Below are positions 1 through 64,000 of a stretch of 64,000 nt of DNA, in pieces. Position 1 is the first letter of the stretch; the number at the start of each line of letters is the position of its first letter. The translations under genes and the position numbers were made by a program. The DNA is taken from NCBI RefSeq assembly GCF_009729855.1, contig NZ_WODA01000025.1:62001-126000 (forward strand), in the 5' to 3' direction. The DNA comes from Agromyces luteolus. GTDB taxonomy: Bacteria > Actinomycetota > Actinomycetes > Actinomycetales > Microbacteriaceae. Under the pieces are notes generated by a model. That model was not told where the DNA came from. It was given only the letters and a program-made list of their open reading frames with translations, and did no database searches.

Positions 1-505
1 TGGCGCCCTGGGTGAGTCCCGTCGTCGCGGCCACGCGGCGCTGCACGGAGCGGGACCCGACCCTGGCGATCCCGCCCCAGACGACCTCGTCGACCAGCGG
101 ATCCCGCACGAGCACGCCGGATCGGACGAGCCGTTCCACGAACTGCTCCGCGTTGTCGAAGTCCGGGATCTCCCATTCCTCGCCCCGCAGCACGAACGCT
201 CGCCCGGTGACGTGCGGACTCTCCACGCCGCCGTCGACGAGCTCCCCGATCGGCAGGTGCGGCATCGACGCGCCGTGCGCGAACGTTATCCCCAACGAGC
301 GCGAGTCGTCCGTGACCTCGGCGATCGAGGCGGATGTCTCGGGCCCGCGCACCGCGGCGTGGACGACTCCGCGGTCCTCCCAGAACACGAGCTCCCAGTT
401 CGACGTCGCGATCGACGTCATCCGCTCGACGCCCGACGTGCGCCCCTGCCAGACCCGCGCGATGTACGGCGAGTCGGACGACCGGTGGCTGCTCTCGATC
501 GGCAC
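1..505 (-). CDS. AraC-family transcriptional regulator, N-terminal part (runs off the window)
   Basis: The reverse strand is open from here through the left edge, so the C-terminal helix-turn-helix part is missing. The visible part has the pattern of the N-terminal domain of AraC regulators of the DUF6597 type: a DSPYIARVWQG-like start, then WELVFWEDRG, a GITFAHGASMPHLP segment and a VRDPLVDEVV segment leading toward the DNA-binding half. I prefer the GTG at 505 because a GAGGG purine run lies 7 bases upstream and the family usually starts close to this block. ATG codons at 562 and 598 are in frame but would code for an unmatched tail. An inverted repeat with arms ACGAACC (520-526) and GGTTCGT (541-547) lies just upstream and could be its operator. 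The gene is divergent from the acetyltransferase at 690. Confidence 0.7.
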   Translation of the reverse strand, partial: MPIESSHRSSDSPYIARVWQGRTSGVERMTSIATSNWELVFWEDRGVVHAAVRGPETSASIAEVTDDSRSLGITFAHGASMPHLPIGELVDGGVESPHVTGRAFVLRGEEWEIPDFDNAEQFVERLVRSGVLVRDPLVDEVVWGGIARVGSRSVQRRVAATTGLTQGA

Positions 506-689
506 CTCACCACCCTCGCACGAACCCGCCGGATCCGAACGGTTCGTGGCGGCGGTCTTCATCGGCGAATCGCGTTCGTCGACCTGGATCGCCCGCATGG
601 CCACAGGCGATCGATCGATCCAGCGCGAACTCACGCGTCTCCACCCACCCGCGCGATTCCCCGCCCCGATGGCTGGATACGATTCCGAC

Positions 690-1139
690 ATGGAATCCGA
701 GATCGTGCTCGAGGAGACCGTGGCGTCTGATCCGCGCGTGCGTGGTCTCGTGGCCGAGCAGGAGGCCGAGGTGATGGCCCGCTACCACGAGACCGATCCC
801 GGACCGGGCGCGTCGCCCGACAGCCCCGCCGTCGTGGCCATGGCCGACGACCGTCCAGTGGGGTGCGTTCTGGTGTCGTTCCATCGGGACTTCGCGGAGA
901 TCAAGCGGATGTACGTCGCTCCGGCTTCGCGCGGCCGCGGGCTCAGCCGGTTGCTCCTCGAGCGAGCGGAAGTGATCGCTGCGGCACGCGGCGCGTTCGT
1001 CCTGCGACTGGAGACCGGACTGGCTCAGCCTGAGGCGATGGCCCTGTACAGCCGATCGGGCTATTCACCCATCCCCTGCTACGGCTACTGGAAGGACGAC
1101 CCGGATGTGCGCTGCTACGAGAAGTCGTTGACTTCGTGA
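690..1139 (+). CDS. GNAT family N-acetyltransferase
   Basis: Predicted acetyl-CoA dependent N-acetyltransferase of about 149 residues, which is normal for a single GNAT domain. The acetyl-CoA pyrophosphate loop is visible as RGRGLS at residues 81-86, preceded by a KRMYVAP beta strand and followed by a LETGLAQPEAMALYSRSGY segment typical of the family's C-terminal half. The reading frame stays open far upstream, but that part is arginine/serine rich and overlaps the AraC gene on the other strand. I therefore place the start at the ATG at 690, nine bases after a TACGAT hexamer, as expected for a leaderless transcript. An ATG at 669 is the alternative. The substrate is unknown. Confidence 0.85.
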   Translation: MESEIVLEETVASDPRVRGLVAEQEAEVMARYHETDPGPGASPDSPAVVAMADDRPVGCVLVSFHRDFAEIKRMYVAPASRGRGLSRLLLERAEVIAAARGAFVLRLETGLAQPEAMALYSRSGYSPIPCYGYWKDDPDVRCYEKSLTS

Positions 1140-1313
1140 GGCCGGTCATGACCCGGCCGAGCGCCGGCCGAGCTGGCGACCCCCGCCAACGCCGTCGCGG
1201 CATCCGTCTGGCGTGCGCGGGCGACGCTACGACGCCCCCCTCCGTGCGACGTTCGCCGGCGTGCGTTGGAGGGGCGTCGAGATCAGTGCGCCCGGAAGCC
1301 ATAGTCTGCCGAG

Positions 1314-1814
1314 ATGGCGCCCCGCCCCGAATGGAGCTCTGTCAAGACCACCAGTGCGCTCGCGGTGGGCGTCGCGCTCCTCGTGATCGGCGTTTGGGTT
1401 GCCACGCTTCTCACCCCGAGCCCTCAGCCGATGACCGTTGATGCGGCAGTTGCAGAGGTGGCGGCTCGGCTGGACCGGATCGAAGGAACCCTCCCCGAAG
1501 GATCCGTGCTCGACCGTTCGGAGACGGTGAAAGTAGAAGCGTGTCCGCTTCAGGGGCGAGGGGAACAGGCACGGATGCTGCGAGTGTTCGACGTCGACCC
1601 TGAGTTCGATCGAGTGACCTGGGCGCGGACGCTGGCGGATGAGTTCGCCGAGTCGGACGGGTGGGCGGTTCGCACCAAGGCGCTTGAAACTCGGGAGAAC
1701 CTCGAGATTCGCGTCGTCGGCCGCGACCTGCTCGTGGTCGACATCATCGCCCGAGGCGACACAGCCCAGGCTCGCATCACCCTGCGCTCCCTCAGCGAAT
1801 GCAGTGCCAGCTGA
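1314..1814 (+). CDS. hypothetical membrane-anchored protein
   Basis: A 166-residue protein with one N-terminal membrane segment (about residues 13-33, ALAVGVALLVIGVWVATLL) and a soluble outer domain. No lipobox cysteine follows the hydrophobic stretch, so it is probably an anchored or secreted protein rather than a lipoprotein. The outer part has two cysteines far apart (about residue 76, in VEACPL, and near the C-terminus, in LSECSAS). I do not recognise a family. A TAGTCT hexamer 5-10 bases before the ATG suggests a leaderless start. It stands alone between the acetyltransferase and a convergent gene. Confidence 0.6.
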   Translation: MAPRPEWSSVKTTSALAVGVALLVIGVWVATLLTPSPQPMTVDAAVAEVAARLDRIEGTLPEGSVLDRSETVKVEACPLQGRGEQARMLRVFDVDPEFDRVTWARTLADEFAESDGWAVRTKALETRENLEIRVVGRDLLVVDIIARGDTAQARITLRSLSECSAS

Positions 1815-1939
1815 TCCCGCCTGATGAGTCAGTCCCGATCCTTCAGTCTCAGATCCGCCCGCAAGCCGGTCGCTCCAACGGCGCGTCCGGCTGCCGCTGA
1901 CAGCGTCTTCGGTTCCCCCGGAGTGGGACCGTCCACTGA

Positions 1940-2320
1940 TCAGTCGCTGGCCGATGATTTCGGCGCGAGTGCGGACAGCATGCTCGTCAGCGAACCGATC
2001 TCGACGGTACGCGGATCCGCAGTGAAGTCGTGTTCGGTGTGGAGGTCGTAGTAGGCGTGCAGCAATGTGCTCTCGATCACCTCGTCGATCCGAGAGTGCC
2101 GAACCGCCTCCTGGAGGCTGACATGCGCGACGTCTGCCTCGAGGTCGTTCGCGGGGATGTCGACGAAACCGACCGAGAGGATCTCGCGGGAGTCGTCGAC
2201 GGAGACGGCGTTGAACACCCGAGCCGGGACGCCGAAGCCTGTGTCGGCCTCCCACGCGCTGATGAAGTCGTCGAAGGTCGCGCCGTCGCGCAGGCGGCGA
2301 CGAAAGATCGCGATGATCAC
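1940..2320 (-). CDS. hypothetical protein, possibly a dimeric alpha/beta-barrel fold
   Basis: A 126-residue soluble protein that starts MIIAIFRRRLRDGATFDDFISAWEAD. This pattern, a first beta strand and then a helix with a W, resembles antibiotic-biosynthesis monooxygenase-like or NIPSNAP-like small barrels, but the match is by eye and weak. No catalytic residues can be named. It is convergent with the anchored protein at 1314 and divergent from the metallo-hydrolase at 2409. The 88 bases between them must hold both promoters. Confidence 0.6.
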   Translation of the reverse strand: MIIAIFRRRLRDGATFDDFISAWEADTGFGVPARVFNAVSVDDSREILSVGFVDIPANDLEADVAHVSLQEAVRHSRIDEVIESTLLHAYYDLHTEHDFTADPRTVEIGSLTSMLSALAPKSSASD

Positions 2321-2408
2321 GGCCCCGAGAGTACCGCGGACGTTGATCGGCGCACCATTCCCGGTCCCTCACCGAGCCCGATGGTTCCCGCATGGGAGGA
2401 TCGGCAGG

Positions 2409-3272
2409 GTGAGCTGGAACGAGATCGTCCCGGACGTGTTCTCACGGCGCTACCCGCAGGACGACATCACGGTCACGGTCGTTCGCGGGACGCGCGGGCT
2501 GCTACTCGTCGATACCGGCAGCTCGCCGACCGACGCTGCTCTGATCGATGCTGACGTGAAGCAGCTCGGCGAGGTCAAGTGGGTCGTGAACACGCACGCT
2601 CACTACGACCACACATTCGGCAATCAGCATTTCGCGGCGGCCTCGAGAGCGGTGCCGATCTACGGTCATCACCTGCTGCCCGCGCACCTGAACGACTACG
2701 AGCGTCCGCGATTGGCCGCGTGGCGGGCGGGCACCGGTTCGGAACCGCCTCGCGATTGGCACGACGTCATCATCACCCCGCCGACACGCCTCGTCCACGA
2801 ACGCTCCTGGCTCGATCTCGGGGACCGCCGCGTCGAACTGATCCCGCTGGACCGCGGCCACACCGACAGCGACCTCGTCATCCACGTGCCTGCAATCGAC
2901 GACTCGACCGGCGCTTGGATCGTCGGGGACGTGATCGAAGAGCCCGGGCCGCCGATGTACGGATCGGGCTGCTTCCCGATGCGGTGGCCACGAACGCTCG
3001 CAGACGTTCTCGACGAGATCGGCGAGGACGACATCATCGTCCCCGGCCACGGACGGACGGTTTCGCGCGCCTTCGGCGTCGCGCAACTCGCCGTGCTGGA
3101 GTCGACTGCCGCGCTCATCCTCGAGCACTACCAGGCCGGTCACAACGTCGACCAGGCGCTCGCCGACCAAGACGCCTGGGCGCAGCCTGCGGCCACGCTT
3201 GCACTCGCGGTGCAGAACGGATACCGAGAGCTCGACGAGGACGACGACCTGGACCTTCCGCAACTCCGTTGA
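2409..3272 (+). CDS. metallo-beta-lactamase-fold hydrolase
   Basis: A 287-residue single-domain MBL-fold enzyme. The zinc site is clear: HAHYDH at residues 63-68, a downstream DRGHTDSD segment with the third histidine, GDVIEEPGPP with the bridging aspartate, and a late VPGHG histidine. This supports a dinuclear zinc hydrolase; the substrate cannot be told. The start is a GTG with GGAGGA eight bases upstream (2395-2400). The frame is open further upstream, but that stretch is antisense to the gene at 1940. Many such single-domain proteins act as thioesterases, lactonases or detoxifying hydrolases. Confidence 0.88.
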   Translation: MSWNEIVPDVFSRRYPQDDITVTVVRGTRGLLLVDTGSSPTDAALIDADVKQLGEVKWVVNTHAHYDHTFGNQHFAAASRAVPIYGHHLLPAHLNDYERPRLAAWRAGTGSEPPRDWHDVIITPPTRLVHERSWLDLGDRRVELIPLDRGHTDSDLVIHVPAIDDSTGAWIVGDVIEEPGPPMYGSGCFPMRWPRTLADVLDEIGEDDIIVPGHGRTVSRAFGVAQLAVLESTAALILEHYQAGHNVDQALADQDAWAQPAATLALAVQNGYRELDEDDDLDLPQLR

Positions 3273-3394
3273 TGTCTGCAACTGCGCAGTCGAACGCGGA
3301 CGCGTGATGCTGCCGCAAGACGATCGTGAGTGCTCGGCTCAGTGGGCGGACATGTGGGAGGCTCAGTTCACTCCATTTCCGAGAAGGGCGCGCG

Positions 3395-3691
3395 TTGAAG
3401 CCTCATGTTGTGCGGCTGATTCTGGGCGCCGGTCTGGCGCTCGTCGGCTTCGGCCTCATCTTCGCGGCGCTGTTCTCGCACTCGAGCCGCGTACTCGCAG
3501 TGGACCACCTCGCCGGCACCGAGTATCACGACCTCATGGTCGAGCTCAGCGCTGCGACTTCGGGAGAACGCTGGCTACTCACCCTCGGCGCGTTGACTCT
3601 CGCCTGTGGGCTGCTGGTTCTCCTGCTCGGTTGGGTGCGTGGCTTGATCCTGAAGCGCACGGCGGCTGCTACAAGCTCGGGTTCTCGCTGA
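3395..3691 (+). CDS. small two-helix membrane protein
   Basis: A 98-residue protein with two predicted membrane helices, at about residues 7-29 and 61-84, joined by an outer loop of about 30 residues. The preferred start is TTG at 3395, preceded by GAGAAGGG; the protein then begins with a lysine and runs straight into the first helix. An in-frame ATG at 3326 would add 23 residues without an obvious ribosome binding site. I do not recognise the family. Confidence 0.5.
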   Translation: MKPHVVRLILGAGLALVGFGLIFAALFSHSSRVLAVDHLAGTEYHDLMVELSAATSGERWLLTLGALTLACGLLVLLLGWVRGLILKRTAAATSSGSR

Positions 3692-3738
3692 GGGATCGTG
3701 TCTGGTCGATCCGGCTCTCCGCGAGCGGAATCGACCTC

Positions 3739-3935
3739 TCAGTAGTGGTCGCGGGCTTGCAGGATGACGATGTGGTCGTCCGTGACGGAGTAGACGAGCC
3801 GGTTCGTCTCGTCGATGCGGCGGGACCAGGCGCCCGAGAGGATGTGCTCGAGCGGCTCGGGCTTGCCGATCCCGGCGAACGGGTCGCGGAGCAAGGAACG
3901 ATGGATGGGCGGCGGCGGTTGTCGTCGGTTTCTGC
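3739..3935 (-). pseudogene. decayed YoeB-type toxin gene (Txe/YoeB family)
   Basis: The last 55 or so codons read [36 protein letters not shown] and ARDHY. This is the strongly conserved C-terminal half of the YoeB mRNA interferase, including the terminal His-Tyr and the WSRRI...HRLVY-type core. The N-terminal half (MK.. DEAWEDYLYWQ..) is missing. The in-frame upstream codons are a run of arginine and proline. An ETDDNRRR stretch that could be the lost helix sits in another reading frame just upstream, which suggests a frameshift plus decay. No YefM/Axe antitoxin gene is next to it. The rest of the 3692-4149 gap shows nothing I can interpret. Confidence 0.7.
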
Positions 3936-4149
3936 AGGTGAAACGGGCTTCGCACCCGCCAATCGTGACGACACCCCGGAATGACGACCGCCGCCCGACA
4001 GTCGGTGGCCCACCGACCGACGTGGGTGCGCCGCATGCGACGCGGCATCCGCTCGGGGCCCGTCGGAACAGCCCCGCCCTCTGGCAATCGCACTGACCGC
4101 CCCGCAAACGCATCACCCGAGGGGAGCGAGCAGAGCCCGCGCCCTCGCG

Positions 4150-5748
4150 CTACGCGAGCTCGATGAGCTCCTGGTACTCGCGGCTCCAGTGGTCCTCGAC
4201 GCCGTCGGGCATGATGAGCACGCGCTCGGGGTTGAGCGATTCGACCGCGCCGGGGTCGTGCGAGACGAGCACGACGGCGCCCTCGTAGTGCGCGAGCGCG
4301 TCGAGGATCTCCTCGCGGCTGGCTGGGTCGAGGTTGTTCGTGGGCTCGTCGAGGAGCAGCACGTTCGCGCCCGAGACCACGATCGTCGCGAGCGCGAGGC
4401 GGGTCTTCTCGCCGCCGGAGAGCACGCCCGCCGGCTTGTGCACGTCGTCGCCGGTGAACAGGAACGAGCCGAGGACCTTGCGCGCCTCGGTCTCGGTGAG
4501 GTTCGGCGAGGCGCTGACCATGTTCTGCAGCACGGTCCGCGAGACGTCGAGCGTCTCGTGCTCCTGCGCGTAGTAGCCGATCCGCAGCCCGTGGCCGGCG
4601 TCGACGACGCCCGTGTCGGGTCGGTCGACCCCCGCAAGGATGCGGAGCAGCGTGGTCTTGCCGGCGCCGTTCAGGCCGATGATGACGACCTTCGAGCCGC
4701 GGTCGATCGCGAGGTCGACGGCGGTGAAGATCTCGAGCGAGCCGTAGCTCTTCGACAGGTCGGCGGCGGTCAGCGGAGTGCGGCCGCAGGGCGCGGGGGT
4801 CGGGAACCGCAGCTTCGCGACGCGGTCGACGGTGCGCACCTCCTCGAGCCCGGAGAGGAGCTTCTCGGCTCGGGCGACCATCTGGTGCGCGGCGGCGGCC
4901 TTCGAGGCCTTCGCGCCGAAGCGCGCGGCCTGCTGCTGCAGGGCGGATGCCTTCTTCTCGGCGTTCGCGCGTTCCTTCTTGCGGCGCTCCTCGTCGGCGG
5001 CGCGCTGGCGGAGGTAGTGCTTCCAGCCCATGTTGTAGACGTCGATGATCGACCGGTTCGCATCGAGGTAGAACACGCGGTTCACGACCTCGCCGACGAG
5101 CTCGACGTCGTGGCTGATGACGATGACGCCGCCCCTGTAGTTCTTCAGGAACTCGCGGAGCCACACGACGGAGTCGGCGTCGAGGTGGTTCGTCGGCTCG
5201 TCGAGGATCATCGTGTCGGCGTCGGAGAACAGGATGCGTGCGAGCTCGATGCGTCGTCGCTGTCCGCCGGAGAGGGTCTTCAGCGGCTGGTCGAGGATCC
5301 GGTCGGGCAGGTTCAGGTTCGACGCGATCGACGCGGCCTCGGCCTCCGCGGCGTACCCGCCGAGCGCCGTGAACCGGTCGGTGAGCGTGCCGAAGCGCTT
5401 CATCGCCTTCTCGGCGACGACCGGGTCGGTCGAGCCCATCTTCTCGGACGCCTCGCGCATGCCGACGACCAGCGAGCCGAGGCCCCGAGCGTCGAGGATG
5501 CGCGTGCGCGCCAGCATCTCCGGGTCGCCCGAGCGCGGGTCCTGCGGCAGGTACCCGATCTCACCTGAGCGGTCGATGCGGCCGCCGGTGGGCAGGGTCT
5601 CCCCCGCGAGCGTCTTGGTGAGCGTCGTCTTGCCGGCGCCGTTGCGCCCGACGAGGCCGATCTTGTCGCCCGAGGAGACGCGGAAGCTCACGTCCTCCAT
5701 GAGCAGGCGCGCGCCGACGCGGATCTCGAGATCGTGGACGGCGAGCAC
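4150..5748 (-). CDS. ABC-F family ATP-binding protein
   Basis: A 532-residue protein with two ABC ATPase domains and no membrane segments, which is the ABC-F pattern. Walker A motifs are GRNGAGKTT (residues 34-42) and GLNGAGKTT in the second half. The signatures are LSGGQRRRIELA and LSGGEKTRLALA, and each is followed by a LDEPTN Walker B. A charged, alanine/lysine-rich linker (about residues 245-300) joins the domains, as in ribosome-acting ABC-F proteins. These proteins bind the ribosomal E site and act in translation or antibiotic protection; this one looks like a housekeeping paralogue. The start is GTG, four bases after a strong GGAGGT. Confidence 0.93.
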   Translation of the reverse strand: MLAVHDLEIRVGARLLMEDVSFRVSSGDKIGLVGRNGAGKTTLTKTLAGETLPTGGRIDRSGEIGYLPQDPRSGDPEMLARTRILDARGLGSLVVGMREASEKMGSTDPVVAEKAMKRFGTLTDRFTALGGYAAEAEAASIASNLNLPDRILDQPLKTLSGGQRRRIELARILFSDADTMILDEPTNHLDADSVVWLREFLKNYRGGVIVISHDVELVGEVVNRVFYLDANRSIIDVYNMGWKHYLRQRAADEERRKKERANAEKKASALQQQAARFGAKASKAAAAHQMVARAEKLLSGLEEVRTVDRVAKLRFPTPAPCGRTPLTAADLSKSYGSLEIFTAVDLAIDRGSKVVIIGLNGAGKTTLLRILAGVDRPDTGVVDAGHGLRIGYYAQEHETLDVSRTVLQNMVSASPNLTETEARKVLGSFLFTGDDVHKPAGVLSGGEKTRLALATIVVSGANVLLLDEPTNNLDPASREEILDALAHYEGAVVLVSHDPGAVESLNPERVLIMPDGVEDHWSREYQELIELA

Positions 5749-5861
5749 GGTGACCTCCGGGGCCGGGAGCTGGGTGGGTGGGCGTGCCGAGCGGCACAGC
5801 CCTCCAGTCTAGCCTCGGGCCACGGATGCCGCGTGTCGGCGGTGCGCGGCAGACTGGCGGT

Positions 5862-6980
5862 ATGCCGACCGGTTCGTCCCAACTCGCGCGCGCGGTGCGC
5901 CTGCACTCGCACGGGTTCCGCTCGCCGGCCGACGACGCCGTGGGCGTCGTCGAGCGTCTCGGGGCGATCCAGGCGCAAGACCTGGGCGCCGCGAAGTGGG
6001 TCATCGGGTCGCGGATGTCGCGGCCGACGCCCGACGCGATCGATGCGGCACTGGCCGAGCGTCGGGTCGTGCGCTCGTGGCCGATGCGCGGCACCCTGCA
6101 CATCCTCCCGGCGCGGCTGCTGCGGCCGACGCTCCGGCTCACCTCGCCGCGGGTGCTCGCGAACGCGCGGCGTCGCCACGAGGCGCTCGAGCTCGGCGAG
6201 GCCGAGTACCGCGTCGCGCGTGACACGGTCGAGCGTGAGCTGGCCGGCGGCGGCACGGCCACGCGCGACGAGCTCGCAGCGTTCTGGAGCGCGGCCGGGA
6301 TCGAGGCGAACCGGCCGCGCACCTACCACCTGATCTGGTGGCTCGCGCTCGACGGCGTGCTGTGCGGCGGTCCTGTGGACGGGCGCCTCCAGCACTTCGC
6401 ACTGCTCGACGAGTGGGCGCCGGCGGGCGCCGATGAGCCCGCCTCCGCCGAGGCGACGCTCGCTGAACTCCTCACGGCCTACGTTCGCGGGCACGGCCCG
6501 GTCACGCTCGCCGACTTCGCGTGGTGGAGCGGCCTGACGATGCGCGACACCCGCACCGCGCTCGAGGGAGCCGGCGACCTGGTCGAGCGGTTCGTCGATG
6601 GCCCTGCCGACGACGGGCCCGACCGGTACGTCGCGGCCGGCGCGACGGATGCCGCGGCGTCACGTCCGAGCGGCGCGCTCGCGCTCGCCGGGTTCGACGA
6701 GTACTACCTCGGCTACGCCGACCGCTCCCCCGTGTGCGATCCGCGATTCGGCGACCGCGTGGTCCCCGGCGGCAACGGGGTGTTCCAGCCGACGCTCGTG
6801 CTCGACGGACGCGTGGTCGGCACGTGGAAGCGCTCGGGCACCGCGGCGAAGCCGCGCGTCGAGCTGCGGTGGTTCGAGGCGAAGCACGCTGCGGCGGCAT
6901 CCCGCTTCGAGCGACCGGTCGGGGCCTGGGCGAGGTTCCAGGGCCTCGAGCTGCAGGGCATCGAATCCTCAGCTCCCTGA
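5862..6980 (+). CDS. AlkZ-type winged-helix DNA glycosylase
   Basis: A 372-residue member of the winged-helix DNA-binding family (HTH_42 / DUF1006) that includes the interstrand-crosslink glycosylase AlkZ. The catalytic QxQ motif is present as AIQAQD, with Gln37 and Gln39. Related enzymes with QxD act mainly on N7-alkylguanine, while QxQ enzymes open azinomycin-type crosslinks. The tandem winged-helix pattern follows, with FDEYYLGY and the VFQPTLVLDGRVVGTWKR segment near the end. The start is ATG at 5862. The frame extends upstream into the promoter zone of the divergent ABC-F gene, but that extension does not fit the family. The likely role is repair of bulky alkylation damage. Confidence 0.85.
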   Translation: MPTGSSQLARAVRLHSHGFRSPADDAVGVVERLGAIQAQDLGAAKWVIGSRMSRPTPDAIDAALAERRVVRSWPMRGTLHILPARLLRPTLRLTSPRVLANARRRHEALELGEAEYRVARDTVERELAGGGTATRDELAAFWSAAGIEANRPRTYHLIWWLALDGVLCGGPVDGRLQHFALLDEWAPAGADEPASAEATLAELLTAYVRGHGPVTLADFAWWSGLTMRDTRTALEGAGDLVERFVDGPADDGPDRYVAAGATDAAASRPSGALALAGFDEYYLGYADRSPVCDPRFGDRVVPGGNGVFQPTLVLDGRVVGTWKRSGTAAKPRVELRWFEAKHAAAASRFERPVGAWARFQGLELQGIESSAP

Positions 6981-7000
6981 CTCGGGCGCCGGAGGAGCAC

Positions 7001-7036
7001 GAGGGGCCGCACCGGCATCCGCCGGCACGACCCCTC
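7001..7036. terminator. bidirectional hairpin between convergent genes
   Basis: An imperfect inverted repeat: outer arms GAGGGG and CCCCTC, inner arms CCGGC and GCCGG, with a small loop. It sits between the ends of the AlkZ-type gene and the convergent YceI gene. Confidence 0.55.
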
Positions 7037-7082
7037 GCACCTCATCCGTCCGACCGAGCGACGCGGCCGGACGGGAACGCGC

Positions 7083-7649
7083 TCAGTCCTGGACGAGCGC
7101 CGCCTGGAGCTCGAGCGTGATGGTGACCTGCTCGCCGAGGAGCACGCCGCCGGTCTCGAGGGCCGCGTTGTAGGTGAGGCCGAAGTCCTCGCGGTTCACG
7201 ACGGCCTTCGCGGTCGCGCCGCCCTTGTAGTTGCCGTAGGGGTCCCCGCCGAAGCCGCCGAAGTCGAAGTCGAACGTGACGGGCTTGGTGACGCCGCGCA
7301 TCGTGAGCTCGCCGTCGACCTTGAACTCGCCGCCCTCGACGCGGACGCCGGTCGAGACGAAGTCGATGGTCGGGTGCTGCTCGGCCTCGAAGAAGTCGCC
7401 GGTGCGCAGGTGCGCGTCGCGGTTGGGCTCGTTGGTGGTGATCGAGGCGACCTCGGCCGACGCGGTCACGCGCGACTCCAGCGGGTCCTCGGCGGTGATG
7501 AACGTGGCGTCGAAGCGCTCGAACTTGCCCTTGACCTTGCTGATCATGAGGTGGCGGATGCTGAAGCCCACCTCGCTGTGCGTGGGGTCGATCTTCCAGG
7601 TGCCGGCGCGGTAGCCGGGGATCTCGAGGGTCGTCGCGGTCGTCGTCAT
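7083..7649 (-). CDS. YceI family protein
   Basis: A 188-residue YceI/lipocalin-like protein. It has the usual opening GTWKIDPTHSEVGFSIRHLMISKVKGKF and later GDFFEAEQHPTIDF, GELTMRGVTKPVTFD and an EDFGLTYN segment. YceI proteins bind polyisoprenoid-type lipids. The gram-negative proteins are exported, while this one has no signal peptide and starts directly with the domain, as many actinobacterial members do. The start is ATG at 7649 with GGGAGAGAG upstream; the longer upstream frame is antisense noise. It is probably a single-gene unit. Confidence 0.92.
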   Translation of the reverse strand: MTTTATTLEIPGYRAGTWKIDPTHSEVGFSIRHLMISKVKGKFERFDATFITAEDPLESRVTASAEVASITTNEPNRDAHLRTGDFFEAEQHPTIDFVSTGVRVEGGEFKVDGELTMRGVTKPVTFDFDFGGFGGDPYGNYKGGATAKAVVNREDFGLTYNAALETGGVLLGEQVTITLELQAALVQD

Positions 7650-7723
7650 TCGGGTCTCTCTCCCAGTCGTTGCGTTCCGGGCCGGATGGCCACGGTGAAT
7701 GCAAACGCATGGACCGTCGCGAT

Positions 7724-8908
7724 CTATTCCCCGCTCCCCGACGCGAGTTCCCGACGAAGTTCCAAGACGCGGATCGCCGCCTCCTCCAGTCGATCCGACG
7801 GGATGCGGCCGTCGGCCACCGCCCCGGCGATCGACGCGGCCAGCCCGTCGACGCTGATTCCGAACTCCGACGGGTCGGCGGGCAGCACGTAGAGCAGCAG
7901 GTCGCTGCCCGCGGCGACGGCCCGGATCGCGTTCTCGCCCGGGTCGGCGAACTCGGCGAGCCCGTTGTGCTGCAGCATCAGCATGTCGTCCGTCACGAGC
8001 ACGCCGTCGAAGCCGAGCTCGTCCCGGAGGATCCGGTGCCACTCCGGCGAGAGCGAGGCCGGGGCGGCGTCCACGGCCGGGTAGCTGAGGTGCCCGGTCA
8101 TGACGAGTTCGACGTCGGCGTCGATCGCCGCCTCGAACGGCACGGCGGGTCCGGCCCGCCACTCCTCGAGCGACAGCGGCGCCGACGGCACCGAGACGTG
8201 CGAGTCCCCCGGTGCGGCGCCGTGCCCCGGGAAGTGCTTGACGGTGCTCGCGACGACCCCCCGCTCGCCGCCGACGGCAGCGGCGACGTGCTCCGCGGAG
8301 GCCTGCGGAGAGGTTCCGAGGATGCGGTCGTAGATGAACGAGGCCGGATCGTCCGTGACATCCGCCACGATGCCGAAGTTGACGTTCACGCCGGATGCCT
8401 CGAGCACCGCCGCCCGGGCGGCGAACGCGTCGCGCGTCGCCGCGGCGGGCTGGTCGCGGAGTTCGTACGGACCCGGCGCCGGATCCCAGGCGATGCGGCT
8501 GACGATGCCGCCCTCCTGGTCGATGCCGATGAGGGTCGCCGCTTCGGGGTCGCCCTGGAGGTCGCCGGTCAGTGCGGCCAGTTCGGCTTCCGACCCCGGC
8601 ACGTTGTCACCCATGAGGATGACTCCCGCGATGCCCTGGTCGATGAGCGCGCGCATCGCGGCCGGGTCGGTGCCGGGCGCGTGCAGCATCAGCAGCGAGG
8701 CGGCACGCTCCTGGTCGCTCATCGCGGCGACGCGCTCGGCCGCCCACTCGGCGGGGGTCGGCGGAGTCGGCGTCGGCGTGGCCGACGGGGTGGGGGCGGC
8801 CTCGCTCGTCGGCGGCGGGGCCGAAGCGCCCGGGCTCGCGCAGCCGGCGAGCACCGCGGCGCCGAGCACGACCGCGGCGATCGACAGCGAACCAGCACTC
8901 CGACGCAC
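7724..8908 (-). CDS. GH3 family lipoprotein, beta-N-acetylhexosaminidase (NagZ-like)
   Basis: A 394-residue lipoprotein. A signal peptide ends in the lipobox LAGC (Cys23) and is followed by a proline/threonine-rich linker of about 30 residues, so the enzyme is tethered outside the membrane. The GH3 N-terminal domain has IDQEGG and the NagZ-type loop KHFPGHG...GDSH that carries the acid/base dyad. The nucleophile region is GVLVTDDMLM. There is no GH3 C-terminal domain, as in NagZ. It likely removes N-acetylglucosamine from cell-wall fragments during wall turnover. It is divergent from the MpaB-like gene, with only about 60 bases between the starts. Confidence 0.88.
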   Translation of the reverse strand: MRRSAGSLSIAAVVLGAAVLAGCASPGASAPPPTSEAAPTPSATPTPTPPTPAEWAAERVAAMSDQERAASLLMLHAPGTDPAAMRALIDQGIAGVILMGDNVPGSEAELAALTGDLQGDPEAATLIGIDQEGGIVSRIAWDPAPGPYELRDQPAAATRDAFAARAAVLEASGVNVNFGIVADVTDDPASFIYDRILGTSPQASAEHVAAAVGGERGVVASTVKHFPGHGAAPGDSHVSVPSAPLSLEEWRAGPAVPFEAAIDADVELVMTGHLSYPAVDAAPASLSPEWHRILRDELGFDGVLVTDDMLMLQHNGLAEFADPGENAIRAVAAGSDLLLYVLPADPSEFGISVDGLAASIAGAVADGRIPSDRLEEAAIRVLELRRELASGSGE

Positions 8909-8969
8909 CCGGGGAGTCTACGCGGCACGGCTGAGCGCATCCCGCCGTCGTCCGGTGGAGACTGGTGGG

Positions 8970-9812
8970 ATGAGCGACGAGCGCGGTCCCGATCCCGATT
9001 CGGCCGTCCTCCGACGACATGCGGCGGATGCCACCCTGATGGCGGGCGGCGCCGCGGCCATCCTGCTGCAGCTCGCGGACCCCCGTGTCGCGGCCGGCGT
9101 CGCGCGCCACAGCCGGTTCCGCGACCGCCCCCTCGACCGGCTCGTCGGCACCCACGCGTACCTCACGGCGCTCGTGTTCGGCGACGAACGCGACATCCGT
9201 CACGTCGCGCGGATCGTCGACGCCCGGCACGCGAGCGTCCGCGGCGACGGCGAGCACCCGCATCGCCCCGCGTACGACGCACGCGACGCCGACGCGCAGC
9301 GCTGGGTGGCGGCGACGCTCCTGGCCGTCGCGCTCGACCTCGAGGAGCGCCTGAGAGGTTCGCGGCTCGACACCGACACCGCCGACGCGCTCGTGCGCGG
9401 CTACGCGCCGATCGCCGCACGCCTGCAGGGCGCTCCGGCCGGCTGGCCCGTCACGCGGGCCGAGTTCGAGGCGTGGTGGGATGTCCGCCTGGCGGACCTC
9501 CGGGTCGGGCACGATGCGCGCTCGGTGGCGCGCGACCTGCTCGCTGGGACCGGACTGCCGCCGGTGCTCCTCCCGCTGATGGTGCCCGTCCGGTTGGTCA
9601 CGGCGGGCCTCCTGCCCCCGACGCTGCGCGCCGCGTACGGCCTCAACTGGACGCCGCGCACCGAGCGCGCCGCAGTCGGATGGCTCACCGCCATCGCGGT
9701 GCTCCGGCGCATCGTGCCGGCGGAGGTCAGGGCCATCCCGACGCGGGCATCGCTCCGACGGCTGCGACGCCGCAGCCGGTACGCTGTGGGTGACCTGCGA
9801 GGACGAGGATGA
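8970..9812 (+). CDS. oxygenase MpaB family protein (DUF2236)
   Basis: A 280-residue protein with the actinobacterial DUF2236/MpaB pattern: an early AAILLQLADPRVAAGVARHS, then LDRLVGTHAYLTALVFGD, RHVARIVDARH, and a WVAATLL segment followed by a helical C-terminal half. Family members are haem-type oxygenases or latex-clearing-protein relatives, and most have no known substrate. The start is ATG at 8970, after a purine-rich GGTGGAGACTGGTGGG. Its stop overlaps the start of the Lrp regulator by four bases (ATGA), so the two are translationally coupled. Confidence 0.85.
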   Translation: MSDERGPDPDSAVLRRHAADATLMAGGAAAILLQLADPRVAAGVARHSRFRDRPLDRLVGTHAYLTALVFGDERDIRHVARIVDARHASVRGDGEHPHRPAYDARDADAQRWVAATLLAVALDLEERLRGSRLDTDTADALVRGYAPIAARLQGAPAGWPVTRAEFEAWWDVRLADLRVGHDARSVARDLLAGTGLPPVLLPLMVPVRLVTAGLLPPTLRAAYGLNWTPRTERAAVGWLTAIAVLRRIVPAEVRAIPTRASLRRLRRRSRYAVGDLRGRG

Positions 9813-10303
9813 CCCAGCACGCACCGCACCACGACGAGCCGCTCGACGCGATCGACCGGCGGATCGTCGCGGAGCTCAGCCGTGACGGCCGGCTGTCGGT
9901 GCGGACCCTCGCGGAACGCGTGCACATCTCCCGGACCGCCGCCCACAATCGGGTGCTCGCACTGCAGCAGCGCGGGGTGATCACCGGCTTCGGCGCGCAG
10001 ATCGACCGCAAGTCGATCGGGCTGAACATCTCGGCGCTCGTCGTCGTCCGGATCGGCGACGTGTCGTGGGAGTCGATCGCCGCGAAGCTCGCCACCCTGC
10101 CGTTCGTCGAGAAGGTGCAGGCGGTCTCGGGCGACATCGACATCATCCTCACGGTGAGCGCGCCCGACCACGAGCAGCTCAGCCAGGCGATCCTGCGCGA
10201 CATCCACGACATGCCGGGAGTGGTCTCCACGCGGTCGCACCTGATCCTGGAGGAGATCGACGGTCGACCGCCCGCGCAGTCGCTGGACATCTGGCGTCCC
10301 TGA
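9809..10303 (+). CDS. Lrp/AsnC family transcriptional regulator
   Basis: A 164-residue regulator. The N-terminal winged HTH (about residues 12-62) contains LDAIDRRIVAELSRDGRLSVRTLAERV and HISRTAAHNRV. The C-terminal RAM ligand-sensing domain follows, with VEKVQAVSGDIDIILTVSA. Proteins of this type next to a branched-chain 2-oxoacid dehydrogenase operon commonly respond to branched-chain amino acids or their keto acids (BkdR-like). It starts inside the stop codon of the gene before it and ends 110 bases before the E1alpha gene, on the same strand, which supports local control. Confidence 0.9.
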   Translation: MTQHAPHHDEPLDAIDRRIVAELSRDGRLSVRTLAERVHISRTAAHNRVLALQQRGVITGFGAQIDRKSIGLNISALVVVRIGDVSWESIAAKLATLPFVEKVQAVSGDIDIILTVSAPDHEQLSQAILRDIHDMPGVVSTRSHLILEEIDGRPPAQSLDIWRP

Positions 10304-10319
10304 CGGGCCTCCGACGGGA

Positions 10320-10344
10320 CGAACGGTTCGACTTCGGCCGTTCG
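10320..10344. promoter_or_regulatory. candidate operator, CGAACGG-N11-CCGTTCG
   Basis: A perfect 7-base inverted repeat with an 11-base spacer lies between the Lrp gene and the dehydrogenase operon, about 70 bases upstream of the E1alpha start. It has no T-run, so an operator (for the Lrp protein or another factor) is more likely than a terminator. Confidence 0.4.
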
Positions 10345-10412
10345 CGTGCCGATCGTTCACGGTTGTCCCGCACTCCGAGCGAGGTCGATGCAGACTGTCG
10401 CACCATGGCCAC

Positions 10413-11549
10413 ATGAGCCTCAACGTCGAGCATCACGAGCCACGCGTCCTCCCCTCCGAGAAGCCGATCCGACTCCTCGACAACGCGGGCCACGCACTGC
10501 GCGGTCGCGAGACCGGCGGGTTCGAACTGCCGCCCGTCGAGCGCCTGCTCGACCTCTACCGCCGCATGGTGATCGCGCGCCGATTCGACGTGCAGGTGAC
10601 CGCGCTCACCAAGCAGGGACGCCTCGCGACCTATCCGTCGGCGTTCGGCCAGGAGGCCTGCGAGATCGGCGTCGTGTCGGCGATCACGGCCGACGACTGG
10701 CTGTTCCCGACCTACCGCGACAGCATCGCGCTGCTCACGCGCGGACTCGAGCCCGGCGAGATCCTCCAGTCCTTCCGCGGCGACTGGCACAACGGCTGGG
10801 ACCAGCACGCGCACCGCACCGCCGCGATGGCGACGCCGCTCGCGACGCAGGCGCTGCACGCCGTCGGCCTCGCGCACGCCGCGCGCCTGCGCAACGACCC
10901 GATCGTGACGCTCACCTACCTCGGCGACGGTGCCACGAGCGAGGGCGACTCGCACGAGGCGTTCAACTTCGCCGCCGTGTGGCAGACGCCGACCGTGTTC
11001 CTCGTGCAGAACAACCAGTTCGCGATCAGCACGCCGATCGCCCGCCAGACGCACGCCACGACGCTCGCCGACAAGGCCGTCGGCTACGGCATGCCCGGCT
11101 ACCACGTCGACGGCAACGACGTCGCGGCGATGTTCGCCGTCGCGACCGCCGCGGTCGACCGTGCACGCTCGGGCGGCGGCCCCACCCTCATCGAGGGGCT
11201 GACCTACCGCATCGAGTCCCACACGAACTCCGACGACCCCACGCGCTACCGCGCGGCCCGCGACGTCGAGCACTGGAAGCGGCGCGACCCGATCGAGCGG
11301 CTCGAGAAGTACCTCGTCTCCGAGGGTGCGCTCACCGACGACATCCGCGCCGACATCACCGAGGCCGGCGAGGCGCTCGCCGGCCGCACCCGCGACGCGA
11401 TGAGCGAGACCCCCGAGCTCGACCCGCTCGAGCTCTTCGACCACGTCTACGCGACCCCGCGACCCGCGCTCGCCGAGCAGCGCGCCGCGCTCGAGGCCGA
11501 GCTCGCCGCCCACGCCGGACAGGCCCGCGAGGAGGTGGCCGCCCGATGA
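10413..11549 (+). CDS. 2-oxoacid dehydrogenase E1 alpha subunit (branched-chain or pyruvate type)
   Basis: The 378-residue alpha subunit of the thiamine-diphosphate E1 component. The TPP/Mg motif is GDGATSEGDSHEAFNF...QNN, and the late phosphorylation-loop-like segment is YRIESHTNSDDPTRYR. With E1beta it decarboxylates the 2-oxo acid and passes the acyl group to the lipoyl domain of E2. The pairing with an Lrp-type regulator and the overall architecture favour branched-chain 2-oxoacids (Bkd), but pyruvate cannot be excluded. The next gene overlaps its stop by four bases. Confidence 0.9.
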   Translation: MSLNVEHHEPRVLPSEKPIRLLDNAGHALRGRETGGFELPPVERLLDLYRRMVIARRFDVQVTALTKQGRLATYPSAFGQEACEIGVVSAITADDWLFPTYRDSIALLTRGLEPGEILQSFRGDWHNGWDQHAHRTAAMATPLATQALHAVGLAHAARLRNDPIVTLTYLGDGATSEGDSHEAFNFAAVWQTPTVFLVQNNQFAISTPIARQTHATTLADKAVGYGMPGYHVDGNDVAAMFAVATAAVDRARSGGGPTLIEGLTYRIESHTNSDDPTRYRAARDVEHWKRRDPIERLEKYLVSEGALTDDIRADITEAGEALAGRTRDAMSETPELDPLELFDHVYATPRPALAEQRAALEAELAAHAGQAREEVAAR

Positions 11550-12574
11550 GCACGCCCGTCACCGAGCCCGCGACGGATGCCGCGGCATCCGCCCCCCAGC
11601 CCCTGACCATGGCGGGCGCACTGAACGCCGCCCTCCGCGACGCGATGGCCGAGGACGACCGCGTGGTCGTCTACGGCGAGGACGTCGGCCCGCTCGGCGG
11701 CGTCTTCCGCGTGACCGACGGCCTCCAGGCGGCCTTCGGCGAGGATCGCGTGTGGGATTCCCCGCTCGCCGAGGCGGGCATCGTCGGCACCGCGGTCGGC
11801 ATGGCGATGTACGGCCTGCGACCGGTCGTCGAGATGCAGTTCGATGCGTTCAGCTACCCGGCCTTCGAGCAGATCGTCTCGCACGTCGCGAAGATGCGGA
11901 ACCGCACCAAGGGCCGAGTGAGCCTGCCGATGGTGATCCGCATCCCGTGCGCGGGCGCGATCGGCGGCGTCGAGCACCACTCCGACTCCTCGGAGGCCTA
12001 CTGGGCCGCGACGCCCGGCCTCACGGTCGTCATGCCGTCGAACCCGGCCGACGCGTACTCGATGCTCCGCGAGGCCATCGACAGCGACGACCCGGTCGTG
12101 TTCATGGAGCCGAAGAGCCGCTACTGGTCGAAGGCCGAGCTGACCCTCCCGGTGCGCACCGCGCCGATGAATCGCGCCCAGGTCGTCCGCGAGGGCTCCG
12201 ACGTGACCCTCATCGGCTACGGCCCGACCGTGCGCACCGCGCTGGATGCCGCGGCCGCCGCCGAGGCGGAGGGCCTCTCGATCGAGGTGGTCGACCTCCG
12301 GAGCATCTCCCCGTTCGACGACGAGACCGTCGGCGCATCGCTCCGCAAGACCACTCGTGCGGCCGTCATCCACGAGGCCGCGCAGTTCGGCGGGTACGGG
12401 GCGGAGGTCGCCGCGCGCCTGACCGAGCGGAACTTCTTCCACCTCGCCGCGCCGATCCTCCGGATCACGGGCTACGACATCCCGTACCCGTCGCCGAAGC
12501 TCGAGGAGCACTACCTGCCCACGCCCGACCGGGTGCTCGACGCGCTCGCCTCCTGGGAATGGGACCTCGCATGA
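11546..12574 (+). CDS. 2-oxoacid dehydrogenase E1 beta subunit
   Basis: The 342-residue E1 beta subunit, of normal length. It shows VVVYGEDVGPLGGVFRVTDGL, the PLAEAGIVGTAVGMA segment, IRIPCAGAIGGVEHHSDSSEA, and a C-terminal transketolase-like domain with VVDLRSISPFDDETV. It forms the alpha2beta2 E1 with the preceding gene. Start and stop overlap both neighbours by four bases (ATGA), so the three genes form one tightly coupled operon. Confidence 0.93.
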   Translation: MSTPVTEPATDAAASAPQPLTMAGALNAALRDAMAEDDRVVVYGEDVGPLGGVFRVTDGLQAAFGEDRVWDSPLAEAGIVGTAVGMAMYGLRPVVEMQFDAFSYPAFEQIVSHVAKMRNRTKGRVSLPMVIRIPCAGAIGGVEHHSDSSEAYWAATPGLTVVMPSNPADAYSMLREAIDSDDPVVFMEPKSRYWSKAELTLPVRTAPMNRAQVVREGSDVTLIGYGPTVRTALDAAAAAEAEGLSIEVVDLRSISPFDDETVGASLRKTTRAAVIHEAAQFGGYGAEVAARLTERNFFHLAAPILRITGYDIPYPSPKLEEHYLPTPDRVLDALASWEWDLA

Positions 12575-14142
12575 GCGCGCGCGAGTTCATCCTGCCCGAC
12601 CTCGGCGAGGGCCTGACCGAGGCCGAGGTCGTCGCGTGGCTCGTCTCCCCCGGCGACGAGGTCGCGGTCGACCAGCCCGTCGTCGAGCTCGAATCGGCGA
12701 AGTCCGTCGTGCAGCTGCCGACGCCGTTCGCCGGGGTCGTCGAGTCGCTCGGCGGCGAGGTCGGCCAGGTGCTGCACGCGGGCCAGGTGCTGATGCGGCT
12801 CACTCCGGTCGGCACCGAGCTCGAGGCGCCGAGGGCCGATGAGACGACGGATGCCGCTGCGCCGGCCGCCCAGGGTGGCGTCGCACCCGCGCACGCCGAA
12901 CCGGTCGCCGCGGAACCCGGCATCGCCGTGCCGACCGAGGCGGCCACCGAGGAGTCCGGCGCCGTGCTCATCGGCTACGGAACCCGCACGAGCGCGGCGA
13001 CCGCCCGGTCGGCCTCGGCTCCCTCACGGTTCGGTCGGCGTCGCAACGACGTCGAGGCGCCTGCAGGAGCCGATCCGAACGAGACCGCTGCAGGTCCTGA
13101 CTCTCCGGCCGGCGATCCCGGCCCCGGCGCCGGCGGACCCGTGGAGCCCACCGCGGAGGCCGAGGGCCTCCGGGACGACGATGAGGAGCGCGCACTCGCC
13201 GAGGCGCACGCCGCGCACACCCTCGAGCACGGCCGCCACTCCCCCGTGATCTCGCCGATCGTCCGACGACTCGCACGCGAGCACGGCTTCGACGCGAGCG
13301 AGCTGCTCGGCAGCGGGCCGGACGGCCTCGTGGTCCGGGCCGACGTCGAGGCCTTCATCGCCGAGCTCGACGAGGCCCGCGCCGGCCGCGGCGCACCGCC
13401 CGCGATGCCCGTCGCGCCGAGCGCCCCGACCGCGCCCGCCGCGCCGCGCGCGGGCGAGCAGCGTGTCCCCCTCGACCGCATGCAGCGCGCCGCCGCAGCG
13501 CACTTCACGCGGTCGCGCCGCGAGATCCCCGAGGCGACGGTCTGGATGGACGTCGACGCGACCGAGCTCCTGGCCGCCCGCCGTCAGCTGAACGCCGCCA
13601 CGGGCGAGAAGTTCGGGATCACGGCGCTCGTCGCCCGGTTCGTGATCGCGGGGCTCCGGCGGCATCCGTCGCTGAACGCGAGCTTCGACGCCGACCGGAA
13701 CGAGCTCGTGCTGCACTCGGGGATCAACCTCGGGCTCGCCGCGCAGACCCCGCGGGGCCTGCTCGTGCCCGTCGTGCATGGGGTAGAGCGGATGTCGCTC
13801 CGAGACCTGCGCGACGCCATCCAGGCCCGCACCGACCAGGCGTCGACCGGCGCGTTCCCGCCCGACGCGCTCACCGGCGGAACCTTCACGCTGAACAACT
13901 ACGGCACGCTCGGCGTCGACGGCTCGGCCGCGATCATCAACCACCCCGAGGCCGCGATGCTCGGCATCGGACGACTCGTCGAACGGCCGTGGGTGGTCGA
14001 CGGCGCGATCGCCGTGCGAACGGTCACGGAGCTCACGATCTCGTTCGACCACCGCGTCTGCGACGGTGCCGAAGCGGCCGCGTTCCTCACGTTCGTCGCC
14101 GGCTGCATCGAGCGCCCGATCTCGCTGCTCGCCGACCTCTAG
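12571..14142 (+). CDS. dihydrolipoamide acyltransferase (E2) of the same complex
   Basis: A 523-residue E2 with the standard order of parts. One lipoyl domain (about residues 4-80) has Lys44 in ESAKS as the lipoylation site. A long alanine/proline/glutamate linker is followed by a peripheral-subunit binding domain (about 224-265, SPIVRRLAREHGFDASELLGSG) and then the catalytic domain ending in the active-site DHRVCDG (about residue 493). The usual DHRVVDG has Val where this one has Cys; the catalytic His and Asp are kept. No E3 (dihydrolipoamide dehydrogenase) gene follows, so E3 must come from elsewhere in the genome. Confidence 0.93.
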   Translation: MSAREFILPDLGEGLTEAEVVAWLVSPGDEVAVDQPVVELESAKSVVQLPTPFAGVVESLGGEVGQVLHAGQVLMRLTPVGTELEAPRADETTDAAAPAAQGGVAPAHAEPVAAEPGIAVPTEAATEESGAVLIGYGTRTSAATARSASAPSRFGRRRNDVEAPAGADPNETAAGPDSPAGDPGPGAGGPVEPTAEAEGLRDDDEERALAEAHAAHTLEHGRHSPVISPIVRRLAREHGFDASELLGSGPDGLVVRADVEAFIAELDEARAGRGAPPAMPVAPSAPTAPAAPRAGEQRVPLDRMQRAAAAHFTRSRREIPEATVWMDVDATELLAARRQLNAATGEKFGITALVARFVIAGLRRHPSLNASFDADRNELVLHSGINLGLAAQTPRGLLVPVVHGVERMSLRDLRDAIQARTDQASTGAFPPDALTGGTFTLNNYGTLGVDGSAAIINHPEAAMLGIGRLVERPWVVDGAIAVRTVTELTISFDHRVCDGAEAAAFLTFVAGCIERPISLLADL

Positions 14143-14176
14143 GTCCGGCCGAGCACGCCGAGGCAGGCGAGGACAT

Positions 14177-14210
14177 GGCGAAGGCGCATCCTGGCGGATG
14201 CGCCTTCGCC
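14177..14210. terminator. bidirectional terminator after the E2 gene
   Basis: A perfect 14-base stem (arms GGCGAAGGCGCATC and GATGCGCCTTCGCC) with a 6-base loop, between the convergent E2 gene and the membrane protein that ends at 14231. Confidence 0.85.
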
Positions 14211-14230
14211 GTTTCCGGGCTCCGGCCGGT

Positions 14231-14737
14231 CTAGAAGAAGTCGTCGGGAGTGCCGGCGGCGCGCTGGACGTCGCGGGTCTCGATGCGGGCGGCCTCGAGC
14301 TTCGCCACCGCGACCCGGAGCCCTGACTCCATCTGCGCGGCCCAGGCGTCGGACTCCCGTGCGCTCGTCTCGGCCGCCCGGGCGCGGGCCTCGGCCGCAT
14401 CCGCGGAACGTCGCGCCTCCGCGACCTGGCGCAGCGCCAGCGAGATGCCGTAGTAGGCGGCGACCATCGTCGCGATCGGGGCCGCGACGATCGCCAGTGC
14501 GGCGATGCCGGAGGCGTCGGGGCTGAACGCGACGACGAGCGCGAACGCGAGGAAGAGCGCCGCGATCGCGACGAGCACGACGAGCATGAAGCGGAGGTCG
14601 CGGCTCCACGAACCCCGCTTCGCCGAGGCGTCGGCCTGCGTGTCGGCGGTCTCCGGTTCGGGCTGGAAGACGATCGTGTCGCCGTAGGCGCCGTCGCCGC
14701 CCGTGTGGTCGACGGGCCGCGTGGTCGTGTCGCTCAT
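14231..14737 (-). CDS. hypothetical membrane protein with C-terminal coiled coil
   Basis: A 168-residue protein with two membrane helices (about residues 49-71 and 77-97). They are followed by an alanine/arginine/glutamate-rich stretch of about 50 residues (AEARRSADAAEARARAAETSARESD) that should form a coiled coil. The N-terminal 45 residues are acidic and threonine-rich. Start at ATG 14737; the frame extends far upstream but through antisense sequence. Family and function are not recognised. Confidence 0.65.
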   Translation of the reverse strand: MSDTTTRPVDHTGGDGAYGDTIVFQPEPETADTQADASAKRGSWSRDLRFMLVVLVAIAALFLAFALVVAFSPDASGIAALAIVAAPIATMVAAYYGISLALRQVAEARRSADAAEARARAAETSARESDAWAAQMESGLRVAVAKLEAARIETRDVQRAAGTPDDFF

Positions 14738-14858
14738 GTCGCGCAATCCCCCAGTGTTGGCGTGTCCCCCAATTGTGGGCCGGGCCGGTGAGGGGGTCAA
14801 GCAAGCGCGCCGGATCGTCTCGCGGCGGAATGTCGGTGGGTCGTGAGAACCTCTCGAC

Positions 14859-15074
14859 ATGGGAATCGTCGAACTGATGCAGGCCAGGGAGCTCGCCGTG
14901 GGCGACATCCTCGTCAGCGCGACGGGCGGCTCGTACGAGATCACCAAGGTCGCGCGAGTGGGCCGCGGCATCCGCGTGCAGTACCTCACCGAAGACGGGC
15001 GACAGGGCCGCTTCACCGCGGCGCCCGAGTCGATCATCCGCGCACGGCGGTCGCACGCCACGCACGCCGCCTGA
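14859..15074 (+). CDS. hypothetical small protein
   Basis: A 71-residue basic protein, MGIVELMQARELAVGDILV followed by GGSYEITKVARVGRGIRVQYLTEDG. The alternating beta-strand pattern suggests a small SH3-like or KOW-like barrel, but no family is recognised. It stands alone between the divergent membrane protein and the aldo/keto reductase on the same strand. Confidence 0.55.
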   Translation: MGIVELMQARELAVGDILVSATGGSYEITKVARVGRGIRVQYLTEDGRQGRFTAAPESIIRARRSHATHAA

Positions 15075-15130
15075 AGCGGGGTACCGAGAGGGCCTCCCTG
15101 TCCGGCCTCGCGCCACGTACGGTGAGCCGG

Positions 15131-16021
15131 GTGAGCGAAGTCCTGAACCTGAACAACGGCGTCCGCATCCCGGCCATCGGCCTCGGCGTTTTCCAGAGCC
15201 CGCCCGACGAGACCGCCGCCGCGGTGGAGACGGCGCTGCGCGTCGGCTACCGGCACATCGACACCGCCGCCGCCTACGGCAACGAGCGACAGGTCGGCGA
15301 GGGCATCCGCCGCTCGGGCCTCGACCGCGACGACGTCATCATCGAGACCAAGGTGTGGCCGAGCGACTACGGGTACGACGAGACGCTGCACGCGTGGGAG
15401 AAGTCGACCCGCAAGCTCGGCGTGGACCGGCTCGACCTGCTGATCCTGCACCAGCAGGCCGCCAACCTGTTCGACCGCACCATCGCTGCCTACCGAGCCC
15501 TGGAGACCCTCCTCGCCGACGGTCGCGTGCGTGCGATCGGCGTGAGCAACTTCACCGCTTCCGCCATCGACCGGCTCATGGCGGAAGTCGAAGTCGTGCC
15601 CGCGGTCAACCAGGTCGAGCTGCATCCGTACCACTCGCAAGGTGCACTGCAGGAGGCCCACGCGGCCCGGGGCATCCTGACCCAGGCGTGGTCGCCGATC
15701 GGCGGCATCACCTTCTACCCGGGCCCGTGGGGCGATGAGCGGCGCAACGTGATGCAGGACGAGACGATCGCAGCGATCGCCGCCGCGCACGGCAAGTCGC
15801 CTGCGCAGGTCATGCTGCGCTGGCACCTCCAGCAGGGCCGGTCTGCGATCCCGAAATCGACGAACCCGGGACGCATCGCGGAGAACTTCGACGTCTTCGA
15901 CTTCGAACTCTCGCCGGACGAGCTGGCGCGCATCGACGCGCTCGACACGGCCGAGGGCAGCGGGCCCGACCCGGACCGGGAGTTCGGCGAGCGGATGCTG
16001 TTCCCGATTCCGGAGGCCTGA
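15131..16021 (+). CDS. aldo/keto reductase
   Basis: A 296-residue NADPH-dependent reductase of the AKR5-like type (2,5-diketo-gluconate reductase relatives). The catalytic tetrad is complete: Asp44 in HIDTA, Tyr49 in AYGNE, Lys74 in ETKVW and His107 in LILHQ. The cofactor-binding IPKSTNPGRIAENFDVFDF segment is near the C-terminus. I chose GTG 15131 because a TACGGT hexamer ends seven bases before it, which fits a leaderless start. GTG 15122 is an in-frame alternative. It likely reduces small aldehydes or ketones. Confidence 0.9.
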   Translation: MSEVLNLNNGVRIPAIGLGVFQSPPDETAAAVETALRVGYRHIDTAAAYGNERQVGEGIRRSGLDRDDVIIETKVWPSDYGYDETLHAWEKSTRKLGVDRLDLLILHQQAANLFDRTIAAYRALETLLADGRVRAIGVSNFTASAIDRLMAEVEVVPAVNQVELHPYHSQGALQEAHAARGILTQAWSPIGGITFYPGPWGDERRNVMQDETIAAIAAAHGKSPAQVMLRWHLQQGRSAIPKSTNPGRIAENFDVFDFELSPDELARIDALDTAEGSGPDPDREFGERMLFPIPEA

Positions 16022-16157
16022 CGACGACGCCGACCGTGACGGCCAACTGATCGAGGGCGCTCCTCGCCGAAGGAACGACCGACTGCTGCGGCGGTGATCG
16101 CGGCTCGGTCGGCAGCCGTCCCGACCGCGGTGCGGCCTCGAATCCCGGGCGGGACGA

Positions 16158-16607
16158 TCACTCCGCGTCTCCGCCGGCGATGTCGGCCGCGGTGAAGTAG
16201 TCACCGAAGTCGCCGAGGGTCCACAGCCGGCCGTCGTACGACAGCCGGTTGTAGCCATCGCGCCGGTTCAGGCCCTCGCCACCGGGTTCGTACGCGAGAA
16301 CGGCCTCGACGGCATAGCGGAATGCCTGATCTGCATCGTCGGCATCCGCGAAGTCCGCTCGCCCCATGGCCGACACGACTTCGGCGACGACGCTGTAGCC
16401 GAAGTTGCGGATGACTGCCTCGAAGAAGACCGCGCCATCATGACGGCGCTCGTCCCGCACATATTCGAACGGGATCGGTCGCCCACGCCACGTCAGACAT
16501 GCGACCGTGATGTACCCCTGCTCGTATCTCGTCAGCGTCGAGAAGTGCAGCTCCCGCGCTGCGTCCGAGATCTCGAACTCGCCGGGCCCTCGCGTGAACA
16601 CTCCCAC
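16158..16607 (-). CDS. hypothetical protein
   Basis: A protein of about 149 residues containing RYEQGYITVACLTWRGRPIPFEYVRDERRHDGAVFFEAVIRNFGY-like text (shown here only as a guide to the conserved-looking aromatic core). No family is recognised. The upstream extension to 16757 is arginine/proline rich and probably not coding. GTG codons at 16601 and 16607 are plausible starts, so the N-terminus is uncertain. In the island model this is the first chromosomal gene left of the insertion. Confidence 0.5.
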   Translation of the reverse strand: MGVFTRGPGEFEISDAARELHFSTLTRYEQGYITVACLTWRGRPIPFEYVRDERRHDGAVFFEAVIRNFGYSVVAEVVSAMGRADFADADDADQAFRYAVEAVLAYEPGGEGLNRRDGYNRLSYDGRLWTLGDFGDYFTAADIAGGDAE

Positions 16608-16797
16608 ACTCTGGCACAGCCTCGGGATACGCGTGGCCTCCGCGGCGGGGGCTATCCGGCTCGTCGCCTGTTCGCGACGACGACCGGGCGGATCCGCCTG
16701 CCGCCGGATACAAGGAACGCCCATCGAATCCGTCCACCGAAACGAGAAGAGCCCCAAAAAGGCCTCAACGGCCCTTCACAGGCCCCTCAGCAACGAG

Positions 16798-16834
16798 AAA
16801 ACCCCTGAGAATCTTGCGATTCATCAGGGGTTTT
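16798..16834 (-). terminator. rho-independent terminator next to the tRNA-Ala remnant
   Basis: A perfect 11-base stem (AAAACCCCTGA and TCAGGGGTTTT) with a second inner stem GAATC/GATTC. Read on the minus strand it sits directly after the tRNA fragment. It matches the terminator at 63103-63139 except in the loop. Confidence 0.85.
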
Positions 16835-16836
16835 TG

Positions 16837-16871
16837 GTGGATCTGAGGGGACTCGAACCCCTGACCCCCTG
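16837..16871 (-). repeat. distal direct repeat: 3' end of tRNA-Ala (candidate attachment site)
   Basis: 35 bases identical to 63140-63174. On the minus strand the repeat equals the last 34 bases of tRNA-Ala(GGC): the end of the anticodon stem, variable loop, full T-arm, the 3' acceptor strand and the discriminator, plus one more base. The 5' half of the tRNA is absent; the sequence to the right diverges at once. The orientation is the same as that of the intact tRNA, as expected for attL/attR. Confidence 0.85.
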
Positions 16872-17072
16872 ACGGGATGCACCCTGGCGGGCGCGCACGT
16901 GTTGGTTGTGGATGCCAGCAAGTATAAGGAAGAGCGGAGCAAGCGGCCCGAGCGGGAATCGCCGATTGATGCCGTCGCACGCCGGTGTCTGGGGACCAAA
17001 AGAGCCGCAAAAAGGCCACAGAGATCGGACCCGCTCCGTGAAAGTCGGGATCCCCCTTGGGTCGCGCGAGCC

Positions 17073-18110
17073 TCACTCCCCGGCCGCGCGCCAGCCCTCG
17101 AACTCCTCGAGCTTGAGGATGAAGTCCTCGAACATGAGCCGGTTGTCGACCTGGGTGTAGATCCGCATCGGACGCGCATCAGGGCGGGGCTCATACCCTC
17201 CGTCGGTGCGCAGCTCCGGCGTCGGGCACACGATGTGTCGGCTCGAGGCGCTGTCGGGTTCGAAGAGCGTGGTGAGGGCGGTCAGCAGCACCAGCGGCGA
17301 GTCGCCGAGCGCGTATGCACCAGCTCGGCCGCGACCGTGCCCGGCCACGCCGTCGAACACGAACCGGAGCTTGTCGAACAGGTAGCCGCCGATCGGACCG
17401 GTCGACGCGACACGAACCCGAAGTTCGGTCTCGGACATCAGGCACTGCCGGTAGACGTCGCGGGGGACCTGCCAGATCGGAATGGCCGACTCGTTGAACA
17501 CGACCTGGCCGGCGACGACATCGATGAGGAGGTTGTACTCGATCGGCATCGCCCCAGGCGGCGGGCTCGCGAGGTCGGCGTGCTCGGCGCCGCCGATCCA
17601 GATCAGCGTCATCCGTTCGGCGACCCGGGGCTCGGTCAGCAGCGCCGACGCCAGGTCCGTGAGGCCGCCGCCGGCGGCGTAGAAGAGTGGCGTGCTCACA
17701 TCGTCGCGCATCGCTTCGCGGATGATGGCGTCGACCGCGGGCGAGGGTTGCGGCGTGGCGAGATCGGTCAGCTGCAGCTCGGTGCCCTGCACGATCACCT
17801 CGGACGAGGTCAAGCCCATCCGTGTGAAGACGTCCCTGACGATCCCGGCGCCGTTCTCCGCCGAGCGGCCAGTCGGATCCCAGCGGTCGCCGGGCCGCAG
17901 ATGGGAGCTGATGATGAGAGGGATCTCGACCACGGGCGACAGCAGGTGGTGGACGAGCTGCACGAGGTCGTCGGGATCGCCGGCGAAGTCATTGTCGATG
18001 ATGACGCGTGCGCCGGCCGGGCCGGTGAGCGAGTGGGCCTGCCACGGAGCGAATCCGAGGGTCCAGATGGGCCCGGTGACTCCTGTGGGTTCGGTGGGAT
18101 TGCGGGTCAT
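17073..18110 (-). CDS. nucleoside hydrolase-like protein
   Basis: A 345-residue protein of the inosine/uridine nucleoside N-ribohydrolase fold. The calcium-binding aspartate cluster is visible as DNDFAGDPDDLVQL near residue 40, with the later GGAEHAD segment and an MPIEYNLLID region. The first motif departs slightly from the classical DTDxGxDD, having an Ala-Gly-Asp-Pro-Asp-Asp order, so the true substrate may be another ribosyl- or glycosyl-linked compound. It is the last gene of the hexuronate operon. The start is ATG with GAGGAG six bases upstream, and 69 bases separate it from the oxidoreductase gene. Confidence 0.75.
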   Translation of the reverse strand: MTRNPTEPTGVTGPIWTLGFAPWQAHSLTGPAGARVIIDNDFAGDPDDLVQLVHHLLSPVVEIPLIISSHLRPGDRWDPTGRSAENGAGIVRDVFTRMGLTSSEVIVQGTELQLTDLATPQPSPAVDAIIREAMRDDVSTPLFYAAGGGLTDLASALLTEPRVAERMTLIWIGGAEHADLASPPPGAMPIEYNLLIDVVAGQVVFNESAIPIWQVPRDVYRQCLMSETELRVRVASTGPIGGYLFDKLRFVFDGVAGHGRGRAGAYALGDSPLVLLTALTTLFEPDSASSRHIVCPTPELRTDGGYEPRPDARPMRIYTQVDNRLMFEDFILKLEEFEGWRAAGE

Positions 18111-18179
18111 GCGATCTCCTCGGCCGGGGTGCTCATGGTGACGGGAATGAAGGTGGGTGGCCTGGCGATGGTGAACGGC

Positions 18180-19190
18180 TCAGCCGGCGAGCGTGCGATC
18201 AGAGGCGAAGACCCGGGCTCGGATCTCGTCGAGGGTCTGTGCGACCGCGAGCGTCGCCGCGCAGTCGTGTCGGGAGACCTGCTGCTCACCTGCCGCGAGT
18301 GCGTCGGCGACGGCACGCAGCATCGGCCGGAACCCCGAACCGTCGCGGGGGTGCTCGACCCGCTCGGGCGAGTGGAGGATCGCCTCGCGCGATCCGGCGT
18401 GGACGCGTGCCGTGGTGCCCGCCCAGAACATCGGGTCGATCGTGATCCATCCGAGCGTGCCGCTGATCGTCGCGGCCTGGTCGAGGAAACCGATCGCGGA
18501 GCACGCCACGTCGGCGCGGGCTCCGTTCGCGAAGGTCAACGTCGCCCGCGCCTCCACGTCGGTACCGTCGACCGTGACGCCGGATGCCTCGACCGAGACC
18601 GGCTCGCCGAGCACCCACTGCGCGAGCGTGGCGCCGTAGATGCCGCGGTCGAGCACCGCGCTGTCGCCGCGCTCGGCCGTCCAGGAGCGGCCCGTCGCCT
18701 GCGACGGCATGCCGAACGTCGCCGAGACGTTCCGAGGCTCGCCGGCGAGACCGGCCTCGAGCCGTTGGATGAGGTCGACGTGGAGCGGGTTGAACTTCAT
18801 CCACATCGCCTCCATCGCGAAGACCCCGGCGGCATCGGCGGCGTCGAAGATCTGCGCGACCTCTGCGGCGCTGGCGGCCATCGGCTTCTCGATGAGCACG
18901 TGCTTCCCGGCGGCGATCGCGTCGAGCGCGATCGACAGGTGGGTCGCAATCGGCGTCGCGATGTACACGGCGTCGACATCGTCGCGTCGGAGCACCTCTG
19001 CGACGTCGTTCGACCACGCCGGAATGCCGTGCCTCTCGGCGAATGCGGCGGTCCGCTGCTCGTCACGGCCCCAGGCCGCGGTAACGCTGCCCGCGCCGAA
19101 GACGGCCTGCAGATCGGGCGCGAACTGGTGGGAGATCATCCCCGTGCCGAGCATGGCCCAGCGGATCGATGGTGCGGAAGCTGCGGTCAT
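18180..19190 (-). CDS. Gfo/Idh/MocA family oxidoreductase
   Basis: A 336-residue NAD(P)-dependent sugar dehydrogenase-type enzyme. The N-terminal Rossmann motif is MLGTGMISHQF. The conserved EKPMAAS motif carries the catalytic lysine, and AVYIATPIATH precedes it. The C-terminal alpha/beta domain has NGARADVACSAIGF. Such enzymes oxidise or epimerise sugars and sugar acids. In this place it may feed an uncommon sugar or lactone into the uronate path; the exact substrate is unknown. An ATG at 19247 is also in frame, but 19190 fits the family start better. Confidence 0.85.
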   Translation of the reverse strand: MTAASAPSIRWAMLGTGMISHQFAPDLQAVFGAGSVTAAWGRDEQRTAAFAERHGIPAWSNDVAEVLRRDDVDAVYIATPIATHLSIALDAIAAGKHVLIEKPMAASAAEVAQIFDAADAAGVFAMEAMWMKFNPLHVDLIQRLEAGLAGEPRNVSATFGMPSQATGRSWTAERGDSAVLDRGIYGATLAQWVLGEPVSVEASGVTVDGTDVEARATLTFANGARADVACSAIGFLDQAATISGTLGWITIDPMFWAGTTARVHAGSREAILHSPERVEHPRDGSGFRPMLRAVADALAAGEQQVSRHDCAATLAVAQTLDEIRARVFASDRTLAG

Positions 19191-19262
19191 GGAGTCATCC
19201 CTTCGTCGTTCGCCGCTGGGATCCCTGCGGGATCGGTGAAAAGACATCGGCGTCCTTCTTGT

Positions 19263-19865
19263 TCAGGAGACCGGGCGTTCAGGAGTCCGGTCGCGGCACG
19301 CGGCATCCGCGTCGAGGAACGCGACCGCCTGCGCGGCGGCCGTTTCGACGGGAAGATCCAGCGGCACCACCACTCCGTGCTCGTCGTCACCGAGCGGTTC
19401 GAGGGTTGCGAGCTGCGACGGGAGCATCGTCGCGGGCATGAAGTGCCCGGTGCGCTGCCCGATCCGCTCGGCGAGCTGCGCCGCGCTGCCGTGCACGTGC
19501 ACGAATGCGAGCTCGGCGCCGCTGTCCCGCATCAGCGCGTCACGGTACGCGCGGCGCAACGCCGAGCACGAGACGACGACCGGACGCCCCGCCGCGAGTT
19601 CGTCCCGGACGCGTGAGGCGACCCGGGCGAGCCACGGCCACCGGTCGTCGTCGGTGAGCGGGATCCCGCCGGCCATCTGGACCTTTGCCTCAGCCGAGTG
19701 CAGATCGTCGGCCTCCACGAATACCCCGCCGAGCCGGTCCGCAACGGCGGCGGCGAGGGTCGATTTCCCGGCCCCTGCCACCCCCATCACAACGACCGCT
19801 GCGGCCGTCGCAGAGGCATCCGCGCCCACGCCGGCTGACGCGGCCTGCTCGGTCATCGCGGTCAC
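19263..19865 (-). CDS. gntK: gluconokinase
   Basis: A 200-residue shikimate kinase-like P-loop enzyme of the gluconokinase family. It has [18 protein letters not shown] (Walker A), [29 protein letters not shown], the [11 protein letters not shown] motif and a [19 protein letters not shown] segment, all diagnostic. It phosphorylates D-gluconate to 6-phosphogluconate. The GTG start overlaps the stop of the mannonate dehydratase gene (GTGA), so the two are coupled. The operon lacks a PfkB-type 2-keto-3-deoxygluconate kinase, so whether this enzyme handles gluconate from another substrate or has broader use is open. Confidence 0.9.
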
Positions 19866-21106
19866 CAATCGTGGACGGTGCCGTCGAGGAGTCGGTTGTA
19901 GGGCAGGTAGGCCTGCTCGTACGGGTACTTCCCGGCCTCGTCGACGTTCAGTTCGACGCCCAGGCCGGGCTTCTCCCCCGGGTGCAGGTAGCCGTCGGTC
20001 CAGGTGAAGGACTGCTCGAACACCCGGTCGGTCTTCGCGCCGTGGCGCATGTACTCCTGGATGCCGAAGTTGTGGATCGACAGGCCGAGGTGCATCGCGG
20101 CGGCCATGCCGACCGGGCTGATGTCGGTCGGGCCGTGCATGCCCGACTTCACCTGGTACATCGCCGCGTAGTCGAGCGTCTTCTTCAGCGGGCTGATGCC
20201 GCCCATGTGGGTGACCGCGCCGCGCACGTAGTCGATCTGCTGGTCGCGGATGAGGTCCTTGAAGTCCCAGATCGTGTTGAAGATCTCGCCGATCGCGAGC
20301 GGGGTGGTGGTGTGCTGGCGCACGAGGCGCAGCGCCTCCTGGTTCTCGGCGGGCGTGCAGTCCTCGAGCCAGAACAGGTCGTACGGTTCGAGGTCCTTGC
20401 CGAGGCGGGCGGCCTGGATCGGGGTCATCCGGTGGTGCCCGTCGTGCAGCAGCGGCACGTCTGGGCCGAACTCGTTCCGCACGGCCTCGAACACGCCGGG
20501 CAGGTGGTTCAGGTACGCGCGCGTGTCCCAGTCCTCCTCGACCGGCTTCGCGCCGCGGCGCGCGGGCTCGTGGTCGTACCGGACGGATGCGTCGCCGACG
20601 TCGGCGCCCTGCGCCGCGATGCCGTAGATCGCCTTGAGCGTCGGCACGCCGGTCTGCACGCGGATCGCCCGGTAGCCCTGCTCCTGGTGGGCGCGGATCG
20701 AGTCGAAGAGTTCGGGCAGCTCCTTGCCCGACGCGTGCCCGTACGCCATGAGCCCGTTGCGCGACGCCCCGCCGAGGAGCTGGTAGACGGGCATCCCGGC
20801 CTCCTTGCCCTTGATGTCCCAGAGGGCCATGTCGACGGCGGCGATCGAGGCCATCGTGACCGGGCCGCGGCGCCAGTACGCCGAACGGTAGAGGAACTGC
20901 CAGGTGTCCTCGATGCGGCTCGCGTCGCTGCCGATGAGCAGCGGCACGACATGCTCCTGCAGGTAGGCGACGACGGCGAGTTCGCGGCCGTTCAGGGTCG
21001 CGTCGCCGAGGCCGGTGAGGCCGTCGGCGGTCGTGATCTTGAGGGTGACGAAGTTGCGGTCGGGGCTGGTGACGATGACCTCAGCCTTGTCGATGCTCGT
21101 GCTCAT
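19862..21106 (-). CDS. manD: D-mannonate dehydratase, enolase superfamily (ManD/RspA type)
   Basis: A 414-residue acid-sugar dehydratase of the mandelate racemase/enolase superfamily. The opening [18 protein letters not shown], the loop [24 protein letters not shown], the [11 protein letters not shown] motif, [19 protein letters not shown] and [10 protein letters not shown] are all typical of the ManD group and supply the metal ligands and catalytic residues. It dehydrates D-mannonate (and often D-gluconate) to 2-keto-3-deoxy-D-gluconate. It replaces the unrelated UxuA enzyme in this pathway. It starts 36 bases after the UxuB gene, and its stop overlaps the kinase start. Confidence 0.92.
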
Positions 21107-21142
21107 TCGGTGCTCCGTGGATCGTGGGTGAGCGGTTCGGGG

Positions 21143-22537
21143 TCAGGATGTCTCGAGCACGGCGATCGCGTCCGAGACGCGGGTCGCGAAGCCGGCGTCG
21201 GCGGCGAGCCGCGCATCGAGCGCGGTCAGCAGGGCGTGTCGGGCGGATGCGTCGAGCTCGGCGATCGCCGCAGGATCGATGCCGTGCGGTGCGGGCGCTG
21301 TGCCCGCCCGCACGCCGAGCATCCACGCGGCGATCGCGGCGGCGCACCCGGTCGCGGGTCGGCCGACGGCGAGCTCGCCGAGCGCGACCGGCACGATGCG
21401 CAGGCGCGCCTTGGTGGTCGAGTCCTGCGCGATCTGGGCGAGCCGGTGCTCGATGCGGGGGTTGCGGAAGCGTTCGAGGAGCGCCGCGCGGTAGTCGGCG
21501 AGGTCGAAGGTCGGGAGCTGGCGGGCGTCGTCGTCCCAGAGCGCCTCGACGAGGCGGAGGCACACGGGGTCGTCGATCGCGTCCGACACGACCGCGTGGC
21601 CGCGGGTCGGTCCGAACGCGGCGAGCACGGTGTGGGCGCCGTTCAGCATCCAGAGCTTGCGGTTCTCCCACGGCGCGATCTCGTCGACGAACCGGGCGCC
21701 TGCGGACTCCCAGTCGGGTCGACCGGCGGGGAAGTCGCCCTCGAGCACCCAGTCGGCGAACGGCTCGGTCACGACCGGCGCGGCGTCGAGCCATCCGGTC
21801 GCGTCGCGCACCGCGCGTGGCTCGGTGTCGAGGTCGATGGCAGGCGTGATGCGGTCGATCGACGTCGAAACGACCGAGACCGAGATACCCAACCAGACCG
21901 CCAGTTCGGCCGACGTGCGGCGTGCGAGACCGGCCAGCGCGCGCCGCAGGAGCCCGCCGTTGTCGGGCAGGTTGTCGCAGGGCACGATCGCGATCGCGCC
22001 GGATCCGGCGCGGCGGCGAGCGTCGAGGGCGAGCAGCACCCGGCCGAGCGCCGTCGCGGGCTGCGCTGACCGGAGTTCGCCGGCGTTCGCGAACGCGGCG
22101 GCGAGCAGCTCGACATCGGATGCCATTGCGGCATCCTCGAGGTTCGGCGAACCGTCTGCGTCGAGCCGGTAGCCGGCCTCGGTGATCGTGAGCGTGAGGA
22201 TCGCGATCCTCGGGTCGGCGACGGCCGCGACGAACGCGGCCACGTCATCGCCGGCCTCGACGCGCACGATCGACGGGATCAGCTCGAACCGGTCGCCCTC
22301 CGCGGCCCGCTCGACGAGCGTGTACAGGCCGTCCTGCGGGGTGAGCCGGTCGACGAGGTCGCGGCTGCGGCCAGAGAACGCGACGATCCCCCACTCAGCA
22401 GCGTCCAATGCGTGTGCGGTGTACCAGGCCTGATGGGCGCGGTGGAAGGCGCCGAGTCCGAGGTGCACGATCCGCTCCGGCGGGGTCGGCACACCGGTCG
22501 TCGCACGAGCGAGCCGGATCGCAGTGTCGGCGGTCAC
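21143..22537 (-). CDS. uxuB: mannitol dehydrogenase family protein, D-fructuronate reductase (mannonate dehydrogenase)
   Basis: A 464-residue polyol dehydrogenase-family enzyme. The N-terminal NAD motif is IVHLGLGAFHRAHQAWY. The catalytic region contains VPCDNLPDNGG, WENRKLWMLNGAHT and TRGH, which are typical of UxuB/MtlK-type enzymes (the lysine in NRKLW is the family's general base). In this context it should reduce D-fructuronate to D-mannonate. The GTG start overlaps the stop of uxaC (GTGA). The frame continues further upstream only as antisense noise. Confidence 0.88.
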   Translation of the reverse strand: MTADTAIRLARATTGVPTPPERIVHLGLGAFHRAHQAWYTAHALDAAEWGIVAFSGRSRDLVDRLTPQDGLYTLVERAAEGDRFELIPSIVRVEAGDDVAAFVAAVADPRIAILTLTITEAGYRLDADGSPNLEDAAMASDVELLAAAFANAGELRSAQPATALGRVLLALDARRRAGSGAIAIVPCDNLPDNGGLLRRALAGLARRTSAELAVWLGISVSVVSTSIDRITPAIDLDTEPRAVRDATGWLDAAPVVTEPFADWVLEGDFPAGRPDWESAGARFVDEIAPWENRKLWMLNGAHTVLAAFGPTRGHAVVSDAIDDPVCLRLVEALWDDDARQLPTFDLADYRAALLERFRNPRIEHRLAQIAQDSTTKARLRIVPVALGELAVGRPATGCAAAIAAWMLGVRAGTAPAPHGIDPAAIAELDASARHALLTALDARLAADAGFATRVSDAIAVLETS

Positions 22538-23931
22538 AGCTTGAACACCTCTCGGGGGATGGCGTCGACCAGGTCGTCGATGATGCGCTCCGCGGCGTCC
22601 ATCCGCACCCGGCCTTCGACGACGAGGCGCGCGAGGAATCCGGCGTCGACCCGTCGGGCGGTGTCGTGACGTGCCGGGATCGACAGGAACGCACGTGTGT
22701 CGTCGATGAACCCGCTGCTGCGGTAGAAGCCCGCGGTCTCGGTCACCGCGGCCCGGTGGCGGGCGATCGCGTCGGGTGCGTCGAGGAACCACCACGGCGC
22801 GCCGACATAGACGCTCGGGTAGAACCCGGCGAGCGGCGCGAGCTCGCGCGAGTACGTCGTCTCGTCGACCGCGAACAGCACGAGGTGGAAGTCGCGTTCG
22901 AGGCCGTAGCGCTCCAGCAGCGGGCGGATGCCGCGCGTGAACTCGGTCGCGATGGGGATGTCGTGCCCGGTGTCGGGCCCGAAGGCGGTGTGCGTGGCCG
23001 TGGAGTGGTTGCGGAGCACGCCCGGGTGGATCGTCATGACGAGCCCGTCGTCGACGCTCATCCGCGCCATCTGCACGAGCATGTGGCCGCGGAATGCGCG
23101 CCGGTCCCCCGCGCTCGCAGTGCCGGCGAGCACCGCTTGGAACAGCCGCTCGCCCTCGCCCGGATCGAGATCGACCGTGAACAGCTCCTCGACCCCGTTG
23201 TCGGTCGAGACCGCGCCGTGCCGGATGAAGTGCGCCCTCCGGTCCTCCAACGCACCGAGGTAGCCGTCGAAGTCGCCGGTGTGTCCAGTCGCGCCGAGCA
23301 GCCGATCGACGTGGTCGGTGAATCCGGCCGCGTCGGGGTCGAGGTATCGGTCGGGACGGAACGTCGGCACCACTCGACCGCCGAGAGCGGATGCCGCGAG
23401 CGCGGCATGCTCCGATAGATCGTCGAGCGGGTCGTCGGTGGTGGCGAGGAACTCGATCCCGAACCGCTCGAACAGCGCGCGCGGCCGGAACTCCGGACGG
23501 GCCAGTGCGGCGGCGATCTCGTCGTAGATCGCATCCGCGGTGTCGGGGCCGAGCGGAGTCGTGATGCCGAAGACCCCGTCGAGCTCCTCCTCGATCCAGT
23601 AGCCGGAGGCGGTTCCGGCGAACCGGTGCCAGTGCGCGGCGAGCGTGCGCCACACCGTGCGCGCGTCGCGCCCGGCCCGCTCGTCGACGACCAGGTCGGC
23701 GAGGTCGACCCCCGCGGCGTGCAGCAGCCGGGTCACGTAGTGATCGCCTGTGACCAACAGCGACACGGGGTCGGCGTACGGCTCGTCGCGCAGCAGCAAG
23801 GACGGGGGCACGTGGCCGTGCGGCGAGATGATCGGGCTGCCGGCCACGCGTGCGTACAGGTCGAGCGCGACCGACCTGGTCGACGGGTCGGCCGGTAGCA
23901 GGCGGGCGGGATCTCGTGGCGGCATGGTCAC
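22534..23931 (-). CDS. uxaC: glucuronate (uronate) isomerase
   Basis: A 465-residue uronate isomerase of the amidohydrolase superfamily. The metal site HGHVPP is at about residues 39-44. Further hallmarks are FGIEFLATTDDPLDDL, the long MTIHPGVLRNHS segment and LFAVDETTYSRELAPLAGFYPSVYVGAPWWFLD near the C-terminus. It converts D-glucuronate to D-fructuronate and D-galacturonate to D-tagaturonate. No tagaturonate reductase (UxaB) or altronate dehydratase is nearby, so the glucuronate branch is the one served. GTG overlaps the stop of the GH2 gene. Confidence 0.93.
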   Translation of the reverse strand: MTMPPRDPARLLPADPSTRSVALDLYARVAGSPIISPHGHVPPSLLLRDEPYADPVSLLVTGDHYVTRLLHAAGVDLADLVVDERAGRDARTVWRTLAAHWHRFAGTASGYWIEEELDGVFGITTPLGPDTADAIYDEIAAALARPEFRPRALFERFGIEFLATTDDPLDDLSEHAALAASALGGRVVPTFRPDRYLDPDAAGFTDHVDRLLGATGHTGDFDGYLGALEDRRAHFIRHGAVSTDNGVEELFTVDLDPGEGERLFQAVLAGTASAGDRRAFRGHMLVQMARMSVDDGLVMTIHPGVLRNHSTATHTAFGPDTGHDIPIATEFTRGIRPLLERYGLERDFHLVLFAVDETTYSRELAPLAGFYPSVYVGAPWWFLDAPDAIARHRAAVTETAGFYRSSGFIDDTRAFLSIPARHDTARRVDAGFLARLVVEGRVRMDAAERIIDDLVDAIPREVFKL

Positions 23932-26168
23932 TTGGCTATGAGGTTGAGCCGGGCGTTCAGCGCCGCGACGGTCTCGATGGATACGCCGCCCGCCTGCTTG
24001 ATGAGCTTCTCGACACTCATGCGGTCGACGATGGCCTGCATCGCGGGCGGGATCTCGACGCCGTGGCCGACCTCGCCGCGGCTGGTCGCGACGGCCTCCA
24101 TCACCGAGGCGATGACGCGGGCGCCGTCTTCCGACTGCTTGATGTCGCCGAGCGAGTCTCGCACGGAGTAGAACCCGTCGGGGCTCGGCAGTTCGGCATC
24201 GTCGAACCAGTTCGCGATGGTCGTGGTGGGCATCACGCTCGCGGCCGGCACCTCGTCGACCTTGCGGAGCGTGATGGTGTCGGTGAGCGCGCCCGCGCGG
24301 GCGGTGATCTCGTGCTCGCCCGTGAGCGGCACGCGGAACCGGAATGCCCGGCGGCTCTCGACGGCGCCGATCTCGACGCCGTCGACCGTGAGCACCACGT
24401 GGTCCTGGTTGGAGTAGACGATCACCTCGGTGACCTCCTCCGCCCGCTCGGCGCGGCGACGCCCGGCGACATGCACGAACGGCTCGCTGGACCAGGCCGC
24501 CTTGTAGAGGTAGAACGCGTCCTTCTTCAGGGTGCGGTCGAACGACACGAGCCCCTTCTGGTTGCGGCCGGCCGCGCCGCCCTCGTCACGCCCGGCCGAT
24601 CCGAAGTCGGCGAGGTTCCACACGTGGGTCGCCCACAGCCACGGGCGCTGCTCGATCATGGCGAGCATGTGCTCGTGGTACAGGGCCTGGTAGCCCTCGG
24701 TGTAGTCGCCCTTCTCGGGTGCGGCGGACTGGAACTGCGCGTTTGCGTCCGCGCCGTATTCGGCGAGGCCGATCGCGATCTCGGGGTACGCGGCGTGGAA
24801 GTCGTCGAGCCAGGTGTCGTTGTCGGCGGCCTCGCCCACGTACCAGCCGAAGTAGAGGTTGTACGACATGACGTCGGGCAGGCCGACGAGCGGGTGGTCG
24901 GTCTCGAGCAGGAAGAGGTTCGCCATGGCGGTCAGGCGGGTGGGGTCGAGCTCGTGGGCGAGGTCGTTCAGTTCGCGGTGCGCCGCGACCACCTCGTCGC
25001 CCGAGCCGGCGAGGGTGATCTCGTTCGACAGGCCCCAGCAGACGATGCTCGCGTGGTGGCGATTCTGCACGATGAGTTCGGTGAGCTGGTCGCCCGCGTT
25101 CCCGGTCGCGCCCGGCAGGAAGACGGTGATCTGCGGGATCTCCGCCCACACGACGATGCCCGCCTCGTCGCAGAGGTCGTAGAAGCGCTGGTCGTGCTGG
25201 TAATGCGCGAGCCGCACCGTGGTGACGCCGAGTTCCTGGAGTAGGGCGAGGTCCTGCAGCTTCATCTCCTCGGTGATCGCGTTACCGACGCCCTCGCGGT
25301 CCTGGTGGCGGGAGACGCCCCGCAGGGGGTACTCCTCGCCGTTCAGGAGGAACCCGCGCTCGGGGTCAACGGCGAACTCGCGGCAGCCGAACCGCAGGTC
25401 GACGGTGTCGAGCACCGTGTCGCCCGAGAGCAGCTCGGCGCGCGCGGTGTAGAGGTGCGGGTCGCGCAGGCCGTGCCAACGGCGCACGCGCTCGATCGCC
25501 AGCGTCGCGTGGGCCTCGCCGTCGACGAGGGGCACGGTCGCGGCGGCTTCGCCCTCGACGGTGAAGCGCACACCGGTCGCGGCATCCCGGACCATCGCTC
25601 GGGCGAGCAGTGCCACCTCGGCGCGGTCTCCCTCGAGCGTCGGGGTGACCGTGAGGCCGGGGCCGCCGTGGTCTCCGAGGTCGAAGTGCTCGCGGCCGAC
25701 CGTGATGCGGCGAACTTCGCGGTAGATGCCGCCGTAGAAGGTGAAGTCGGCCTGCTGCGGGTAGACGCGCTCGTTCGCCGCGTTGTCGACGACGACGAGC
25801 AGGGTGCGCGCGCCGGCGGCGAGGCCCTCGGTCAGGTCGACGCGGAACGTCGAATAGCCGCCGTCGTGGCGGGCGAGCAGTCTTCCGCCGAAGTGCACCT
25901 CGGCCGATGAGTTCACGCCCGCGAACTCGATCCAGGTCTCGTCGTCGGCTGCGTCGGGCTCGATGACACGTGCGTACGTCGACCGGCCGCGACGGTACTC
26001 GCCGCCCGCCTGTCCGTCGAAGGCGTTCCACGTGTGGGGCAGCACGACCTGCTCGCCCGCCGTAGCGACATCCTCCCAGCTCGAGGCCGTCGACAGCTCG
26101 ACGGGCGCGAACGCCCAACCGTCGTGGATCGTCACGACTCGTCGGGTGTGGGTGGCAGCGGGCGTCAT
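23928..26168 (-). CDS. glycoside hydrolase family 2 (beta-glucuronidase or beta-galactosidase)
   Basis: A 746-residue GH2 enzyme with a sugar-binding domain, an immunoglobulin-like domain and a TIM barrel, then a C-terminal beta domain and a helical tail (last 80 residues). The acid/base is the Glu of WGLSNE (about residue 382), and the nucleophile is the Glu of AEYGADA (about residue 470). RGVSRHQD before the barrel is the usual GH2 signature. There is no signal peptide, so it acts inside the cell. Because the next genes process glucuronate, beta-glucuronidase is the most economical guess, but GH2 specificity cannot be read from these motifs alone. It is first in the operon, with AGGAGA before the ATG. 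Confidence 0.85.
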   Translation of the reverse strand: MTPAATHTRRVVTIHDGWAFAPVELSTASSWEDVATAGEQVVLPHTWNAFDGQAGGEYRRGRSTYARVIEPDAADDETWIEFAGVNSSAEVHFGGRLLARHDGGYSTFRVDLTEGLAAGARTLLVVVDNAANERVYPQQADFTFYGGIYREVRRITVGREHFDLGDHGGPGLTVTPTLEGDRAEVALLARAMVRDAATGVRFTVEGEAAATVPLVDGEAHATLAIERVRRWHGLRDPHLYTARAELLSGDTVLDTVDLRFGCREFAVDPERGFLLNGEEYPLRGVSRHQDREGVGNAITEEMKLQDLALLQELGVTTVRLAHYQHDQRFYDLCDEAGIVVWAEIPQITVFLPGATGNAGDQLTELIVQNRHHASIVCWGLSNEITLAGSGDEVVAAHRELNDLAHELDPTRLTAMANLFLLETDHPLVGLPDVMSYNLYFGWYVGEAADNDTWLDDFHAAYPEIAIGLAEYGADANAQFQSAAPEKGDYTEGYQALYHEHMLAMIEQRPWLWATHVWNLADFGSAGRDEGGAAGRNQKGLVSFDRTLKKDAFYLYKAAWSSEPFVHVAGRRRAERAEEVTEVIVYSNQDHVVLTVDGVEIGAVESRRAFRFRVPLTGEHEITARAGALTDTITLRKVDEVPAASVMPTTTIANWFDDAELPSPDGFYSVRDSLGDIKQSEDGARVIASVMEAVATSRGEVGHGVEIPPAMQAIVDRMSVEKLIKQAGGVSIETVAALNARLNLIAK

Positions 26169-26244
26169 GGGTGTCTCCTTCGACGTGGATGCACCGGCGC
26201 GCGCCGGTGCGGCTTCGCCCACCGTACGAAGCCGACGCGACGAG

Positions 26245-26273
26245 ATGATAGAACTGGTCATGCACGATCAGCA
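26245..26273 (-). promoter_or_regulatory. candidate promoter of the hexuronate operon
   Basis: On the minus strand a good -10 (TATCAT, 26250-26245) is paired at 17 bases with a poor -35 (TGCTGA, 26273-26268). A poor -35 is usual for activator-dependent promoters and fits the divergent AraC-family gene that starts at 26316. Confidence 0.4.
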
Positions 26274-26315
26274 CTGATTCGGCACCATTTCCGGAAGCGA
26301 CGAACCGAGGCCCTC

Positions 26316-27533
26316 ATGGCGACGACGTCACCCGCACCGAGTTCCGCGACGCTCGAAGCGGTCGTGGCCGCCGTGGCCCAGGTGCTGAGCTGCCCGGTGG
26401 AGCTCGCGCCCGACGTCGCGGCGGCTCTCGACGCGTTCGAGGCCGCGCACTGCCTCGATCCCCGCATCCAGCCCGCGTTCACCGCCGCCGTGCTGCGCGG
26501 GTTCGTGCGGGAGATGGAACCACAGGTCGTGCACGAGATCGTTGAGCCCCTCGGCATGGCGATCGCTCTGGCACGTTGGGGCGACCGTCTGCTCGTCATC
26601 GGCCCCTACACGCACGAGCCGATGCACCCCGGAGTGGCCGAAGAGGTCCTGAGCCGACTCGGCATCCCCAGCGCTCACCTGCCGGTCTACAAGCTGTACC
26701 GGACCCGCTATCCGATCGTGGACGCCGAATACGTCTACCGGGGCGCCGCGGCGATGCTGCAGGCGGCCGGGAGCGAGGAACTCCTCGGGAGCCTTCGCGA
26801 GGTCGTCGCCGAGGGCGGCGCGATCACGCCGGGATTCGGCGAGGCCCCGCAGTCTGCGGCCTTCACGGTGATCGAGGAGCGATACCGGCTCGAGCGGGAG
26901 TTCATGGATGCGGTCGCGGACGGGTCCTCCGAGCGGGCACTGGCGGCCCTGCACCGGATGGGGCGGATGCCGCAGACGATCAGCTACCTGAACACGCCGT
27001 TCCTCGGCACGACGATCCTGCGGATCATGGCGCGGGTCGCGGCCCAGCGCGGCGGGCTGCCTCCGGTGACGATCGACGCGATCTCGCAGGAGTACGCGCA
27101 GCGACTGCACCGCATCGGACACACCTCCGACAAGCGTCGCGCCGTCTCGTTCACCGCGCAGATGGTCACGGACTTCTGCCGCCACGTGCGCCGCCATCAG
27201 CAGCGCAGCTACCCGCAGCTGGTCCGTCAGGTCGCCGATGAGATCGACCTGCACCTCAGCAGCCAGGTCTCGACCACGGAACTGGCGGAGCGGCTCGGCG
27301 TCTCGGCGTCGACGCTCGCACGCAGGTTCAAGGCCGCGACCGGCCTGACCATCGCGGCCTACACGGCCAGGCAGCGGGCCGAGCGTGCGGCCCGACTGCT
27401 CGCCACCACCTCGCAGAGCGTTCGCGACATCGCCCTGTTCGTGGGCTACGACGACGCGAACTACTTCGTGAAGGTCTTCCGCGAGGCGCACGGCATGACG
27501 CCGACCGCGTACCGCGAGGCCCACACGACCTGA
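26316..27533 (+). CDS. AraC-family transcriptional regulator
   Basis: A 405-residue regulator. The C-terminal 100 residues hold the two helix-turn-helix motifs: VSTTELAERLGVSASTLARRFKAATGLTI, then VRDIALFVGYDDANYFVKVFREAHGMTPTAYR. The long N-terminal part (about 300 residues) resembles the sensor region of YesN/YSIRK-type Gram-positive AraC regulators rather than a cupin. It is divergent from the GH2-uronate operon and faces the GPH symporter gene, so it is the likely activator of both. Confidence 0.87.
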   Translation: MATTSPAPSSATLEAVVAAVAQVLSCPVELAPDVAAALDAFEAAHCLDPRIQPAFTAAVLRGFVREMEPQVVHEIVEPLGMAIALARWGDRLLVIGPYTHEPMHPGVAEEVLSRLGIPSAHLPVYKLYRTRYPIVDAEYVYRGAAAMLQAAGSEELLGSLREVVAEGGAITPGFGEAPQSAAFTVIEERYRLEREFMDAVADGSSERALAALHRMGRMPQTISYLNTPFLGTTILRIMARVAAQRGGLPPVTIDAISQEYAQRLHRIGHTSDKRRAVSFTAQMVTDFCRHVRRHQQRSYPQLVRQVADEIDLHLSSQVSTTELAERLGVSASTLARRFKAATGLTIAAYTARQRAERAARLLATTSQSVRDIALFVGYDDANYFVKVFREAHGMTPTAYREAHTT

Positions 27534-27542
27534 CGTATGCGA

Positions 27543-27572
27543 GGGCCGCGGATCGCATCGGATCCGCGGCCC
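27543..27572. terminator. bidirectional terminator
   Basis: A perfect 12-base stem (GGGCCGCGGATC and GATCCGCGGCCC) with a 6-base loop, between the convergent AraC and symporter genes. Confidence 0.85.
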
Positions 27573-27589
27573 CCGGGGCCGGCGCGAGA

Positions 27590-29092
27590 TCAGGCGAGGA
27601 CGCCCTCGGCCTCGTGCTCGGCCGCCTCCAGCGCGGCCTTGCGCTCGCCGACGCGCTTCTGCACCTCGATCATCTCTGCGCGGTCGAGCTTGTAGCCGCG
27701 CATGGCGATGAGCGTGCACACCCAGCCGAGGATCGGCAGGCCGAAGAAGAGCAGCAGGCTCATCAGCAGGATCGGCGTGGACGGGCTGTCCGTGGGTTGG
27801 GGCATCACGGTGGTGAAGCCGATCAGGGCGACCGCGCCGAGCGCGAGCGTCGCGCCGAGCGACGAGATGATCTGGTCCACGATGTTGTACGTCGCGGTGA
27901 CCGTGGCGGGCAGGAACTTGCCCGAGCGGTCCAGCTCGTAGTCGATGACATCGGCCCGCATGGCACCCGACGCGACGGTCACGACCATCGAGGCGCCGTT
28001 CAGGAGCAGGTACACGAGGAAGAACCCGATCGTGAGGGCCAGGTTGCCAAGGATGGAGCCCATGTCGACCACCAGGCAGAAGACCGTGAGCAGCGCGGCG
28101 AGGATCAGGCAGATCCATGTCCAGGTGACGGTCGCGGCCTTCGAGCCGTGCTTGCCGGTGTAGCGGGCACCGAAGATCGCGAACACGATGCCCGGGAGGA
28201 TCGCGATGAGGCCGAGGACCGAGCCGAGCTGCATGTTGCCGAGCAGGATGCCCCACATGAGCGTGGCGATCACAGCCTGCGATCTCACCACCTGGGCGAG
28301 CTTGTCGGACGCGCCGCTGATCAGGTACCGCTGGAACGGCCCGTTCTTCGTGAGCAGGTTCCACATGTCGCGCATCGAGACCTCGGCCTTGGCCCGGTCC
28401 ACCGAGAGGTGGGCGAAGTTCTCGGGCTTGTCGATCCTCGACACGCCGATGCAGGCGAGGATCTGGAAGACCAGCGAGCATGCGACGTACGTGAGCGCAG
28501 TCTCACTCAGCATCTCGACCGTGAACTCGTTGCCGTGGCGGGGCAGGAACACCACCGTCGACAGGATCGTGAAGATCGCCGGCACGAAGTACGCGTAGAC
28601 CGTCGACCACACCTGCACGGTCGGGCGCTGCCGAGGGTCGTTGGTGAGTACGGGCCCGGTCATCTGCCCGGCGATGTCGTTCATCGAGGAGCCGATGATG
28701 TACACGACGTACATCGCGATGAAGAAGCCCGCGCCGAGTCCGGTGTCGGCCGCCCAGACGAAGAGCATGAGGATCGCGAGCGATCGGATGAGCCATCCGC
28801 CCAGCATGAAGAACCGCAGCTTGCCGAACCGGAAGTTCACCTTCTCGATGATGAGCGCCAGCAGCGGGTCGATCAGGCCGTCGAACACGCGGGTGAACGT
28901 GAGGATGAGTCCGGCCGCGGCGACCGCGATGCCATAGCCGGCGTTCTGCAGGTAGCTCATGAGGCCGACGAGGACGTAGAAGATCATCGCCGAGCCGTTG
29001 TTCATCTGGGAGAGGGCGATCTCCCAGGTCTTCGCGCGACGGTACGTGACGCCATCCGCCTCGCTGGCCGTCTGCTTCGGGTTACGCGCCAT
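27590..29092 (-). CDS. GPH-family glycoside-pentoside-hexuronide:cation symporter
   Basis: A 500-residue membrane protein with 12 predicted helices. Its opening, KTWEIALSQMNNGSAMIFYVLVGLMSYLQNAGYGI, is followed by FDGLIDPLLALIIEKVNFRFGKLRFFMLGG, the conserved D-P-x-x-A...R-x-G-x-x-R loop of the GPH/MelB group. Transport is coupled to Na+ or H+. With a glucuronidase and uronate isomerase nearby, the likely cargo is a glucuronide or hexuronate. It is transcribed alone: a hairpin separates it from the SDR gene upstream. The direct repeats at 29196-29223 are probably its control site. Confidence 0.9.
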   Translation of the reverse strand: MARNPKQTASEADGVTYRRAKTWEIALSQMNNGSAMIFYVLVGLMSYLQNAGYGIAVAAAGLILTFTRVFDGLIDPLLALIIEKVNFRFGKLRFFMLGGWLIRSLAILMLFVWAADTGLGAGFFIAMYVVYIIGSSMNDIAGQMTGPVLTNDPRQRPTVQVWSTVYAYFVPAIFTILSTVVFLPRHGNEFTVEMLSETALTYVACSLVFQILACIGVSRIDKPENFAHLSVDRAKAEVSMRDMWNLLTKNGPFQRYLISGASDKLAQVVRSQAVIATLMWGILLGNMQLGSVLGLIAILPGIVFAIFGARYTGKHGSKAATVTWTWICLILAALLTVFCLVVDMGSILGNLALTIGFFLVYLLLNGASMVVTVASGAMRADVIDYELDRSGKFLPATVTATYNIVDQIISSLGATLALGAVALIGFTTVMPQPTDSPSTPILLMSLLLFFGLPILGWVCTLIAMRGYKLDRAEMIEVQKRVGERKAALEAAEHEAEGVLA

Positions 29093-29195
29093 TGCGTGTT
29101 CGCTCCTTCGAGAATCCGCTCGGCCGGCCGACGGGTCGTTCCGACGGTCGCTTCATGAGCTGAAGGCAACAGTAGGAAGCGGGGAGACCCGCCGA

Positions 29196-29223
29196 GTAGA
29201 AGGTGACGAGCGGGTGTAGAAGG
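29196..29223. promoter_or_regulatory. direct repeat GTAGAAGG x2, candidate AraC-type binding site
   Basis: Two identical 8-base copies of GTAGAAGG are spaced 20 bases start to start (about two helical turns), 104-131 bases upstream of the symporter start. Direct half-sites at this spacing are how AraC-family activators usually bind. A related GTAGGAAG lies at about 29172. Confidence 0.4.
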
Positions 29224-29264
29224 AAATCGGCGCCAAGTGTGGAGCCGCTGCCCCGGCGACGGAC

Positions 29265-29298
29265 GAGGGCCGGAATGCACGACTGCACTCCGGCCCTC
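29265..29298 (-). terminator. terminator of the glycoside operon
   Basis: A 15-base stem with one mismatch (left arm GAGGGCCGGAATGCA, right arm TGCACTCCGGCCCTC) and a 4-base loop, 20 bases after the last gene of the operon that begins at 39041. Confidence 0.75.
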
Positions 29299-29317
29299 AT
29301 CGACGGGAACCCGCCCG

Positions 29318-30121
29318 TCACGCCTGGAGGAGCTCGCCCATCTGCTTCGCGATGAGCGTCGTCGCGAACCGTGGGTTGAGGCGGGCCAGCCGGTCCATCG
29401 CAGCAGCATCGGACCCGATCGTCGCGCGGAATCGAGCCTTCTCGATCGCCGCGACGATGACCTTGCCCGCTTGGACCGGACTGGTCGTCTTGTACGCGGC
29501 GGTCTCGGTTGTGGCGTCGCCCGCGAGGCTGACGCCGGAGTTCGCCGCGATGTCAGTTCCGATCGCACCGGGGAACACGACGCTCACCTGCACGTTCGTG
29601 TCGAGGAGCTCCGCGTAGAGCGCCTCGGTCAGGAGCTTCACCGCAGCCTTCGACGCGCCGTACACCGCCTGGCCCGGCACTGGAGCGTACGAGCCCATGC
29701 TCGCCACGTTGAGGATCGCGGCCTCGGGGCGCGCGAGCAGGGTGGGCAGGAATGCCTTGCACATGTTCATGACGCCGCCGAAGTTCACGTTCATGACCTT
29801 GTCGATCTCGGAGAACGGCAGGTCGACCACCTTGACGAACTGCTGGATCACGCCAGCGATGTTCACGATGCCGTCGACCTGGCCGTGCACCGCCTCGACG
29901 GCAGCCGGGAGGTCGGCGACGGCCTCTCGGTCGGTGATGTTCACGACGTGCTGCGAGAAGCGGTCGCCTGCTCCGGCAAGCCGTGCGGTCTCCGCAAGCC
30001 CGTCGGCGTTGAGATCGACCCCGGCGACCGAAGCGCGGTCGGCGAGGAGGCGGAGCGTCGTCTCGCGTCCGATGCCGTTGCCTGCGCCGGTGACGACGAA
30101 GACCTTGTGTGCGATGTCCAT
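29318..30121 (-). CDS. short-chain dehydrogenase/reductase
   Basis: A 267-residue SDR. The cofactor motif TGAGNGIG (residues 12-19), NIAG in place of the classical NNAG, and the active-site Ser with YGASK are all visible. The Asp after the second strand (GVDLNADG) favours NAD over NADP. It is the last gene of the seven-gene glycoside operon, 37 bases after the GH43 gene. The substrate is unknown; sugar or aglycone oxidation are both possible. Confidence 0.88.
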   Translation of the reverse strand: MDIAHKVFVVTGAGNGIGRETTLRLLADRASVAGVDLNADGLAETARLAGAGDRFSQHVVNITDREAVADLPAAVEAVHGQVDGIVNIAGVIQQFVKVVDLPFSEIDKVMNVNFGGVMNMCKAFLPTLLARPEAAILNVASMGSYAPVPGQAVYGASKAAVKLLTEALYAELLDTNVQVSVVFPGAIGTDIAANSGVSLAGDATTETAAYKTTSPVQAGKVIVAAIEKARFRATIGSDAAAMDRLARLNPRFATTLIAKQMGELLQA

Positions 30122-30158
30122 GTTGGTGTCCTGTTCGTGCGGATGTCGAGGGAAGGGG

Positions 30159-31904
30159 TCAGCCGATCCGGGCCGGGGCGCCCGGAGTGATGCCGGCGCC
30201 GTTGAAGGCGTCGACTGCGAACCAGTACGCGTGACCGGCGTTCAGCGACCCGACCTCGAGTTCGGTCCGGTCGTAGACGAGCCACGAGTGGTAGAGCTTG
30301 TCGGGCGAGAGCCCGTAGCGCACGTTGTAGCCCACGGCGCCGGGTGCGGCATCCCAACGCAGCGACGCCGTGCGCGGGTCGTGGCGTTCGCCGCTGACCC
30401 CGACCGCGTCGGGAAGCGGCACGTCGGCGAGACCGAAGACGCGCAACCCGCTCACGGCGAAGACGCCGCCGAACGGCATCGCGCCGGCGGTGACCCGGAC
30501 GTACCGGGCTCGCCGCGACTCGGGCAACGCGACGAACGCGTGCGGGGCGTCCTCGCGGGTGCCGATCGTGTCGTGCACGACCGTCCACTCCACGCCGTCG
30601 TGCGAGAGCTCGACGCGCATCTCGGTGGGCTGCGAGTCCGGGAAGACCGCGCGCTTGCCGAACGTCGCCTTCGCGAGGTCGCGACGCTTGGGCGCGCGCT
30701 GCGCGAGCTCGTGGTCGGCGAGGTTGACCTGCAGCGCATTGATGGTCACCTCCGCGCCGAGGTCGAGCTGTAGCCACTCCCCCGGTCGGTCGGAGTCGGC
30801 GACCCACCAGGTGCGCACGGATTCGTCCGTCGCGAGCGCCGGATCGTGCCCGTCGGCCGACGACGAGGCGGTCGCCGCGGCACGGTGCGACAGGAGCATC
30901 CAGCCCGGGAACGCCTCGGTCCACGGGTCGAACGCACGGTCGGGCACCTGCATGGGGTAGTCGGCGAAGTTCTGGTTGCAGAAGAGCACGCCGTCCTCGT
31001 CGAACCCGGCCGGGAACAACCCGATCCGCCGCTCGAAGTCCGCGTTCACCGAGACGCGCATGGTCGCGACGTGCCACCAGTTGCCGTGCCTGTCCTGGAA
31101 CGTGCTGCCGTGCCCGGCACCCGTGATGAACCCACCGGGCTTCGACGAGAACGGGCTGTGCGGGTCGTACTCGAACGGGCCCAGCGGGCCGGTGCCGACG
31201 TAGACGCCGTCGGCGTAGGTGTTGAACTGCGTGCCGGGGCCGGCGTACTGCAGGTAGTAGCGGTCGCCCACCCGGTTCATGTACGCGCCCTCGATGAAGG
31301 GCGCGTCGCCGATGTAGGCGTCCATGACCTTGCCCGCGAACCCGCGACGCACCTCGGCCACGTAGTCGTCGCCCGTACGCTCCCAGCCCCGGTTCGCCGT
31401 GTCCGCCGAGATCAGCGGCACCGGCTCGCCGAGGCTCCGGAACGTCGAGCGGTCCAGCTCGACACCGCTCACGGGACGGTTGTGCGAGCACCCCCAGTAC
31501 AGGTAGAGGCGCCCATCGTCGTCCTGGAACGTGTCCGGGTCCCAGAACGCGACGTCGCTCGGGGCGATCTCCTCGAAGTCGTCCGCGAACGGGTCGACGC
31601 TGCGGAAGAAGCGTCCCTTCGTCTTGCGGGATGCCGTGAACAGCAGTGCACCGTCGACCTCGCGCACGTCGGGCGCGTAGTCGATCGCCGGGATCTTCTC
31701 GCTCGGCTGCAGCGTCCACTCGACGAGGTCCTCGGAATGCCAGAACCCACGCGTCATCGACGCGAACATCAGGTAGCGGCCCCGGTAGAAGACGACCGTC
31801 GGGTCGGCCGCCTCCCGGTGCACGCTCCGACCGACGAACGGCGTCCGGATGTCCTGATAGCGGTACGAGAGGTCGAGGGGGTTGCAGACGATACGGGAGT
31901 TCAC
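30159..31904 (-). CDS. GH43-family glycosidase with discoidin-like and fibronectin III-like modules
   Basis: A 581-residue modular protein. Residues 1-315 form a five-bladed GH43-type propeller: ADPTVVFYRGRYLM carries the likely general base, AFWDPDTFQDDDGRLYLYWG the pKa-modulating Asp, and DAPFIEGAYMNRVGDRYYLQYA the acid Glu. Residues 330-480 look like an F5/8 type C (discoidin) module (WLQLDLGAEVTINALQV...ARYVRVTAG), and the C-terminal 90 residues a fibronectin type III module. No signal peptide is visible, although these carbohydrate-binding modules are usually found on secreted enzymes. Substrates of the family include arabinosides, xylosides and galactosides. Confidence 0.85.
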   Translation of the reverse strand: MNSRIVCNPLDLSYRYQDIRTPFVGRSVHREAADPTVVFYRGRYLMFASMTRGFWHSEDLVEWTLQPSEKIPAIDYAPDVREVDGALLFTASRKTKGRFFRSVDPFADDFEEIAPSDVAFWDPDTFQDDDGRLYLYWGCSHNRPVSGVELDRSTFRSLGEPVPLISADTANRGWERTGDDYVAEVRRGFAGKVMDAYIGDAPFIEGAYMNRVGDRYYLQYAGPGTQFNTYADGVYVGTGPLGPFEYDPHSPFSSKPGGFITGAGHGSTFQDRHGNWWHVATMRVSVNADFERRIGLFPAGFDEDGVLFCNQNFADYPMQVPDRAFDPWTEAFPGWMLLSHRAAATASSSADGHDPALATDESVRTWWVADSDRPGEWLQLDLGAEVTINALQVNLADHELAQRAPKRRDLAKATFGKRAVFPDSQPTEMRVELSHDGVEWTVVHDTIGTREDAPHAFVALPESRRARYVRVTAGAMPFGGVFAVSGLRVFGLADVPLPDAVGVSGERHDPRTASLRWDAAPGAVGYNVRYGLSPDKLYHSWLVYDRTELEVGSLNAGHAYWFAVDAFNGAGITPGAPARIG

Positions 31905-31947
31905 GATGGGTCCTTCAGAGTCGGGGGTATGGTGCGGGTCGCGCCGA

Positions 31948-32820
31948 TCAGCCCGGCAGCAGCCGGCGGAGTACCTCGGCGCTCATCTCGGCGCTGCGGA
32001 GCGGCGACCCGCCGATCCAGTTCTTGTGGGTCTCGAGGATCACGGCTTCCACGCGCAGGGATGCCGCGCGCTCGACGATCGCGTCGATGGCGAGGTTCCC
32101 GGTGCCAAGCTCGACGCTGTCGACCTTGGCGATGGGCGTCATCGTCGGCCCCGTCGTGCGTGATCCGCGATCGGTGAGGTGGATCAGGCGCACGCGCTCG
32201 CCGAGCGCATCGAGCAGTGCGAGCGGGTCGGCGCCGGCGGTAGCGGCCCAGAAGCAGTCGAGTTCGAAGCCGACGGCGTCCGCGTCGGTCAGGTCGACGA
32301 GCGCGGCGAACGCGGTACCGCCGGAGCCCACACGTCGGAACTCGGCGGTGTGGTTGTGGTACAGGAGGCGAACGCCGTCGGATGCGAGGTTCCGGCCGGC
32401 GGCATCGAGACGCTGCGCGAGCCGTCGCACCGCGACGTCGTCGCCGTAGTCGAACCGGTGCATGCCGGTGACGACGACGTTGCGGGTGCCGAAGCCTGCG
32501 GCTCGCGCGGCCACCGCCTCGGGGTCGGATTCGATGGTGCCGAGGTCCTCGTGCAGTGCCGCGACCGACAGGCCGGACTCTGCGACGAGGCGCCGCCAGT
32601 CGAGTCGGCCGCCGCCGCCCACCGGCATCCCTGCGACCCGGGTGAGGGCGCGCACGACGAGCGGCGTGAGGCGGGTCATGAAGCCGTTGAGTTCGATCGC
32701 CTCGAACCCGGCGGCGACCAGGCGCGCGAGCGTGTCGCGCGCCTGGTCCTCCGTCGACGTGACCCGGCCGATCTGGATCTGCTGGATCGCTCGCAGCGGG
32801 CGGCGGCCGGGACGGAACAT
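31948..32820 (-). CDS. sugar phosphate isomerase/epimerase family protein (xylose isomerase-like TIM barrel)
   Basis: A 290-residue AP endonuclease/xylose isomerase-type barrel. Metal-binding residues are suggested by LLYHNHTAEF, FELDCFWAATAGADP, IHLTDRG and the terminal LETHKNW. Proteins of this group isomerise or epimerise free sugars, 3-keto sugars or inositols, or cleave 3-keto-glycosides. Given the GHs, SDRs and Gfo/Idh-type enzymes around it, processing of an oxidised glycoside is possible but not shown. It begins five bases after the SDR gene and is 43 bases before the GH43 gene. Confidence 0.85.
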   Translation of the reverse strand: MFRPGRRPLRAIQQIQIGRVTSTEDQARDTLARLVAAGFEAIELNGFMTRLTPLVVRALTRVAGMPVGGGGRLDWRRLVAESGLSVAALHEDLGTIESDPEAVAARAAGFGTRNVVVTGMHRFDYGDDVAVRRLAQRLDAAGRNLASDGVRLLYHNHTAEFRRVGSGGTAFAALVDLTDADAVGFELDCFWAATAGADPLALLDALGERVRLIHLTDRGSRTTGPTMTPIAKVDSVELGTGNLAIDAIVERAASLRVEAVILETHKNWIGGSPLRSAEMSAEVLRRLLPG

Positions 32821-32825
32821 GAACG

Positions 32826-33659
32826 TCAGACCGTCTCGCCCGCGTCGGCGAGCAGCGTGCTGCCGGTCATGATCATCGAGAGGTCGCTTGCGGCGAAGAG
32901 CACGACGCGCGCGATGTCGTCGGGGGTGCCCATGCGGCCGATCATGCTCGTGTTCATCACGTCCAGCGGCGGCATCTCGATGCCGGCTGCGGCCGCGGCC
33001 TCGGCGCCCGCCTTCGCGGCCGCGAGGTTGCCTTCGGTCGGCACGAAGCTCGGCGCGACGCCGAGCACGCGGATGCCGAGCGGGGCGAGGTCGACCGCGA
33101 GCGACTTGGTCATGCCGAGCGCGGCGTGCTTCGAGCCGACGTAGGCGGCCATGCCAGGGAACGCCACCTGCACGCCGGCGGTCGAGATGATGTTGACGAT
33201 GACGCCGCCGGTGCCGTCAGCCGACATGCGGCGCGCTGCCTCGCGCGAGCCGAGGAAGACGCCGCGCGCGTTCACCGCGAACGTCGCGTCCCACATCTCG
33301 TCGGGCATCATCGTGACGGGCGCGTTCGGGAAGATCCCGGCGTTGTTGACCCAGACGTCGATGCCGCCGAGCTCGGCGACCGCGAGGTCGGCGGCGGCCG
33401 CGACCGAAGCCGCATCGGAGACGTCGGCGCGCGTGCTCGCGACGCGCACGCCGTATCGGTCGGCGAGGTCCAACGCGGCAGCCTGCGCAGCTTCCTCGTT
33501 GAGGTCGATCAGCAGGAGGTCGGCACCGGCCTCGGCCAAGCGGGCCGCGATGGCCTTGCCCAGGCCCTGGGCTGCGCCGGTGACCACGGCGCGACGACCG
33601 GCAAGCGAGAGCAGGTCGGTCAGCGGGCGGCTCGAGACGTCGGCGAACGGGAAGCTCAT
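32826..33659 (-). CDS. short-chain dehydrogenase/reductase
   Basis: A 277-residue SDR with TGAAQGLG, NNAG, and the catalytic S..YVGSK. The acidic residue after the second beta strand (LLIDLNEEAA) points to NAD(H). A C-terminal GRMGTPDDIARVVLFAASDLS segment closes the substrate pocket, and the end is the usual G.TLLADAGETV. Its ATG overlaps the stop of the GH1 gene (ATGA), so the two are coupled and the SDR may act on the sugar or aglycone released by that enzyme. Confidence 0.9.
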   Translation of the reverse strand: MSFPFADVSSRPLTDLLSLAGRRAVVTGAAQGLGKAIAARLAEAGADLLLIDLNEEAAQAAALDLADRYGVRVASTRADVSDAASVAAAADLAVAELGGIDVWVNNAGIFPNAPVTMMPDEMWDATFAVNARGVFLGSREAARRMSADGTGGVIVNIISTAGVQVAFPGMAAYVGSKHAALGMTKSLAVDLAPLGIRVLGVAPSFVPTEGNLAAAKAGAEAAAAAGIEMPPLDVMNTSMIGRMGTPDDIARVVLFAASDLSMIMTGSTLLADAGETV

Positions 33660-34894
33660 GCTGCGAACTCCGTCGCCTCGAAGCCGTTGCGGGCGGCGAC
33701 CTTGCCGAGCCACGCGAGGCTCGGCTTCGGGGTGCGCGCGAACGTGTCGCGGTCGACCGAGATCAGGCCGAAGGTCGGCTCCCAGTGGCCCCACTCGAAG
33801 TTGTCGAGCAGCGACCAGTGCAGGTAGCCGCGCACGTCGATGCCGTCGGCGATGGTGCCCGCGAGGCCCTCGAGTGCCGCGGTCGTGTACCGGATGCGCT
33901 GGACGTCGTCGGCGGTCGCGATGCCGTTCTCGGTGATGAGGATCGGGGTGTGCTCGCTGACCTCCCATGCGTGGCGCACGGCCATCGCGAGGGAGTCGGG
34001 GCGGAACGCGGTGCCGACGAGCGTGTTGTCGGGGTGCGGCGGGTGCGGCACGAGGCCGTTCGCGTCGACCTGCTGGCTCGAGTAGGCCTGCACGCCGACG
34101 AAGTCGTCGCCCCGGCTGCCCTCCCAGTAGACGTCCTCCTTGCCGTACCGGATCTGCAGGAGCTTCTCCTCGCCGCCGGGTGCGGCGGTCAGGGCGCCGG
34201 CCGCGATGGTCCAGCCGACCTTCGCGTTGGTGCGCTCACGCACGATCGCGCGCGCGGCGTGGTGGATGCGGGTGAACATGCGGCCGATCTCGGGATCGGC
34301 GTAGGTCAGGAATTGGCCGTGCTGCTGCTTTTTCTCGTCGTCGCCCTCGGCCTCGACCGTGGGGCTGGTCCAATCGCCGCCGGACGCCGCGAGGTGTCGC
34401 ATCGCGGTCATGATGGCGGCCTGCATGTTCGGCTCGTTCATGGTCACGACCCACTCGACGCCGTCGAGGATCGTGCACGCCTGCTCGACGAACGCGCAGA
34501 ACAGCGCCTCGGCGTCGGGGCTGTCCCACCCGCCGAGCGCGGCGAACCACTGCGGCGTGGTGAAGTGCTGGAGCGTCACGACCGGGGTCACGCCGTGCTC
34601 GAGGCAGGCGTCGATCATGCGGCGGTAGTGCGCGAGCTCGGCCTTCGAGAAGTGCCCGCGCACGGGCTCGATGCGCGACCACTCGAGGCTGAAGCGGTAG
34701 GAGGTGAGTCCGGACTCGGCGAGCAGGCGGATGTCCTCGGCGTAGCGGTGGTAGCTGTCGACGGCGTCGCCTGAGAGCTCCATGCCGGGCATCGTCTGCT
34801 CGCGCGCCCACCAGTCGCTGTTCACGTTGTTGCCCTCGATCTGGTGGCCCGCGGTCGCGGCGCCCCACAGGAATCCGTCGGGGAAGGTCGTCAT
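33656..34894 (-). CDS. glycoside hydrolase family 1 beta-glycosidase
   Basis: A 412-residue GH1 enzyme. The N-terminal signature is FPDGFLWGAATAGHQIEG, the acid/base is Glu154 in TMNEPN, the nucleophile is the Glu of ITENG, and the C-terminal LLDNFEWGHWEPTFGL is the usual aglycone-side motif. It is somewhat shorter than typical GH1 enzymes (about 440-480). It has no signal peptide, so it works on imported glycosides. ATG 34894 has AGAGGAAC upstream and begins right at the conserved FPDGF block. Confidence 0.92.
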   Translation of the reverse strand: MTTFPDGFLWGAATAGHQIEGNNVNSDWWAREQTMPGMELSGDAVDSYHRYAEDIRLLAESGLTSYRFSLEWSRIEPVRGHFSKAELAHYRRMIDACLEHGVTPVVTLQHFTTPQWFAALGGWDSPDAEALFCAFVEQACTILDGVEWVVTMNEPNMQAAIMTAMRHLAASGGDWTSPTVEAEGDDEKKQQHGQFLTYADPEIGRMFTRIHHAARAIVRERTNAKVGWTIAAGALTAAPGGEEKLLQIRYGKEDVYWEGSRGDDFVGVQAYSSQQVDANGLVPHPPHPDNTLVGTAFRPDSLAMAVRHAWEVSEHTPILITENGIATADDVQRIRYTTAALEGLAGTIADGIDVRGYLHWSLLDNFEWGHWEPTFGLISVDRDTFARTPKPSLAWLGKVAARNGFEATEFAA

Positions 34895-34962
34895 GGGTTC
34901 GTTCCTCTCGTTCGTTGAGCGGGTTGTGTCTGGGTCGGATGCGTCGGGGACGGTCGGGCGGT

Positions 34963-37659
34963 TCAGATGGCGGCCGGCACGGGCTCGGCCGAGGGCAGCA
35001 GGGCGGATGCCTCGAAGGCGCCGGGTCCGATCCGGTGCTCGCTGCCGTCGGGGAGGACGACACGCGCGGCGGTGCCGGACGGGATCTCGGCGGTCAGCGC
35101 CATCCGCTCGCCCTCGATGCGCCACTCGACCGAGATGGTGCCCTGCGGGCTCTCGTGGGTGCCGCGCGCCCAGGTGATCCCGCCGCCCGGAACGGGCTCG
35201 ATCACGACGTGCTCCCACGCGATCGAGTCGGCGTCCTGCCGGAGCCCGAGCGTGTGCGTGTGCAGGAAGCGCATGGCTGCCCCCTTGCTGTAGTGGTTCA
35301 GGGATTCGTGGGCGTCGCCGTGCTCGTCGATGCCCTCCCAGTCCTCCCAGATCGTGGTCGCGCCGCGGTCGAGCATGTACCGCCACGACGGCGCGGTGCG
35401 CTGCTGCAGGAGCTCGTACGCGACCTCCGCCCGCCCATGGTCGGCGAGCACCGGGAGCAGGTCGCCGGTCGCGAGGAAGCCGGTGCCGACATGGGTACCG
35501 GCCGCCCGCACCAGCTCGACGAGTCGGTCGACCGCGCGCTCGCGGAGCTCGTCGGGGACGAGGCCGAACGCGAGGGCGCGCACGTAGGCGGCCTGGGTGT
35601 CGGTCGTGGTGGTGCCGTCGGGGCGGAGGTAGGCCTGCCGCCAGGCGTCGGCGATGCGCTCGGCGGTCGCCGTGTAGCGGGCGGCATCCTCATCGCGGCC
35701 CAAGGTGCCCGCGATGCGGGCGAGGGTCGCGGTCGATCGGTGCAGGTAGGCGGTGCCCACCTCGCCCTTGTCGGCCATGAACCAGGCCATCGGGTTGTGC
35801 TTGATGGGGTCGATGCGGTTGCCGTCGGCGTCCCGCTCGCGGGGCTCCGTCCACTCGCCCCAGTGGAACGTGCCGTCCCAGAGGTACTGCTCGAAGGGCG
35901 CCGGCTCGGGCGATGCCTGCGTGCGGGCGTGGTGCCGGGTGGTGCGCGCCTGCTCGAGCGCCCACTCGACCCAGCGAACCATCGCGTCGGCGTTCTCGGC
36001 GAGCACTTGCTCGTCGCCGTAGGAGAGATAGAGCTCCCACGGGACGGCGACGATCGCATCGCCCCAGCCCGACGAGCCGGTCATCATGGCGAACTGGTCG
36101 TCGAGGTGGTGCTTGATGCGGCGCCCATCTGGCGAGAAGTTCGCGATCCGGCCGTCGTCGAGCTGGTCGTCGCGCACCGAGCGAAGCCACTTGCGGCTGA
36201 AGCCGTGAACGTCGTACAGGCGCGTGGCCGTCGGGGCGAAGACCTGGTAGTCGCCCGTCCACGCGAGGCGCTCGCGGGTCGGGCAATCGGTGGGAATGTC
36301 GACCGCGTTTCCGCGGAAGCTCCAGTCCGCGATCTCGTGCAGGCGGTTGAGGCCTTCGTCGCTGCACGCGAACGTGCCGGTGCGGGCGAGGTCGGTCTGC
36401 ACGATGCGCATCTGCAGGGATGCCGGGGCGAGTGCGCCGCCGTCGGACCGGGCGATCCGGGCGTAGCGGAAGCCGTGCACGGTATGGCGGGGCTCGAACT
36501 GGCCGCCCTGTTCCCCAGCGACGACCTCGTCGCGCTGCACGAAGGCCTTGCGCCCCTCCGGCCGCTCGGAGTCGAGGTGGGAGGTGTCGAGGTCGCCGTC
36601 GCGGCCGAGCGCCTCGCCGTAGTCGACGACCGTGCGGGTGCCCGGCTCGCCGAGGTCGGTGAGCCGGATCCATCCGGACGCGTTCTGGCCGAAGTCGGCG
36701 ATCACCGCGCCGTCGGCGAGGCGGCGCAGCTCGACGGGGGCCCGGGTCTCGACGACGCGGACCGGAGGCGCGGGCGACCAGTCGATCGCGGGCGGCGCGT
36801 CGACGACGTCGAGGAGCACGGATGTCTCGGGCTGGGCGTCCGCCGAGAGGTCGAGCGTCTGCCCGTCCATGAGGTCGGCGCGGGTGATCGCCGACGGGCG
36901 GCTCGTCCAGGTCTCGTCGCTACGGACGACCCGGCGGGTGCCGTCGGCGAGTTCCTGGTGCAGTTCCGCTCGGGCGCCGAGCGTCGTACCCCACCCGGCG
37001 GGGAGCCGGAAGGCGCCGACCTGGCCGCGGAACCAGCCGTCGGAGAGTTCGAGCTCGATCGCGTTGTCGCCGTCGCGGAGGAGGGCCGTGACATCCGCCG
37101 CCTGCGCGTAGAGCGTGCGGTCGTACGACGTCGAACCCGGTGCGAGCTCGATCGTGCCGACGCGCTCGCCGTTCACGGTCGCCGTGTAGACGCCGAGCGC
37201 AGTCGTGTAGAGCCGCGCCGACACCATCGCGCCGGCGAGGGTGAACCTGCCCGCGAGCACGTGGGCCGCGCGCTTCCCGTATCCGGGGTCGCCGTCGGAA
37301 CCGACGGCGGGTTCGACCGGTGAGATCCAGTGCGCGGTCCAGTCCCCGTCGAGGAGACCCGCTTCGAACTCGGCCCAGTCCGACCACGCGGCATCCGCCC
37401 CGGTCTCCTGGGGGTCTGCGGTCACGCGCCACCGCGCCCGCTGCCCGCTGCGGAGCGCCGCGAAGGGCCACGTCGCCAGGCGGCGCGAGGTGACGGCGGC
37501 GACGACGGGCGACGCCCCGTCGATCACCGCTTCCACGAGGTAGGCCGTGCGAGGCCCACGGTCGACCGGGTCCTTCCACGAGAGCCGGGGGGCGGCGCCG
37601 GTGACGGGGAATCCGTCACCGCCGCCGTCCACGACGAGGTCGTAGGGTGCAGTGCGCAT
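34963..37659 (-). CDS. GH78 alpha-L-rhamnosidase
   Basis: An 898-residue protein with the standard GH78 layout: an N-terminal fibronectin-like domain (LSWKDPVDRGPRTAYLVE), beta-sandwich modules (LYTTALGVYTATVNGERVG, ELSDGWFRGQVGAFRLPAGWGT), a six-hairpin (alpha/alpha)6 catalytic barrel with IPTDCPTRERLAWTGDYQV, and a C-terminal beta domain (YSKGAAMRFLHTHTLGLRQD). The acidic DCPTRERL...WTGD segment carries the catalytic acids of the family. No signal peptide is seen, so rhamnosides would be cleaved inside the cell after uptake. It is the second gene of the operon, 50 bases after the MFS gene. Confidence 0.92.
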   Translation of the reverse strand: MRTAPYDLVVDGGGDGFPVTGAAPRLSWKDPVDRGPRTAYLVEAVIDGASPVVAAVTSRRLATWPFAALRSGQRARWRVTADPQETGADAAWSDWAEFEAGLLDGDWTAHWISPVEPAVGSDGDPGYGKRAAHVLAGRFTLAGAMVSARLYTTALGVYTATVNGERVGTIELAPGSTSYDRTLYAQAADVTALLRDGDNAIELELSDGWFRGQVGAFRLPAGWGTTLGARAELHQELADGTRRVVRSDETWTSRPSAITRADLMDGQTLDLSADAQPETSVLLDVVDAPPAIDWSPAPPVRVVETRAPVELRRLADGAVIADFGQNASGWIRLTDLGEPGTRTVVDYGEALGRDGDLDTSHLDSERPEGRKAFVQRDEVVAGEQGGQFEPRHTVHGFRYARIARSDGGALAPASLQMRIVQTDLARTGTFACSDEGLNRLHEIADWSFRGNAVDIPTDCPTRERLAWTGDYQVFAPTATRLYDVHGFSRKWLRSVRDDQLDDGRIANFSPDGRRIKHHLDDQFAMMTGSSGWGDAIVAVPWELYLSYGDEQVLAENADAMVRWVEWALEQARTTRHHARTQASPEPAPFEQYLWDGTFHWGEWTEPRERDADGNRIDPIKHNPMAWFMADKGEVGTAYLHRSTATLARIAGTLGRDEDAARYTATAERIADAWRQAYLRPDGTTTTDTQAAYVRALAFGLVPDELRERAVDRLVELVRAAGTHVGTGFLATGDLLPVLADHGRAEVAYELLQQRTAPSWRYMLDRGATTIWEDWEGIDEHGDAHESLNHYSKGAAMRFLHTHTLGLRQDADSIAWEHVVIEPVPGGGITWARGTHESPQGTISVEWRIEGERMALTAEIPSGTAARVVLPDGSEHRIGPGAFEASALLPSAEPVPAAI

Positions 37660-37709
37660 GGTGGTTCGCTTCCGTTGGAACGCGGTTCAGGTCGGGCGGG
37701 TCGCTCCGC

Positions 37710-39041
37710 TCAGCGGATCGACTTGACCTTGAGCAGGATGATGAGGCCGCCGACGAGGGCGAAGACCGCACCGGTGAGGTACAGCAGCGTGTAGTTCTTC
37801 ACGTCGCCGACCGCGCCGATCGTGATGACGACGCCGGCGATGAGCGGCGCGAGCGCGCTCGGGATCTTCTGCGCGAACTGGACGACCGCCATGTACCGGC
37901 CGACCTGGTCCCGTTCCGGGATGATCGCGAAGACGATCGCCTGGTCGACGGTGGCGAACACGGCGATCGCGAGCTGCATGAGCACGGCGCCGAAGATGAT
38001 CTGCGGAAGGTTCCAGGCGGTCGCCTCTGCGACAGCTCCGCCCACGAACAGCACGGCGGCGATCATCACGAAGAGGCGACGACGCTGGAGCTTGTCGGAG
38101 AGGAACCCTCCGATCAGTGCGCCCGCAGCCGCAGCGAGCACGCCGATCATCCCGACGGTGGCGACGATGCCGGCGACCTCGCGGACGGGCAGGTCGAGGC
38201 GCTGGGCGTAGAAGAACGTGCCGAACGTGGTGTTGAAGTAGAGGCCGACGAAGAAGACGAACCGTCCGAGCCAGTTCCATGCGAAGTCGGGGTACTTGCG
38301 CACGTTGAAGCCGTAGCTCGTCACGACCGACCGGACGGTGACGTGACCGGTGCGCGGCAGGTCCTTCGAGCTGCCCTCGGGCTTGATGAGCGGGAAGATG
38401 CCGAGCATCACGGCGCCGATGACGCCGGGGACGAGGAACACGAGCGTCGTGTTGGAGGAGACCGCGTAGGCGACGCCGATGCCGAGCACCGGGGCGATCT
38501 GGGTCATCAGGCCGGTCAGCGCCGACACCTTGCCGCGCTGCGATTCGGGGAGCTTGTCGGCCATGAGCAGCTGCAACGGCGCCCCGGCGATCGACCACCC
38601 GGACATTCCGAGCACCCAACCTGCGCCGACGACCAGCAGGTTCGGCGCCAGGGAGATCACGATCAGGCCGAGGAGGCCGATCACGATCCCGAGGTAGATG
38701 AAGGGCGTTCGTCGACCGAATCGCGACCGTGTCCGGTCGCTCCAGATGCCGATCATCGGGCTGATGATCAGGTACACCGCCTGCGCCGTGCCCGTGATGT
38801 ATCCGAGCACCTCCTCATGCCCGGGCGCCAGCTCACTGATGCGGACGGCGATGCCGTAGGCCAGCGGCACCATCATGGCCATCGAGACCCCGAAGCTCGC
38901 GAGCATCAGCCAGAAGATGTAGCTCCGGCTCATCGGCTGCTGCGGCTCGGCCGCCGAGCTGTCCACCATCGGCGGGACATTCGCCTCGGACACGGCGAGG
39001 CCGACGGCGAGTTCTGCGCTCGGCTCGTGCTTGGTCACCAT
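37710..39041 (-). CDS. MFS transporter (glycoside importer candidate)
   Basis: A 443-residue, 12-helix major facilitator protein. The loop after helix 2-3 reads GIWSDRTRSRFGRRTPFIYLG, the A-type MFS motif seen in SLC45-like sugar transporters. It is first in an operon with intracellular rhamnosidase and glucosidase, which argues for uptake of intact glycosides. The start at ATG 39041 has AAGGAG only three bases upstream. ATG 39053 (four codons earlier) is the alternative. Two TetR-type palindromes lie just upstream. Confidence 0.87.
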   Translation of the reverse strand: MVTKHEPSAELAVGLAVSEANVPPMVDSSAAEPQQPMSRSYIFWLMLASFGVSMAMMVPLAYGIAVRISELAPGHEEVLGYITGTAQAVYLIISPMIGIWSDRTRSRFGRRTPFIYLGIVIGLLGLIVISLAPNLLVVGAGWVLGMSGWSIAGAPLQLLMADKLPESQRGKVSALTGLMTQIAPVLGIGVAYAVSSNTTLVFLVPGVIGAVMLGIFPLIKPEGSSKDLPRTGHVTVRSVVTSYGFNVRKYPDFAWNWLGRFVFFVGLYFNTTFGTFFYAQRLDLPVREVAGIVATVGMIGVLAAAAGALIGGFLSDKLQRRRLFVMIAAVLFVGGAVAEATAWNLPQIIFGAVLMQLAIAVFATVDQAIVFAIIPERDQVGRYMAVVQFAQKIPSALAPLIAGVVITIGAVGDVKNYTLLYLTGAVFALVGGLIILLKVKSIR

Positions 39042-39106
39042 TGACTCCTTCATCGGTGAAGCCGGCCACGCGATCCTACGCGGGTCGGACGGGAGAACAC
39101 CCAAAA

Positions 39107-39154
39107 GTAACCAGATTGGTTACCTTGCTGGCCAAGAGTAACCACTGCGGTTAC
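39107..39154. promoter_or_regulatory. double TetR-type operator, GTAACC-N5-GGTTAC twice
   Basis: Two perfect palindromes of the same form (39107-39123 and 39138-39154) lie in the gap between the MFS gene and the divergent TetR gene. Their centres are 31 bases apart, three helical turns, so two dimers would sit on the same face of the DNA. This is strong evidence for autoregulation and for control of the glycoside operon by the TetR protein at 39221. Confidence 0.85.
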
Positions 39155-39220
39155 TATTGGCAAGTCGGCGGTGAAAACCTGGTCTGCCAGACTCGGGGAA
39201 TGGTCCGACAGGGAGAAGAC

Positions 39221-39910
39221 ATGAACCGTTCGACCACGCTGATCGCGGCGCAGACGCCGGACTCCGACGCTCCCGTCGCCCCGGAGGCGACGAGTCGGGG
39301 CCGACGGGGCCCGTACGCGAGCACCCCCGCCCGCCGCGCCGAGATCGTCCGCGCAGCGCTGGCGAGCTTCGCCGAGCACGGCTACGAGCGCGCATCACTC
39401 CGCGACATCGCCGCCCGGGCCAACCTGACGCACGCCGCCCTCCTCCGACACTTCGCGAGCAAGGACGACCTGCTGCTCGCCGCGCTCGCCCAACGAGACG
39501 ACGACGACGAGGAAATGGCGCGCCGCATCATGCAGGCGGAGGTGCCAGCCGACCGGGTGCTCTCGAGCGTCCTCGCGGAGGAGTTCGCCCACCCGGACCA
39601 CCAGCGCAATTGGCTCGCCATCACGGTCGCGGCGACCAACCCGGAGCATCCTGCACACGACTTCTTCATCGCCCGCCGCGAACGTATGCGCGTGCACTTC
39701 TCGAGCGGCCGCCTCACGACCGCACACGACAGCGAAGAGCTCACCGCGGACGACAAGGTCACCATGCTGATGGCGATGATCGACGGATTGCGCATCCAGG
39801 CCCTGATGGACCCGTCGCGTGACACGCTCCCCCTGCTCGAGACGCTCGTGCGGCTCATCACCACCGACGACGACCGTCACGACACGCCCATCGCGCCGCC
39901 CTCCGCCTGA
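39221..39910 (+). CDS. TetR/AcrR family regulator of the glycoside operon
   Basis: A 229-residue regulator. After a 35-residue flexible N-terminus comes the TetR HTH (about residues 38-84): RRAEIVRAALASFAEHGYERASLRDIAARANLTHAALLRHFASKDDLL. The rest is the variable ligand-binding helical domain. The ATG has AGGGAGAAG upstream; an earlier in-frame ATG at 39200 lacks one. It is divergent from the MFS-led operon, with the double palindrome between the two, so it is the expected repressor, released by a glycoside or its aglycone. Confidence 0.9.
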   Translation: MNRSTTLIAAQTPDSDAPVAPEATSRGRRGPYASTPARRAEIVRAALASFAEHGYERASLRDIAARANLTHAALLRHFASKDDLLLAALAQRDDDDEEMARRIMQAEVPADRVLSSVLAEEFAHPDHQRNWLAITVAATNPEHPAHDFFIARRERMRVHFSSGRLTTAHDSEELTADDKVTMLMAMIDGLRIQALMDPSRDTLPLLETLVRLITTDDDRHDTPIAPPSA

Positions 39911-40148
39911 CCCCCCCCCGGAATCGACGGAATTCGGTCGGTGTCCCGACGGAAGCCCGCTGCTGAAACGCGGACGCACCGTCGGTGAACTGCCTGCGCA
40001 GGATGCCGAGGACAACTCCCAGCCAGAATCGACGTGACGCTCCTCTTGCTCGAGACGTTCATGCGCCCCGGCGCGACGCCGCAGGGCGACGCTCCCGGCT
40101 CACGGTGTTCCGCTTTGCCGGATCGGTTACGACACGTCGAGTTTCTTA

Positions 40149-40194
40149 TTGACGCATCGTGCGCAGCGGGCTAGCGTGCGTGTGAAACCTTTCA
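40149..40194 (+). promoter_or_regulatory. promoter and operator-like palindrome of the secreted rhamnosidase gene
   Basis: TTGACG (40149-40154) and TAGCGT (40172-40177) are separated by exactly 17 bases. The palindrome TGAAACCTTTCA (40183-40194) covers the predicted transcription start, as an operator for a LacI-like or similar repressor would. The rest of the 302-base gap after the TetR gene shows a C-run and a small TGCTGAAAC stretch but no gene. Confidence 0.6.
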
Positions 40195-40212
40195 AAGCCG
40201 AGAGGAATACCC

Positions 40213-43200
40213 ATGCCCCACGCACCCCGTGCATTCCGCCGGCGCCCAGCCGCACTCGCGACAGCTGCCGTCTTCGCACTCTCACTGAGCCTGATCCCGG
40301 CGCTCACCGCGCCCGCCACGGCGAGCCCCGGAGACGCTGGTGGCTCCGCGACTCCCCCGGCGCCGCTCCTCACACCCGCGACGTTCGCCGACCCCCCGAC
40401 CGCCGTGCGCCCCATGTACCGCTACTGGATGCCGCTCGCATACACCGAGGACGAAGTGCTCCGAGAGGAGTTGCGCGACATGGCCGCGGCCGGCGCCGGT
40501 GGTGTCGAGATCGCGCCGTTCGTGGTACCCGGCGCAGGCAACCAGACCAACGCCTTCCTCGCCGAGTACGGCTGGGGTACCCCTGCATGGGCGCACAAGA
40601 TCGAGGTCATCACCGACGAGGCCGCGAAGCTCGGCCTCTCGGTCGACCAGAGCCTCGGCCCGCAGTACCCGCCGACCGTTCCGTCGCTGAACAGCTTCAA
40701 CCAGCCCGAGGTCGAGCAGCAGCTCGTCTTCGGACGCGAATTCCACGAGCCGGGCGACTCCCGGTCGGGCGCCCTGCCTGCTCCGACCACGACGATTCCC
40801 TCGGTGTCGACCCAGCTGTGCGGGCCCGCCACCGCGGGCGACCAACTCCTCCGCGTCCGCACTGTCGGCGGATTCGCGACCGGCGACGTCATCACGGTCG
40901 GAGCGGGTGCAACGGCCGAGCAGGTCACGGTCTCGTCGATCGGCGACCGCCTCGCCGAGTGCGCCGACCTCGGCGTCTCCGAGCTCTCGAGCGCGCACGC
41001 GATCGACGAGACGGTGCGCAACGTGGCGCACACAACGCGCCTGCGCACGCTCGTCGCCCAGTGCGCCGACGCATGCGCGACCGGCGGCGCCGGCTCGGTC
41101 CTCCTCGACCCGGGCTCGGTGGTCGATGTCACCGATGACGTGGTCGACGGTGAACTCGCGTATGCGTTCGCCGCGGGTAACGGCAACCCCTGGGTGCTGA
41201 TCGATTTCGTCCAGGCGCCATCGGCCCTGATCGCCCAGCGCGGCGGCTACACCCCGACTCAGCCGAACTACGTCGTGGATCACCTGAGCCGCGGCGGCGT
41301 GGAGATCCAGGCGGACTTCTGGGACGAGCACATCCTCACCGACGCGGTCCGCGCGAACCTCGCTCGGATCGGCCGGGGTGCGGTGTTCGAGGACTCGCTC
41401 GAGCTCGGGACGGCGCAGAAGTGGACCTGGGACTTCCTCGACGAGTTCGAGGAACGCCGTGGGTACGACCCCACCCTCGTGCTGCCGGCGCTCGCCGGCG
41501 CCGGCATCCAGGGCACAGGGGCTCCGGCATTCGAGTTCGCGGAGATCGGCGAGCAGGTGCGTGAGGACTACCGCCAGACCATGAGCGATCTCTTCGTCGA
41601 CGAGTACGTCACGCCGATGCAGGAGTGGGCGGCCGGGCACGGCCTCGACTTCCGGGTCCAGCCCTACGGCATCCCGATCTCTTCGGCCGCGGCCGCGGCC
41701 GCGGCCGGCATCGCTGAGGGCGAGTCGCTGAACTTCGGCAGCCCCAACGCGCTCGGCGCCGAGCAGGACTACCGGGTCCTGAGCGGCGGCGCGCACCTGT
41801 CCGGCAAGGACCTCGTCTCGACGGAGTGCTGCGCGGTCTTCCAGGGCGGCTACCGCTCCAGCGCGGCGGGCCCGAACGTGGGCGGCCAGTTCGGCGAGGG
41901 CGGCGATGGCACCCAGGTCGGCGGTCGGTACTCGCAGGGCCTGCTCGACAGCATCAACAAGGCCTACGCCGGCGGGGTGAACCAGGTCGTCTGGCACGGG
42001 TATGCGTACCGTGACGCTCCGAAGGGCGTCGGCACGAGCGGGCGCGACGGCGGCACCTGGCCCGGATACCAGCCGTGGGACATCTTCGGCGTCATCAGCG
42101 TCAACGACGTGTTCGGCCAGCGCCAGGCGAGCTGGGCCGACTATGCCGAGATCAACGACAGCCTCGCCCGTACCCAGCTCGTGCTCCGTCAGGGCCGCGC
42201 CACCGTCGACCTCGGCGTCTATTACGAGGATCTCGGGCTGATCGGCTCGTCGGTCAGCGACCAGCAGCCCCGCCAGCACATGCTCGGCACCGATTCGGCG
42301 ACCTCGAGCGCGGGCTACACGTACGAGTACGTGGCACCGGATCTGCTCGAGGACCCGACGCTCGAAGCCGACGGGGATGGCGGACTGTTCGGCGATCGAT
42401 CCGACTTCGAAGCGATCGTGCTCAACGACCAGGCGACGATCGGGCTCGGCAGCGCGGAGCGGCTCCTTACCCTGGCCGAGCAGGGGCTGCGGATCTTCGT
42501 CGTGGGTGACCAGCCGACCGCGACGACAGGCGCAGAGCCGGAGGCGGACCGCCTCGCCGACGTGGTCGCGGCACTGCTCGCCGAGCCGACCGTGGTCGAG
42601 GTCGCCGACGAGGCCTCGCTTCCGGACGCGCTGGATGCGGCAGGCATCCGCCCGACCGCGACGCCGGAGCACGCGACATCCGCATTGGGACTGGTGCGTC
42701 GCGAGGCCAGAGGGATCACCTACGACTTCGCCTACAACCGCTCCGGCGAGGAGATCGTGGAGAACCTCACCCTGGCGGGCAACGGGCGACCGTTCCTCCT
42801 CGACACGTGGACCGGCGCGATCTCCCCGATCGCCGAGTACTCCGCGGGCGACGGCATCGTCACGGTGCCCGTGCGGATCGCACCGTACGACAAGGTGATC
42901 GTCGCGCTCTCGACGACGGGCGCCATCTCCGGGAAGGGCGGCGACCCCGTCCAGGCGCCGGCACTGCACGCGGTGCGGAGCGACGGCGACGTGTCGGCGA
43001 CCGGCGCCGGAAAGCGACTGGTGCTTCGAGCGTCGCAGAACGGCGAGTTCGAGACCGAACTCAGCGACGGGACGCGCCGCGTCACCGTCGTGGAGGGACT
43101 GACCGACGCCGTGCGACTCGATGACTGGAACCTCCTGGCGCAGACCTGGGGACCCGGCGCGAATGCGTACACGACCGCCAAGGTCGACCAGGCGGCGTTC

Positions 43201-43623
43201 GACCTGACCACCGACGGCGACGGCCGGCTCGCCTCGTGGCGGTCGATCACCGCTCCGGTCGATCTCAGTCGGGCCTCCGGCATCGGGACGTACACGACCA
43301 CGTTCGACCTCCCGAGCGCCTGGACGGAACCGGATGGCGCCTACCTCGACCTCGGCGATGTGCTGGACACGGCTCAGGTCACGGTGAACGGCGTGCAGGT
43401 GACGGTCAACCAGTCCGATCGCAGTCGTATCGACCTGGGCACCGCGCTTCAGGCCGGCGAGAACACGCTGACGGTTCAAGTCGCCACCACGATGTTCAAC
43501 GCGGTGCGCGCGACGGGCGACAGCAACTACCAGCTGGTGGACTGGCAGCACGCCGGCCTCCGCGGCCCGATCGTACTCACGCCCTACCGCGACGTCGTGC
43601 TCCCGAAGAAGGCCGGTCGGTAG
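40213..43623 (+). CDS. secreted GH106-like alpha-L-rhamnosidase
   Basis: A 1136-residue secreted protein. The signal peptide (residues 1-38) has an arginine-rich start, a hydrophobic core (LATAAVFALSLSLIPAL) and an AxA-type site near APATASPG. The mature N-terminus, AVRPMYRYWMPLAYTEDEVLREELRDMAAAGAGGVEI, matches the opening of the GH106/GH2-like rhamnosidase barrel. The C-terminal 200 residues form a galactose-binding-like beta sandwich (TYTTTFDLPSAW...GVQVTVNQSDRSRIDLG). GH106 enzymes remove alpha-L-rhamnose from plant polysaccharides such as rhamnogalacturonan. It is monocistronic and would provide substrate for the intracellular operon. Confidence 0.78.
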   Translation: MPHAPRAFRRRPAALATAAVFALSLSLIPALTAPATASPGDAGGSATPPAPLLTPATFADPPTAVRPMYRYWMPLAYTEDEVLREELRDMAAAGAGGVEIAPFVVPGAGNQTNAFLAEYGWGTPAWAHKIEVITDEAAKLGLSVDQSLGPQYPPTVPSLNSFNQPEVEQQLVFGREFHEPGDSRSGALPAPTTTIPSVSTQLCGPATAGDQLLRVRTVGGFATGDVITVGAGATAEQVTVSSIGDRLAECADLGVSELSSAHAIDETVRNVAHTTRLRTLVAQCADACATGGAGSVLLDPGSVVDVTDDVVDGELAYAFAAGNGNPWVLIDFVQAPSALIAQRGGYTPTQPNYVVDHLSRGGVEIQADFWDEHILTDAVRANLARIGRGAVFEDSLELGTAQKWTWDFLDEFEERRGYDPTLVLPALAGAGIQGTGAPAFEFAEIGEQVREDYRQTMSDLFVDEYVTPMQEWAAGHGLDFRVQPYGIPISSAAAAAAAGIAEGESLNFGSPNALGAEQDYRVLSGGAHLSGKDLVSTECCAVFQGGYRSSAAGPNVGGQFGEGGDGTQVGGRYSQGLLDSINKAYAGGVNQVVWHGYAYRDAPKGVGTSGRDGGTWPGYQPWDIFGVISVNDVFGQRQASWADYAEINDSLARTQLVLRQGRATVDLGVYYEDLGLIGSSVSDQQPRQHMLGTDSATSSAGYTYEYVAPDLLEDPTLEADGDGGLFGDRSDFEAIVLNDQATIGLGSAERLLTLAEQGLRIFVVGDQPTATTGAEPEADRLADVVAALLAEPTVVEVADEASLPDALDAAGIRPTATPEHATSALGLVRREARGITYDFAYNRSGEEIVENLTLAGNGRPFLLDTWTGAISPIAEYSAGDGIVTVPVRIAPYDKVIVALSTTGAISGKGGDPVQAPALHAVRSDGDVSATGAGKRLVLRASQNGEFETELSDGTRRVTVVEGLTDAVRLDDWNLLAQTWGPGANAYTTAKVDQAAFDLTTDGDGRLASWRSITAPVDLSRASGIGTYTTTFDLPSAWTEPDGAYLDLGDVLDTAQVTVNGVQVTVNQSDRSRIDLGTALQAGENTLTVQVATTMFNAVRATGDSNYQLVDWQHAGLRGPIVLTPYRDVVLPKKAGR

Positions 43624-43637
43624 CGGACGCAGCGGCC

Positions 43638-43673
43638 GAGTGGCCCGCGCTCGAGTTCGAGCGCGGGCCACTC
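43638..43673. terminator. bidirectional terminator
   Basis: A perfect 17-base stem between the convergent rhamnosidase and TetR genes (arms begin GAGTGGCCCGCGC and end GCGCGGGCCACTC), with a very short loop. It touches the TetR stop codon. Confidence 0.88.
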
Positions 43674-43674
43674 G

Positions 43675-44292
43675 TCATTCCGCGGACACCGTCCGGTCTC
43701 CGCCGATCGGGTCGACCATGCGAGGGCCGGTGCGCGTCAACGCCGGCACCCAAAGCTCATCGACGAGGACGGCGATCGCCGTCCCGATCGGCGGGAGCCC
43801 GGTGTGGAGGAACTCCGACATGGCGACGGCGTGCCCGAGATTCATCGCGGCCGGCGAGGGCGGATGCTCCAACTCCCCCCGAGCGACGGCGTCGTCGATG
43901 ATCCGCGCGACATCCGAGACGATCACGCGATCCCCCAGCATGCTGGCTCGATGCGCGGGACTCGCCTCGTACAGGGTCCCTCGAACCGCCTCGCCGAACG
44001 GTCCGCCGAGGAAATGCGCCGTGCCTTCGAGGAACGCGACCAGGTCCGTCCGAAGGTCGCCGCTCGGCTCGTTCTCGACGTGGGACTCAGCCGTCATGCG
44101 CGCCAACACCGCCTGGGCGAGCTCGACGCGGTTCGCCCACCGCCGGTAGACGACCGCCTTGGCCGTGCCGCATCGTCGACTGACGCCGTCGATGCCGAAT
44201 CCGGCCCAGCCACGTTCCTCGAGTTCGGCGGCGGCGGCCTCGAGGATCGCATCATCGAGCGCTGCGCCACGACGGCGGGTCCGCCCGTTCAT
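43675..44292 (-). CDS. TetR family regulator, target unknown
   Basis: A 205-residue regulator with an N-terminal HTH (about residues 10-55): LDDAILEAAAAELEERGWAGFGIDGVSRRCGTAKAVVYRRWANRVELAQAVL. The RRW tyrosine-tryptophan hinge is typical of one TetR subgroup with a C-terminal TetR_C_11-like domain. ATG 44292 has GGGGAGG upstream. No co-transcribed gene is present, and the divergent neighbour is 330 bases away, so a target next to it is not obvious. The palindrome at 44397-44419 is a candidate autoregulatory site. Confidence 0.88.
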   Translation of the reverse strand: MNGRTRRRGAALDDAILEAAAAELEERGWAGFGIDGVSRRCGTAKAVVYRRWANRVELAQAVLARMTAESHVENEPSGDLRTDLVAFLEGTAHFLGGPFGEAVRGTLYEASPAHRASMLGDRVIVSDVARIIDDAVARGELEHPPSPAAMNLGHAVAMSEFLHTGLPPIGTAIAVLVDELWVPALTRTGPRMVDPIGGDRTVSAE

Positions 44293-44589
44293 GGCTGCAC
44301 CTCCCCGCGGCTCGCGGCGATGCAAGCCCGACCGATCGGGGCGCCATCCCTCCGGCGGCGTTCAGGTCGACTCATCGGCGATCAGGTCCAATCGGGTAAC
44401 TTGCGCCCAATCCAAGTTAGTGGATCGGATTGACCGCGGTCCGAGGTTTGATCCTTGCGATCACTGGACGAGACCGCTCAGTTGCCCGCTCTGGCGCATG
44501 GCGCAAACACGGAGCCTCCGGATCCAGACGCTTCCCCAACGAACATCGAGGTCGGCACTCGGTCAGGCCGCCGCCCAGGGGTGATATGC
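44293..44589. other. intergenic region with candidate operator TAACTTG-N9-CAAGTTA
   Basis: No gene is seen here. The one clear element is a perfect 7-base inverted repeat at 44397-44403 and 44413-44419, 105-127 bases upstream of the TetR start. An outer pair, CAATC (about 44390) and GATTG (about 44428), extends it imperfectly. The rest is GC-rich and without plausible coding. Confidence 0.45.
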
Positions 44590-44617
44590 GTACACATGTA
44601 CACACTCGTGCTACGGT
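44590..44617 (+). promoter_or_regulatory. promoter/operator of the sugar acetyltransferase-TetR pair
   Basis: A palindrome GTACA-CA-TGTAC (44590-44601) lies over the expected -35 position, and the -10 TACGGT (44612-44617) ends six bases before the ATG. The transcript should be leaderless, and the palindrome is a good candidate site for the TetR protein encoded second in the pair. Confidence 0.5.
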
Positions 44618-44623
44618 GAAGCC

Positions 44624-45223
44624 ATGACCGACTACTTCGCGGGCGACCCACGCACGAATCGGGAGCGCATGCTCGCCGGAGACCTCTACATCGCCGACGA
44701 CCCAGAGAGCGGCCGCATCGCGCAGCGCGCCGTCCAGCTCGCCGACGCCTACCACCGCGCCGCCGTGGCGGACGAATCCGCGGCTCGTCCTCTGCTCGAG
44801 GCGCTCGTCGGGCACCTCGGCGAGGGCGCGTTCGTCAAGCCGCCGCTGTTCGTGGACTACGGCGAGAACATCTCGATCGGCGAGCGCACGTTCGTGAACT
44901 ACAACCTCACCGCGCTCGATGTCGCAGCGATCACGATCGGCAAGGACTGCCAGATCGGCCCGAATGTCCAGTTGCTCACTCCGACGCACCCGATCGACCC
45001 CGAGCCGCGCCGCGACAAGCTCGAGGCAGCCCAGCCGATCACCATCGGCGACAACGTCTGGCTCGGAGGCGGCGTCATCGTCTGCCCCGGGGTCACCATC
45101 GGCGACGACTCGGTCATCGGCGCGGGCTCGGTGGTCACCAAGGACATCCCCGACGGCGTGATCGCGGTCGGCAACCCCGCGCGGGTCATCCGCGCGATCG
45201 GCGCCCAGGATGCAAGGAACTGA
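44624..45223 (+). CDS. sugar O-acetyltransferase (maltose O-acetyltransferase family)
   Basis: A 199-residue left-handed beta-helix acetyltransferase of the Maa/NodL/LacA family. The N-terminal helical cap reads RERMLAGDLYIADDPE. Hexapeptide repeats follow, with FVNYNLTALDVAAITIGKDCQIGPNVQLLTPTHPI. The histidine in TPTHP is the catalytic base, and the end GAGSVVTKDIPDGVIAVGNPARVI is diagnostic. It transfers acetyl from acetyl-CoA to sugars, usually to detoxify surplus or unusable sugars. It overlaps the next gene by 14 bases. Confidence 0.93.
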   Translation: MTDYFAGDPRTNRERMLAGDLYIADDPESGRIAQRAVQLADAYHRAAVADESAARPLLEALVGHLGEGAFVKPPLFVDYGENISIGERTFVNYNLTALDVAAITIGKDCQIGPNVQLLTPTHPIDPEPRRDKLEAAQPITIGDNVWLGGGVIVCPGVTIGDDSVIGAGSVVTKDIPDGVIAVGNPARVIRAIGAQDARN

Positions 45224-45797
45224 AGCGAACGCCGGGAGCCGCCGCGGCCGCCGCAACGACCCCGACCGGCGCGACCGGATCATCGACGCATGCCTCGACG
45301 TCATCGCCGAATCGGGAGTCGCCGCTGCATCCCACCGCAAGGTCGCGGAACACGCGGGCGTCCCACTGGGATCGATGACCTATTACTTCGATGGGATCGA
45401 CGACCTCCTCCGTCAGGCGTTCGCGCGATTCACCGCCACGATCAGCGAACGCTTCGAGCAGCGGATGGCGTCCGCCCACGATCCCGCGTCCGCACTCGAC
45501 GCCGTGGTCGCGATCGTCCGTGACGACGTGTTCGGAAGCAGTCGGGAACTCGTTCTCACCCACGAGCTGTACACGCTCGCGGCCCGCGAGCGCGGCTACC
45601 GTCGCCTCACCGCGGAGTGGATGGCACGCAGTCGTGCCGCGCTGGAGCGGTACTTCGATCCGGAGACCGCTCGGCTCCTGGATGCGCTGGTCGAGGGCCT
45701 GACGCTCCATCGCGCGCTCGACGACGAGCAGTCCGACTCCTTCGACATCGCGGGGGCCGTGGCTCGAGTCATCGACCACGGAGATCAGAACCGGTGA
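45210..45797 (+). CDS. TetR family regulator coupled to the acetyltransferase
   Basis: A 195-residue regulator. The HTH spans residues 22-70 (RDRIIDACLDVIAESGVAAASHRKVAEHAGVPLGSMTYYFDGIDDLL). The H-R-K-V-A and LGSMTYYF pattern is that of the RutR/YvdT-like TetR subgroup. The start lies 14 bases inside the preceding gene, so the pair forms one unit and the regulator likely controls it through the palindrome at 44590. Confidence 0.9.
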   Translation: MQGTEANAGSRRGRRNDPDRRDRIIDACLDVIAESGVAAASHRKVAEHAGVPLGSMTYYFDGIDDLLRQAFARFTATISERFEQRMASAHDPASALDAVVAIVRDDVFGSSRELVLTHELYTLAARERGYRRLTAEWMARSRAALERYFDPETARLLDALVEGLTLHRALDDEQSDSFDIAGAVARVIDHGDQNR

Positions 45798-45840
45798 ATC
45801 GAGCCCCGGGAGTCGGGGTTCAGCATCTGGCCACAGGCAC

Positions 45841-46827
45841 TCATGGACCTACCGCGGACTCGGACGTGGAGGAACGGTTCGCCGGGGTGAGGCCCATGAG
45901 CGTGAGGAGTTCCCACGCCGTGTGCGCAGCCGCGAGACCCGTCACACCTGCGTGGTCGTACGCGGGTGCGACCTCGACCACGTCGCCACCGACGATGTTC
46001 AGCCCCGCGAGCTTTCGCAGGACGGCGAAGAACTCGCGGGTGGTGATGCCTCCGACCTCCGGCGTTCCGGTTCCAGGGGCCTGCGCAGGGTCGAGCACAT
46101 CGATGTCGATCGAGACGTAGACCGGGCCGCTTCCGAGGCGCTGGAGGATCCGGTCGGCGAGGTCCTGCATGGAGTGGTCCTGGAACGCTTCGGCCCGGAT
46201 GATACGGAATCCGGCGCGACGGTCGTCCTCGAGCTCGCTCGGATCGTAGATGCCACCCCGGATGCCGACGTGCTGACAGTGCTCGAGGTCGAGCAGGCCC
46301 TCGTCGGCAGCGCGACGGAACGGCGACCCATGCCAGATCGAGGCACCATGCAACACGTCCCACGTGTCCAGGTGAGCGTCGAAATGCAGTACCGCGAGTG
46401 GCCCGTGCACCTCCGCGGCAGCGCGGAGCAGGGGCAGGGCGATCGTGTGATCGCCGCCGAGCGCCAGGATCCTGGTTCCCTCCAACGTCAGCCGACGGGC
46501 TTGGGCGTGGATCGCGTCGACGGCTGCCCCGATGTCATACGGGCCGACGCCGAAGTCGCCCGCGTCGACGACCTGCTGGTTCCTGAAGGGGAACGTGTCG
46601 TGGATCGCGTGGTACGGATGCAGTTGCCGCGAATGCTCTCGTACGTGGGTGGGCCCGAATCGTGCACCGGGGCGGAAGCTCGTCCCGGAGTCGAAGGGGA
46701 TGCCCACCACCGCCACGTCAGCGCGCTCGACCTGGTCGGCTCGCGGTAGCAGCGCGAACGTGGCGATGCCGCCGAAGCGGGGAAGATCGCTCTCGTCTCG
46801 CTGCCCCACGTTGCCGAGGTCCTCCAT
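45841..46827 (-). CDS. speB: agmatinase / ureohydrolase family enzyme (guanidino-acid hydrolase candidate)
   Basis: A 328-residue ureohydrolase with the full dimanganese site: GGDHT, HFDAHLDTWD and SIDIDVLDPAQAPGTGTPEVGG. These enzymes hydrolyse a guanidino group to release urea; the class includes agmatinase, guanidinobutyrase and guanidinopropionase. The divergent LysR gene is typical of guanidinobutyrase loci, so agmatine is not certain. No arginine decarboxylase is nearby. It starts 148 bases from the LysR gene and is probably monocistronic. Confidence 0.88.
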   Translation of the reverse strand: MEDLGNVGQRDESDLPRFGGIATFALLPRADQVERADVAVVGIPFDSGTSFRPGARFGPTHVREHSRQLHPYHAIHDTFPFRNQQVVDAGDFGVGPYDIGAAVDAIHAQARRLTLEGTRILALGGDHTIALPLLRAAAEVHGPLAVLHFDAHLDTWDVLHGASIWHGSPFRRAADEGLLDLEHCQHVGIRGGIYDPSELEDDRRAGFRIIRAEAFQDHSMQDLADRILQRLGSGPVYVSIDIDVLDPAQAPGTGTPEVGGITTREFFAVLRKLAGLNIVGGDVVEVAPAYDHAGVTGLAAAHTAWELLTLMGLTPANRSSTSESAVGP

Positions 46828-46975
46828 GAGTCACCCTTCCGTTCGACATGCGCACACCGTGCGCACCGCGCGTTGAGCATCTGGGCGCGCGGCCCTGAGC
46901 CCGAGGACTTCATCGAACCATCCGGGTAGGATCGGAACCACTGTCTGGAACCGATTCTTCACGCCGGATTCTCCG

Positions 46976-47875
46976 ATGCTCGATCTTCGTCGTATTTCCC
47001 TCCTTGTCGCCGTTCAGCGCTTCGGATCCATCGCCGCAGCCGCCGCGGACGCTGGATGCACGCCGTCATCCGCATCCGAACAGCTTTCGAAGCTCGAGTC
47101 CGAGCTCGGATTGGCCCTCCTGGAACGAAGTCCGCGCAGCGTCCGGCTGACCCACGCAGGATCGGAACTCGCCGAGCACGGCCGCGCCCTCCTCGCCCAA
47201 GCCGAGCTGGCTGAGCGGGCGGCGAAGGACGTCGCGGGCGTCACAGCCGGGCGGGTGCGCGTCGCCGCGTACCAGACAGCGGCCGCACGATTCGTGATAC
47301 CCGCGATCGCCTCTTTCGCTCGCGAGCACCCGCGCGTCCGCGTGAGCTTCGAAGAGTTGGAGCCCGAGGACGGAATGACAGCCGTGGCGGAAGGAACCGC
47401 GGACGTGGCGCTCGTCAGCAGCTACCTGGGGATGAAGGTGCCCCGCGTCAACGGGATCGAGGTCGTCGACCTGGGAGAAGATCCGTTCGTCCTCGTCGCC
47501 CCGACGCGACTTGCCACGCGCTCGCAAACAGCTTCTCTTCGGGAATTCGCGAAGGCGCAGTGGATCAGCGGCCGCCCCGAGCAGGGCTTCCAAGCCATCA
47601 CCGAACTGGCTGCAGCTCGGTCGGGTTTCACCCCCGAGATCGTCGCCCGCGTCGACAACTACGACCTGATCCTCGATCTCGTGGCAGCTGGGCTCGGCGT
47701 GGCCCTGGTGCCCTCCAGCGCGGTGAGCAGCAGAGCCGGGGTCCACGCGCATCGAATCACGGAGCCATTCGGCCTCGTCCGACTGGAATCCTTGGCGAGC
47801 CGGGCGGCGGACCACTCGCTTGCCACGGGGAAGCTGTGCGCACTGATACGGCGCCGGTTCAACGAGGCAGGCTAG
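46976..47875 (+). CDS. LysR family regulator
   Basis: A 299-residue LysR-type protein. The winged HTH is at residues 1-60 (LDLRRISLLVAVQRFGSIAAAAADAGCTPSSASEQLSKLESELGLALLER), and the effector-binding domain follows with VRVAAYQTAAARFVIPAIASF and a late VAAGLGVALVPSSAV. It is divergent from the ureohydrolase gene, its probable target. It starts with ATG five bases after a TTCTCCG stretch, with no clear ribosome binding site, so it may be leaderless. Confidence 0.92.
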   Translation: MLDLRRISLLVAVQRFGSIAAAAADAGCTPSSASEQLSKLESELGLALLERSPRSVRLTHAGSELAEHGRALLAQAELAERAAKDVAGVTAGRVRVAAYQTAAARFVIPAIASFAREHPRVRVSFEELEPEDGMTAVAEGTADVALVSSYLGMKVPRVNGIEVVDLGEDPFVLVAPTRLATRSQTASLREFAKAQWISGRPEQGFQAITELAAARSGFTPEIVARVDNYDLILDLVAAGLGVALVPSSAVSSRAGVHAHRITEPFGLVRLESLASRAADHSLATGKLCALIRRRFNEAG

Positions 47876-48006
47876 CCGGGTGAATCGGCGTCCTTGTTTC
47901 GTCCCTCGAATGTCGTCGGGCCGCGTGCCGGAACGACGCGCTCGAACGCATCGACCGAACGACGTCGACGATCATGAGCGAAGAGACGGCCCTCATCGCT
48001 TGATGC

Positions 48007-49155
48007 CTATGCGAGCCGTTGTCGGTGGGTACCGCCCCGCAGCGCATCCAGGAATTCCCCGACGAGCGACAGTCCCTCGCGAAGCGCCTCGGTGTCGTCG
48101 GCGAAGCCGATCCGGAAGGTGCCTTCGATGTCGAACGCCGCGCCGGGGGTGAGCATGACGCCGGTTTGCTCGAGCAGCCGGATACAGAATTCGTACGACG
48201 GTATGGGGGCGGTGTAGCGGATGAGGGCGGTCGTGCCGCTCGCCGGCCTGATGTAGGAGACGTCGTTCCGCCCGTTCACCCAGCCATCGACGAGGGCGAG
48301 GTTGCGGCGTGTGATATCGCGAGCTCGGGCGAGGATCGCGTCACGCTGCTCGAGAGCGACGCTTGCCAGCAGGTCGTCGATCCGGCCGACACTGATGGTG
48401 TTGTAGTCGCGATGAATACTGACCGCGTCGATGATCTCGCGCGGTCCGACGATCCATCCGAGACGCAGACCAGCGAGCGAGAACGGTTTCGACATGCTGC
48501 CCGTGGAGATGCCGCGGTCGTAGAGGTCGGCCATGGAGGCGGTGAAGCCATCGCCTTCCTGGTCTATCCCGCGGTACACCTCGTCCGAGAGCACCCATGC
48601 CCCCACCGAACCGGCCATCGCCGCGATCTCCTCCAGCATCGACTCGCTCATGAGGCTGCCAGTGGGATTGTTCGGGTTGTTGACCGCGATCAGCTTCGTC
48701 GTCGGCCGCAGCATCGCCCTGAGTTCGTCGAGGTCCGGGAGCCACCCGTCACGCTCGCGGAGGAGCAGCACGTCGACGTCCGCCCCGAAACTCGCGGGGA
48801 TGGCGTAGTGCTGCTGGTACGTGGGCAGCACGCTGATCACGTGGTCGCCAGGCTCGATGAGCGTTTGGTGAATGAGCGCATTCGCGCCGATCGCGCCATG
48901 CGTTACCGTGACGTTCTCGGGCGACTGGTGCTCGTACAAGCCGGCGATCAGAGCACGTAGGCGATCGCTGCCGGGGATGGGCCCGTAGGTCAGCGGCGTC
49001 GCCTCCATTTCCGCCAGGATCTCGTCACGTCGGCCTGACAACTCGAGGAGCTCACCAGTCGTCAGTGAGCGGACGCATGTCTCGGCGAGGTTGTATCCGC
49101 AATCGTTCTCATACGCGTTCATCCAGATCTCGACCTGGAACTCGTCGATCTTCAT
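48007..49155 (-). CDS. PLP-dependent aminotransferase (fold type I)
   Basis: A 382-residue class I/II aminotransferase. The conserved NNPNNPTG loop, the LSDEVYRG segment with the PLP-contacting Asp and Tyr, and the Schiff-base lysine in STGSMSKPFSLAGLRLGW are all present. The N-terminus (FQVEIWMNAYENDCGYNLAETCVRS) resembles a group of aminotransferases found next to ornithine cyclodeaminase-like enzymes. Substrate unknown. ATG overlaps the stop of the cyclodeaminase gene, with AGGAGGT upstream. Confidence 0.88.
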   Translation of the reverse strand: MKIDEFQVEIWMNAYENDCGYNLAETCVRSLTTGELLELSGRRDEILAEMEATPLTYGPIPGSDRLRALIAGLYEHQSPENVTVTHGAIGANALIHQTLIEPGDHVISVLPTYQQHYAIPASFGADVDVLLLRERDGWLPDLDELRAMLRPTTKLIAVNNPNNPTGSLMSESMLEEIAAMAGSVGAWVLSDEVYRGIDQEGDGFTASMADLYDRGISTGSMSKPFSLAGLRLGWIVGPREIIDAVSIHRDYNTISVGRIDDLLASVALEQRDAILARARDITRRNLALVDGWVNGRNDVSYIRPASGTTALIRYTAPIPSYEFCIRLLEQTGVMLTPGAAFDIEGTFRIGFADDTEALREGLSLVGEFLDALRGGTHRQRLA

Positions 49156-50051
49156 GGGTGCACCTCCTGATGCGCTTGAAAGGCGGCCCATGCCACGGCG
49201 GCATCCTCGATCCCGAGACCGACCGATCGGAAGTAGACGACTCGATCGTCGCGGGGCATGGTCGCAGTACCGGCGACGAGCTCGGCGAGCGTGCCGTGCA
49301 CGGTCTTCGGGTCCCAGCCGCCCGATGCCGCATCGCGCAACTCGCTCGCGACATCCACCGTGGTCCGCGCGTCGACGTACACCTCGAGCTCCGCGACGGC
49401 GGCGACGGGGATCTCACGAGCCCCACGGGCGTTCGTGGAGATCGAGGTCACGACCGTTCGGGGCGGCAACTCGCGTGGGTCGACGACGTCCTCGGCAGCC
49501 GACGTGCAGAGCATGACCAAGTCGACGTCCTCGACGGCCTCGGCCACCGTCGCGTCGAATCGGATGCCGTCGGGTGTCGCTTCATGGGCGGTTCGAGCGT
49601 AGACGCGGATCGACATCTCGGGTCGGATCGCTCGCAGGTAGCGCGCGTGCGCTTGACCGAGCTTTCCCCACCCGATCACGGCCGCGGACGTGGCATCCGG
49701 AGCGAGCAGCAGGTCCGCCGCCAGTACACTCGTCGCCGCCGTGCGCTCCGTGGTGAGGTTCTCGGCGTTGATCAGCGCAAGAGGATCTCCCGTCCGGGTG
49801 CTGATCAGCATCGTCCAAGCCGTGACGATCGCCTTGCCCGATGGCTGCGGGAGATACGGCGACACTTTCACCGCGTACACGTCGGCCTCTCCAAGAATCC
49901 CTGGATAGTGGATGACGTCGCCCCCACCGGCGATATCGACGACGAACTGCCCGGGCGCGATGGACGAGCCCGAGGCGACGCCGGCGAACGCCTGACGCAC
50001 GGCGGCGACGACCTGGCGAGCTTCGACGCGAGGAGTCTCGATCTGCAACAT
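49152..50051 (-). CDS. ornithine cyclodeaminase/mu-crystallin family protein
   Basis: A 299-residue NAD(P)-dependent enzyme of the OCD family. The Rossmann motif VIGWGKLGQAHARYLRAI replaces the usual GxGxQA. Family blocks such as KVSPYLPQPSGKAIVTAWTMLISTRTGDPLALI and TERTAATSVLAADLL are clear. The family includes ornithine and lysine cyclodeaminases, L-alanine dehydrogenases and delta1-pyrroline/piperideine-2-carboxylate reductases; this one cannot be assigned. I start it at ATG 50051, seven bases after the minus-strand -10 TATAGT (leaderless). A longer frame would start inside the promoter. Confidence 0.87.
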   Translation of the reverse strand: MLQIETPRVEARQVVAAVRQAFAGVASGSSIAPGQFVVDIAGGGDVIHYPGILGEADVYAVKVSPYLPQPSGKAIVTAWTMLISTRTGDPLALINAENLTTERTAATSVLAADLLLAPDATSAAVIGWGKLGQAHARYLRAIRPEMSIRVYARTAHEATPDGIRFDATVAEAVEDVDLVMLCTSAAEDVVDPRELPPRTVVTSISTNARGAREIPVAAVAELEVYVDARTTVDVASELRDAASGGWDPKTVHGTLAELVAGTATMPRDDRVVYFRSVGLGIEDAAVAWAAFQAHQEVHP

Positions 50052-50058
50052 GATGTGC

Positions 50059-50066
50059 ACTATACT
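50059..50066. promoter_or_regulatory. overlapping face-to-face -10 elements of two leaderless genes
   Basis: Read on the plus strand, 50061-50066 is TATACT, and the XRE-cupin ATG follows 8 bases later. Read on the minus strand, 50064-50059 is TATAGT, and the cyclodeaminase ATG follows 7 bases later. The two hexamers share four base pairs, so RNA polymerase cannot use both at once. Confidence 0.7.
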
Positions 50067-50074
50067 GCTCATTG

Positions 50075-50647
50075 ATGAAAGTGCAATCTGGCGGCGGGTC
50101 GGGCCGTACTACCCCGGAGTTCATTCTGCGCGTGGGGCAGCGGGTGCGATCGTTGCGTCGGCAACGCAACTGGACTGTCCAGCAGTTGGCTGATCAGGCT
50201 GACCTGAGTCGGCGGATGCTCACCCAGATCGAACTCGGGCAGGCCAATCCGAGCCTCGTGACGATCGACCGGATCGCCGCAGCGCTCGGAACGGACTTCG
50301 CCGGGCTCGCCCTACCGGAGTCTCCCGGAGATGCACCGGCATCCGTACAGGTATGGCGCGGTGAGGGGAGCAGCGAGGCGCTACTGCTCGCGGCGACGAC
50401 GCCGGCAGACACCGAGCTGTGGCGGTGGACGCTGGCCCCAGGCGCACGCTATGACGCACAGCCCGACAAAGCCGGTGCCCAGGAGATCCACCACGTCATC
50501 GCGGGCGAACTCGCGCTCGTCACACGGGAGGCATCGAGAACGCTCGTCGCCGGCGATACAACGGTGATCTTCAGCGACCAGCCGTATTCCTACGTCAATC
50601 CCGGCGAGACCGACGTCGTGTTCTTCCGCGTCGTCAGCGGAGCATGA
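50075..50647 (+). CDS. XRE-family regulator with cupin sensor domain
   Basis: A 190-residue regulator. The N-terminal XRE HTH (about residues 14-70) reads VGQRVRSLRRQRNWTVQQLADQADLSRRMLTQIELGQANPSLVTIDRIAAALG. The C-terminal cupin domain has HHVIAGELALVTREASRTLVAGDTTVIFSDQPYSYVNPGE. This is the PuuR/SutR-like arrangement, where a small amine or sulfur compound binds the cupin. It is divergent from the cyclodeaminase-aminotransferase pair, its likely target, and its promoter overlaps theirs. Confidence 0.9.
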   Translation: MKVQSGGGSGRTTPEFILRVGQRVRSLRRQRNWTVQQLADQADLSRRMLTQIELGQANPSLVTIDRIAAALGTDFAGLALPESPGDAPASVQVWRGEGSSEALLLAATTPADTELWRWTLAPGARYDAQPDKAGAQEIHHVIAGELALVTREASRTLVAGDTTVIFSDQPYSYVNPGETDVVFFRVVSGA

Positions 50648-50743
50648 CCCATGCCAGACCGAGCATGACCGATCGCCTCGATCCCCATGCAATTCTTCGA
50701 GCCGCCCCTTCGACGCCGTCGCTTAGGGCGCCGCGGTCGTCGA

Positions 50744-51037
50744 CTAGGTACCCGCTCCTACCGGTGACTCGACGAACGGCCAGAGCCAACTTTCTATGGC
50801 CGCGAATGCGGTCGGATCGAGTTCGTGCAGAACGGCCGGCTGCGCTGATCGCGCCACGACCATTCCGGCACCACGCAGGATGTCGAGATGCCTGGACGCG
50901 GTCGAACGCGACACCTCGCACCTCGCGCCGAGTTCGGTGATCGACAGTGGGCGGGCCGCCTCGCGCATCGCCTCGAGCAGGTCGCGCCGGACGGGGTGCG
51001 CGATCGCACCGAACACGGTGGTGGCCCGTCTCAGCAT
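50744..51037 (-). CDS. ArsR-type winged-helix regulator
   Basis: A 97-residue single-domain winged HTH: TVFGAIAHPVRRDLLEAMREAARPLSITELGARCEVSRSTASRHLDILRGAGMVVARSAQPAVLHELDP. The sequence suits the ArsR group without visible metal-binding cysteines beyond one (C at about residue 40), so it probably senses an organic ligand or protein. It is the last gene of the long minus-strand hydroxyproline operon, only 13 bases after the SDR gene, so its level follows that operon. Confidence 0.88.
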   Translation of the reverse strand: MLRRATTVFGAIAHPVRRDLLEAMREAARPLSITELGARCEVSRSTASRHLDILRGAGMVVARSAQPAVLHELDPTAFAAIESWLWPFVESPVGAGT

Positions 51038-51050
51038 GAAGCGTCCTCGT

Positions 51051-51824
51051 TCAGCGCACGTAGTCGGCGCCGGTGATGTCGATCGTCGCGCCCGTGGTGT
51101 GGCGCGATCGGCCCGAGGCGAGGAACGCGATCATCTCCGCAACATCCGATGCCGGGGTGATCTCGCCGAGCGGCAGGGTCGCGGCGATGCCGGCGTTCGC
51201 GGGGTCGGAGGCGGCGATGTCGGTGGCGACCCAGCCGGGCGCGATCGCGTAGGCGAGGACGCCGTCCTTCGCGTAGCCGCGCGCGATGCCCTTGGTGAGG
51301 GCGAGCAGGCCGCCCTTGGCGGCGCCGTAGGCGAGGTGCTCGGCGTCGTCGCCGCGGTGTGAGGACCGGCTCGCGAGGTTGATGATGATGCCGCCGCCGC
51401 GTTCCTGGTAGTGGCGGATGGCGGAGCGGCAGAGGTCGGCGGGCGCTTGCAGGTTCAGTTGCAGGTTCTGCTCCCAGCCGCGGGTCCAGTTCGCGTCGTC
51501 GTCGAGCGGTGAGGCGAGCCACGCTCCGGCGTTGTTCACGAGCACGTCGATGCGACCGGCGGCCTCGACCGCCCGGTCCCACACGCGTCCCGCCTCACCC
51601 GGCTCGAGCAGGTCACCCGCGACGAGGTGCACGCGCGACCCGAGCGCATCCGCGAGCGCGCGGGCGGCGGTCTCGTTGCTGGCGTAGTGCACGACGACCT
51701 CGGCGCCGTCGCGGTGGGCGGTCTCGACGGTGGCTCGTCCGATGCCGCGGGAGCCGCCCGTGACGAGCACCACCGTCCCGGCGAGGGGGCCGGTGGCGCT
51801 GTGCGCGCCCGCGCGGGTGCTCAT
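51051..51824 (-). CDS. short-chain dehydrogenase/reductase
   Basis: A 257-residue SDR with TGGSRGIG, NNAG and the active-site S...YGAAK (the usual Lys is present after two alanines). The cofactor-selecting residue after beta 2 (VVVHYASNETAAR) is not acidic, which suggests NADP(H), unlike the SDR encoded just before it. It ends with ATGATIDITGADYVR, as in FabG-like proteins. ATG overlaps the stop of the preceding gene. Its role in the operon is unknown. Confidence 0.88.
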   Translation of the reverse strand: MSTRAGAHSATGPLAGTVVLVTGGSRGIGRATVETAHRDGAEVVVHYASNETAARALADALGSRVHLVAGDLLEPGEAGRVWDRAVEAAGRIDVLVNNAGAWLASPLDDDANWTRGWEQNLQLNLQAPADLCRSAIRHYQERGGGIIINLASRSSHRGDDAEHLAYGAAKGGLLALTKGIARGYAKDGVLAYAIAPGWVATDIAASDPANAGIAATLPLGEITPASDVAEMIAFLASGRSRHTTGATIDITGADYVR

Positions 51825-52582
51825 GCGACGGCCTGCGCGCCGGTGGCCTCGACGATCGAGCCGGTCATGTACGGCGCTTCGTCGGAGGCGAGGAACGCGA
51901 TGATCGCGGCGATCTCCTCGGGTCGGCCGATCCGGCCGAACGGCACGAGCGCGTCGAGGTCGGCGACGGTCCGTCCGCTCCGGGCGAGGCCGGCCTCGAC
52001 CATGGGCGTGAGCACCTCGCCGGGCGCGACCGCGTTCACGCGCACCCGGCTCGGCGCGTAGTCGCGGGCGAGGTTCTCGGTGAACGAGACGACTGCGGCC
52101 TTGGTGACGTTGTAGGCGATGTGGCCGGGCGCGGGGTGGAGTCCCCACTGCGATGCGGTGTTCACGATCGCGCCGCCGCCGGCCTCGACCATATGCGGCA
52201 GCACGGCGCGGCACATGTGGAAGAGCGAGTCGACGTTCACTGCGAAGCTGAGCCGCCAGTCGTCCTCGCTGAGGTCGAGCAGCGCGCCGCGCCGGTTGAC
52301 GCCCGCGTTGTTGACGAGCACGTCGATGCGGCCGTGCGCGGCGATGATGCGGTCGACGGCGGATGCGGCATCCGCCCCATCGCCGACATCGAACGCCTCG
52401 ACGCTCGCCGACCCGCGACCCGCGGCCTCGATCCGGTCGCGCGCCGCATCGGCAGCGGCCGCGTCGCGATCGCAGATCACGACGTGCGCCCCCTCGCTCG
52501 CGAACCGGTCGCCGATGGCGCCGCCGATCCCGCCGCCGGCGCCGGTGACGACGACGACCTTCCCCTCGAACCTGTCGGTCAT
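51821..52582 (-). CDS. short-chain dehydrogenase/reductase
   Basis: A 253-residue SDR with TGAGGGIG, NNAG and S....YNVTK. An Asp after beta 2 (VVICDRDAAAADAARD) indicates NAD(H). The C-terminus GSIVEATGAQAVA departs slightly from the usual VDGG ending. Two SDRs with opposite cofactor preference in a row could invert a hydroxyl stereocentre through a keto intermediate. That idea is inference. It begins 39 bases after the aldehyde dehydrogenase gene. Confidence 0.88.
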   Translation of the reverse strand: MTDRFEGKVVVVTGAGGGIGGAIGDRFASEGAHVVICDRDAAAADAARDRIEAAGRGSASVEAFDVGDGADAASAVDRIIAAHGRIDVLVNNAGVNRRGALLDLSEDDWRLSFAVNVDSLFHMCRAVLPHMVEAGGGAIVNTASQWGLHPAPGHIAYNVTKAAVVSFTENLARDYAPSRVRVNAVAPGEVLTPMVEAGLARSGRTVADLDALVPFGRIGRPEEIAAIIAFLASDEAPYMTGSIVEATGAQAVA

Positions 52583-52621
52583 CTCCCTGCCTTCCGTCCT
52601 GGTCGATCCGGTCGCGCCGGT

Positions 52622-54100
52622 TCAGTCGCGCTCGGCGAAGATCGTGCGGTGCCAGTCGCGCCTGGCCTCGCCGGTGCGGTCGAACATCACGTGCTTGACC
52701 ACGGTGTACTCGTCGAACGAGTAGGTCGACATGTCCTTGCCGAAGCCGGACTGCTTGAACCCGCCGTGCGGCATCTCGCTGATGATCGAGATGTGGTCGT
52801 TGATCCACACGCAGCCGGCGCGGATCTGCTCGGAGGCCCGCATGGCGCGGTACACGTCGCGGGTCCACGCCGAGGCGGCGAGACCGTACGGGGTGTCGTT
52901 GGCGAGGCGGATGGCCTCGTCGTCATCGTCGAACGGCATGGCCGCGAGCACGGGGCCGAACACCTCGTCGCGCACGATCTCACTGGCGGGGTCGGCGTCG
53001 GCGACGAGCGTCGGCTGGAAGTACGAACCCCGGGCGAGGTCGCCGATGGGGCAGCGGCCGCCGGTCACGACCCGCGCGTACGAGCGGGCGCGCTCCACCA
53101 TGCCGGCGACCTTCTCGCGGTGCTCGAACGAGATGAGCGGTCCGAGGTCGGTGTCCGGGTCGGCCGTCGGCCCGAGCTTGACCTTGCCGTAGAGCTCGGC
53201 GACGCCGTCGACGAAGTCGTCGTAGAGCGAGCGGTGCACGATCGCGCGCGTCGCGGCGGTGCAGTCCTGGCCGGTGTTGATGAGGCTGCCGGCGACGGCA
53301 CCGTGGATGGCGGCTTCGAGGTCGGCGTCGTCGAAGACGACGAAGGGGGCCTTGCCGCCGAGCTCGAGATGCACGCGCTTGGCCGTCGTCGCGGCGGCGT
53401 CGAGCACGGTGCGGCCGACGCCGGTCGATCCGGTGAAGGAGAGCATGTCGACATCCGGATGGCGCAGCAGTTCGGCCCCGACATCGCGGCCTCGGCCGAC
53501 GATGACGTTCACGACGCCGGCCGGCACACCGGCCTCGGCGGCGACCTCGGCGAAGCGCACCGAGGTGAGCGGCGTGATCTCGGCGGGCTTCAGCACGATC
53601 GTGTTCCCGGCCGCGATGGCGGGGAGGATCTTCCACGCCGCCATCTGCAGCGGGTAGTTCCACGGTGCGATCGAGCCGACGACGCCGATCGCCTCGCGGC
53701 GGATCGCCGAGGTGTGCGACCCGGAGTACTCCCCCATCGCCTTGCCCTCGAGGTTGCGGGCGGCGCCCGAGAAGAACGCGATGTTGTCGACCGTGCCGGG
53801 CACGTCGAATTCGCGCGTGAGCCGGATCGGCTTGCCTGCCTGCCGGCTCTCGAGCTGGGCGAATTCCTCCGCGCGCTCGTCGAGGAGCGTCGCGAGGCGG
53901 GCGAGCACGGCCGAGCGTTCGGCGGGCGTCGCGCCCGACCACTCGGGGAACGCGGCGCGTGCGGCCGCGACCGCGGCCTCCACGTCGCGGCCGTCGGCGA
54001 GGTCGACCGTCGCGACGACCTCGCCGTTGGACGGGTCGATCACGTCGGTCGTGCGGCGGGTTGCGGACGTGGCGTGACGTCCGTCGAGGAGCTGGGTCAT
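52622..54100 (-). CDS. aldehyde dehydrogenase (2-oxoglutarate semialdehyde dehydrogenase candidate)
   Basis: A 492-residue ALDH with the complete active site: Asn148 in APWNYP, Glu246 in LELGGKAP and Cys280 in NTGQDC. The C-terminal EMPHGGFKQSGFGKDMSTYSFDEYTVVKHVM is the pattern of aminobutyraldehyde/betaine-aldehyde dehydrogenases, so the sequence alone would suggest gamma-aminobutyraldehyde. The place in the operon, between hydroxyproline epimerase and downstream SDRs, argues for oxidation of 2-oxoglutarate semialdehyde to 2-oxoglutarate. Both remain possible. Confidence 0.85.
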   Translation of the reverse strand: MTQLLDGRHATSATRRTTDVIDPSNGEVVATVDLADGRDVEAAVAAARAAFPEWSGATPAERSAVLARLATLLDERAEEFAQLESRQAGKPIRLTREFDVPGTVDNIAFFSGAARNLEGKAMGEYSGSHTSAIRREAIGVVGSIAPWNYPLQMAAWKILPAIAAGNTIVLKPAEITPLTSVRFAEVAAEAGVPAGVVNVIVGRGRDVGAELLRHPDVDMLSFTGSTGVGRTVLDAAATTAKRVHLELGGKAPFVVFDDADLEAAIHGAVAGSLINTGQDCTAATRAIVHRSLYDDFVDGVAELYGKVKLGPTADPDTDLGPLISFEHREKVAGMVERARSYARVVTGGRCPIGDLARGSYFQPTLVADADPASEIVRDEVFGPVLAAMPFDDDDEAIRLANDTPYGLAASAWTRDVYRAMRASEQIRAGCVWINDHISIISEMPHGGFKQSGFGKDMSTYSFDEYTVVKHVMFDRTGEARRDWHRTIFAERD

Positions 54101-54157
54101 GGGGTTTCGCTTCCGTGTGTGAGTGCAGGTGAAGTCAGGGAGGGCGGGGCGCGGGGC

Positions 54158-55228
54158 TCAGCCCTGCGGGCCCCAGATGTCGCCGACGGTGTAGCCCTCG
54201 GGGAACGGGTCCGACGGGTCGAGCGTCCACTGCGAGCGCCCGGTGATCCAGGCGCGCCCGGTCACGGTCGGGAGCACCGCGGGCCGACCCGCGACCTCCG
54301 TCTCGCCGACGAGCCGGCCGACGAACTCGCTGCCGATGATGCTGCGGTGCACGAAGTCCTCGTCGAGGGCGAGCTGGCCGCGGGCGTGCAGCGCGGCCAT
54401 GCGCGCACTGGTGCCCGTGCCGCACGGCGAGCGGTCGAGCGCGCCGGTCCAGGTCGCGGGGTCGTCTCGTTCGAGGCGCCCATTGGTGAGCACCACCGTG
54501 TTGCTCGACGGGTGCCCCGGCGTGCGGTCGCCGTCGTGCAGCATGACGAGGTTGACGTGGTCGATCGAGGGGGTGAGCGGATGGCGCACCTCGACCTGCT
54601 CGGTGGCGGCGAGCTTCAGCAGCGCGCCGGCCCGTGCGAGCGCCTTGCCGTTCTCGGGGTCGAGGTCGAGTCCGAAGTCGGCCGCTCGGGCCTGGGCGAA
54701 GAACTGCCCGCCGAACACGATGTCGGCCGGCACCTCGCCGAACCCCTCGACCTGCAGCGGCACGTCGAGGCCGACGACGAACGAGGGCACGTTCGCGATC
54801 GTGACCGAGGTGACCTTGCCGTCGTCGGCGACGTGCGCCACGGCGCGGACCGTGCCGACCGCGGTGTCGATCGTGACCGGGGTCTCGGGCCCGGCGACCG
54901 GCACGATCCCGGTCTCGACGGCGGCCGTGACGGCGCACATCGTGTTGCTGCCCGACATGGGGGTGAATCCGCCCTGCTCGAGCACGACGATCCCGAAGTC
55001 GGAGCCCGGGTTCACGGCAGGCAGGAGGAACACGGCGCAGAGCCCCGGGTAGCCGCGCGGCTCGCGGAGCAGCAGTCGCCGCAGGCCGTCGAGCTCGTCG
55101 CGGCAGTACGTGAGCCGCTCCTCCATCGTGTCGCCTCGGACGAGCCCCGCCGCATTCGTGATGATGCGGCCGGGCTCGCCCTCGGCGTGCACCTCGATCG
55201 CGTCGAGGGTGAACCGTGGCTCGCTCAT
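54158..55228 (-). CDS. proline racemase family enzyme: 4-hydroxyproline epimerase candidate
   Basis: A 356-residue proline racemase-fold enzyme. The second catalytic residue is Cys269 in DRSPCGTGTSARMA. The first, normally the Cys of MCGH, is Ser92 in PMSGSNT. Published work on this superfamily found Cys/Cys pairs in proline racemases and most 4-hydroxyproline epimerases, Thr/Cys in trans-3-hydroxyproline dehydratases, and Ser/Cys in enzymes that may do both. So epimerisation of trans-4-hydroxy-L-proline to the cis-D form is likely, with dehydratase activity possible. ATG overlaps the stop of the deaminase gene (ATGA). Confidence 0.87.
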   Translation of the reverse strand: MSEPRFTLDAIEVHAEGEPGRIITNAAGLVRGDTMEERLTYCRDELDGLRRLLLREPRGYPGLCAVFLLPAVNPGSDFGIVVLEQGGFTPMSGSNTMCAVTAAVETGIVPVAGPETPVTIDTAVGTVRAVAHVADDGKVTSVTIANVPSFVVGLDVPLQVEGFGEVPADIVFGGQFFAQARAADFGLDLDPENGKALARAGALLKLAATEQVEVRHPLTPSIDHVNLVMLHDGDRTPGHPSSNTVVLTNGRLERDDPATWTGALDRSPCGTGTSARMAALHARGQLALDEDFVHRSIIGSEFVGRLVGETEVAGRPAVLPTVTGRAWITGRSQWTLDPSDPFPEGYTVGDIWGPQG

Positions 55229-56142
55229 GCGGCCACGGTAGCCCCGAGCACCCCCGCGCGCTCGAGGATCCCGGCGAGCCGTTCCCGCTCGGCCGGAGCC
55301 AGGGGCTGGATCGGCAGTCGCGCCGGACCGACCGGGTTGCCGGTCAGTTCGAGCGCCGCCTTGATGCCGGCCACGTAGTTGACGGACTCGAGGAAGTCGC
55401 TGAGCTCCCAGAGCGGAGTCCAGAGCGCACGAGCGGCCTCGAGGTCGCGGTCGACCGCGAGCGTGTTCCACAGCTGCACGGCGAGGTCGGGCACGATGCC
55501 GGCGACGCCCCACACCGACGCCTCGGCGCCACTGGCGATGCCGAAGAACGTGAGGGTGTCCCATCCGTTGAAGGCCTTGATCCGGTCGCCGCGCACGGCG
55601 AGCAGCTCGGCGAGTGCGACCGCGTCGCCCGAGGTGTCCTTCAGGTAGTCGACGCCCTCGATGTCGCCGAGCTCGGCGATCTCCGCCGCCGTGAGCTTCA
55701 GGCCGGTGGCACCGGGCACGTTGTAGTACACGATCGGGATCGTGATCGCCGTCGCGACGTCCCACAGGAACGCCTTCAGCGCGTCGAACGACAGCGGGTC
55801 GTAGAACGGCGGGACGAGCATGATCGCGTCGGCGCCGACGCGCTCGGCGTGGCGGGCGAGGTCGATCGCGCCGTCGGTCGAGAGGCTGCCGACGCCGGCG
55901 ACGACGGGTACCCGGCCGGCGGCCGCCTCGACGTAGGCCTCGATCACGCGGCGGTACTCGGCCGGGGATAGCGTCGTGAACTCTCCGGTCGTGCCGGTCG
56001 GAACGAGTCCGTGGATGCCGGCAGCGATGAGCCGGTCGACCTGCCGGCGGAGCGCGGCCTCGTCGACCTGCGTGCCGTCGTCGGTGAAGGGCGTGGTGAC
56101 GGCGGCGAGGATGCCGCGGAGCTGGACGTTGGTGCGGGTCAT
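55225..56142 (-). CDS. DapA-family lyase: 1-pyrroline-4-hydroxy-2-carboxylate deaminase candidate
   Basis: A 305-residue dihydrodipicolinate synthase-family enzyme. The oxyanion/pyruvate loop is GTTGE at residues 50-54, the catalytic tyrosine is in YYNVPG (about 140), and the Schiff-base lysine is Lys168 in YLKDTSGD. In hydroxyproline operons a member of this family deaminates and opens the pyrroline to 2-oxoglutarate semialdehyde. The neighbours fit that role better than lysine biosynthesis. ATG has AAAGGA upstream, and it lies 14 bases after the oxidase gene. Confidence 0.87.
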   Translation of the reverse strand: MTRTNVQLRGILAAVTTPFTDDGTQVDEAALRRQVDRLIAAGIHGLVPTGTTGEFTTLSPAEYRRVIEAYVEAAAGRVPVVAGVGSLSTDGAIDLARHAERVGADAIMLVPPFYDPLSFDALKAFLWDVATAITIPIVYYNVPGATGLKLTAAEIAELGDIEGVDYLKDTSGDAVALAELLAVRGDRIKAFNGWDTLTFFGIASGAEASVWGVAGIVPDLAVQLWNTLAVDRDLEAARALWTPLWELSDFLESVNYVAGIKAALELTGNPVGPARLPIQPLAPAERERLAGILERAGVLGATVAA

Positions 56143-56156
56143 GGTGGTGGTTCCTT

Positions 56157-57413
56157 TCAGGATGCGTGGGCCAGGCGGCCGCCGGAGAAGCGGGCCGGAG
56201 CGAAGGGCGCGAGCAGCGGCGATTGCCGGTCGCGGAGGATGAGGTCGGTCATCGCGGCCGCCGAGCCCGGGGCGAGCGTGACGCCGAGCATGCCGTGGCC
56301 GGTGGAGACGTAGGCGTTCGAGAGGCCGCCGAGTCGGCCCATGACCGGGAGCCCGTCGGGGGTCATGGGGCGCATGCCGGCCTGCGGACGGACGGGCGTG
56401 CGGGGTGGTTCCCAGCCGCGGAAGTAGGTGGTCGGTGCGCGGAGGATGGCGTCGACGCGGACCTGGTTGATGTCCTCGTCGAGGCCGCCGAACTCCATGG
56501 TCCCGGCCAGGCGCAGGTTGCGCGAGAGCGGGGTGACGGCGACCTTCGCGTCCGACAGGTTCGTCGCACTCCGGAGGGCGAACGGTTCGACGTCGACGCT
56601 GTAGCCCTTGCCGGGGCGGACCGGAAGGCTCGCACCGAACAGCTTCGAGAGCGGGCCGGTCCAGGCGCCTGCTGCGAGCAGGAACCGGTCCCCGATGAAG
56701 GTGCGGCTGCCCGAGCGGATGGCGCGCACGCGCCCGTTCCGGATCTCGACCGATTCCACGGGCGCGTTCTCGACGATGTCGACGCCCAGTCCGACGAGCC
56801 GGTCGTGCAGCGCGCGGGCCAGCGCACCGGGGTCGACGTGCCGTTCCTTCGGGAAGAAGAGGCCGCCCTCGACCGCGTCGGACAGCAGCGGCTCGTGCGT
56901 GCGCACGTCGTCCCCGACGAGCACGGTCGGCTCGAGGCCGTAGCGCTTGACCAGGTCGAGGTGCGTGAGGTGATGGTCGAGGTTCTCCTTGCGGGTGAAG
57001 GCCATGAGGAGGCCCTCGTTGTGCATCTCGAAGTCCATGCCGTCGGCGCGGTACTCGTCGAAGACCTCGACGGTGTGCTCGGCGAGGGCGAGATGCCCGG
57101 CGAAGCCGGCGCGCTGCGCCTTCGCGTTGGAGGCCCGCCACATGCCGAACATGAACGAGAGGAAGGAGGGATTGAGCGATGGGCGGATGTAGAGCGGGCT
57201 GTCGGGACGGAGCATCCACTTCAGCGAGGTGAGCACGACGCCCGGGCCGGGCACGGGTGCGGCCTCGGCCGGCACGATCCATCCGGCGTTGACGTCGCTG
57301 GCGCCGAGGCCCGTGGGCCGGGCGTCGACCAGCGTGACCGTCGCGCCCTCACGGGCGAGGTGGTATGCGGTCGTCAGTCCGATGACGCCGCCGCCGATGA
57401 CCACGGTGTGCAA
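56157..57413 (-). CDS. FAD-dependent D-amino acid dehydrogenase (cis-4-hydroxy-D-proline dehydrogenase candidate)
   Basis: A 418-residue DadA-type flavoprotein. The FAD-binding motif VVIGGGVIGLTTAYHLA starts at residue 4. The DVNAGWIVPAEAAPVPGPG segment is typical of single-chain D-hydroxyproline/D-amino acid dehydrogenases, and the C-terminal GMRPMTPDGLPVMGR...VSTGHGMLGVTLAPGSA closes the flavin site. It oxidises cis-4-hydroxy-D-proline to 1-pyrroline-4-hydroxy-2-carboxylate in this pathway. The start is a TTG, chosen because AGAAAGGA lies eight bases upstream and the FAD motif follows at once; no ATG fits. Confidence 0.88.
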   Translation of the reverse strand: MHTVVIGGGVIGLTTAYHLAREGATVTLVDARPTGLGASDVNAGWIVPAEAAPVPGPGVVLTSLKWMLRPDSPLYIRPSLNPSFLSFMFGMWRASNAKAQRAGFAGHLALAEHTVEVFDEYRADGMDFEMHNEGLLMAFTRKENLDHHLTHLDLVKRYGLEPTVLVGDDVRTHEPLLSDAVEGGLFFPKERHVDPGALARALHDRLVGLGVDIVENAPVESVEIRNGRVRAIRSGSRTFIGDRFLLAAGAWTGPLSKLFGASLPVRPGKGYSVDVEPFALRSATNLSDAKVAVTPLSRNLRLAGTMEFGGLDEDINQVRVDAILRAPTTYFRGWEPPRTPVRPQAGMRPMTPDGLPVMGRLGGLSNAYVSTGHGMLGVTLAPGSAAAMTDLILRDRQSPLLAPFAPARFSGGRLAHAS

Positions 57414-57471
57414 CGCGGTGGTCCTTTCTCTCGGGGTGGTGGGTGGGGGCCGAGGCCCCCACCCGGTGGGG

Positions 57472-58290
57472 CTAGAAGCGGACCGCGTCGACGAACTTCT
57501 TGAGTTCGGGGTTCGTCGAGCGGTTGAAGGCCTCGTCGGGGGTCGCGTTGACCGCGATCTCGCCCTCATGGAAGAAGACGACCCGGTCGGCAGCCTTGGA
57601 TGCGAACGCCATGTCATGCGTGACGAGCGCGACGGCGATGCCCTCCTCCTGCTTGAGGCGTCGGAGCACCTCGAGCACCTCGGCCGCGACGGGCGGGTCG
57701 AGCGCGCTGGTGATCTCGTCGCAGAGCAGGAGCTTCGGACGCATCATCAGGGCGCGGGCGATCGCGACGCGTTGGCGCTCGCCGCCCGAGAGCTGCGACG
57801 GGCGGCTGCGGAGGTGCTGCGACATCCCGACCTCGGCGAGCGCGACTTCGGCGCGCTCCTTCGCCTCGGCAGCACTGAGTCCCAGCCGCTTGCGCGGCGC
57901 CAGGGTCAGGTTGGCCAGGACGTCCATGTGCGGCCAGAGCGTGTACGTCTGGAACACCATGCCGACGTGCGACTCGACGTCGCGCCAGTCGTCGGTGCGC
58001 TCCTCGTCCTCGAAGACGACCTTTCCGTCGAACACGATGCGTCCGGCGTCGGGGTCGGTGAGGCCGGCGAGCGCCCGCAGCAGCGTGCTCTTGCCGGAGC
58101 CGCTCTTGCCGATGATCACGGTGATGTCGCCGGCGAGCATGTCGAAGTCGACGTTCTTCAGGATCATCCGGTCGTTGAAGCTCTTCTGGAGCCCCCGCGC
58201 CGAGACGAGGATCTCGCCGTGGCTCGCCGTGATGGTGGACGAGGCGGGCTCGACGCGGCGACGCGAACCCGTGTTCGTGAGCTGGCTCAT
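57472..58290 (-). CDS. amino-acid ABC transporter ATP-binding protein
   Basis: A 272-residue GlnQ/HisP-type ATPase with Walker A GKSGSGKST, signature LSGGERQRVAIARAL, Walker B LLLCDEITSALDP and the switch histidine in VTHDM. The 25-residue N-terminal tail is extra. The gene overlaps the permease stop by four bases. It powers import by the permease and binding protein encoded just before it, presumably of hydroxyproline. Confidence 0.93.
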   Translation of the reverse strand: MSQLTNTGSRRRVEPASSTITASHGEILVSARGLQKSFNDRMILKNVDFDMLAGDITVIIGKSGSGKSTLLRALAGLTDPDAGRIVFDGKVVFEDEERTDDWRDVESHVGMVFQTYTLWPHMDVLANLTLAPRKRLGLSAAEAKERAEVALAEVGMSQHLRSRPSQLSGGERQRVAIARALMMRPKLLLCDEITSALDPPVAAEVLEVLRRLKQEEGIAVALVTHDMAFASKAADRVVFFHEGEIAVNATPDEAFNRSTNPELKKFVDAVRF

Positions 58291-59030
58291 GCTGCGGCCT
58301 TCACTTTCAGTCCGGGCACCATCCGGGAGAGCAGGTTCGGTCCTGCGGTTCCGGATGGTCCTTGGTTCATCATGTTTCGCTCGATCCGCGACAGGATCAA
58401 GGACACGGGGAACGCGATGACGAAGTACATCAGCGCGGCCGTCGTCAGGATCTCCAGCGCCCGGTACGACTCGGAGGCGATCTTGTTCGCGGTGAACATG
58501 AGGTCGGCCACCGCGATCGTCGAGACGAGCGCCGTGTCCTTGAACAGCGAGATGTTCAGCGAGAGGATCACGGGCAGCTGCTGCCGCAGCGCCTGCGGGA
58601 TGATGATGTACCGCACCCGCTGCCACGAGCTCAGGCGAAGCATCTTCCCGGCCTCGATCTGCTCGACCGGGACCGCCTGGAAGCCGGAGCGCAGTGCCTC
58701 GGCCATGAAGGCGGTGAGGTTCGCCGTGAGCGCGATGACCGCCGAGATGAACCCGGGGATCGTGATCCCCGTGAGCGTCGGCAGCGCGTAGTACACCCAG
58801 AACAGCTGAACGAGCAGCGGCGTGCATCGGAACAGCTCGATGTACCCCTGGGCGACCCAGCGCACGATGTCGATGTTCGACATGCGCATCAGTGCCACGG
58901 GAACGGCGAGGATCATCGACAGCACGATCACGATCAGCGTGATCTGGATCGTGACGCCGAGACCCTCGAGCAACCGCGGGAAGTTGCTCGTGACGACGTT
59001 CCAGTCGAAGTCGTAGCTCTTGACCATCAT
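58287..59030 (-). CDS. polar amino-acid ABC transporter permease
   Basis: A 247-residue permease of the His/Glu/Gln/Arg/opine class with five or six membrane helices and the ATPase-coupling loop EALRSGFQAVPVEQIEAGKMLRLSSWQRVRYIIIPQALRQQLP. A single permease gene implies a homodimer. It lies 21 bases after the binding-protein gene and overlaps the ATPase start. Confidence 0.93.
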   Translation of the reverse strand: MMVKSYDFDWNVVTSNFPRLLEGLGVTIQITLIVIVLSMILAVPVALMRMSNIDIVRWVAQGYIELFRCTPLLVQLFWVYYALPTLTGITIPGFISAVIALTANLTAFMAEALRSGFQAVPVEQIEAGKMLRLSSWQRVRYIIIPQALRQQLPVILSLNISLFKDTALVSTIAVADLMFTANKIASESYRALEILTTAALMYFVIAFPVSLILSRIERNMMNQGPSGTAGPNLLSRMVPGLKVKAAA

Positions 59031-59051
59031 GGTGATCGGCTCCGATCGGGG

Positions 59052-59930
59052 TTACTGCATCCGGAGGTCACCGAGGGTGTCGACCTCGATGATCCCGGCC
59101 TCTTCGAACGCCCGGGCGAGTGAGCCGTCGTTCTTCGCGGACTGGATGGCGATGTTCAGCACCTGCAGCGAGCGGGCGTCGATGTCGGCGTTCACGCCGT
59201 AGTTCGAGTCCTGCACGAAGATGGCGGGGTCGGGCACGACGATCTTGAGCGTCGGGTCCTTCTGCGCCGCGTCGGCGAGGGTCGGGAGGTCGGCGAACGC
59301 GGCGACGGCGCGGCCGGCACCCATGGCCGTGACGGCGTTCGGGATGCTCTCGGTGGTCATCAGTTCGGCACCGAGTGCCGCGATGGCGGGCTCGTATGAG
59401 GTGCCGCCCGCGAGGGCGATCGGCTGGCCGCTGGCGACGATGTCCTCGACGCTCGTCAGCCCGGAGTCGGCCTGCACGAGGAAGGCGCCCTCGTAGGTGT
59501 AGACCGGGTCGGTGAACTGGATCGCCAGCGAACGCTCGGAGGTCGAGTCGAGGTAGGCGGCCACGTCGAAGCGGTCGGCCTGCAGGCCGGAGACCATCTT
59601 GCTCCACTCGGCCGCGACGGGCGTGAACTTCACGCCGAGCTCCTCGGCGAGCTTCTGCAGCGGGAGCACGTTCGGGCCGCCCATGGTGCCGTCGGCCTGC
59701 TCGGCCGTCATCGGCGGCGCCGACGCGATGCCGACGCGCAGCTCGCCCTGGTCCTTGATCTTCTCGATCCAGGCGCCGTTGGTCGTGGCGGCCTCGCTCG
59801 CGGTGGCGCTGCTGCCGCCGCGGAGCGTCGCGCCGAGGAAGCCCGCGGCGAGGGCGAGCACGACGACGCCGATCACGGCGAGAATCGTGCGGTTGGTCTT
59901 CTTCGTCTTCTTCGAAGTGGTGCTGGACAT
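59052..59930 (-). CDS. amino-acid ABC transporter substrate-binding protein
   Basis: A 292-residue periplasmic-binding-protein-like (SBP_bac_3) protein. It has a lysine-rich start, one hydrophobic segment (about residues 15-37, ILAVIGVVVLALAAGFLGATL), then the binding domain with GELRVGIASAPPM, DVAAYLDSTSERSLAIQFTDP and GVNADIDARSL. There is no lipobox cysteine, unusual for a Gram-positive binding protein, so it must stay attached through its uncleaved helix or be released. It is the first enzyme-scale gene of the hydroxyproline operon. Confidence 0.9.
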   Translation of the reverse strand: MSSTTSKKTKKTNRTILAVIGVVVLALAAGFLGATLRGGSSATASEAATTNGAWIEKIKDQGELRVGIASAPPMTAEQADGTMGGPNVLPLQKLAEELGVKFTPVAAEWSKMVSGLQADRFDVAAYLDSTSERSLAIQFTDPVYTYEGAFLVQADSGLTSVEDIVASGQPIALAGGTSYEPAIAALGAELMTTESIPNAVTAMGAGRAVAAFADLPTLADAAQKDPTLKIVVPDPAIFVQDSNYGVNADIDARSLQVLNIAIQSAKNDGSLARAFEEAGIIEVDTLGDLRMQ

Positions 59931-60022
59931 GGAGTGCCCTTCTTGGACGGTTGAGGAATGGGGACTGGGTGGGGCGGATGCCTCGGGCGGATGCCGGGCC
60001 GGGCCCGCGGGCTGCAGGTCCG

Positions 60023-60139
60023 TCAGCGACTTCTGATCGCGGACCCGTCGTCGGCGGGAGGACCGACTCGCGTGGTGGTGTCGCCGTCTGCTTCGTCGAC
60101 CCGCGGGTGGCGGTTCGTCCGAGGTGAAATGCGGTTCAT
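60023..60139 (-). CDS. short upstream ORF in the hydroxyproline operon leader (38 codons)
   Basis: An ATG with a strong AAGGAG eight bases upstream opens a 38-codon frame ending in TGA, 92 bases before the binding-protein gene. The product would be arginine- and proline-containing (MNRISPRTNRHPRVDEAD...), basic, and without a membrane segment. It starts about 20 bases downstream of the operator-like repeats, so it should be on the operon mRNA. It could be a leader peptide, or a chance ORF. A GC-rich CCCGCGGGCCCGG stretch right after it could fold. Confidence 0.45.
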   Translation of the reverse strand: MNRISPRTNRHPRVDEADGDTTTRVGPPADDGSAIRSR

Positions 60140-60161
60140 CTCACTGACTCCTTCGACTGCG

Positions 60162-60181
60162 TTGTCTTAGTGTCTTACAAT
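60162..60181. promoter_or_regulatory. candidate GntR operator of the hydroxyproline operon
   Basis: TTGTCTTAG (60162-60170) and TGTCTTACA (60171-60179) follow each other directly, the second continuing to TTACAAT. On the minus strand this is ATTGTAAGACA, the same sequence as at 62852-62862 in front of the GntR gene. TGTNNNACA is the usual FadR/FCD-type GntR site. It lies 23-42 bases upstream of the short leader ORF. Confidence 0.7.
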
Positions 60182-60432
60182 CTGGCGATAAGGCAAACCG
60201 TACGATGTCGACGCCGGGAACGCAAGGGGTTCGCATGAAATCGACCCGAAACGATCGCGACCCCGGGCGTTCATCTCATGCGACCCGAGGCCGCCTGAGC
60301 GCTGGGATTTCGGGCTCCGACCTCCGCGCAGACCCCGATCCCGGCCGAACGTAACGATCAGGTGAAACCCGCAGGGCGACGACCACGTCGTCCCGCTGCA
60401 CCGATTCCGACCACACGATTGGAGACCATCCG

Positions 60433-61452
60433 ATGGAACAGATCCCACGCACCGTGCTCGCGGACTCCGCAGAACTGCTCCGATTCACCGAGGAGGTGCT
60501 GGGGCGACTCGGCACGCGCCCGGCTGACGCGCACGACATGGCCGTGCAGATCGTCGACTCCGAACTCGCCGGGCACGAGTCGCACGGCATGCGCCGGCTG
60601 CCGGAGTACGTCGATCGCGCCCTGGCCGGGCATGCCGATCCTCGCGCGGAGGTGACCGTCGAGGTCGATACGGGCGCGCTCGTGCGCGTCGACGGCAATC
60701 GCGGATTCGGGCACCTCGTCCTCCGCGACGCCACCCGCATCGCCGTCGAGCGGGCGAAGGTGCATGGCATCGCCGGTGTCGGCGTGCGGCGGGCCGAGTG
60801 GGCCGGGCGCTTCGTCGACTTCGTGGACTGGGCGGCCAACCGCGGCGTCGTCACACTCCTCTTCGCCAACGCCAGCGGTTCGGCCCAGGCCGTTGCCCCG
60901 CCCGGCGGGCTCGAACCGCGACTGTCCACGAATCCGATCGCGTTCGGGATCCCACGGGCGGGAGGCCCGAACCTCGTGCTCGACATGGCGACGAGCGCGG
61001 TGGCGATGGGACGCGTCTCGGAGTGGCGGGACCGTGGCGAGGCGATTCCGGAGGACTGGTCGTCCGACGGAGTGCTGCAGTTCCTCGGCGGCGCGAAGGG
61101 CTTCGGATTGGCCCTGGTCGCAGAGGCGCTGGCGGGCGCGCTGAGCGGCGCAGGGACCGTTTCGCCGGCTCCCGCCGAGGACCACCAAGGGGTGTTCCTC
61201 ATCGCCATCGACGTCAGCCGCCTGCGCGACCCAGATGACTTCGCCGCCGAGATCGGGCGCGTCGTCGACTACGTGAAGGACGTCCCCCTGGAGCCCGGCG
61301 CTTCGACCGTGCGGGTCCCCGGCGAGGGATCATCCGCGACCGCCGCTCGTCGGCGGGCGGCGGGGGCCCCGGTGCAGGCCTTCACGTGGGCACGGCTGTC
61401 AGAGCTGGCCGAGCGATTCGACGTCCCGCTCCCCGGCGAGACCACCGTCTGA
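60433..61452 (+). CDS. Ldh family (malate/L-lactate dehydrogenase-like) oxidoreductase
   Basis: A 339-residue enzyme of the Ldh2/YlbC/DpkA family, distinct from classical lactate dehydrogenases. Typical are GHESHGMRRLPEYVDRALAG, the VGVRRAEWAGRFVDFVDWAANRG region, LSTNPIAFGIPR and the FLGGAKGFGLALVAEALAGALSGAG block. Known members reduce delta1-pyrroline-2-carboxylate or delta1-piperideine-2-carboxylate, or oxidise malate, sulfolactate or ureidoglycolate. Next to a hydroxyproline operon with a Ser-type epimerase/dehydratase, pyrroline-2-carboxylate reductase is the best guess. TTGGAGACC gives the ribosome binding site. Confidence 0.87.
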   Translation: MEQIPRTVLADSAELLRFTEEVLGRLGTRPADAHDMAVQIVDSELAGHESHGMRRLPEYVDRALAGHADPRAEVTVEVDTGALVRVDGNRGFGHLVLRDATRIAVERAKVHGIAGVGVRRAEWAGRFVDFVDWAANRGVVTLLFANASGSAQAVAPPGGLEPRLSTNPIAFGIPRAGGPNLVLDMATSAVAMGRVSEWRDRGEAIPEDWSSDGVLQFLGGAKGFGLALVAEALAGALSGAGTVSPAPAEDHQGVFLIAIDVSRLRDPDDFAAEIGRVVDYVKDVPLEPGASTVRVPGEGSSATAARRRAAGAPVQAFTWARLSELAERFDVPLPGETTV

Positions 61453-61520
61453 TCGCCGGATGCCCCGCCCGCCGGGCGCGGCGGCTGCTCACCGTCACGC
61501 CCGGAGGGCCGGCATGCTCG

Positions 61521-62114
61521 TCATTCGACCTCGAACACGCGCCCCGTCTGCACGCCCTCGATCGACTTCCGGAACGCCTGCCCGACGACACTGGCCGGCA
61601 CCGGCAGGAAGCCGGGGAACGCGTCGTGATACCCCTCGGCCTCCTCGAGCACGGTCGGGCTGACGGCGTTGATCCGGATGCCGCGAGGCAGCTCGGCCGC
61701 GGCCGCCATCACGAACGCCTCGATGGCCCCGTTCGCCATCGCTGCCGCAGCACCGGTGTGGATCGGCTCACGCGCCAGGATGCCCGTGGTCAGGGTGATC
61801 GAGCCGCGGTCGCGCAGGTACGGCGTGCCGATGCGGACCACATCGAGCTGGCTGAGCACCTTGCCAGCGAACCCTGCGAGATAGTCGTCGCGCGAGAGGT
61901 CGGCGAGCGGCTTGAACGGTACCGAGCCGATCGCGGAGACGATGGCATCCACCTCGCCGACGGTCTCGAACAGGCGCTCGATCGACGCAGGCTCCGTCGC
62001 GTCGACCGGTGGTTCGCTACTGCGGCCGACGCCGATCACCTCGTGACGGGCTTCGAGCGCCTCCACGGCGGCCGACCCCACGTGGCCATTCGCCCCGACG
62101 ACGAGAACCTTCAT
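61521..62114 (-). CDS. short-chain dehydrogenase/reductase (short form)
   Basis: A 197-residue small SDR. VLVVGANGHVGSAAVEAL is the cofactor motif, and VSAIGS replaces NNAG. The active site, TLTTGILA...HTGAAAAMANGAIEAF, lacks the classical YxxxK tyrosine, as in the atypical 'short chain dehydrogenase' group near YbjT/YddE-type proteins. Catalysis is therefore uncertain. ATG overlaps the stop of the GntR regulator gene, so it is coupled to the regulator rather than to the catabolic operon. Confidence 0.82.
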   Translation of the reverse strand: MKVLVVGANGHVGSAAVEALEARHEVIGVGRSSEPPVDATEPASIERLFETVGEVDAIVSAIGSVPFKPLADLSRDDYLAGFAGKVLSQLDVVRIGTPYLRDRGSITLTTGILAREPIHTGAAAAMANGAIEAFVMAAAAELPRGIRINAVSPTVLEEAEGYHDAFPGFLPVPASVVGQAFRKSIEGVQTGRVFEVE

Positions 62115-62818
62115 TGCGTTTCCTCTCCGCCGAGCAGCGTGATGAGCTCCTCGGCACTGGTGAGCGTGTGGGCGACGAACGCCGCCTCGATCGTGTCGCG
62201 ATCCTTCGTGCGGATCGCGACCATGAGGTCGGCGTGCACACGGTGTGCGCGTTCGGGGTCGTCCCGTGCGGTCTGGTCCTCGGCGATCGCGAGTGTGATG
62301 TGGGCTTCGGTGACGGGCCAGAGCTTCAACAGGAGGTAGTTCTCGGATGCCGCCCAGATCTGCCGATGGAACGCCAGATGCGCCTCGTGTTGCACGACCG
62401 GGTCGGGATGGAACGCGTAGCGCTCGAACTGCTCCCACCCCTCCTCGACGATCTGCATCCGACGCCCCGTCTGGTCAGCGAGGATCGCGTCGATCGCGAG
62501 CATGTCGAGCCCCACCCGTGCGACGGCGATGTCGCGGATCTGCTCCTTCGTGACATCCGCTACCCGAAGCCCTCGGTACGGCTCCTGCACGATGAGCCCT
62601 TCGCGCGTGAGTTGGTTGAGCGCCTCACGCACCGTCGGCCGGCTCACACCGAGAGAGGTCGCGAGCTGCGTCTCGGTCAGCTTGTCCCCCGGCTTCAGCC
62701 TGCCGAGGATGATCGCACGCCGGATCTCGATCCCGACGGCGTCCTTCCTGGAGACGCTCGCCACGACAGTCGGGCCCCACGGAGGCACACCACCCCGTTC
62801 ATCCGCATTGATGCTCAT
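62111..62818 (-). CDS. GntR family (FadR/FCD subgroup) regulator of the hydroxyproline genes
   Basis: A 235-residue regulator. The winged HTH at residues 25-90 reads IEIRRAIILGRLKPGDKLTETQLATSLGVSRPTVREALNQLTREGLIVQEPYRGLRVADV. The all-helical FCD effector domain follows, with HEAHLAFHRQIWAASEN supplying metal-binding histidines. It starts at ATG 62818 with GAGAGGA upstream. The shared palindrome at its own promoter and at 60162-60181 argues that it represses both itself and the operon, with a pathway intermediate as inducer. Confidence 0.92.
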   Translation of the reverse strand: MSINADERGGVPPWGPTVVASVSRKDAVGIEIRRAIILGRLKPGDKLTETQLATSLGVSRPTVREALNQLTREGLIVQEPYRGLRVADVTKEQIRDIAVARVGLDMLAIDAILADQTGRRMQIVEEGWEQFERYAFHPDPVVQHEAHLAFHRQIWAASENYLLLKLWPVTEAHITLAIAEDQTARDDPERAHRVHADLMVAIRTKDRDTIEAAFVAHTLTSAEELITLLGGEETQ

Positions 62819-62851
62819 TCGGCACCGTCCTCTCGGGGAATAGCCTACCTG

Positions 62852-62864
62852 ATTGTAAGACAAT
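62852..62864. promoter_or_regulatory. GntR-type operator ATTGT-AAG-ACAAT
   Basis: A perfect inverted repeat with 5-base arms and a 3-base spacer, 34-46 bases upstream of the GntR start. Eleven of its 13 bases recur in front of the hydroxyproline operon. The following 62865-63100 stretch holds no gene; it includes ACACATGTGT at 63002-63011 and a CCAAAAGAGCCGCA block at 63070-63083 that recurs at 16996-17009. Confidence 0.7.
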
Positions 62865-63102
62865 CTTCCGTGAGACGGGCGGAGGGGCCATGCGACACGC
62901 GGTCCGCGCCGACGCGCGGCCTGCACAACGCGTGCCGTGCAGCCCTCAACCGCGCTCGTCGATGGTGCGCGACAGATTGCGATAGCCGCGATCGGCGGGA
63001 AACACATGTGTATACGTGGAGGCACCGACTACATACGCGAAAGCAGCCACAAGCCCCGGATAAAGGGCCCCAAAAGAGCCGCAGGAAAACGCTCCCCAAA
63101 CG

Positions 63103-63139
63103 AAAAACCCCTGAGAATCATTGATTCATCAGGGGTTTT
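63103..63139 (-). terminator. rho-independent terminator of tRNA-Ala
   Basis: An 11-base stem (AAAACCCCTGA / TCAGGGGTTTT) plus an inner GAATC/GATTC stem. On the minus strand the hairpin follows the tRNA and ends in a T-run. It is nearly the same as the one at 16798-16834. Confidence 0.9.
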
Positions 63140-63174
63140 GTGGATCTGAGGGGACTCGAACCCCTGACCCCCTG
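63140..63174 (-). repeat. proximal direct repeat inside tRNA-Ala (candidate attachment site)
   Basis: 35 bases identical to 16837-16871. This copy is part of the intact tRNA gene: its 3' 34 bases plus one. Confidence 0.85.
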
Positions 63175-63213
63175 CATGCCATGCAGGTGCGCTACCAGCT
63201 GCGCCACAGACCC
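63141..63213 (-). tRNA. tRNA-Ala (anticodon GGC)
   Basis: 73 bases that fold into a full cloverleaf. The acceptor is GGGTCTG/CAGATCC with one G-U pair, the D stem GCGC/GCGC, the anticodon stem CCTGC/GCAGG with loop ATGGCAT (anticodon GGC), and the T stem AGGGG/CCCCT with loop TTCGAGT. The discriminator is A, and CCA is not encoded. It lies downstream of rsfS on the same strand, a common place in this family of bacteria. Confidence 0.97.
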
Positions 63214-63305
63214 GTTGGGATGCCGACTCGGTCGGCGTGTTCCCCTTTCGGGGCAACGGATTCAGCGTACACCAGCCTCCGGGAGGATACGAAATCGAGC
63301 CGGGC

Positions 63306-63713
63306 TCAGCCCTGCGACGACGCTCCGGGCCCGGTGGAGGACTCGTCGCGCTCGATGAGCGGGGCCACCGGGATCGCCGGGCAGTCGCGCCAGAGACGCT
63401 CCAGGCCGTAGTACATGCGCTCCTCGCGGTGGAACACGTGCACGACGAGGTCGCCGAAGTCGAGCAGTGCCCAACGCCCGCCATCGCGGCCCTCGCGACG
63501 CGCGATGTCCTCGCCCTCCTCGCGGAGGGCCTCGACGATCGCGTCGGCGATCGCGACGACGTTGCGCTCGGCGCTGCCGGTGACGAGCAGGAAGACGTCC
63601 GCGAACGGCAGCGGCTCGGACACATCGAGCGCGACGAGGTCCTCACCGCCCTTCGCGTCCGCCGCGCGCGCAGCGATGGCGAGCAGGCGGTGTGCGTGGT
63701 CGGTTGCGGTCAT
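63306..63713 (-). CDS. rsfS: ribosomal silencing factor RsfS
   Basis: A 135-residue RsfS/Iojap protein. Diagnostic blocks are AADAKGGEDLVALDVSEPLPFADVFLLVTGSAERNVVAIADAIVEAL and GGRWALLDFGDLVVHVFHREERMYYGLERLWRDCP. It binds ribosomal protein uL14 and blocks subunit joining in slow growth. The C-terminal 20 residues are an extra acidic/serine tail. Core chromosome gene. Confidence 0.96.
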   Translation of the reverse strand: MTATDHAHRLLAIAARAADAKGGEDLVALDVSEPLPFADVFLLVTGSAERNVVAIADAIVEALREEGEDIARREGRDGGRWALLDFGDLVVHVFHREERMYYGLERLWRDCPAIPVAPLIERDESSTGPGASSQG

Positions 63714-63765
63714 GTCCTCGACTTCCCGGGAGCCGGCGTCCGGCCCGCCCCCATCTTGTCCCCGT

Positions 63766-64000
63766 TCAGAAGAGCCCCGCCATCGCGCCGACGACGAGCG
63801 TGGCCACCACGCCGAGAGCGAGGACGCCGGCGGTGACCGCGAGCACGAGAGGCACGTTCATGCCTTCCTTGCTCGGGGGCGCCATCATCGCCTTGCTCGG
63901 CTGCTGGGTGCTGATCGCCCGCGTCGCCGCGACCGGGGCGACGCCGGGACCGGTCAGGTCTTCGACCGAGTCGAAGAGGCGGTCGACGTCGCCCGAGTCG
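63766..64000 (-). CDS. C-terminal part of a membrane protein (runs off the window)
   Basis: The last 77 codons of a gene that starts beyond the right edge. The visible part has an acidic stretch (DSGDVDRLFDSVEDLTG), a glutamine/serine/proline-rich link, and one membrane helix (about 25 residues, VPLVLAVTAGVLALGVVATLVVGAMAGLF) that ends at the stop. Its place just before rsfS matches the uncharacterised membrane protein often found between nadD and rsfS in related actinobacteria; that link is from general knowledge. Confidence 0.7.
   Translation of the reverse strand, partial: DSGDVDRLFDSVEDLTGPGVAPVAATRAISTQQPSKAMMAPPSKEGMNVPLVLAVTAGVLALGVVATLVVGAMAGLF

Follow-up and report, generated by a model that had tools for sequence, protein, structure and literature searches.

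A catabolic island without its own integrase in the tRNA-Ala(GGC) integration hotspot of Agromyces

The repeat-bounded interval and its cargo

The window analysed here, a stretch of 64,000 bp of the Agromyces luteolus genome (G000), contains two 35-bp direct repeats that bound 46 kb of DNA (Table 1). The two copies are 100% identical to each other and are the only ones in the 3.9-Mb, 26-contig assembly when up to three mismatches are allowed, which bears out the first-pass annotation of this DNA. Within the window, no third site was found on either strand within nine substitutions, and 20 mononucleotide shuffles of the window, searched on one strand, yielded no match. A chance repeat was rejected on these grounds, namely two copies genome-wide and none in the shuffles. 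As ARAGORN gives one intact tRNA-Ala(GGC), located at the right copy, the left copy is a remnant comprising the 3' half without the 5' half, as first described. On the tRNA strand, both copies are followed by a hairpin and a U-run (-20.7 and -23.4 kcal/mol).

Table 1 Features of the window, ordered from left to right. Genome numbers (G) refer to the Agromyces sample described in the text.
Feature	Position	Strand	Evidence or remark
168-aa chromosomal anchor gene	14231-14737	-	Homologue in fetched loci of 47/57 genomes
71-aa chromosomal gene	14859-15074	+	67-101 bp from tRNA-Ala in the empty-site genomes G025, G007, G018 and G022
Rest of older insertion, or flanking genes lost in G025	15075-16730
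Aldo/keto reductase	15131-16021		Common with G012 up to 16025
149-aa gene	16158-16607		No Pfam match
Putative right end of older decayed element, type Ib	16731-16836		93% to G012 contig 39 (intact xis-int), 91% to G055
Left direct repeat, tRNA-Ala 3'-half remnant	16837-16871	-
Element left end, arm-like region	16872-17028		78-90% identity to left ends of G012, G031 and G047
Cargo: nucleoside hydrolase, GFO/IDH, AAA_33 kinase-like, enolase-superfamily enzyme, mannitol dehydrogenase family, UxaC uronate isomerase	17073-23925	-	Pfam
Cargo, rhamnogalacturonan/pectin-type block: GH2, AraC, MFS, SDR, GH43, sugar isomerase, SDR, GH1, GH78, MFS, TetR	23928-39910
Cargo: GH106, two TetR, hexapeptide transferase, arginase family, LysR, aminotransferase, ornithine cyclodeaminase family, cupin	40213-50647
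Cargo: proline racemase family, DHDPS, DAO, aldehyde dehydrogenase, ABC transporter, Ldh_2, SDRs, ArsR-like and GntR regulators	50744-62818		Presumably hydroxyproline-type catabolism
Type II element right end	63000-63139		Terminator hairpin within 63098-63139 on tRNA strand; conserved stretch 63068-63099
Right direct repeat, tRNA 3' half plus one base	63140-63174	-
Intact tRNA-Ala(GGC), putatively regenerated integration target	63140-63213	-	ARAGORN, sole intact copy found
Chromosomal gene right of tRNA, putative rsfS (name from the first-pass annotation)	63306-63713	-

Genes were called with a custom codon-usage script, by which small genes could be missed. All of the 39 genes called between the repeats have a Pfam match, and these matches, mainly to sugar- and amino-acid-degradation families, support the accessory catabolic character initially ascribed to the interval. 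No recombinase, relaxase or phage family is found among them, in agreement with the initial reading that the interval is devoid of a recombinase. The only match with a transposase name corresponds to the helix-turn-helix of an AraC regulator and is sub-threshold (22, for a cut-off of 27.4), and a tblastn search of the window with int and xis gave no match. The genome exhibits four PF00589 matches and one PF00239 match, all outside the interval. A serine integrase in the interval was rejected, as the single Resolvase match of the genome is on contig 2. An ICE, an IME or a prophage was also rejected, as the 39 Pfam-scanned genes include no integrase, conjugation, mobilisation or virion genes.

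With regard to the origin of the cargo, the 16-kb pectin-type block is also present in 11 of the 59 other Agromyces genomes, mostly elsewhere or on other contigs, so the cargo of the island is a mosaic. The composition check that had been proposed gave a divided answer: the tetranucleotide composition of the island is within the background range and does not mark it, whereas its codon usage deviates modestly (similarity of 0.680 for 37 island genes vs 0.746 for 319 genes, p=6e-5), with the lowest similarity at 43.7-50 kb.

Empty sites and integrases at tRNA-Ala(GGC)

In G025, which has an empty site, the sequence matches the window at 13931-15074 and at 63140-64000, with approximately 100 bp between the two, and empty sites of the same kind are present in G007, G018 and G022. 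The anatomy of integration at the tRNA 3' end and the corresponding empty sites are thus directly observed, and the direct repeats together with the empty sites support the insertion site initially proposed. The neighbour of the tRNA in these genomes is the 71-aa gene, whereas the aldo/keto reductase or the gene at 16158 had been anticipated there: the homology with G025 ends at 15074, not at 16836. Immediately to the left of the left repeat, the DNA previously taken for chromosome is the right end of an older element, and the break against the empty site is located at about 15075. This type Ib right end lies directly left of the left repeat, in a tandem layout, and its alignments to G012 contig 39 and to G055 include part of the repeat.

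The genus sample comprised 60 Agromyces genomes, of which 58 contain the tRNA 34-mer without mismatch (no match in G011 and G056). Extra tRNA-Ala 3'-end remnants were found in 13 of the 60, so the suggested search for other islands with the same end was fruitful. tRNA-Ala(GGC) is an integration hotspot in Agromyces. Six of the 13 genomes (G010, G021, G024, G044, in which int is split, G049 and G059) have a xis-int pair located 0.2-0.5 kb inward of the intact tRNA, and a seventh, G012, has one at the end of contig 39, which breaks within the repeat. In G010, G012 and G021, the repeat copies are split between contigs, and the complete interval is therefore not visible. The Pfam check, done on the G059 pair, indicated a tyrosine integrase with an HTH_17 partner. 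The enzyme had been supposed either lost or supplied in trans; the comparison with these six relatives and G012 pins down its family. In G040, two tRNA-Ala 3' halves lie at a distance of 225 bp, each with the start of the 5' half following it, and this pair was therefore excluded from the remnant count.

An element-like right end is located beside the intact tRNA in 29 of the 57 genomes with a fetched tRNA, five by 40-55 bp only and G031 by self match (G012 and G050 were too short to score, and the G011, G051 and G056 loci were left out). Disrupted or partial xis/int genes are observed in G009, G013, G016, G019, G026, G027, G028, G043, G044 and G055, and none were detected beside the element-like ends of G002, G003, G020, G037, G045 and G057. 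Close phage and plasmid sources of the integrase were rejected, since all 155 phage and 14 plasmid records show less than 60% identity, with at most 33.2% among the ten listed of each. Viral contigs gave no match to six peptide patterns.

Element ends and the type II clade

Both repeats are retained with element-type ends on both sides (putative attL and attR), and the ends of the window element are related to those of xis-int islands. Trees built on about 120 bp place its right end in the type II clade, which comprises seven ends from four genomes, each of a different species (G000, G012, G031 and G047; UFBoot 98). No match to xis/int was found beside any of the seven. In the 1.2-kb stretches compared, the similarity between type II right ends fades within about 300 bp, and the cargo differs between copies. 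The G031 and G047 ends are 90.9% identical over 198 bp, vs 73.1% for the chromosomal flank. All four type II genomes carry an integrase-type end at the same locus, on another contig in the case of G012. The type Ib grouping is weak (UFBoot 58 for the main Ib group), and the outer G047 end, as well as G028, falls with type II at UFBoot 67, whereas an earlier tree built without support values placed them with Ib.

The search for relatives of the cognate integrase gave nothing in G031, nothing in G000 at E<=0.001 and only a fragment in G047, so a living helper integrase is seen only in G012, where it is not on the contig of the type II module. Among 398 genomes of the family, a draw with 10 of the 60 genus genomes and without G012 and G047, the type II arm (up to three mismatches) matches only in G000 and G031. 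In named genomes, the type II pattern is present in three stretches, one from Agromyces sp. H66 and the others labelled Bernardetiaceae and Bacteroidota. A lone viral match was judged to be due to chance, as no tRNA-Ala 3' end lies within eight substitutions.

The left-end alignments to G012, G031 and G047 also extend across the repeat and partly into the terminator. GTGGATGCC is present in the left end of the window element at 16908. Of the 15 left ends tested, with one of the two G012 left ends left out, 12 have GTGGAT.CC at 36-38 bp inward from the remnant. The left ends of G044 and G045 are off the left-end consensus and may constitute another subfamily. Neither the right end of the window element nor four of the six other type II ends have the outer GTGGATGCC right-arm site, and a second, ill-made arm pattern matched one of 12 ends and no place in the window, so the arm sites rest on alignment only; GTGGATGCC and CCCCAAAAGAGCC may be candidate arm-site motifs. 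As for the terminators, described at first as near-identical, one does follow each repeat copy, but the two are element-borne and of two kinds, and the G025 terminator is unrelated to them.

Origin of the island

The window element has the layout of a tRNA-targeted genomic island (3'-end insertion, direct repeat, empty site) and has no integrase of its own. From the sequence comparison, we lean towards an origin as a CIME-like element that was moved by the integrase of a relative, accreted onto a decayed element, and is now probably stranded. The interval would be an integrated element of a tyrosine-integrase family targeting the 3' half of tRNA-Ala(GGC). A putative crossover between the tRNA 3' half of the element and the chromosomal tRNA would have restored a complete tRNA, now followed by the terminator of the element, and displaced the original 3' half to the opposite end. 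The insertion would have occurred beside an older Ib integrase-type element, presumably reduced by decay to hardly more than a right end, and because it fell there, the array would be a tandem, formed by accretion. The window element belongs to the type II lineage, which has the element ends without xis-int. Its integration was most likely carried out by a related Ib-type integrase in trans, or the element may have been carried in cis with it; because no such integrase remains in G000, the window element is probably stranded. More tentatively, the type II ends could mark tRNA-Ala 'cargo islands' that form a lineage of their own in Agromyces, self-standing yet non-autonomous, with ends only, no recombinase, a freely exchanged cargo of 0.9-46 kb and its own terminator in each copy, stacked in arrays and spread between species by sister-Ib integrases.

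The frequent loss of the integrase in type I ends too counts against the helper-based origin. It is possible, though less likely, that the window element brought in a xis-int of its own that was subsequently deleted, with separate losses in the other type II modules, since other ends show xis/int in decay (10 genomes with disrupted or partial genes, six with none detected). However, such decay left a trace in none of the seven type II ends, and their grouping as one clade across four species also argues against separate losses. It is improbable that the cargo was brought in or rearranged with no integrase, by RecA-dependent homologous recombination or by gene conversion among the 3' copies of tRNA-Ala: beyond the repeat, both ends of the window element match integrase-bearing islands, although identical repeats could recombine, the cognate integrase was not found in G000 and G031, and the 16-kb block adjoins tRNA-Ala without a remnant in G029. 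A chance repeat or a simple tRNA duplication, for which the paired 3' halves of G040 might speak, is very improbable and already contradicted by the comparative data, as the left copy of the window is without the 5' half and the layout of a remnant followed by an element end recurs in other genomes.

Island accretion and cis-mobilization in Streptomyces were reportedly addressed by Zhang and Loria in 2017; judging by the title alone, the likeness lies in tandem accretion in an actinobacterium. Titles and abstract openings on Agromyces genomic islands and tRNA, and on Microbacteriaceae tRNA-Ala tyrosine recombinases, did not reveal this site, and nothing on the terminator aspect matched all terms combined. 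CIMEs, or cis-mobilizable elements, were described as decay products of ICEs or IMEs (Pavlovic 2004, as cited in PMC5704250). Compared with the excerpted account in PMC5704250, the window element similarly retains a putative attachment site on either side, has no genes for integration or transfer, and is in tandem with a related element at one target. In contrast, the integrase-less modules here have a common end lineage across four species, and the window element has no identified conjugative parent. In the excerpts of a study of Dehalococcoides, 15 ssrA islands have no integration module, and the authors suggested that they are CIMEs (PMC3146451). These islands are likewise in tandem and bounded by 3'-end repeats of an RNA gene, but they involve serine recombinases at ssrA, as opposed to a tyrosine integrase with an HTH_17 partner at tRNA-Ala in Agromyces, and their cargo is rdhA-rich (PMC3146451).

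Many catabolic islands have no integrase, and their origin is left open. Across the genus, full and decayed relatives occur together with integrase-less ones at a single site, which would allow dead relics to be tested against a helper-dependent lineage, with G012 contig 39 as the candidate helper and defined ends available for a bench test.

Boundaries and tandem structure of the element

The proposed insertion has its empty counterpart in relatives. In the Agromyces genome G025, the two flanks of the island match the window at ~91% identity and lie ~100 bp apart, homology ending at window position 15074 and restarting at the right repeat. G007, G018 and G022 are similar near the tRNA, with the chromosomal 71-aa gene 67-101 bp from it. 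Relative to G025, the insertion is ~48 kb, and the left repeat lies inside it. As the first-pass annotation had stated, the two 35-bp repeats are identical, the right one belonging to an intact tRNA-Ala(GGC) and the left one being a remnant lacking the 5' half; they occur only at this locus in the 3.9-Mb assembly. The reported absence of a recombinase also held: Pfam matches were obtained for 39/39 called genes of the interval, with recombinase, relaxase and phage families all absent, and an AraC regulator showed one sub-threshold transposase HTH match.

Coordinates of the features discussed (window positions unless another sequence is named)
Feature	Position	Remark
71-aa gene	14859-15074	chromosomal
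149-aa protein gene	16158-16607	no Pfam match
Right end of another element	16731-16836	left of left repeat
Left repeat	16837-16871	remnant
16-kb block	23928-39910	pectin/rhamnogalacturonan-type
Lowest codon similarity	43.7-50 kb	
Right repeat	63140-63174	3' half of tRNA-Ala(GGC), minus strand
Two tRNA-Ala 3' halves, G040 contig 89 (L101)	1483 and 1708	225 bp apart, each followed by a 5'-half start
Truncated Ib right end, G031 (L092)	6474 onward	cut mid-terminator, near a Mutator-family transposase gene

The right end adjoining the left repeat is 93% identical to the end of contig 39 in G012, where the integrase and its small partner (xis-int) are intact, and 91% identical to an end in G055. 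Because another element's right end lies there, the window is a tandem comprising, in this order, a residue of an element of the integrase-type class (Ib), the 46-kb element and the tRNA. The two terminators, annotated as near-identical, are both strong hairpins but of different types, and the one at the G025 empty site is unrelated to either. Each element appears to bring its own terminator to the tRNA it rebuilds. The 149-aa protein, for which the fetched tRNA-Ala loci offered no homologue at more than 50% identity, is possibly relic cargo of the older element. In anatomy, the window element resembles cis-mobilizable elements (CIMEs) as PMC5704250 presents them and the integrase-less ssrA islands of Dehalococcoides (PMC3146451); a conjugative origin and mobilisation in cis would be putative for it.

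The tRNA-Ala site and its cargo in Agromyces

The 34-mer is present without mismatch in 58/60 genomes of the genus, and 13 of the 60 carry at least one tRNA-Ala copy lacking the 5' half, with copies inside one contig spaced from 0.9 kb (G031) up to 147 kb (G049). This site is an integration hotspot. A tyrosine integrase and a 75-aa partner lie immediately inside the intact tRNA in six of the 13 (G010, G021, G024, G044, G049, G059); the integrase is split in two in G044, one TAA is counted in the G024 match, and in G059 Pfam places the partner in HTH_17 and the integrase in PF00589. The G012 pair stands at one end of contig 39, and the contig break falls in the repeat. Of the other six, G019, G043 and G047 retain fragments or xis alone. 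G045 has neither gene within 3 kb of the tRNA, its sole match being weak, 59 aa long and left of the remnant. No trace of either gene was found in the host genome G000 or in G031, nor any relative of the tRNA-Ala integrase at E<=0.001. Element-like right ends were counted in 29/57 genomes, in five of them by a short match and in one by a self match. The pair of 3' halves in G040 is an apparent tandem tRNA gene. A 22-kb interval in G059 (L070/L071), with an open integrase, encodes proteins resembling AbiE and type I restriction subunits; by eye, from their first residues, this cargo looks like defence.

The 16-kb block of the window occurs in 11/59 other Agromyces genomes at 80-88% identity over long pieces. 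It lies within the 147-kb tRNA-Ala interval in G049; in G029 it stands directly between the anchor gene (a chromosomal gene left of the island) and tRNA-Ala, and the remaining carriers have it elsewhere or on other contigs. Being common to these genomes at several places, it is mobile or repeatedly retained. Besides the window, G049 alone has the hydroxyproline-type block as a block, and its location there is unrelated. The window element is mosaic in make-up. Tetranucleotides fail to separate the island; codon similarity is lower on average within it.

Type II ends and their probable movement

The right end of the window element clusters with ends of G012, G031 (four) and G047 (UFBoot 98), a clade termed type II. 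Similarity tails off within ~300 bp in the 1.2-kb right-end stretches compared, and none of the other type II loci gives a long nucleotide match to the window cargo. Cargo differs between modules: the window and contig 35 of G012 (7/13 called genes scanned there) carry catabolic genes; the G031 modules, with 8 proteins scanned, encode RHS and HINT proteins and Mutator-family transposases. Inside the clade, one G031 end is paired with that of G047 (94), and another groups with G000 and G012 (81); the G031 array therefore holds several sublineages. In this array (L092/L093), a ~0.9-kb module lies between two remnants, and other modules encode RHS-repeat, YwqJ-deaminase and pretoxin-HINT proteins and Mutator-family transposases. 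In L092 the mid-terminator cut of the Ib right end, near a Mutator-family transposase gene, may account for the absent left repeat of that module.

An xis or int match lies beside 0/7 type II ends. All four type II genomes carry an integrase-type end at the same locus; in G000, G031 and G047 it adjoins the type II module, and in G012 the two are on separate contigs. The Ib identity of the outer end is clearer for G000, G012 and G031 than for G047, whose outer end grouped with type II at 67 in the UFBoot tree. On the negative side, the outer GTGGATGCC right-end site was found neither in the window nor in 4/6 other type II ends, and a second, ill-made arm pattern matched 1/12 ends. The modules could each have lost their own integrase, and decayed or missing integrases are indeed common beside type I ends too; we favour this separate decay less. 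Over 198 noncoding bases, the G031-G047 type II ends share 90.9% identity vs 73.1% for the chromosomal flank, and the G012-G055 Ib ends 95.6% vs 77.5%; end identities thus exceed flank identities, which indicates horizontal movement. Short of proof, the comparisons favour type II as a lineage that would have been moved by a helper.
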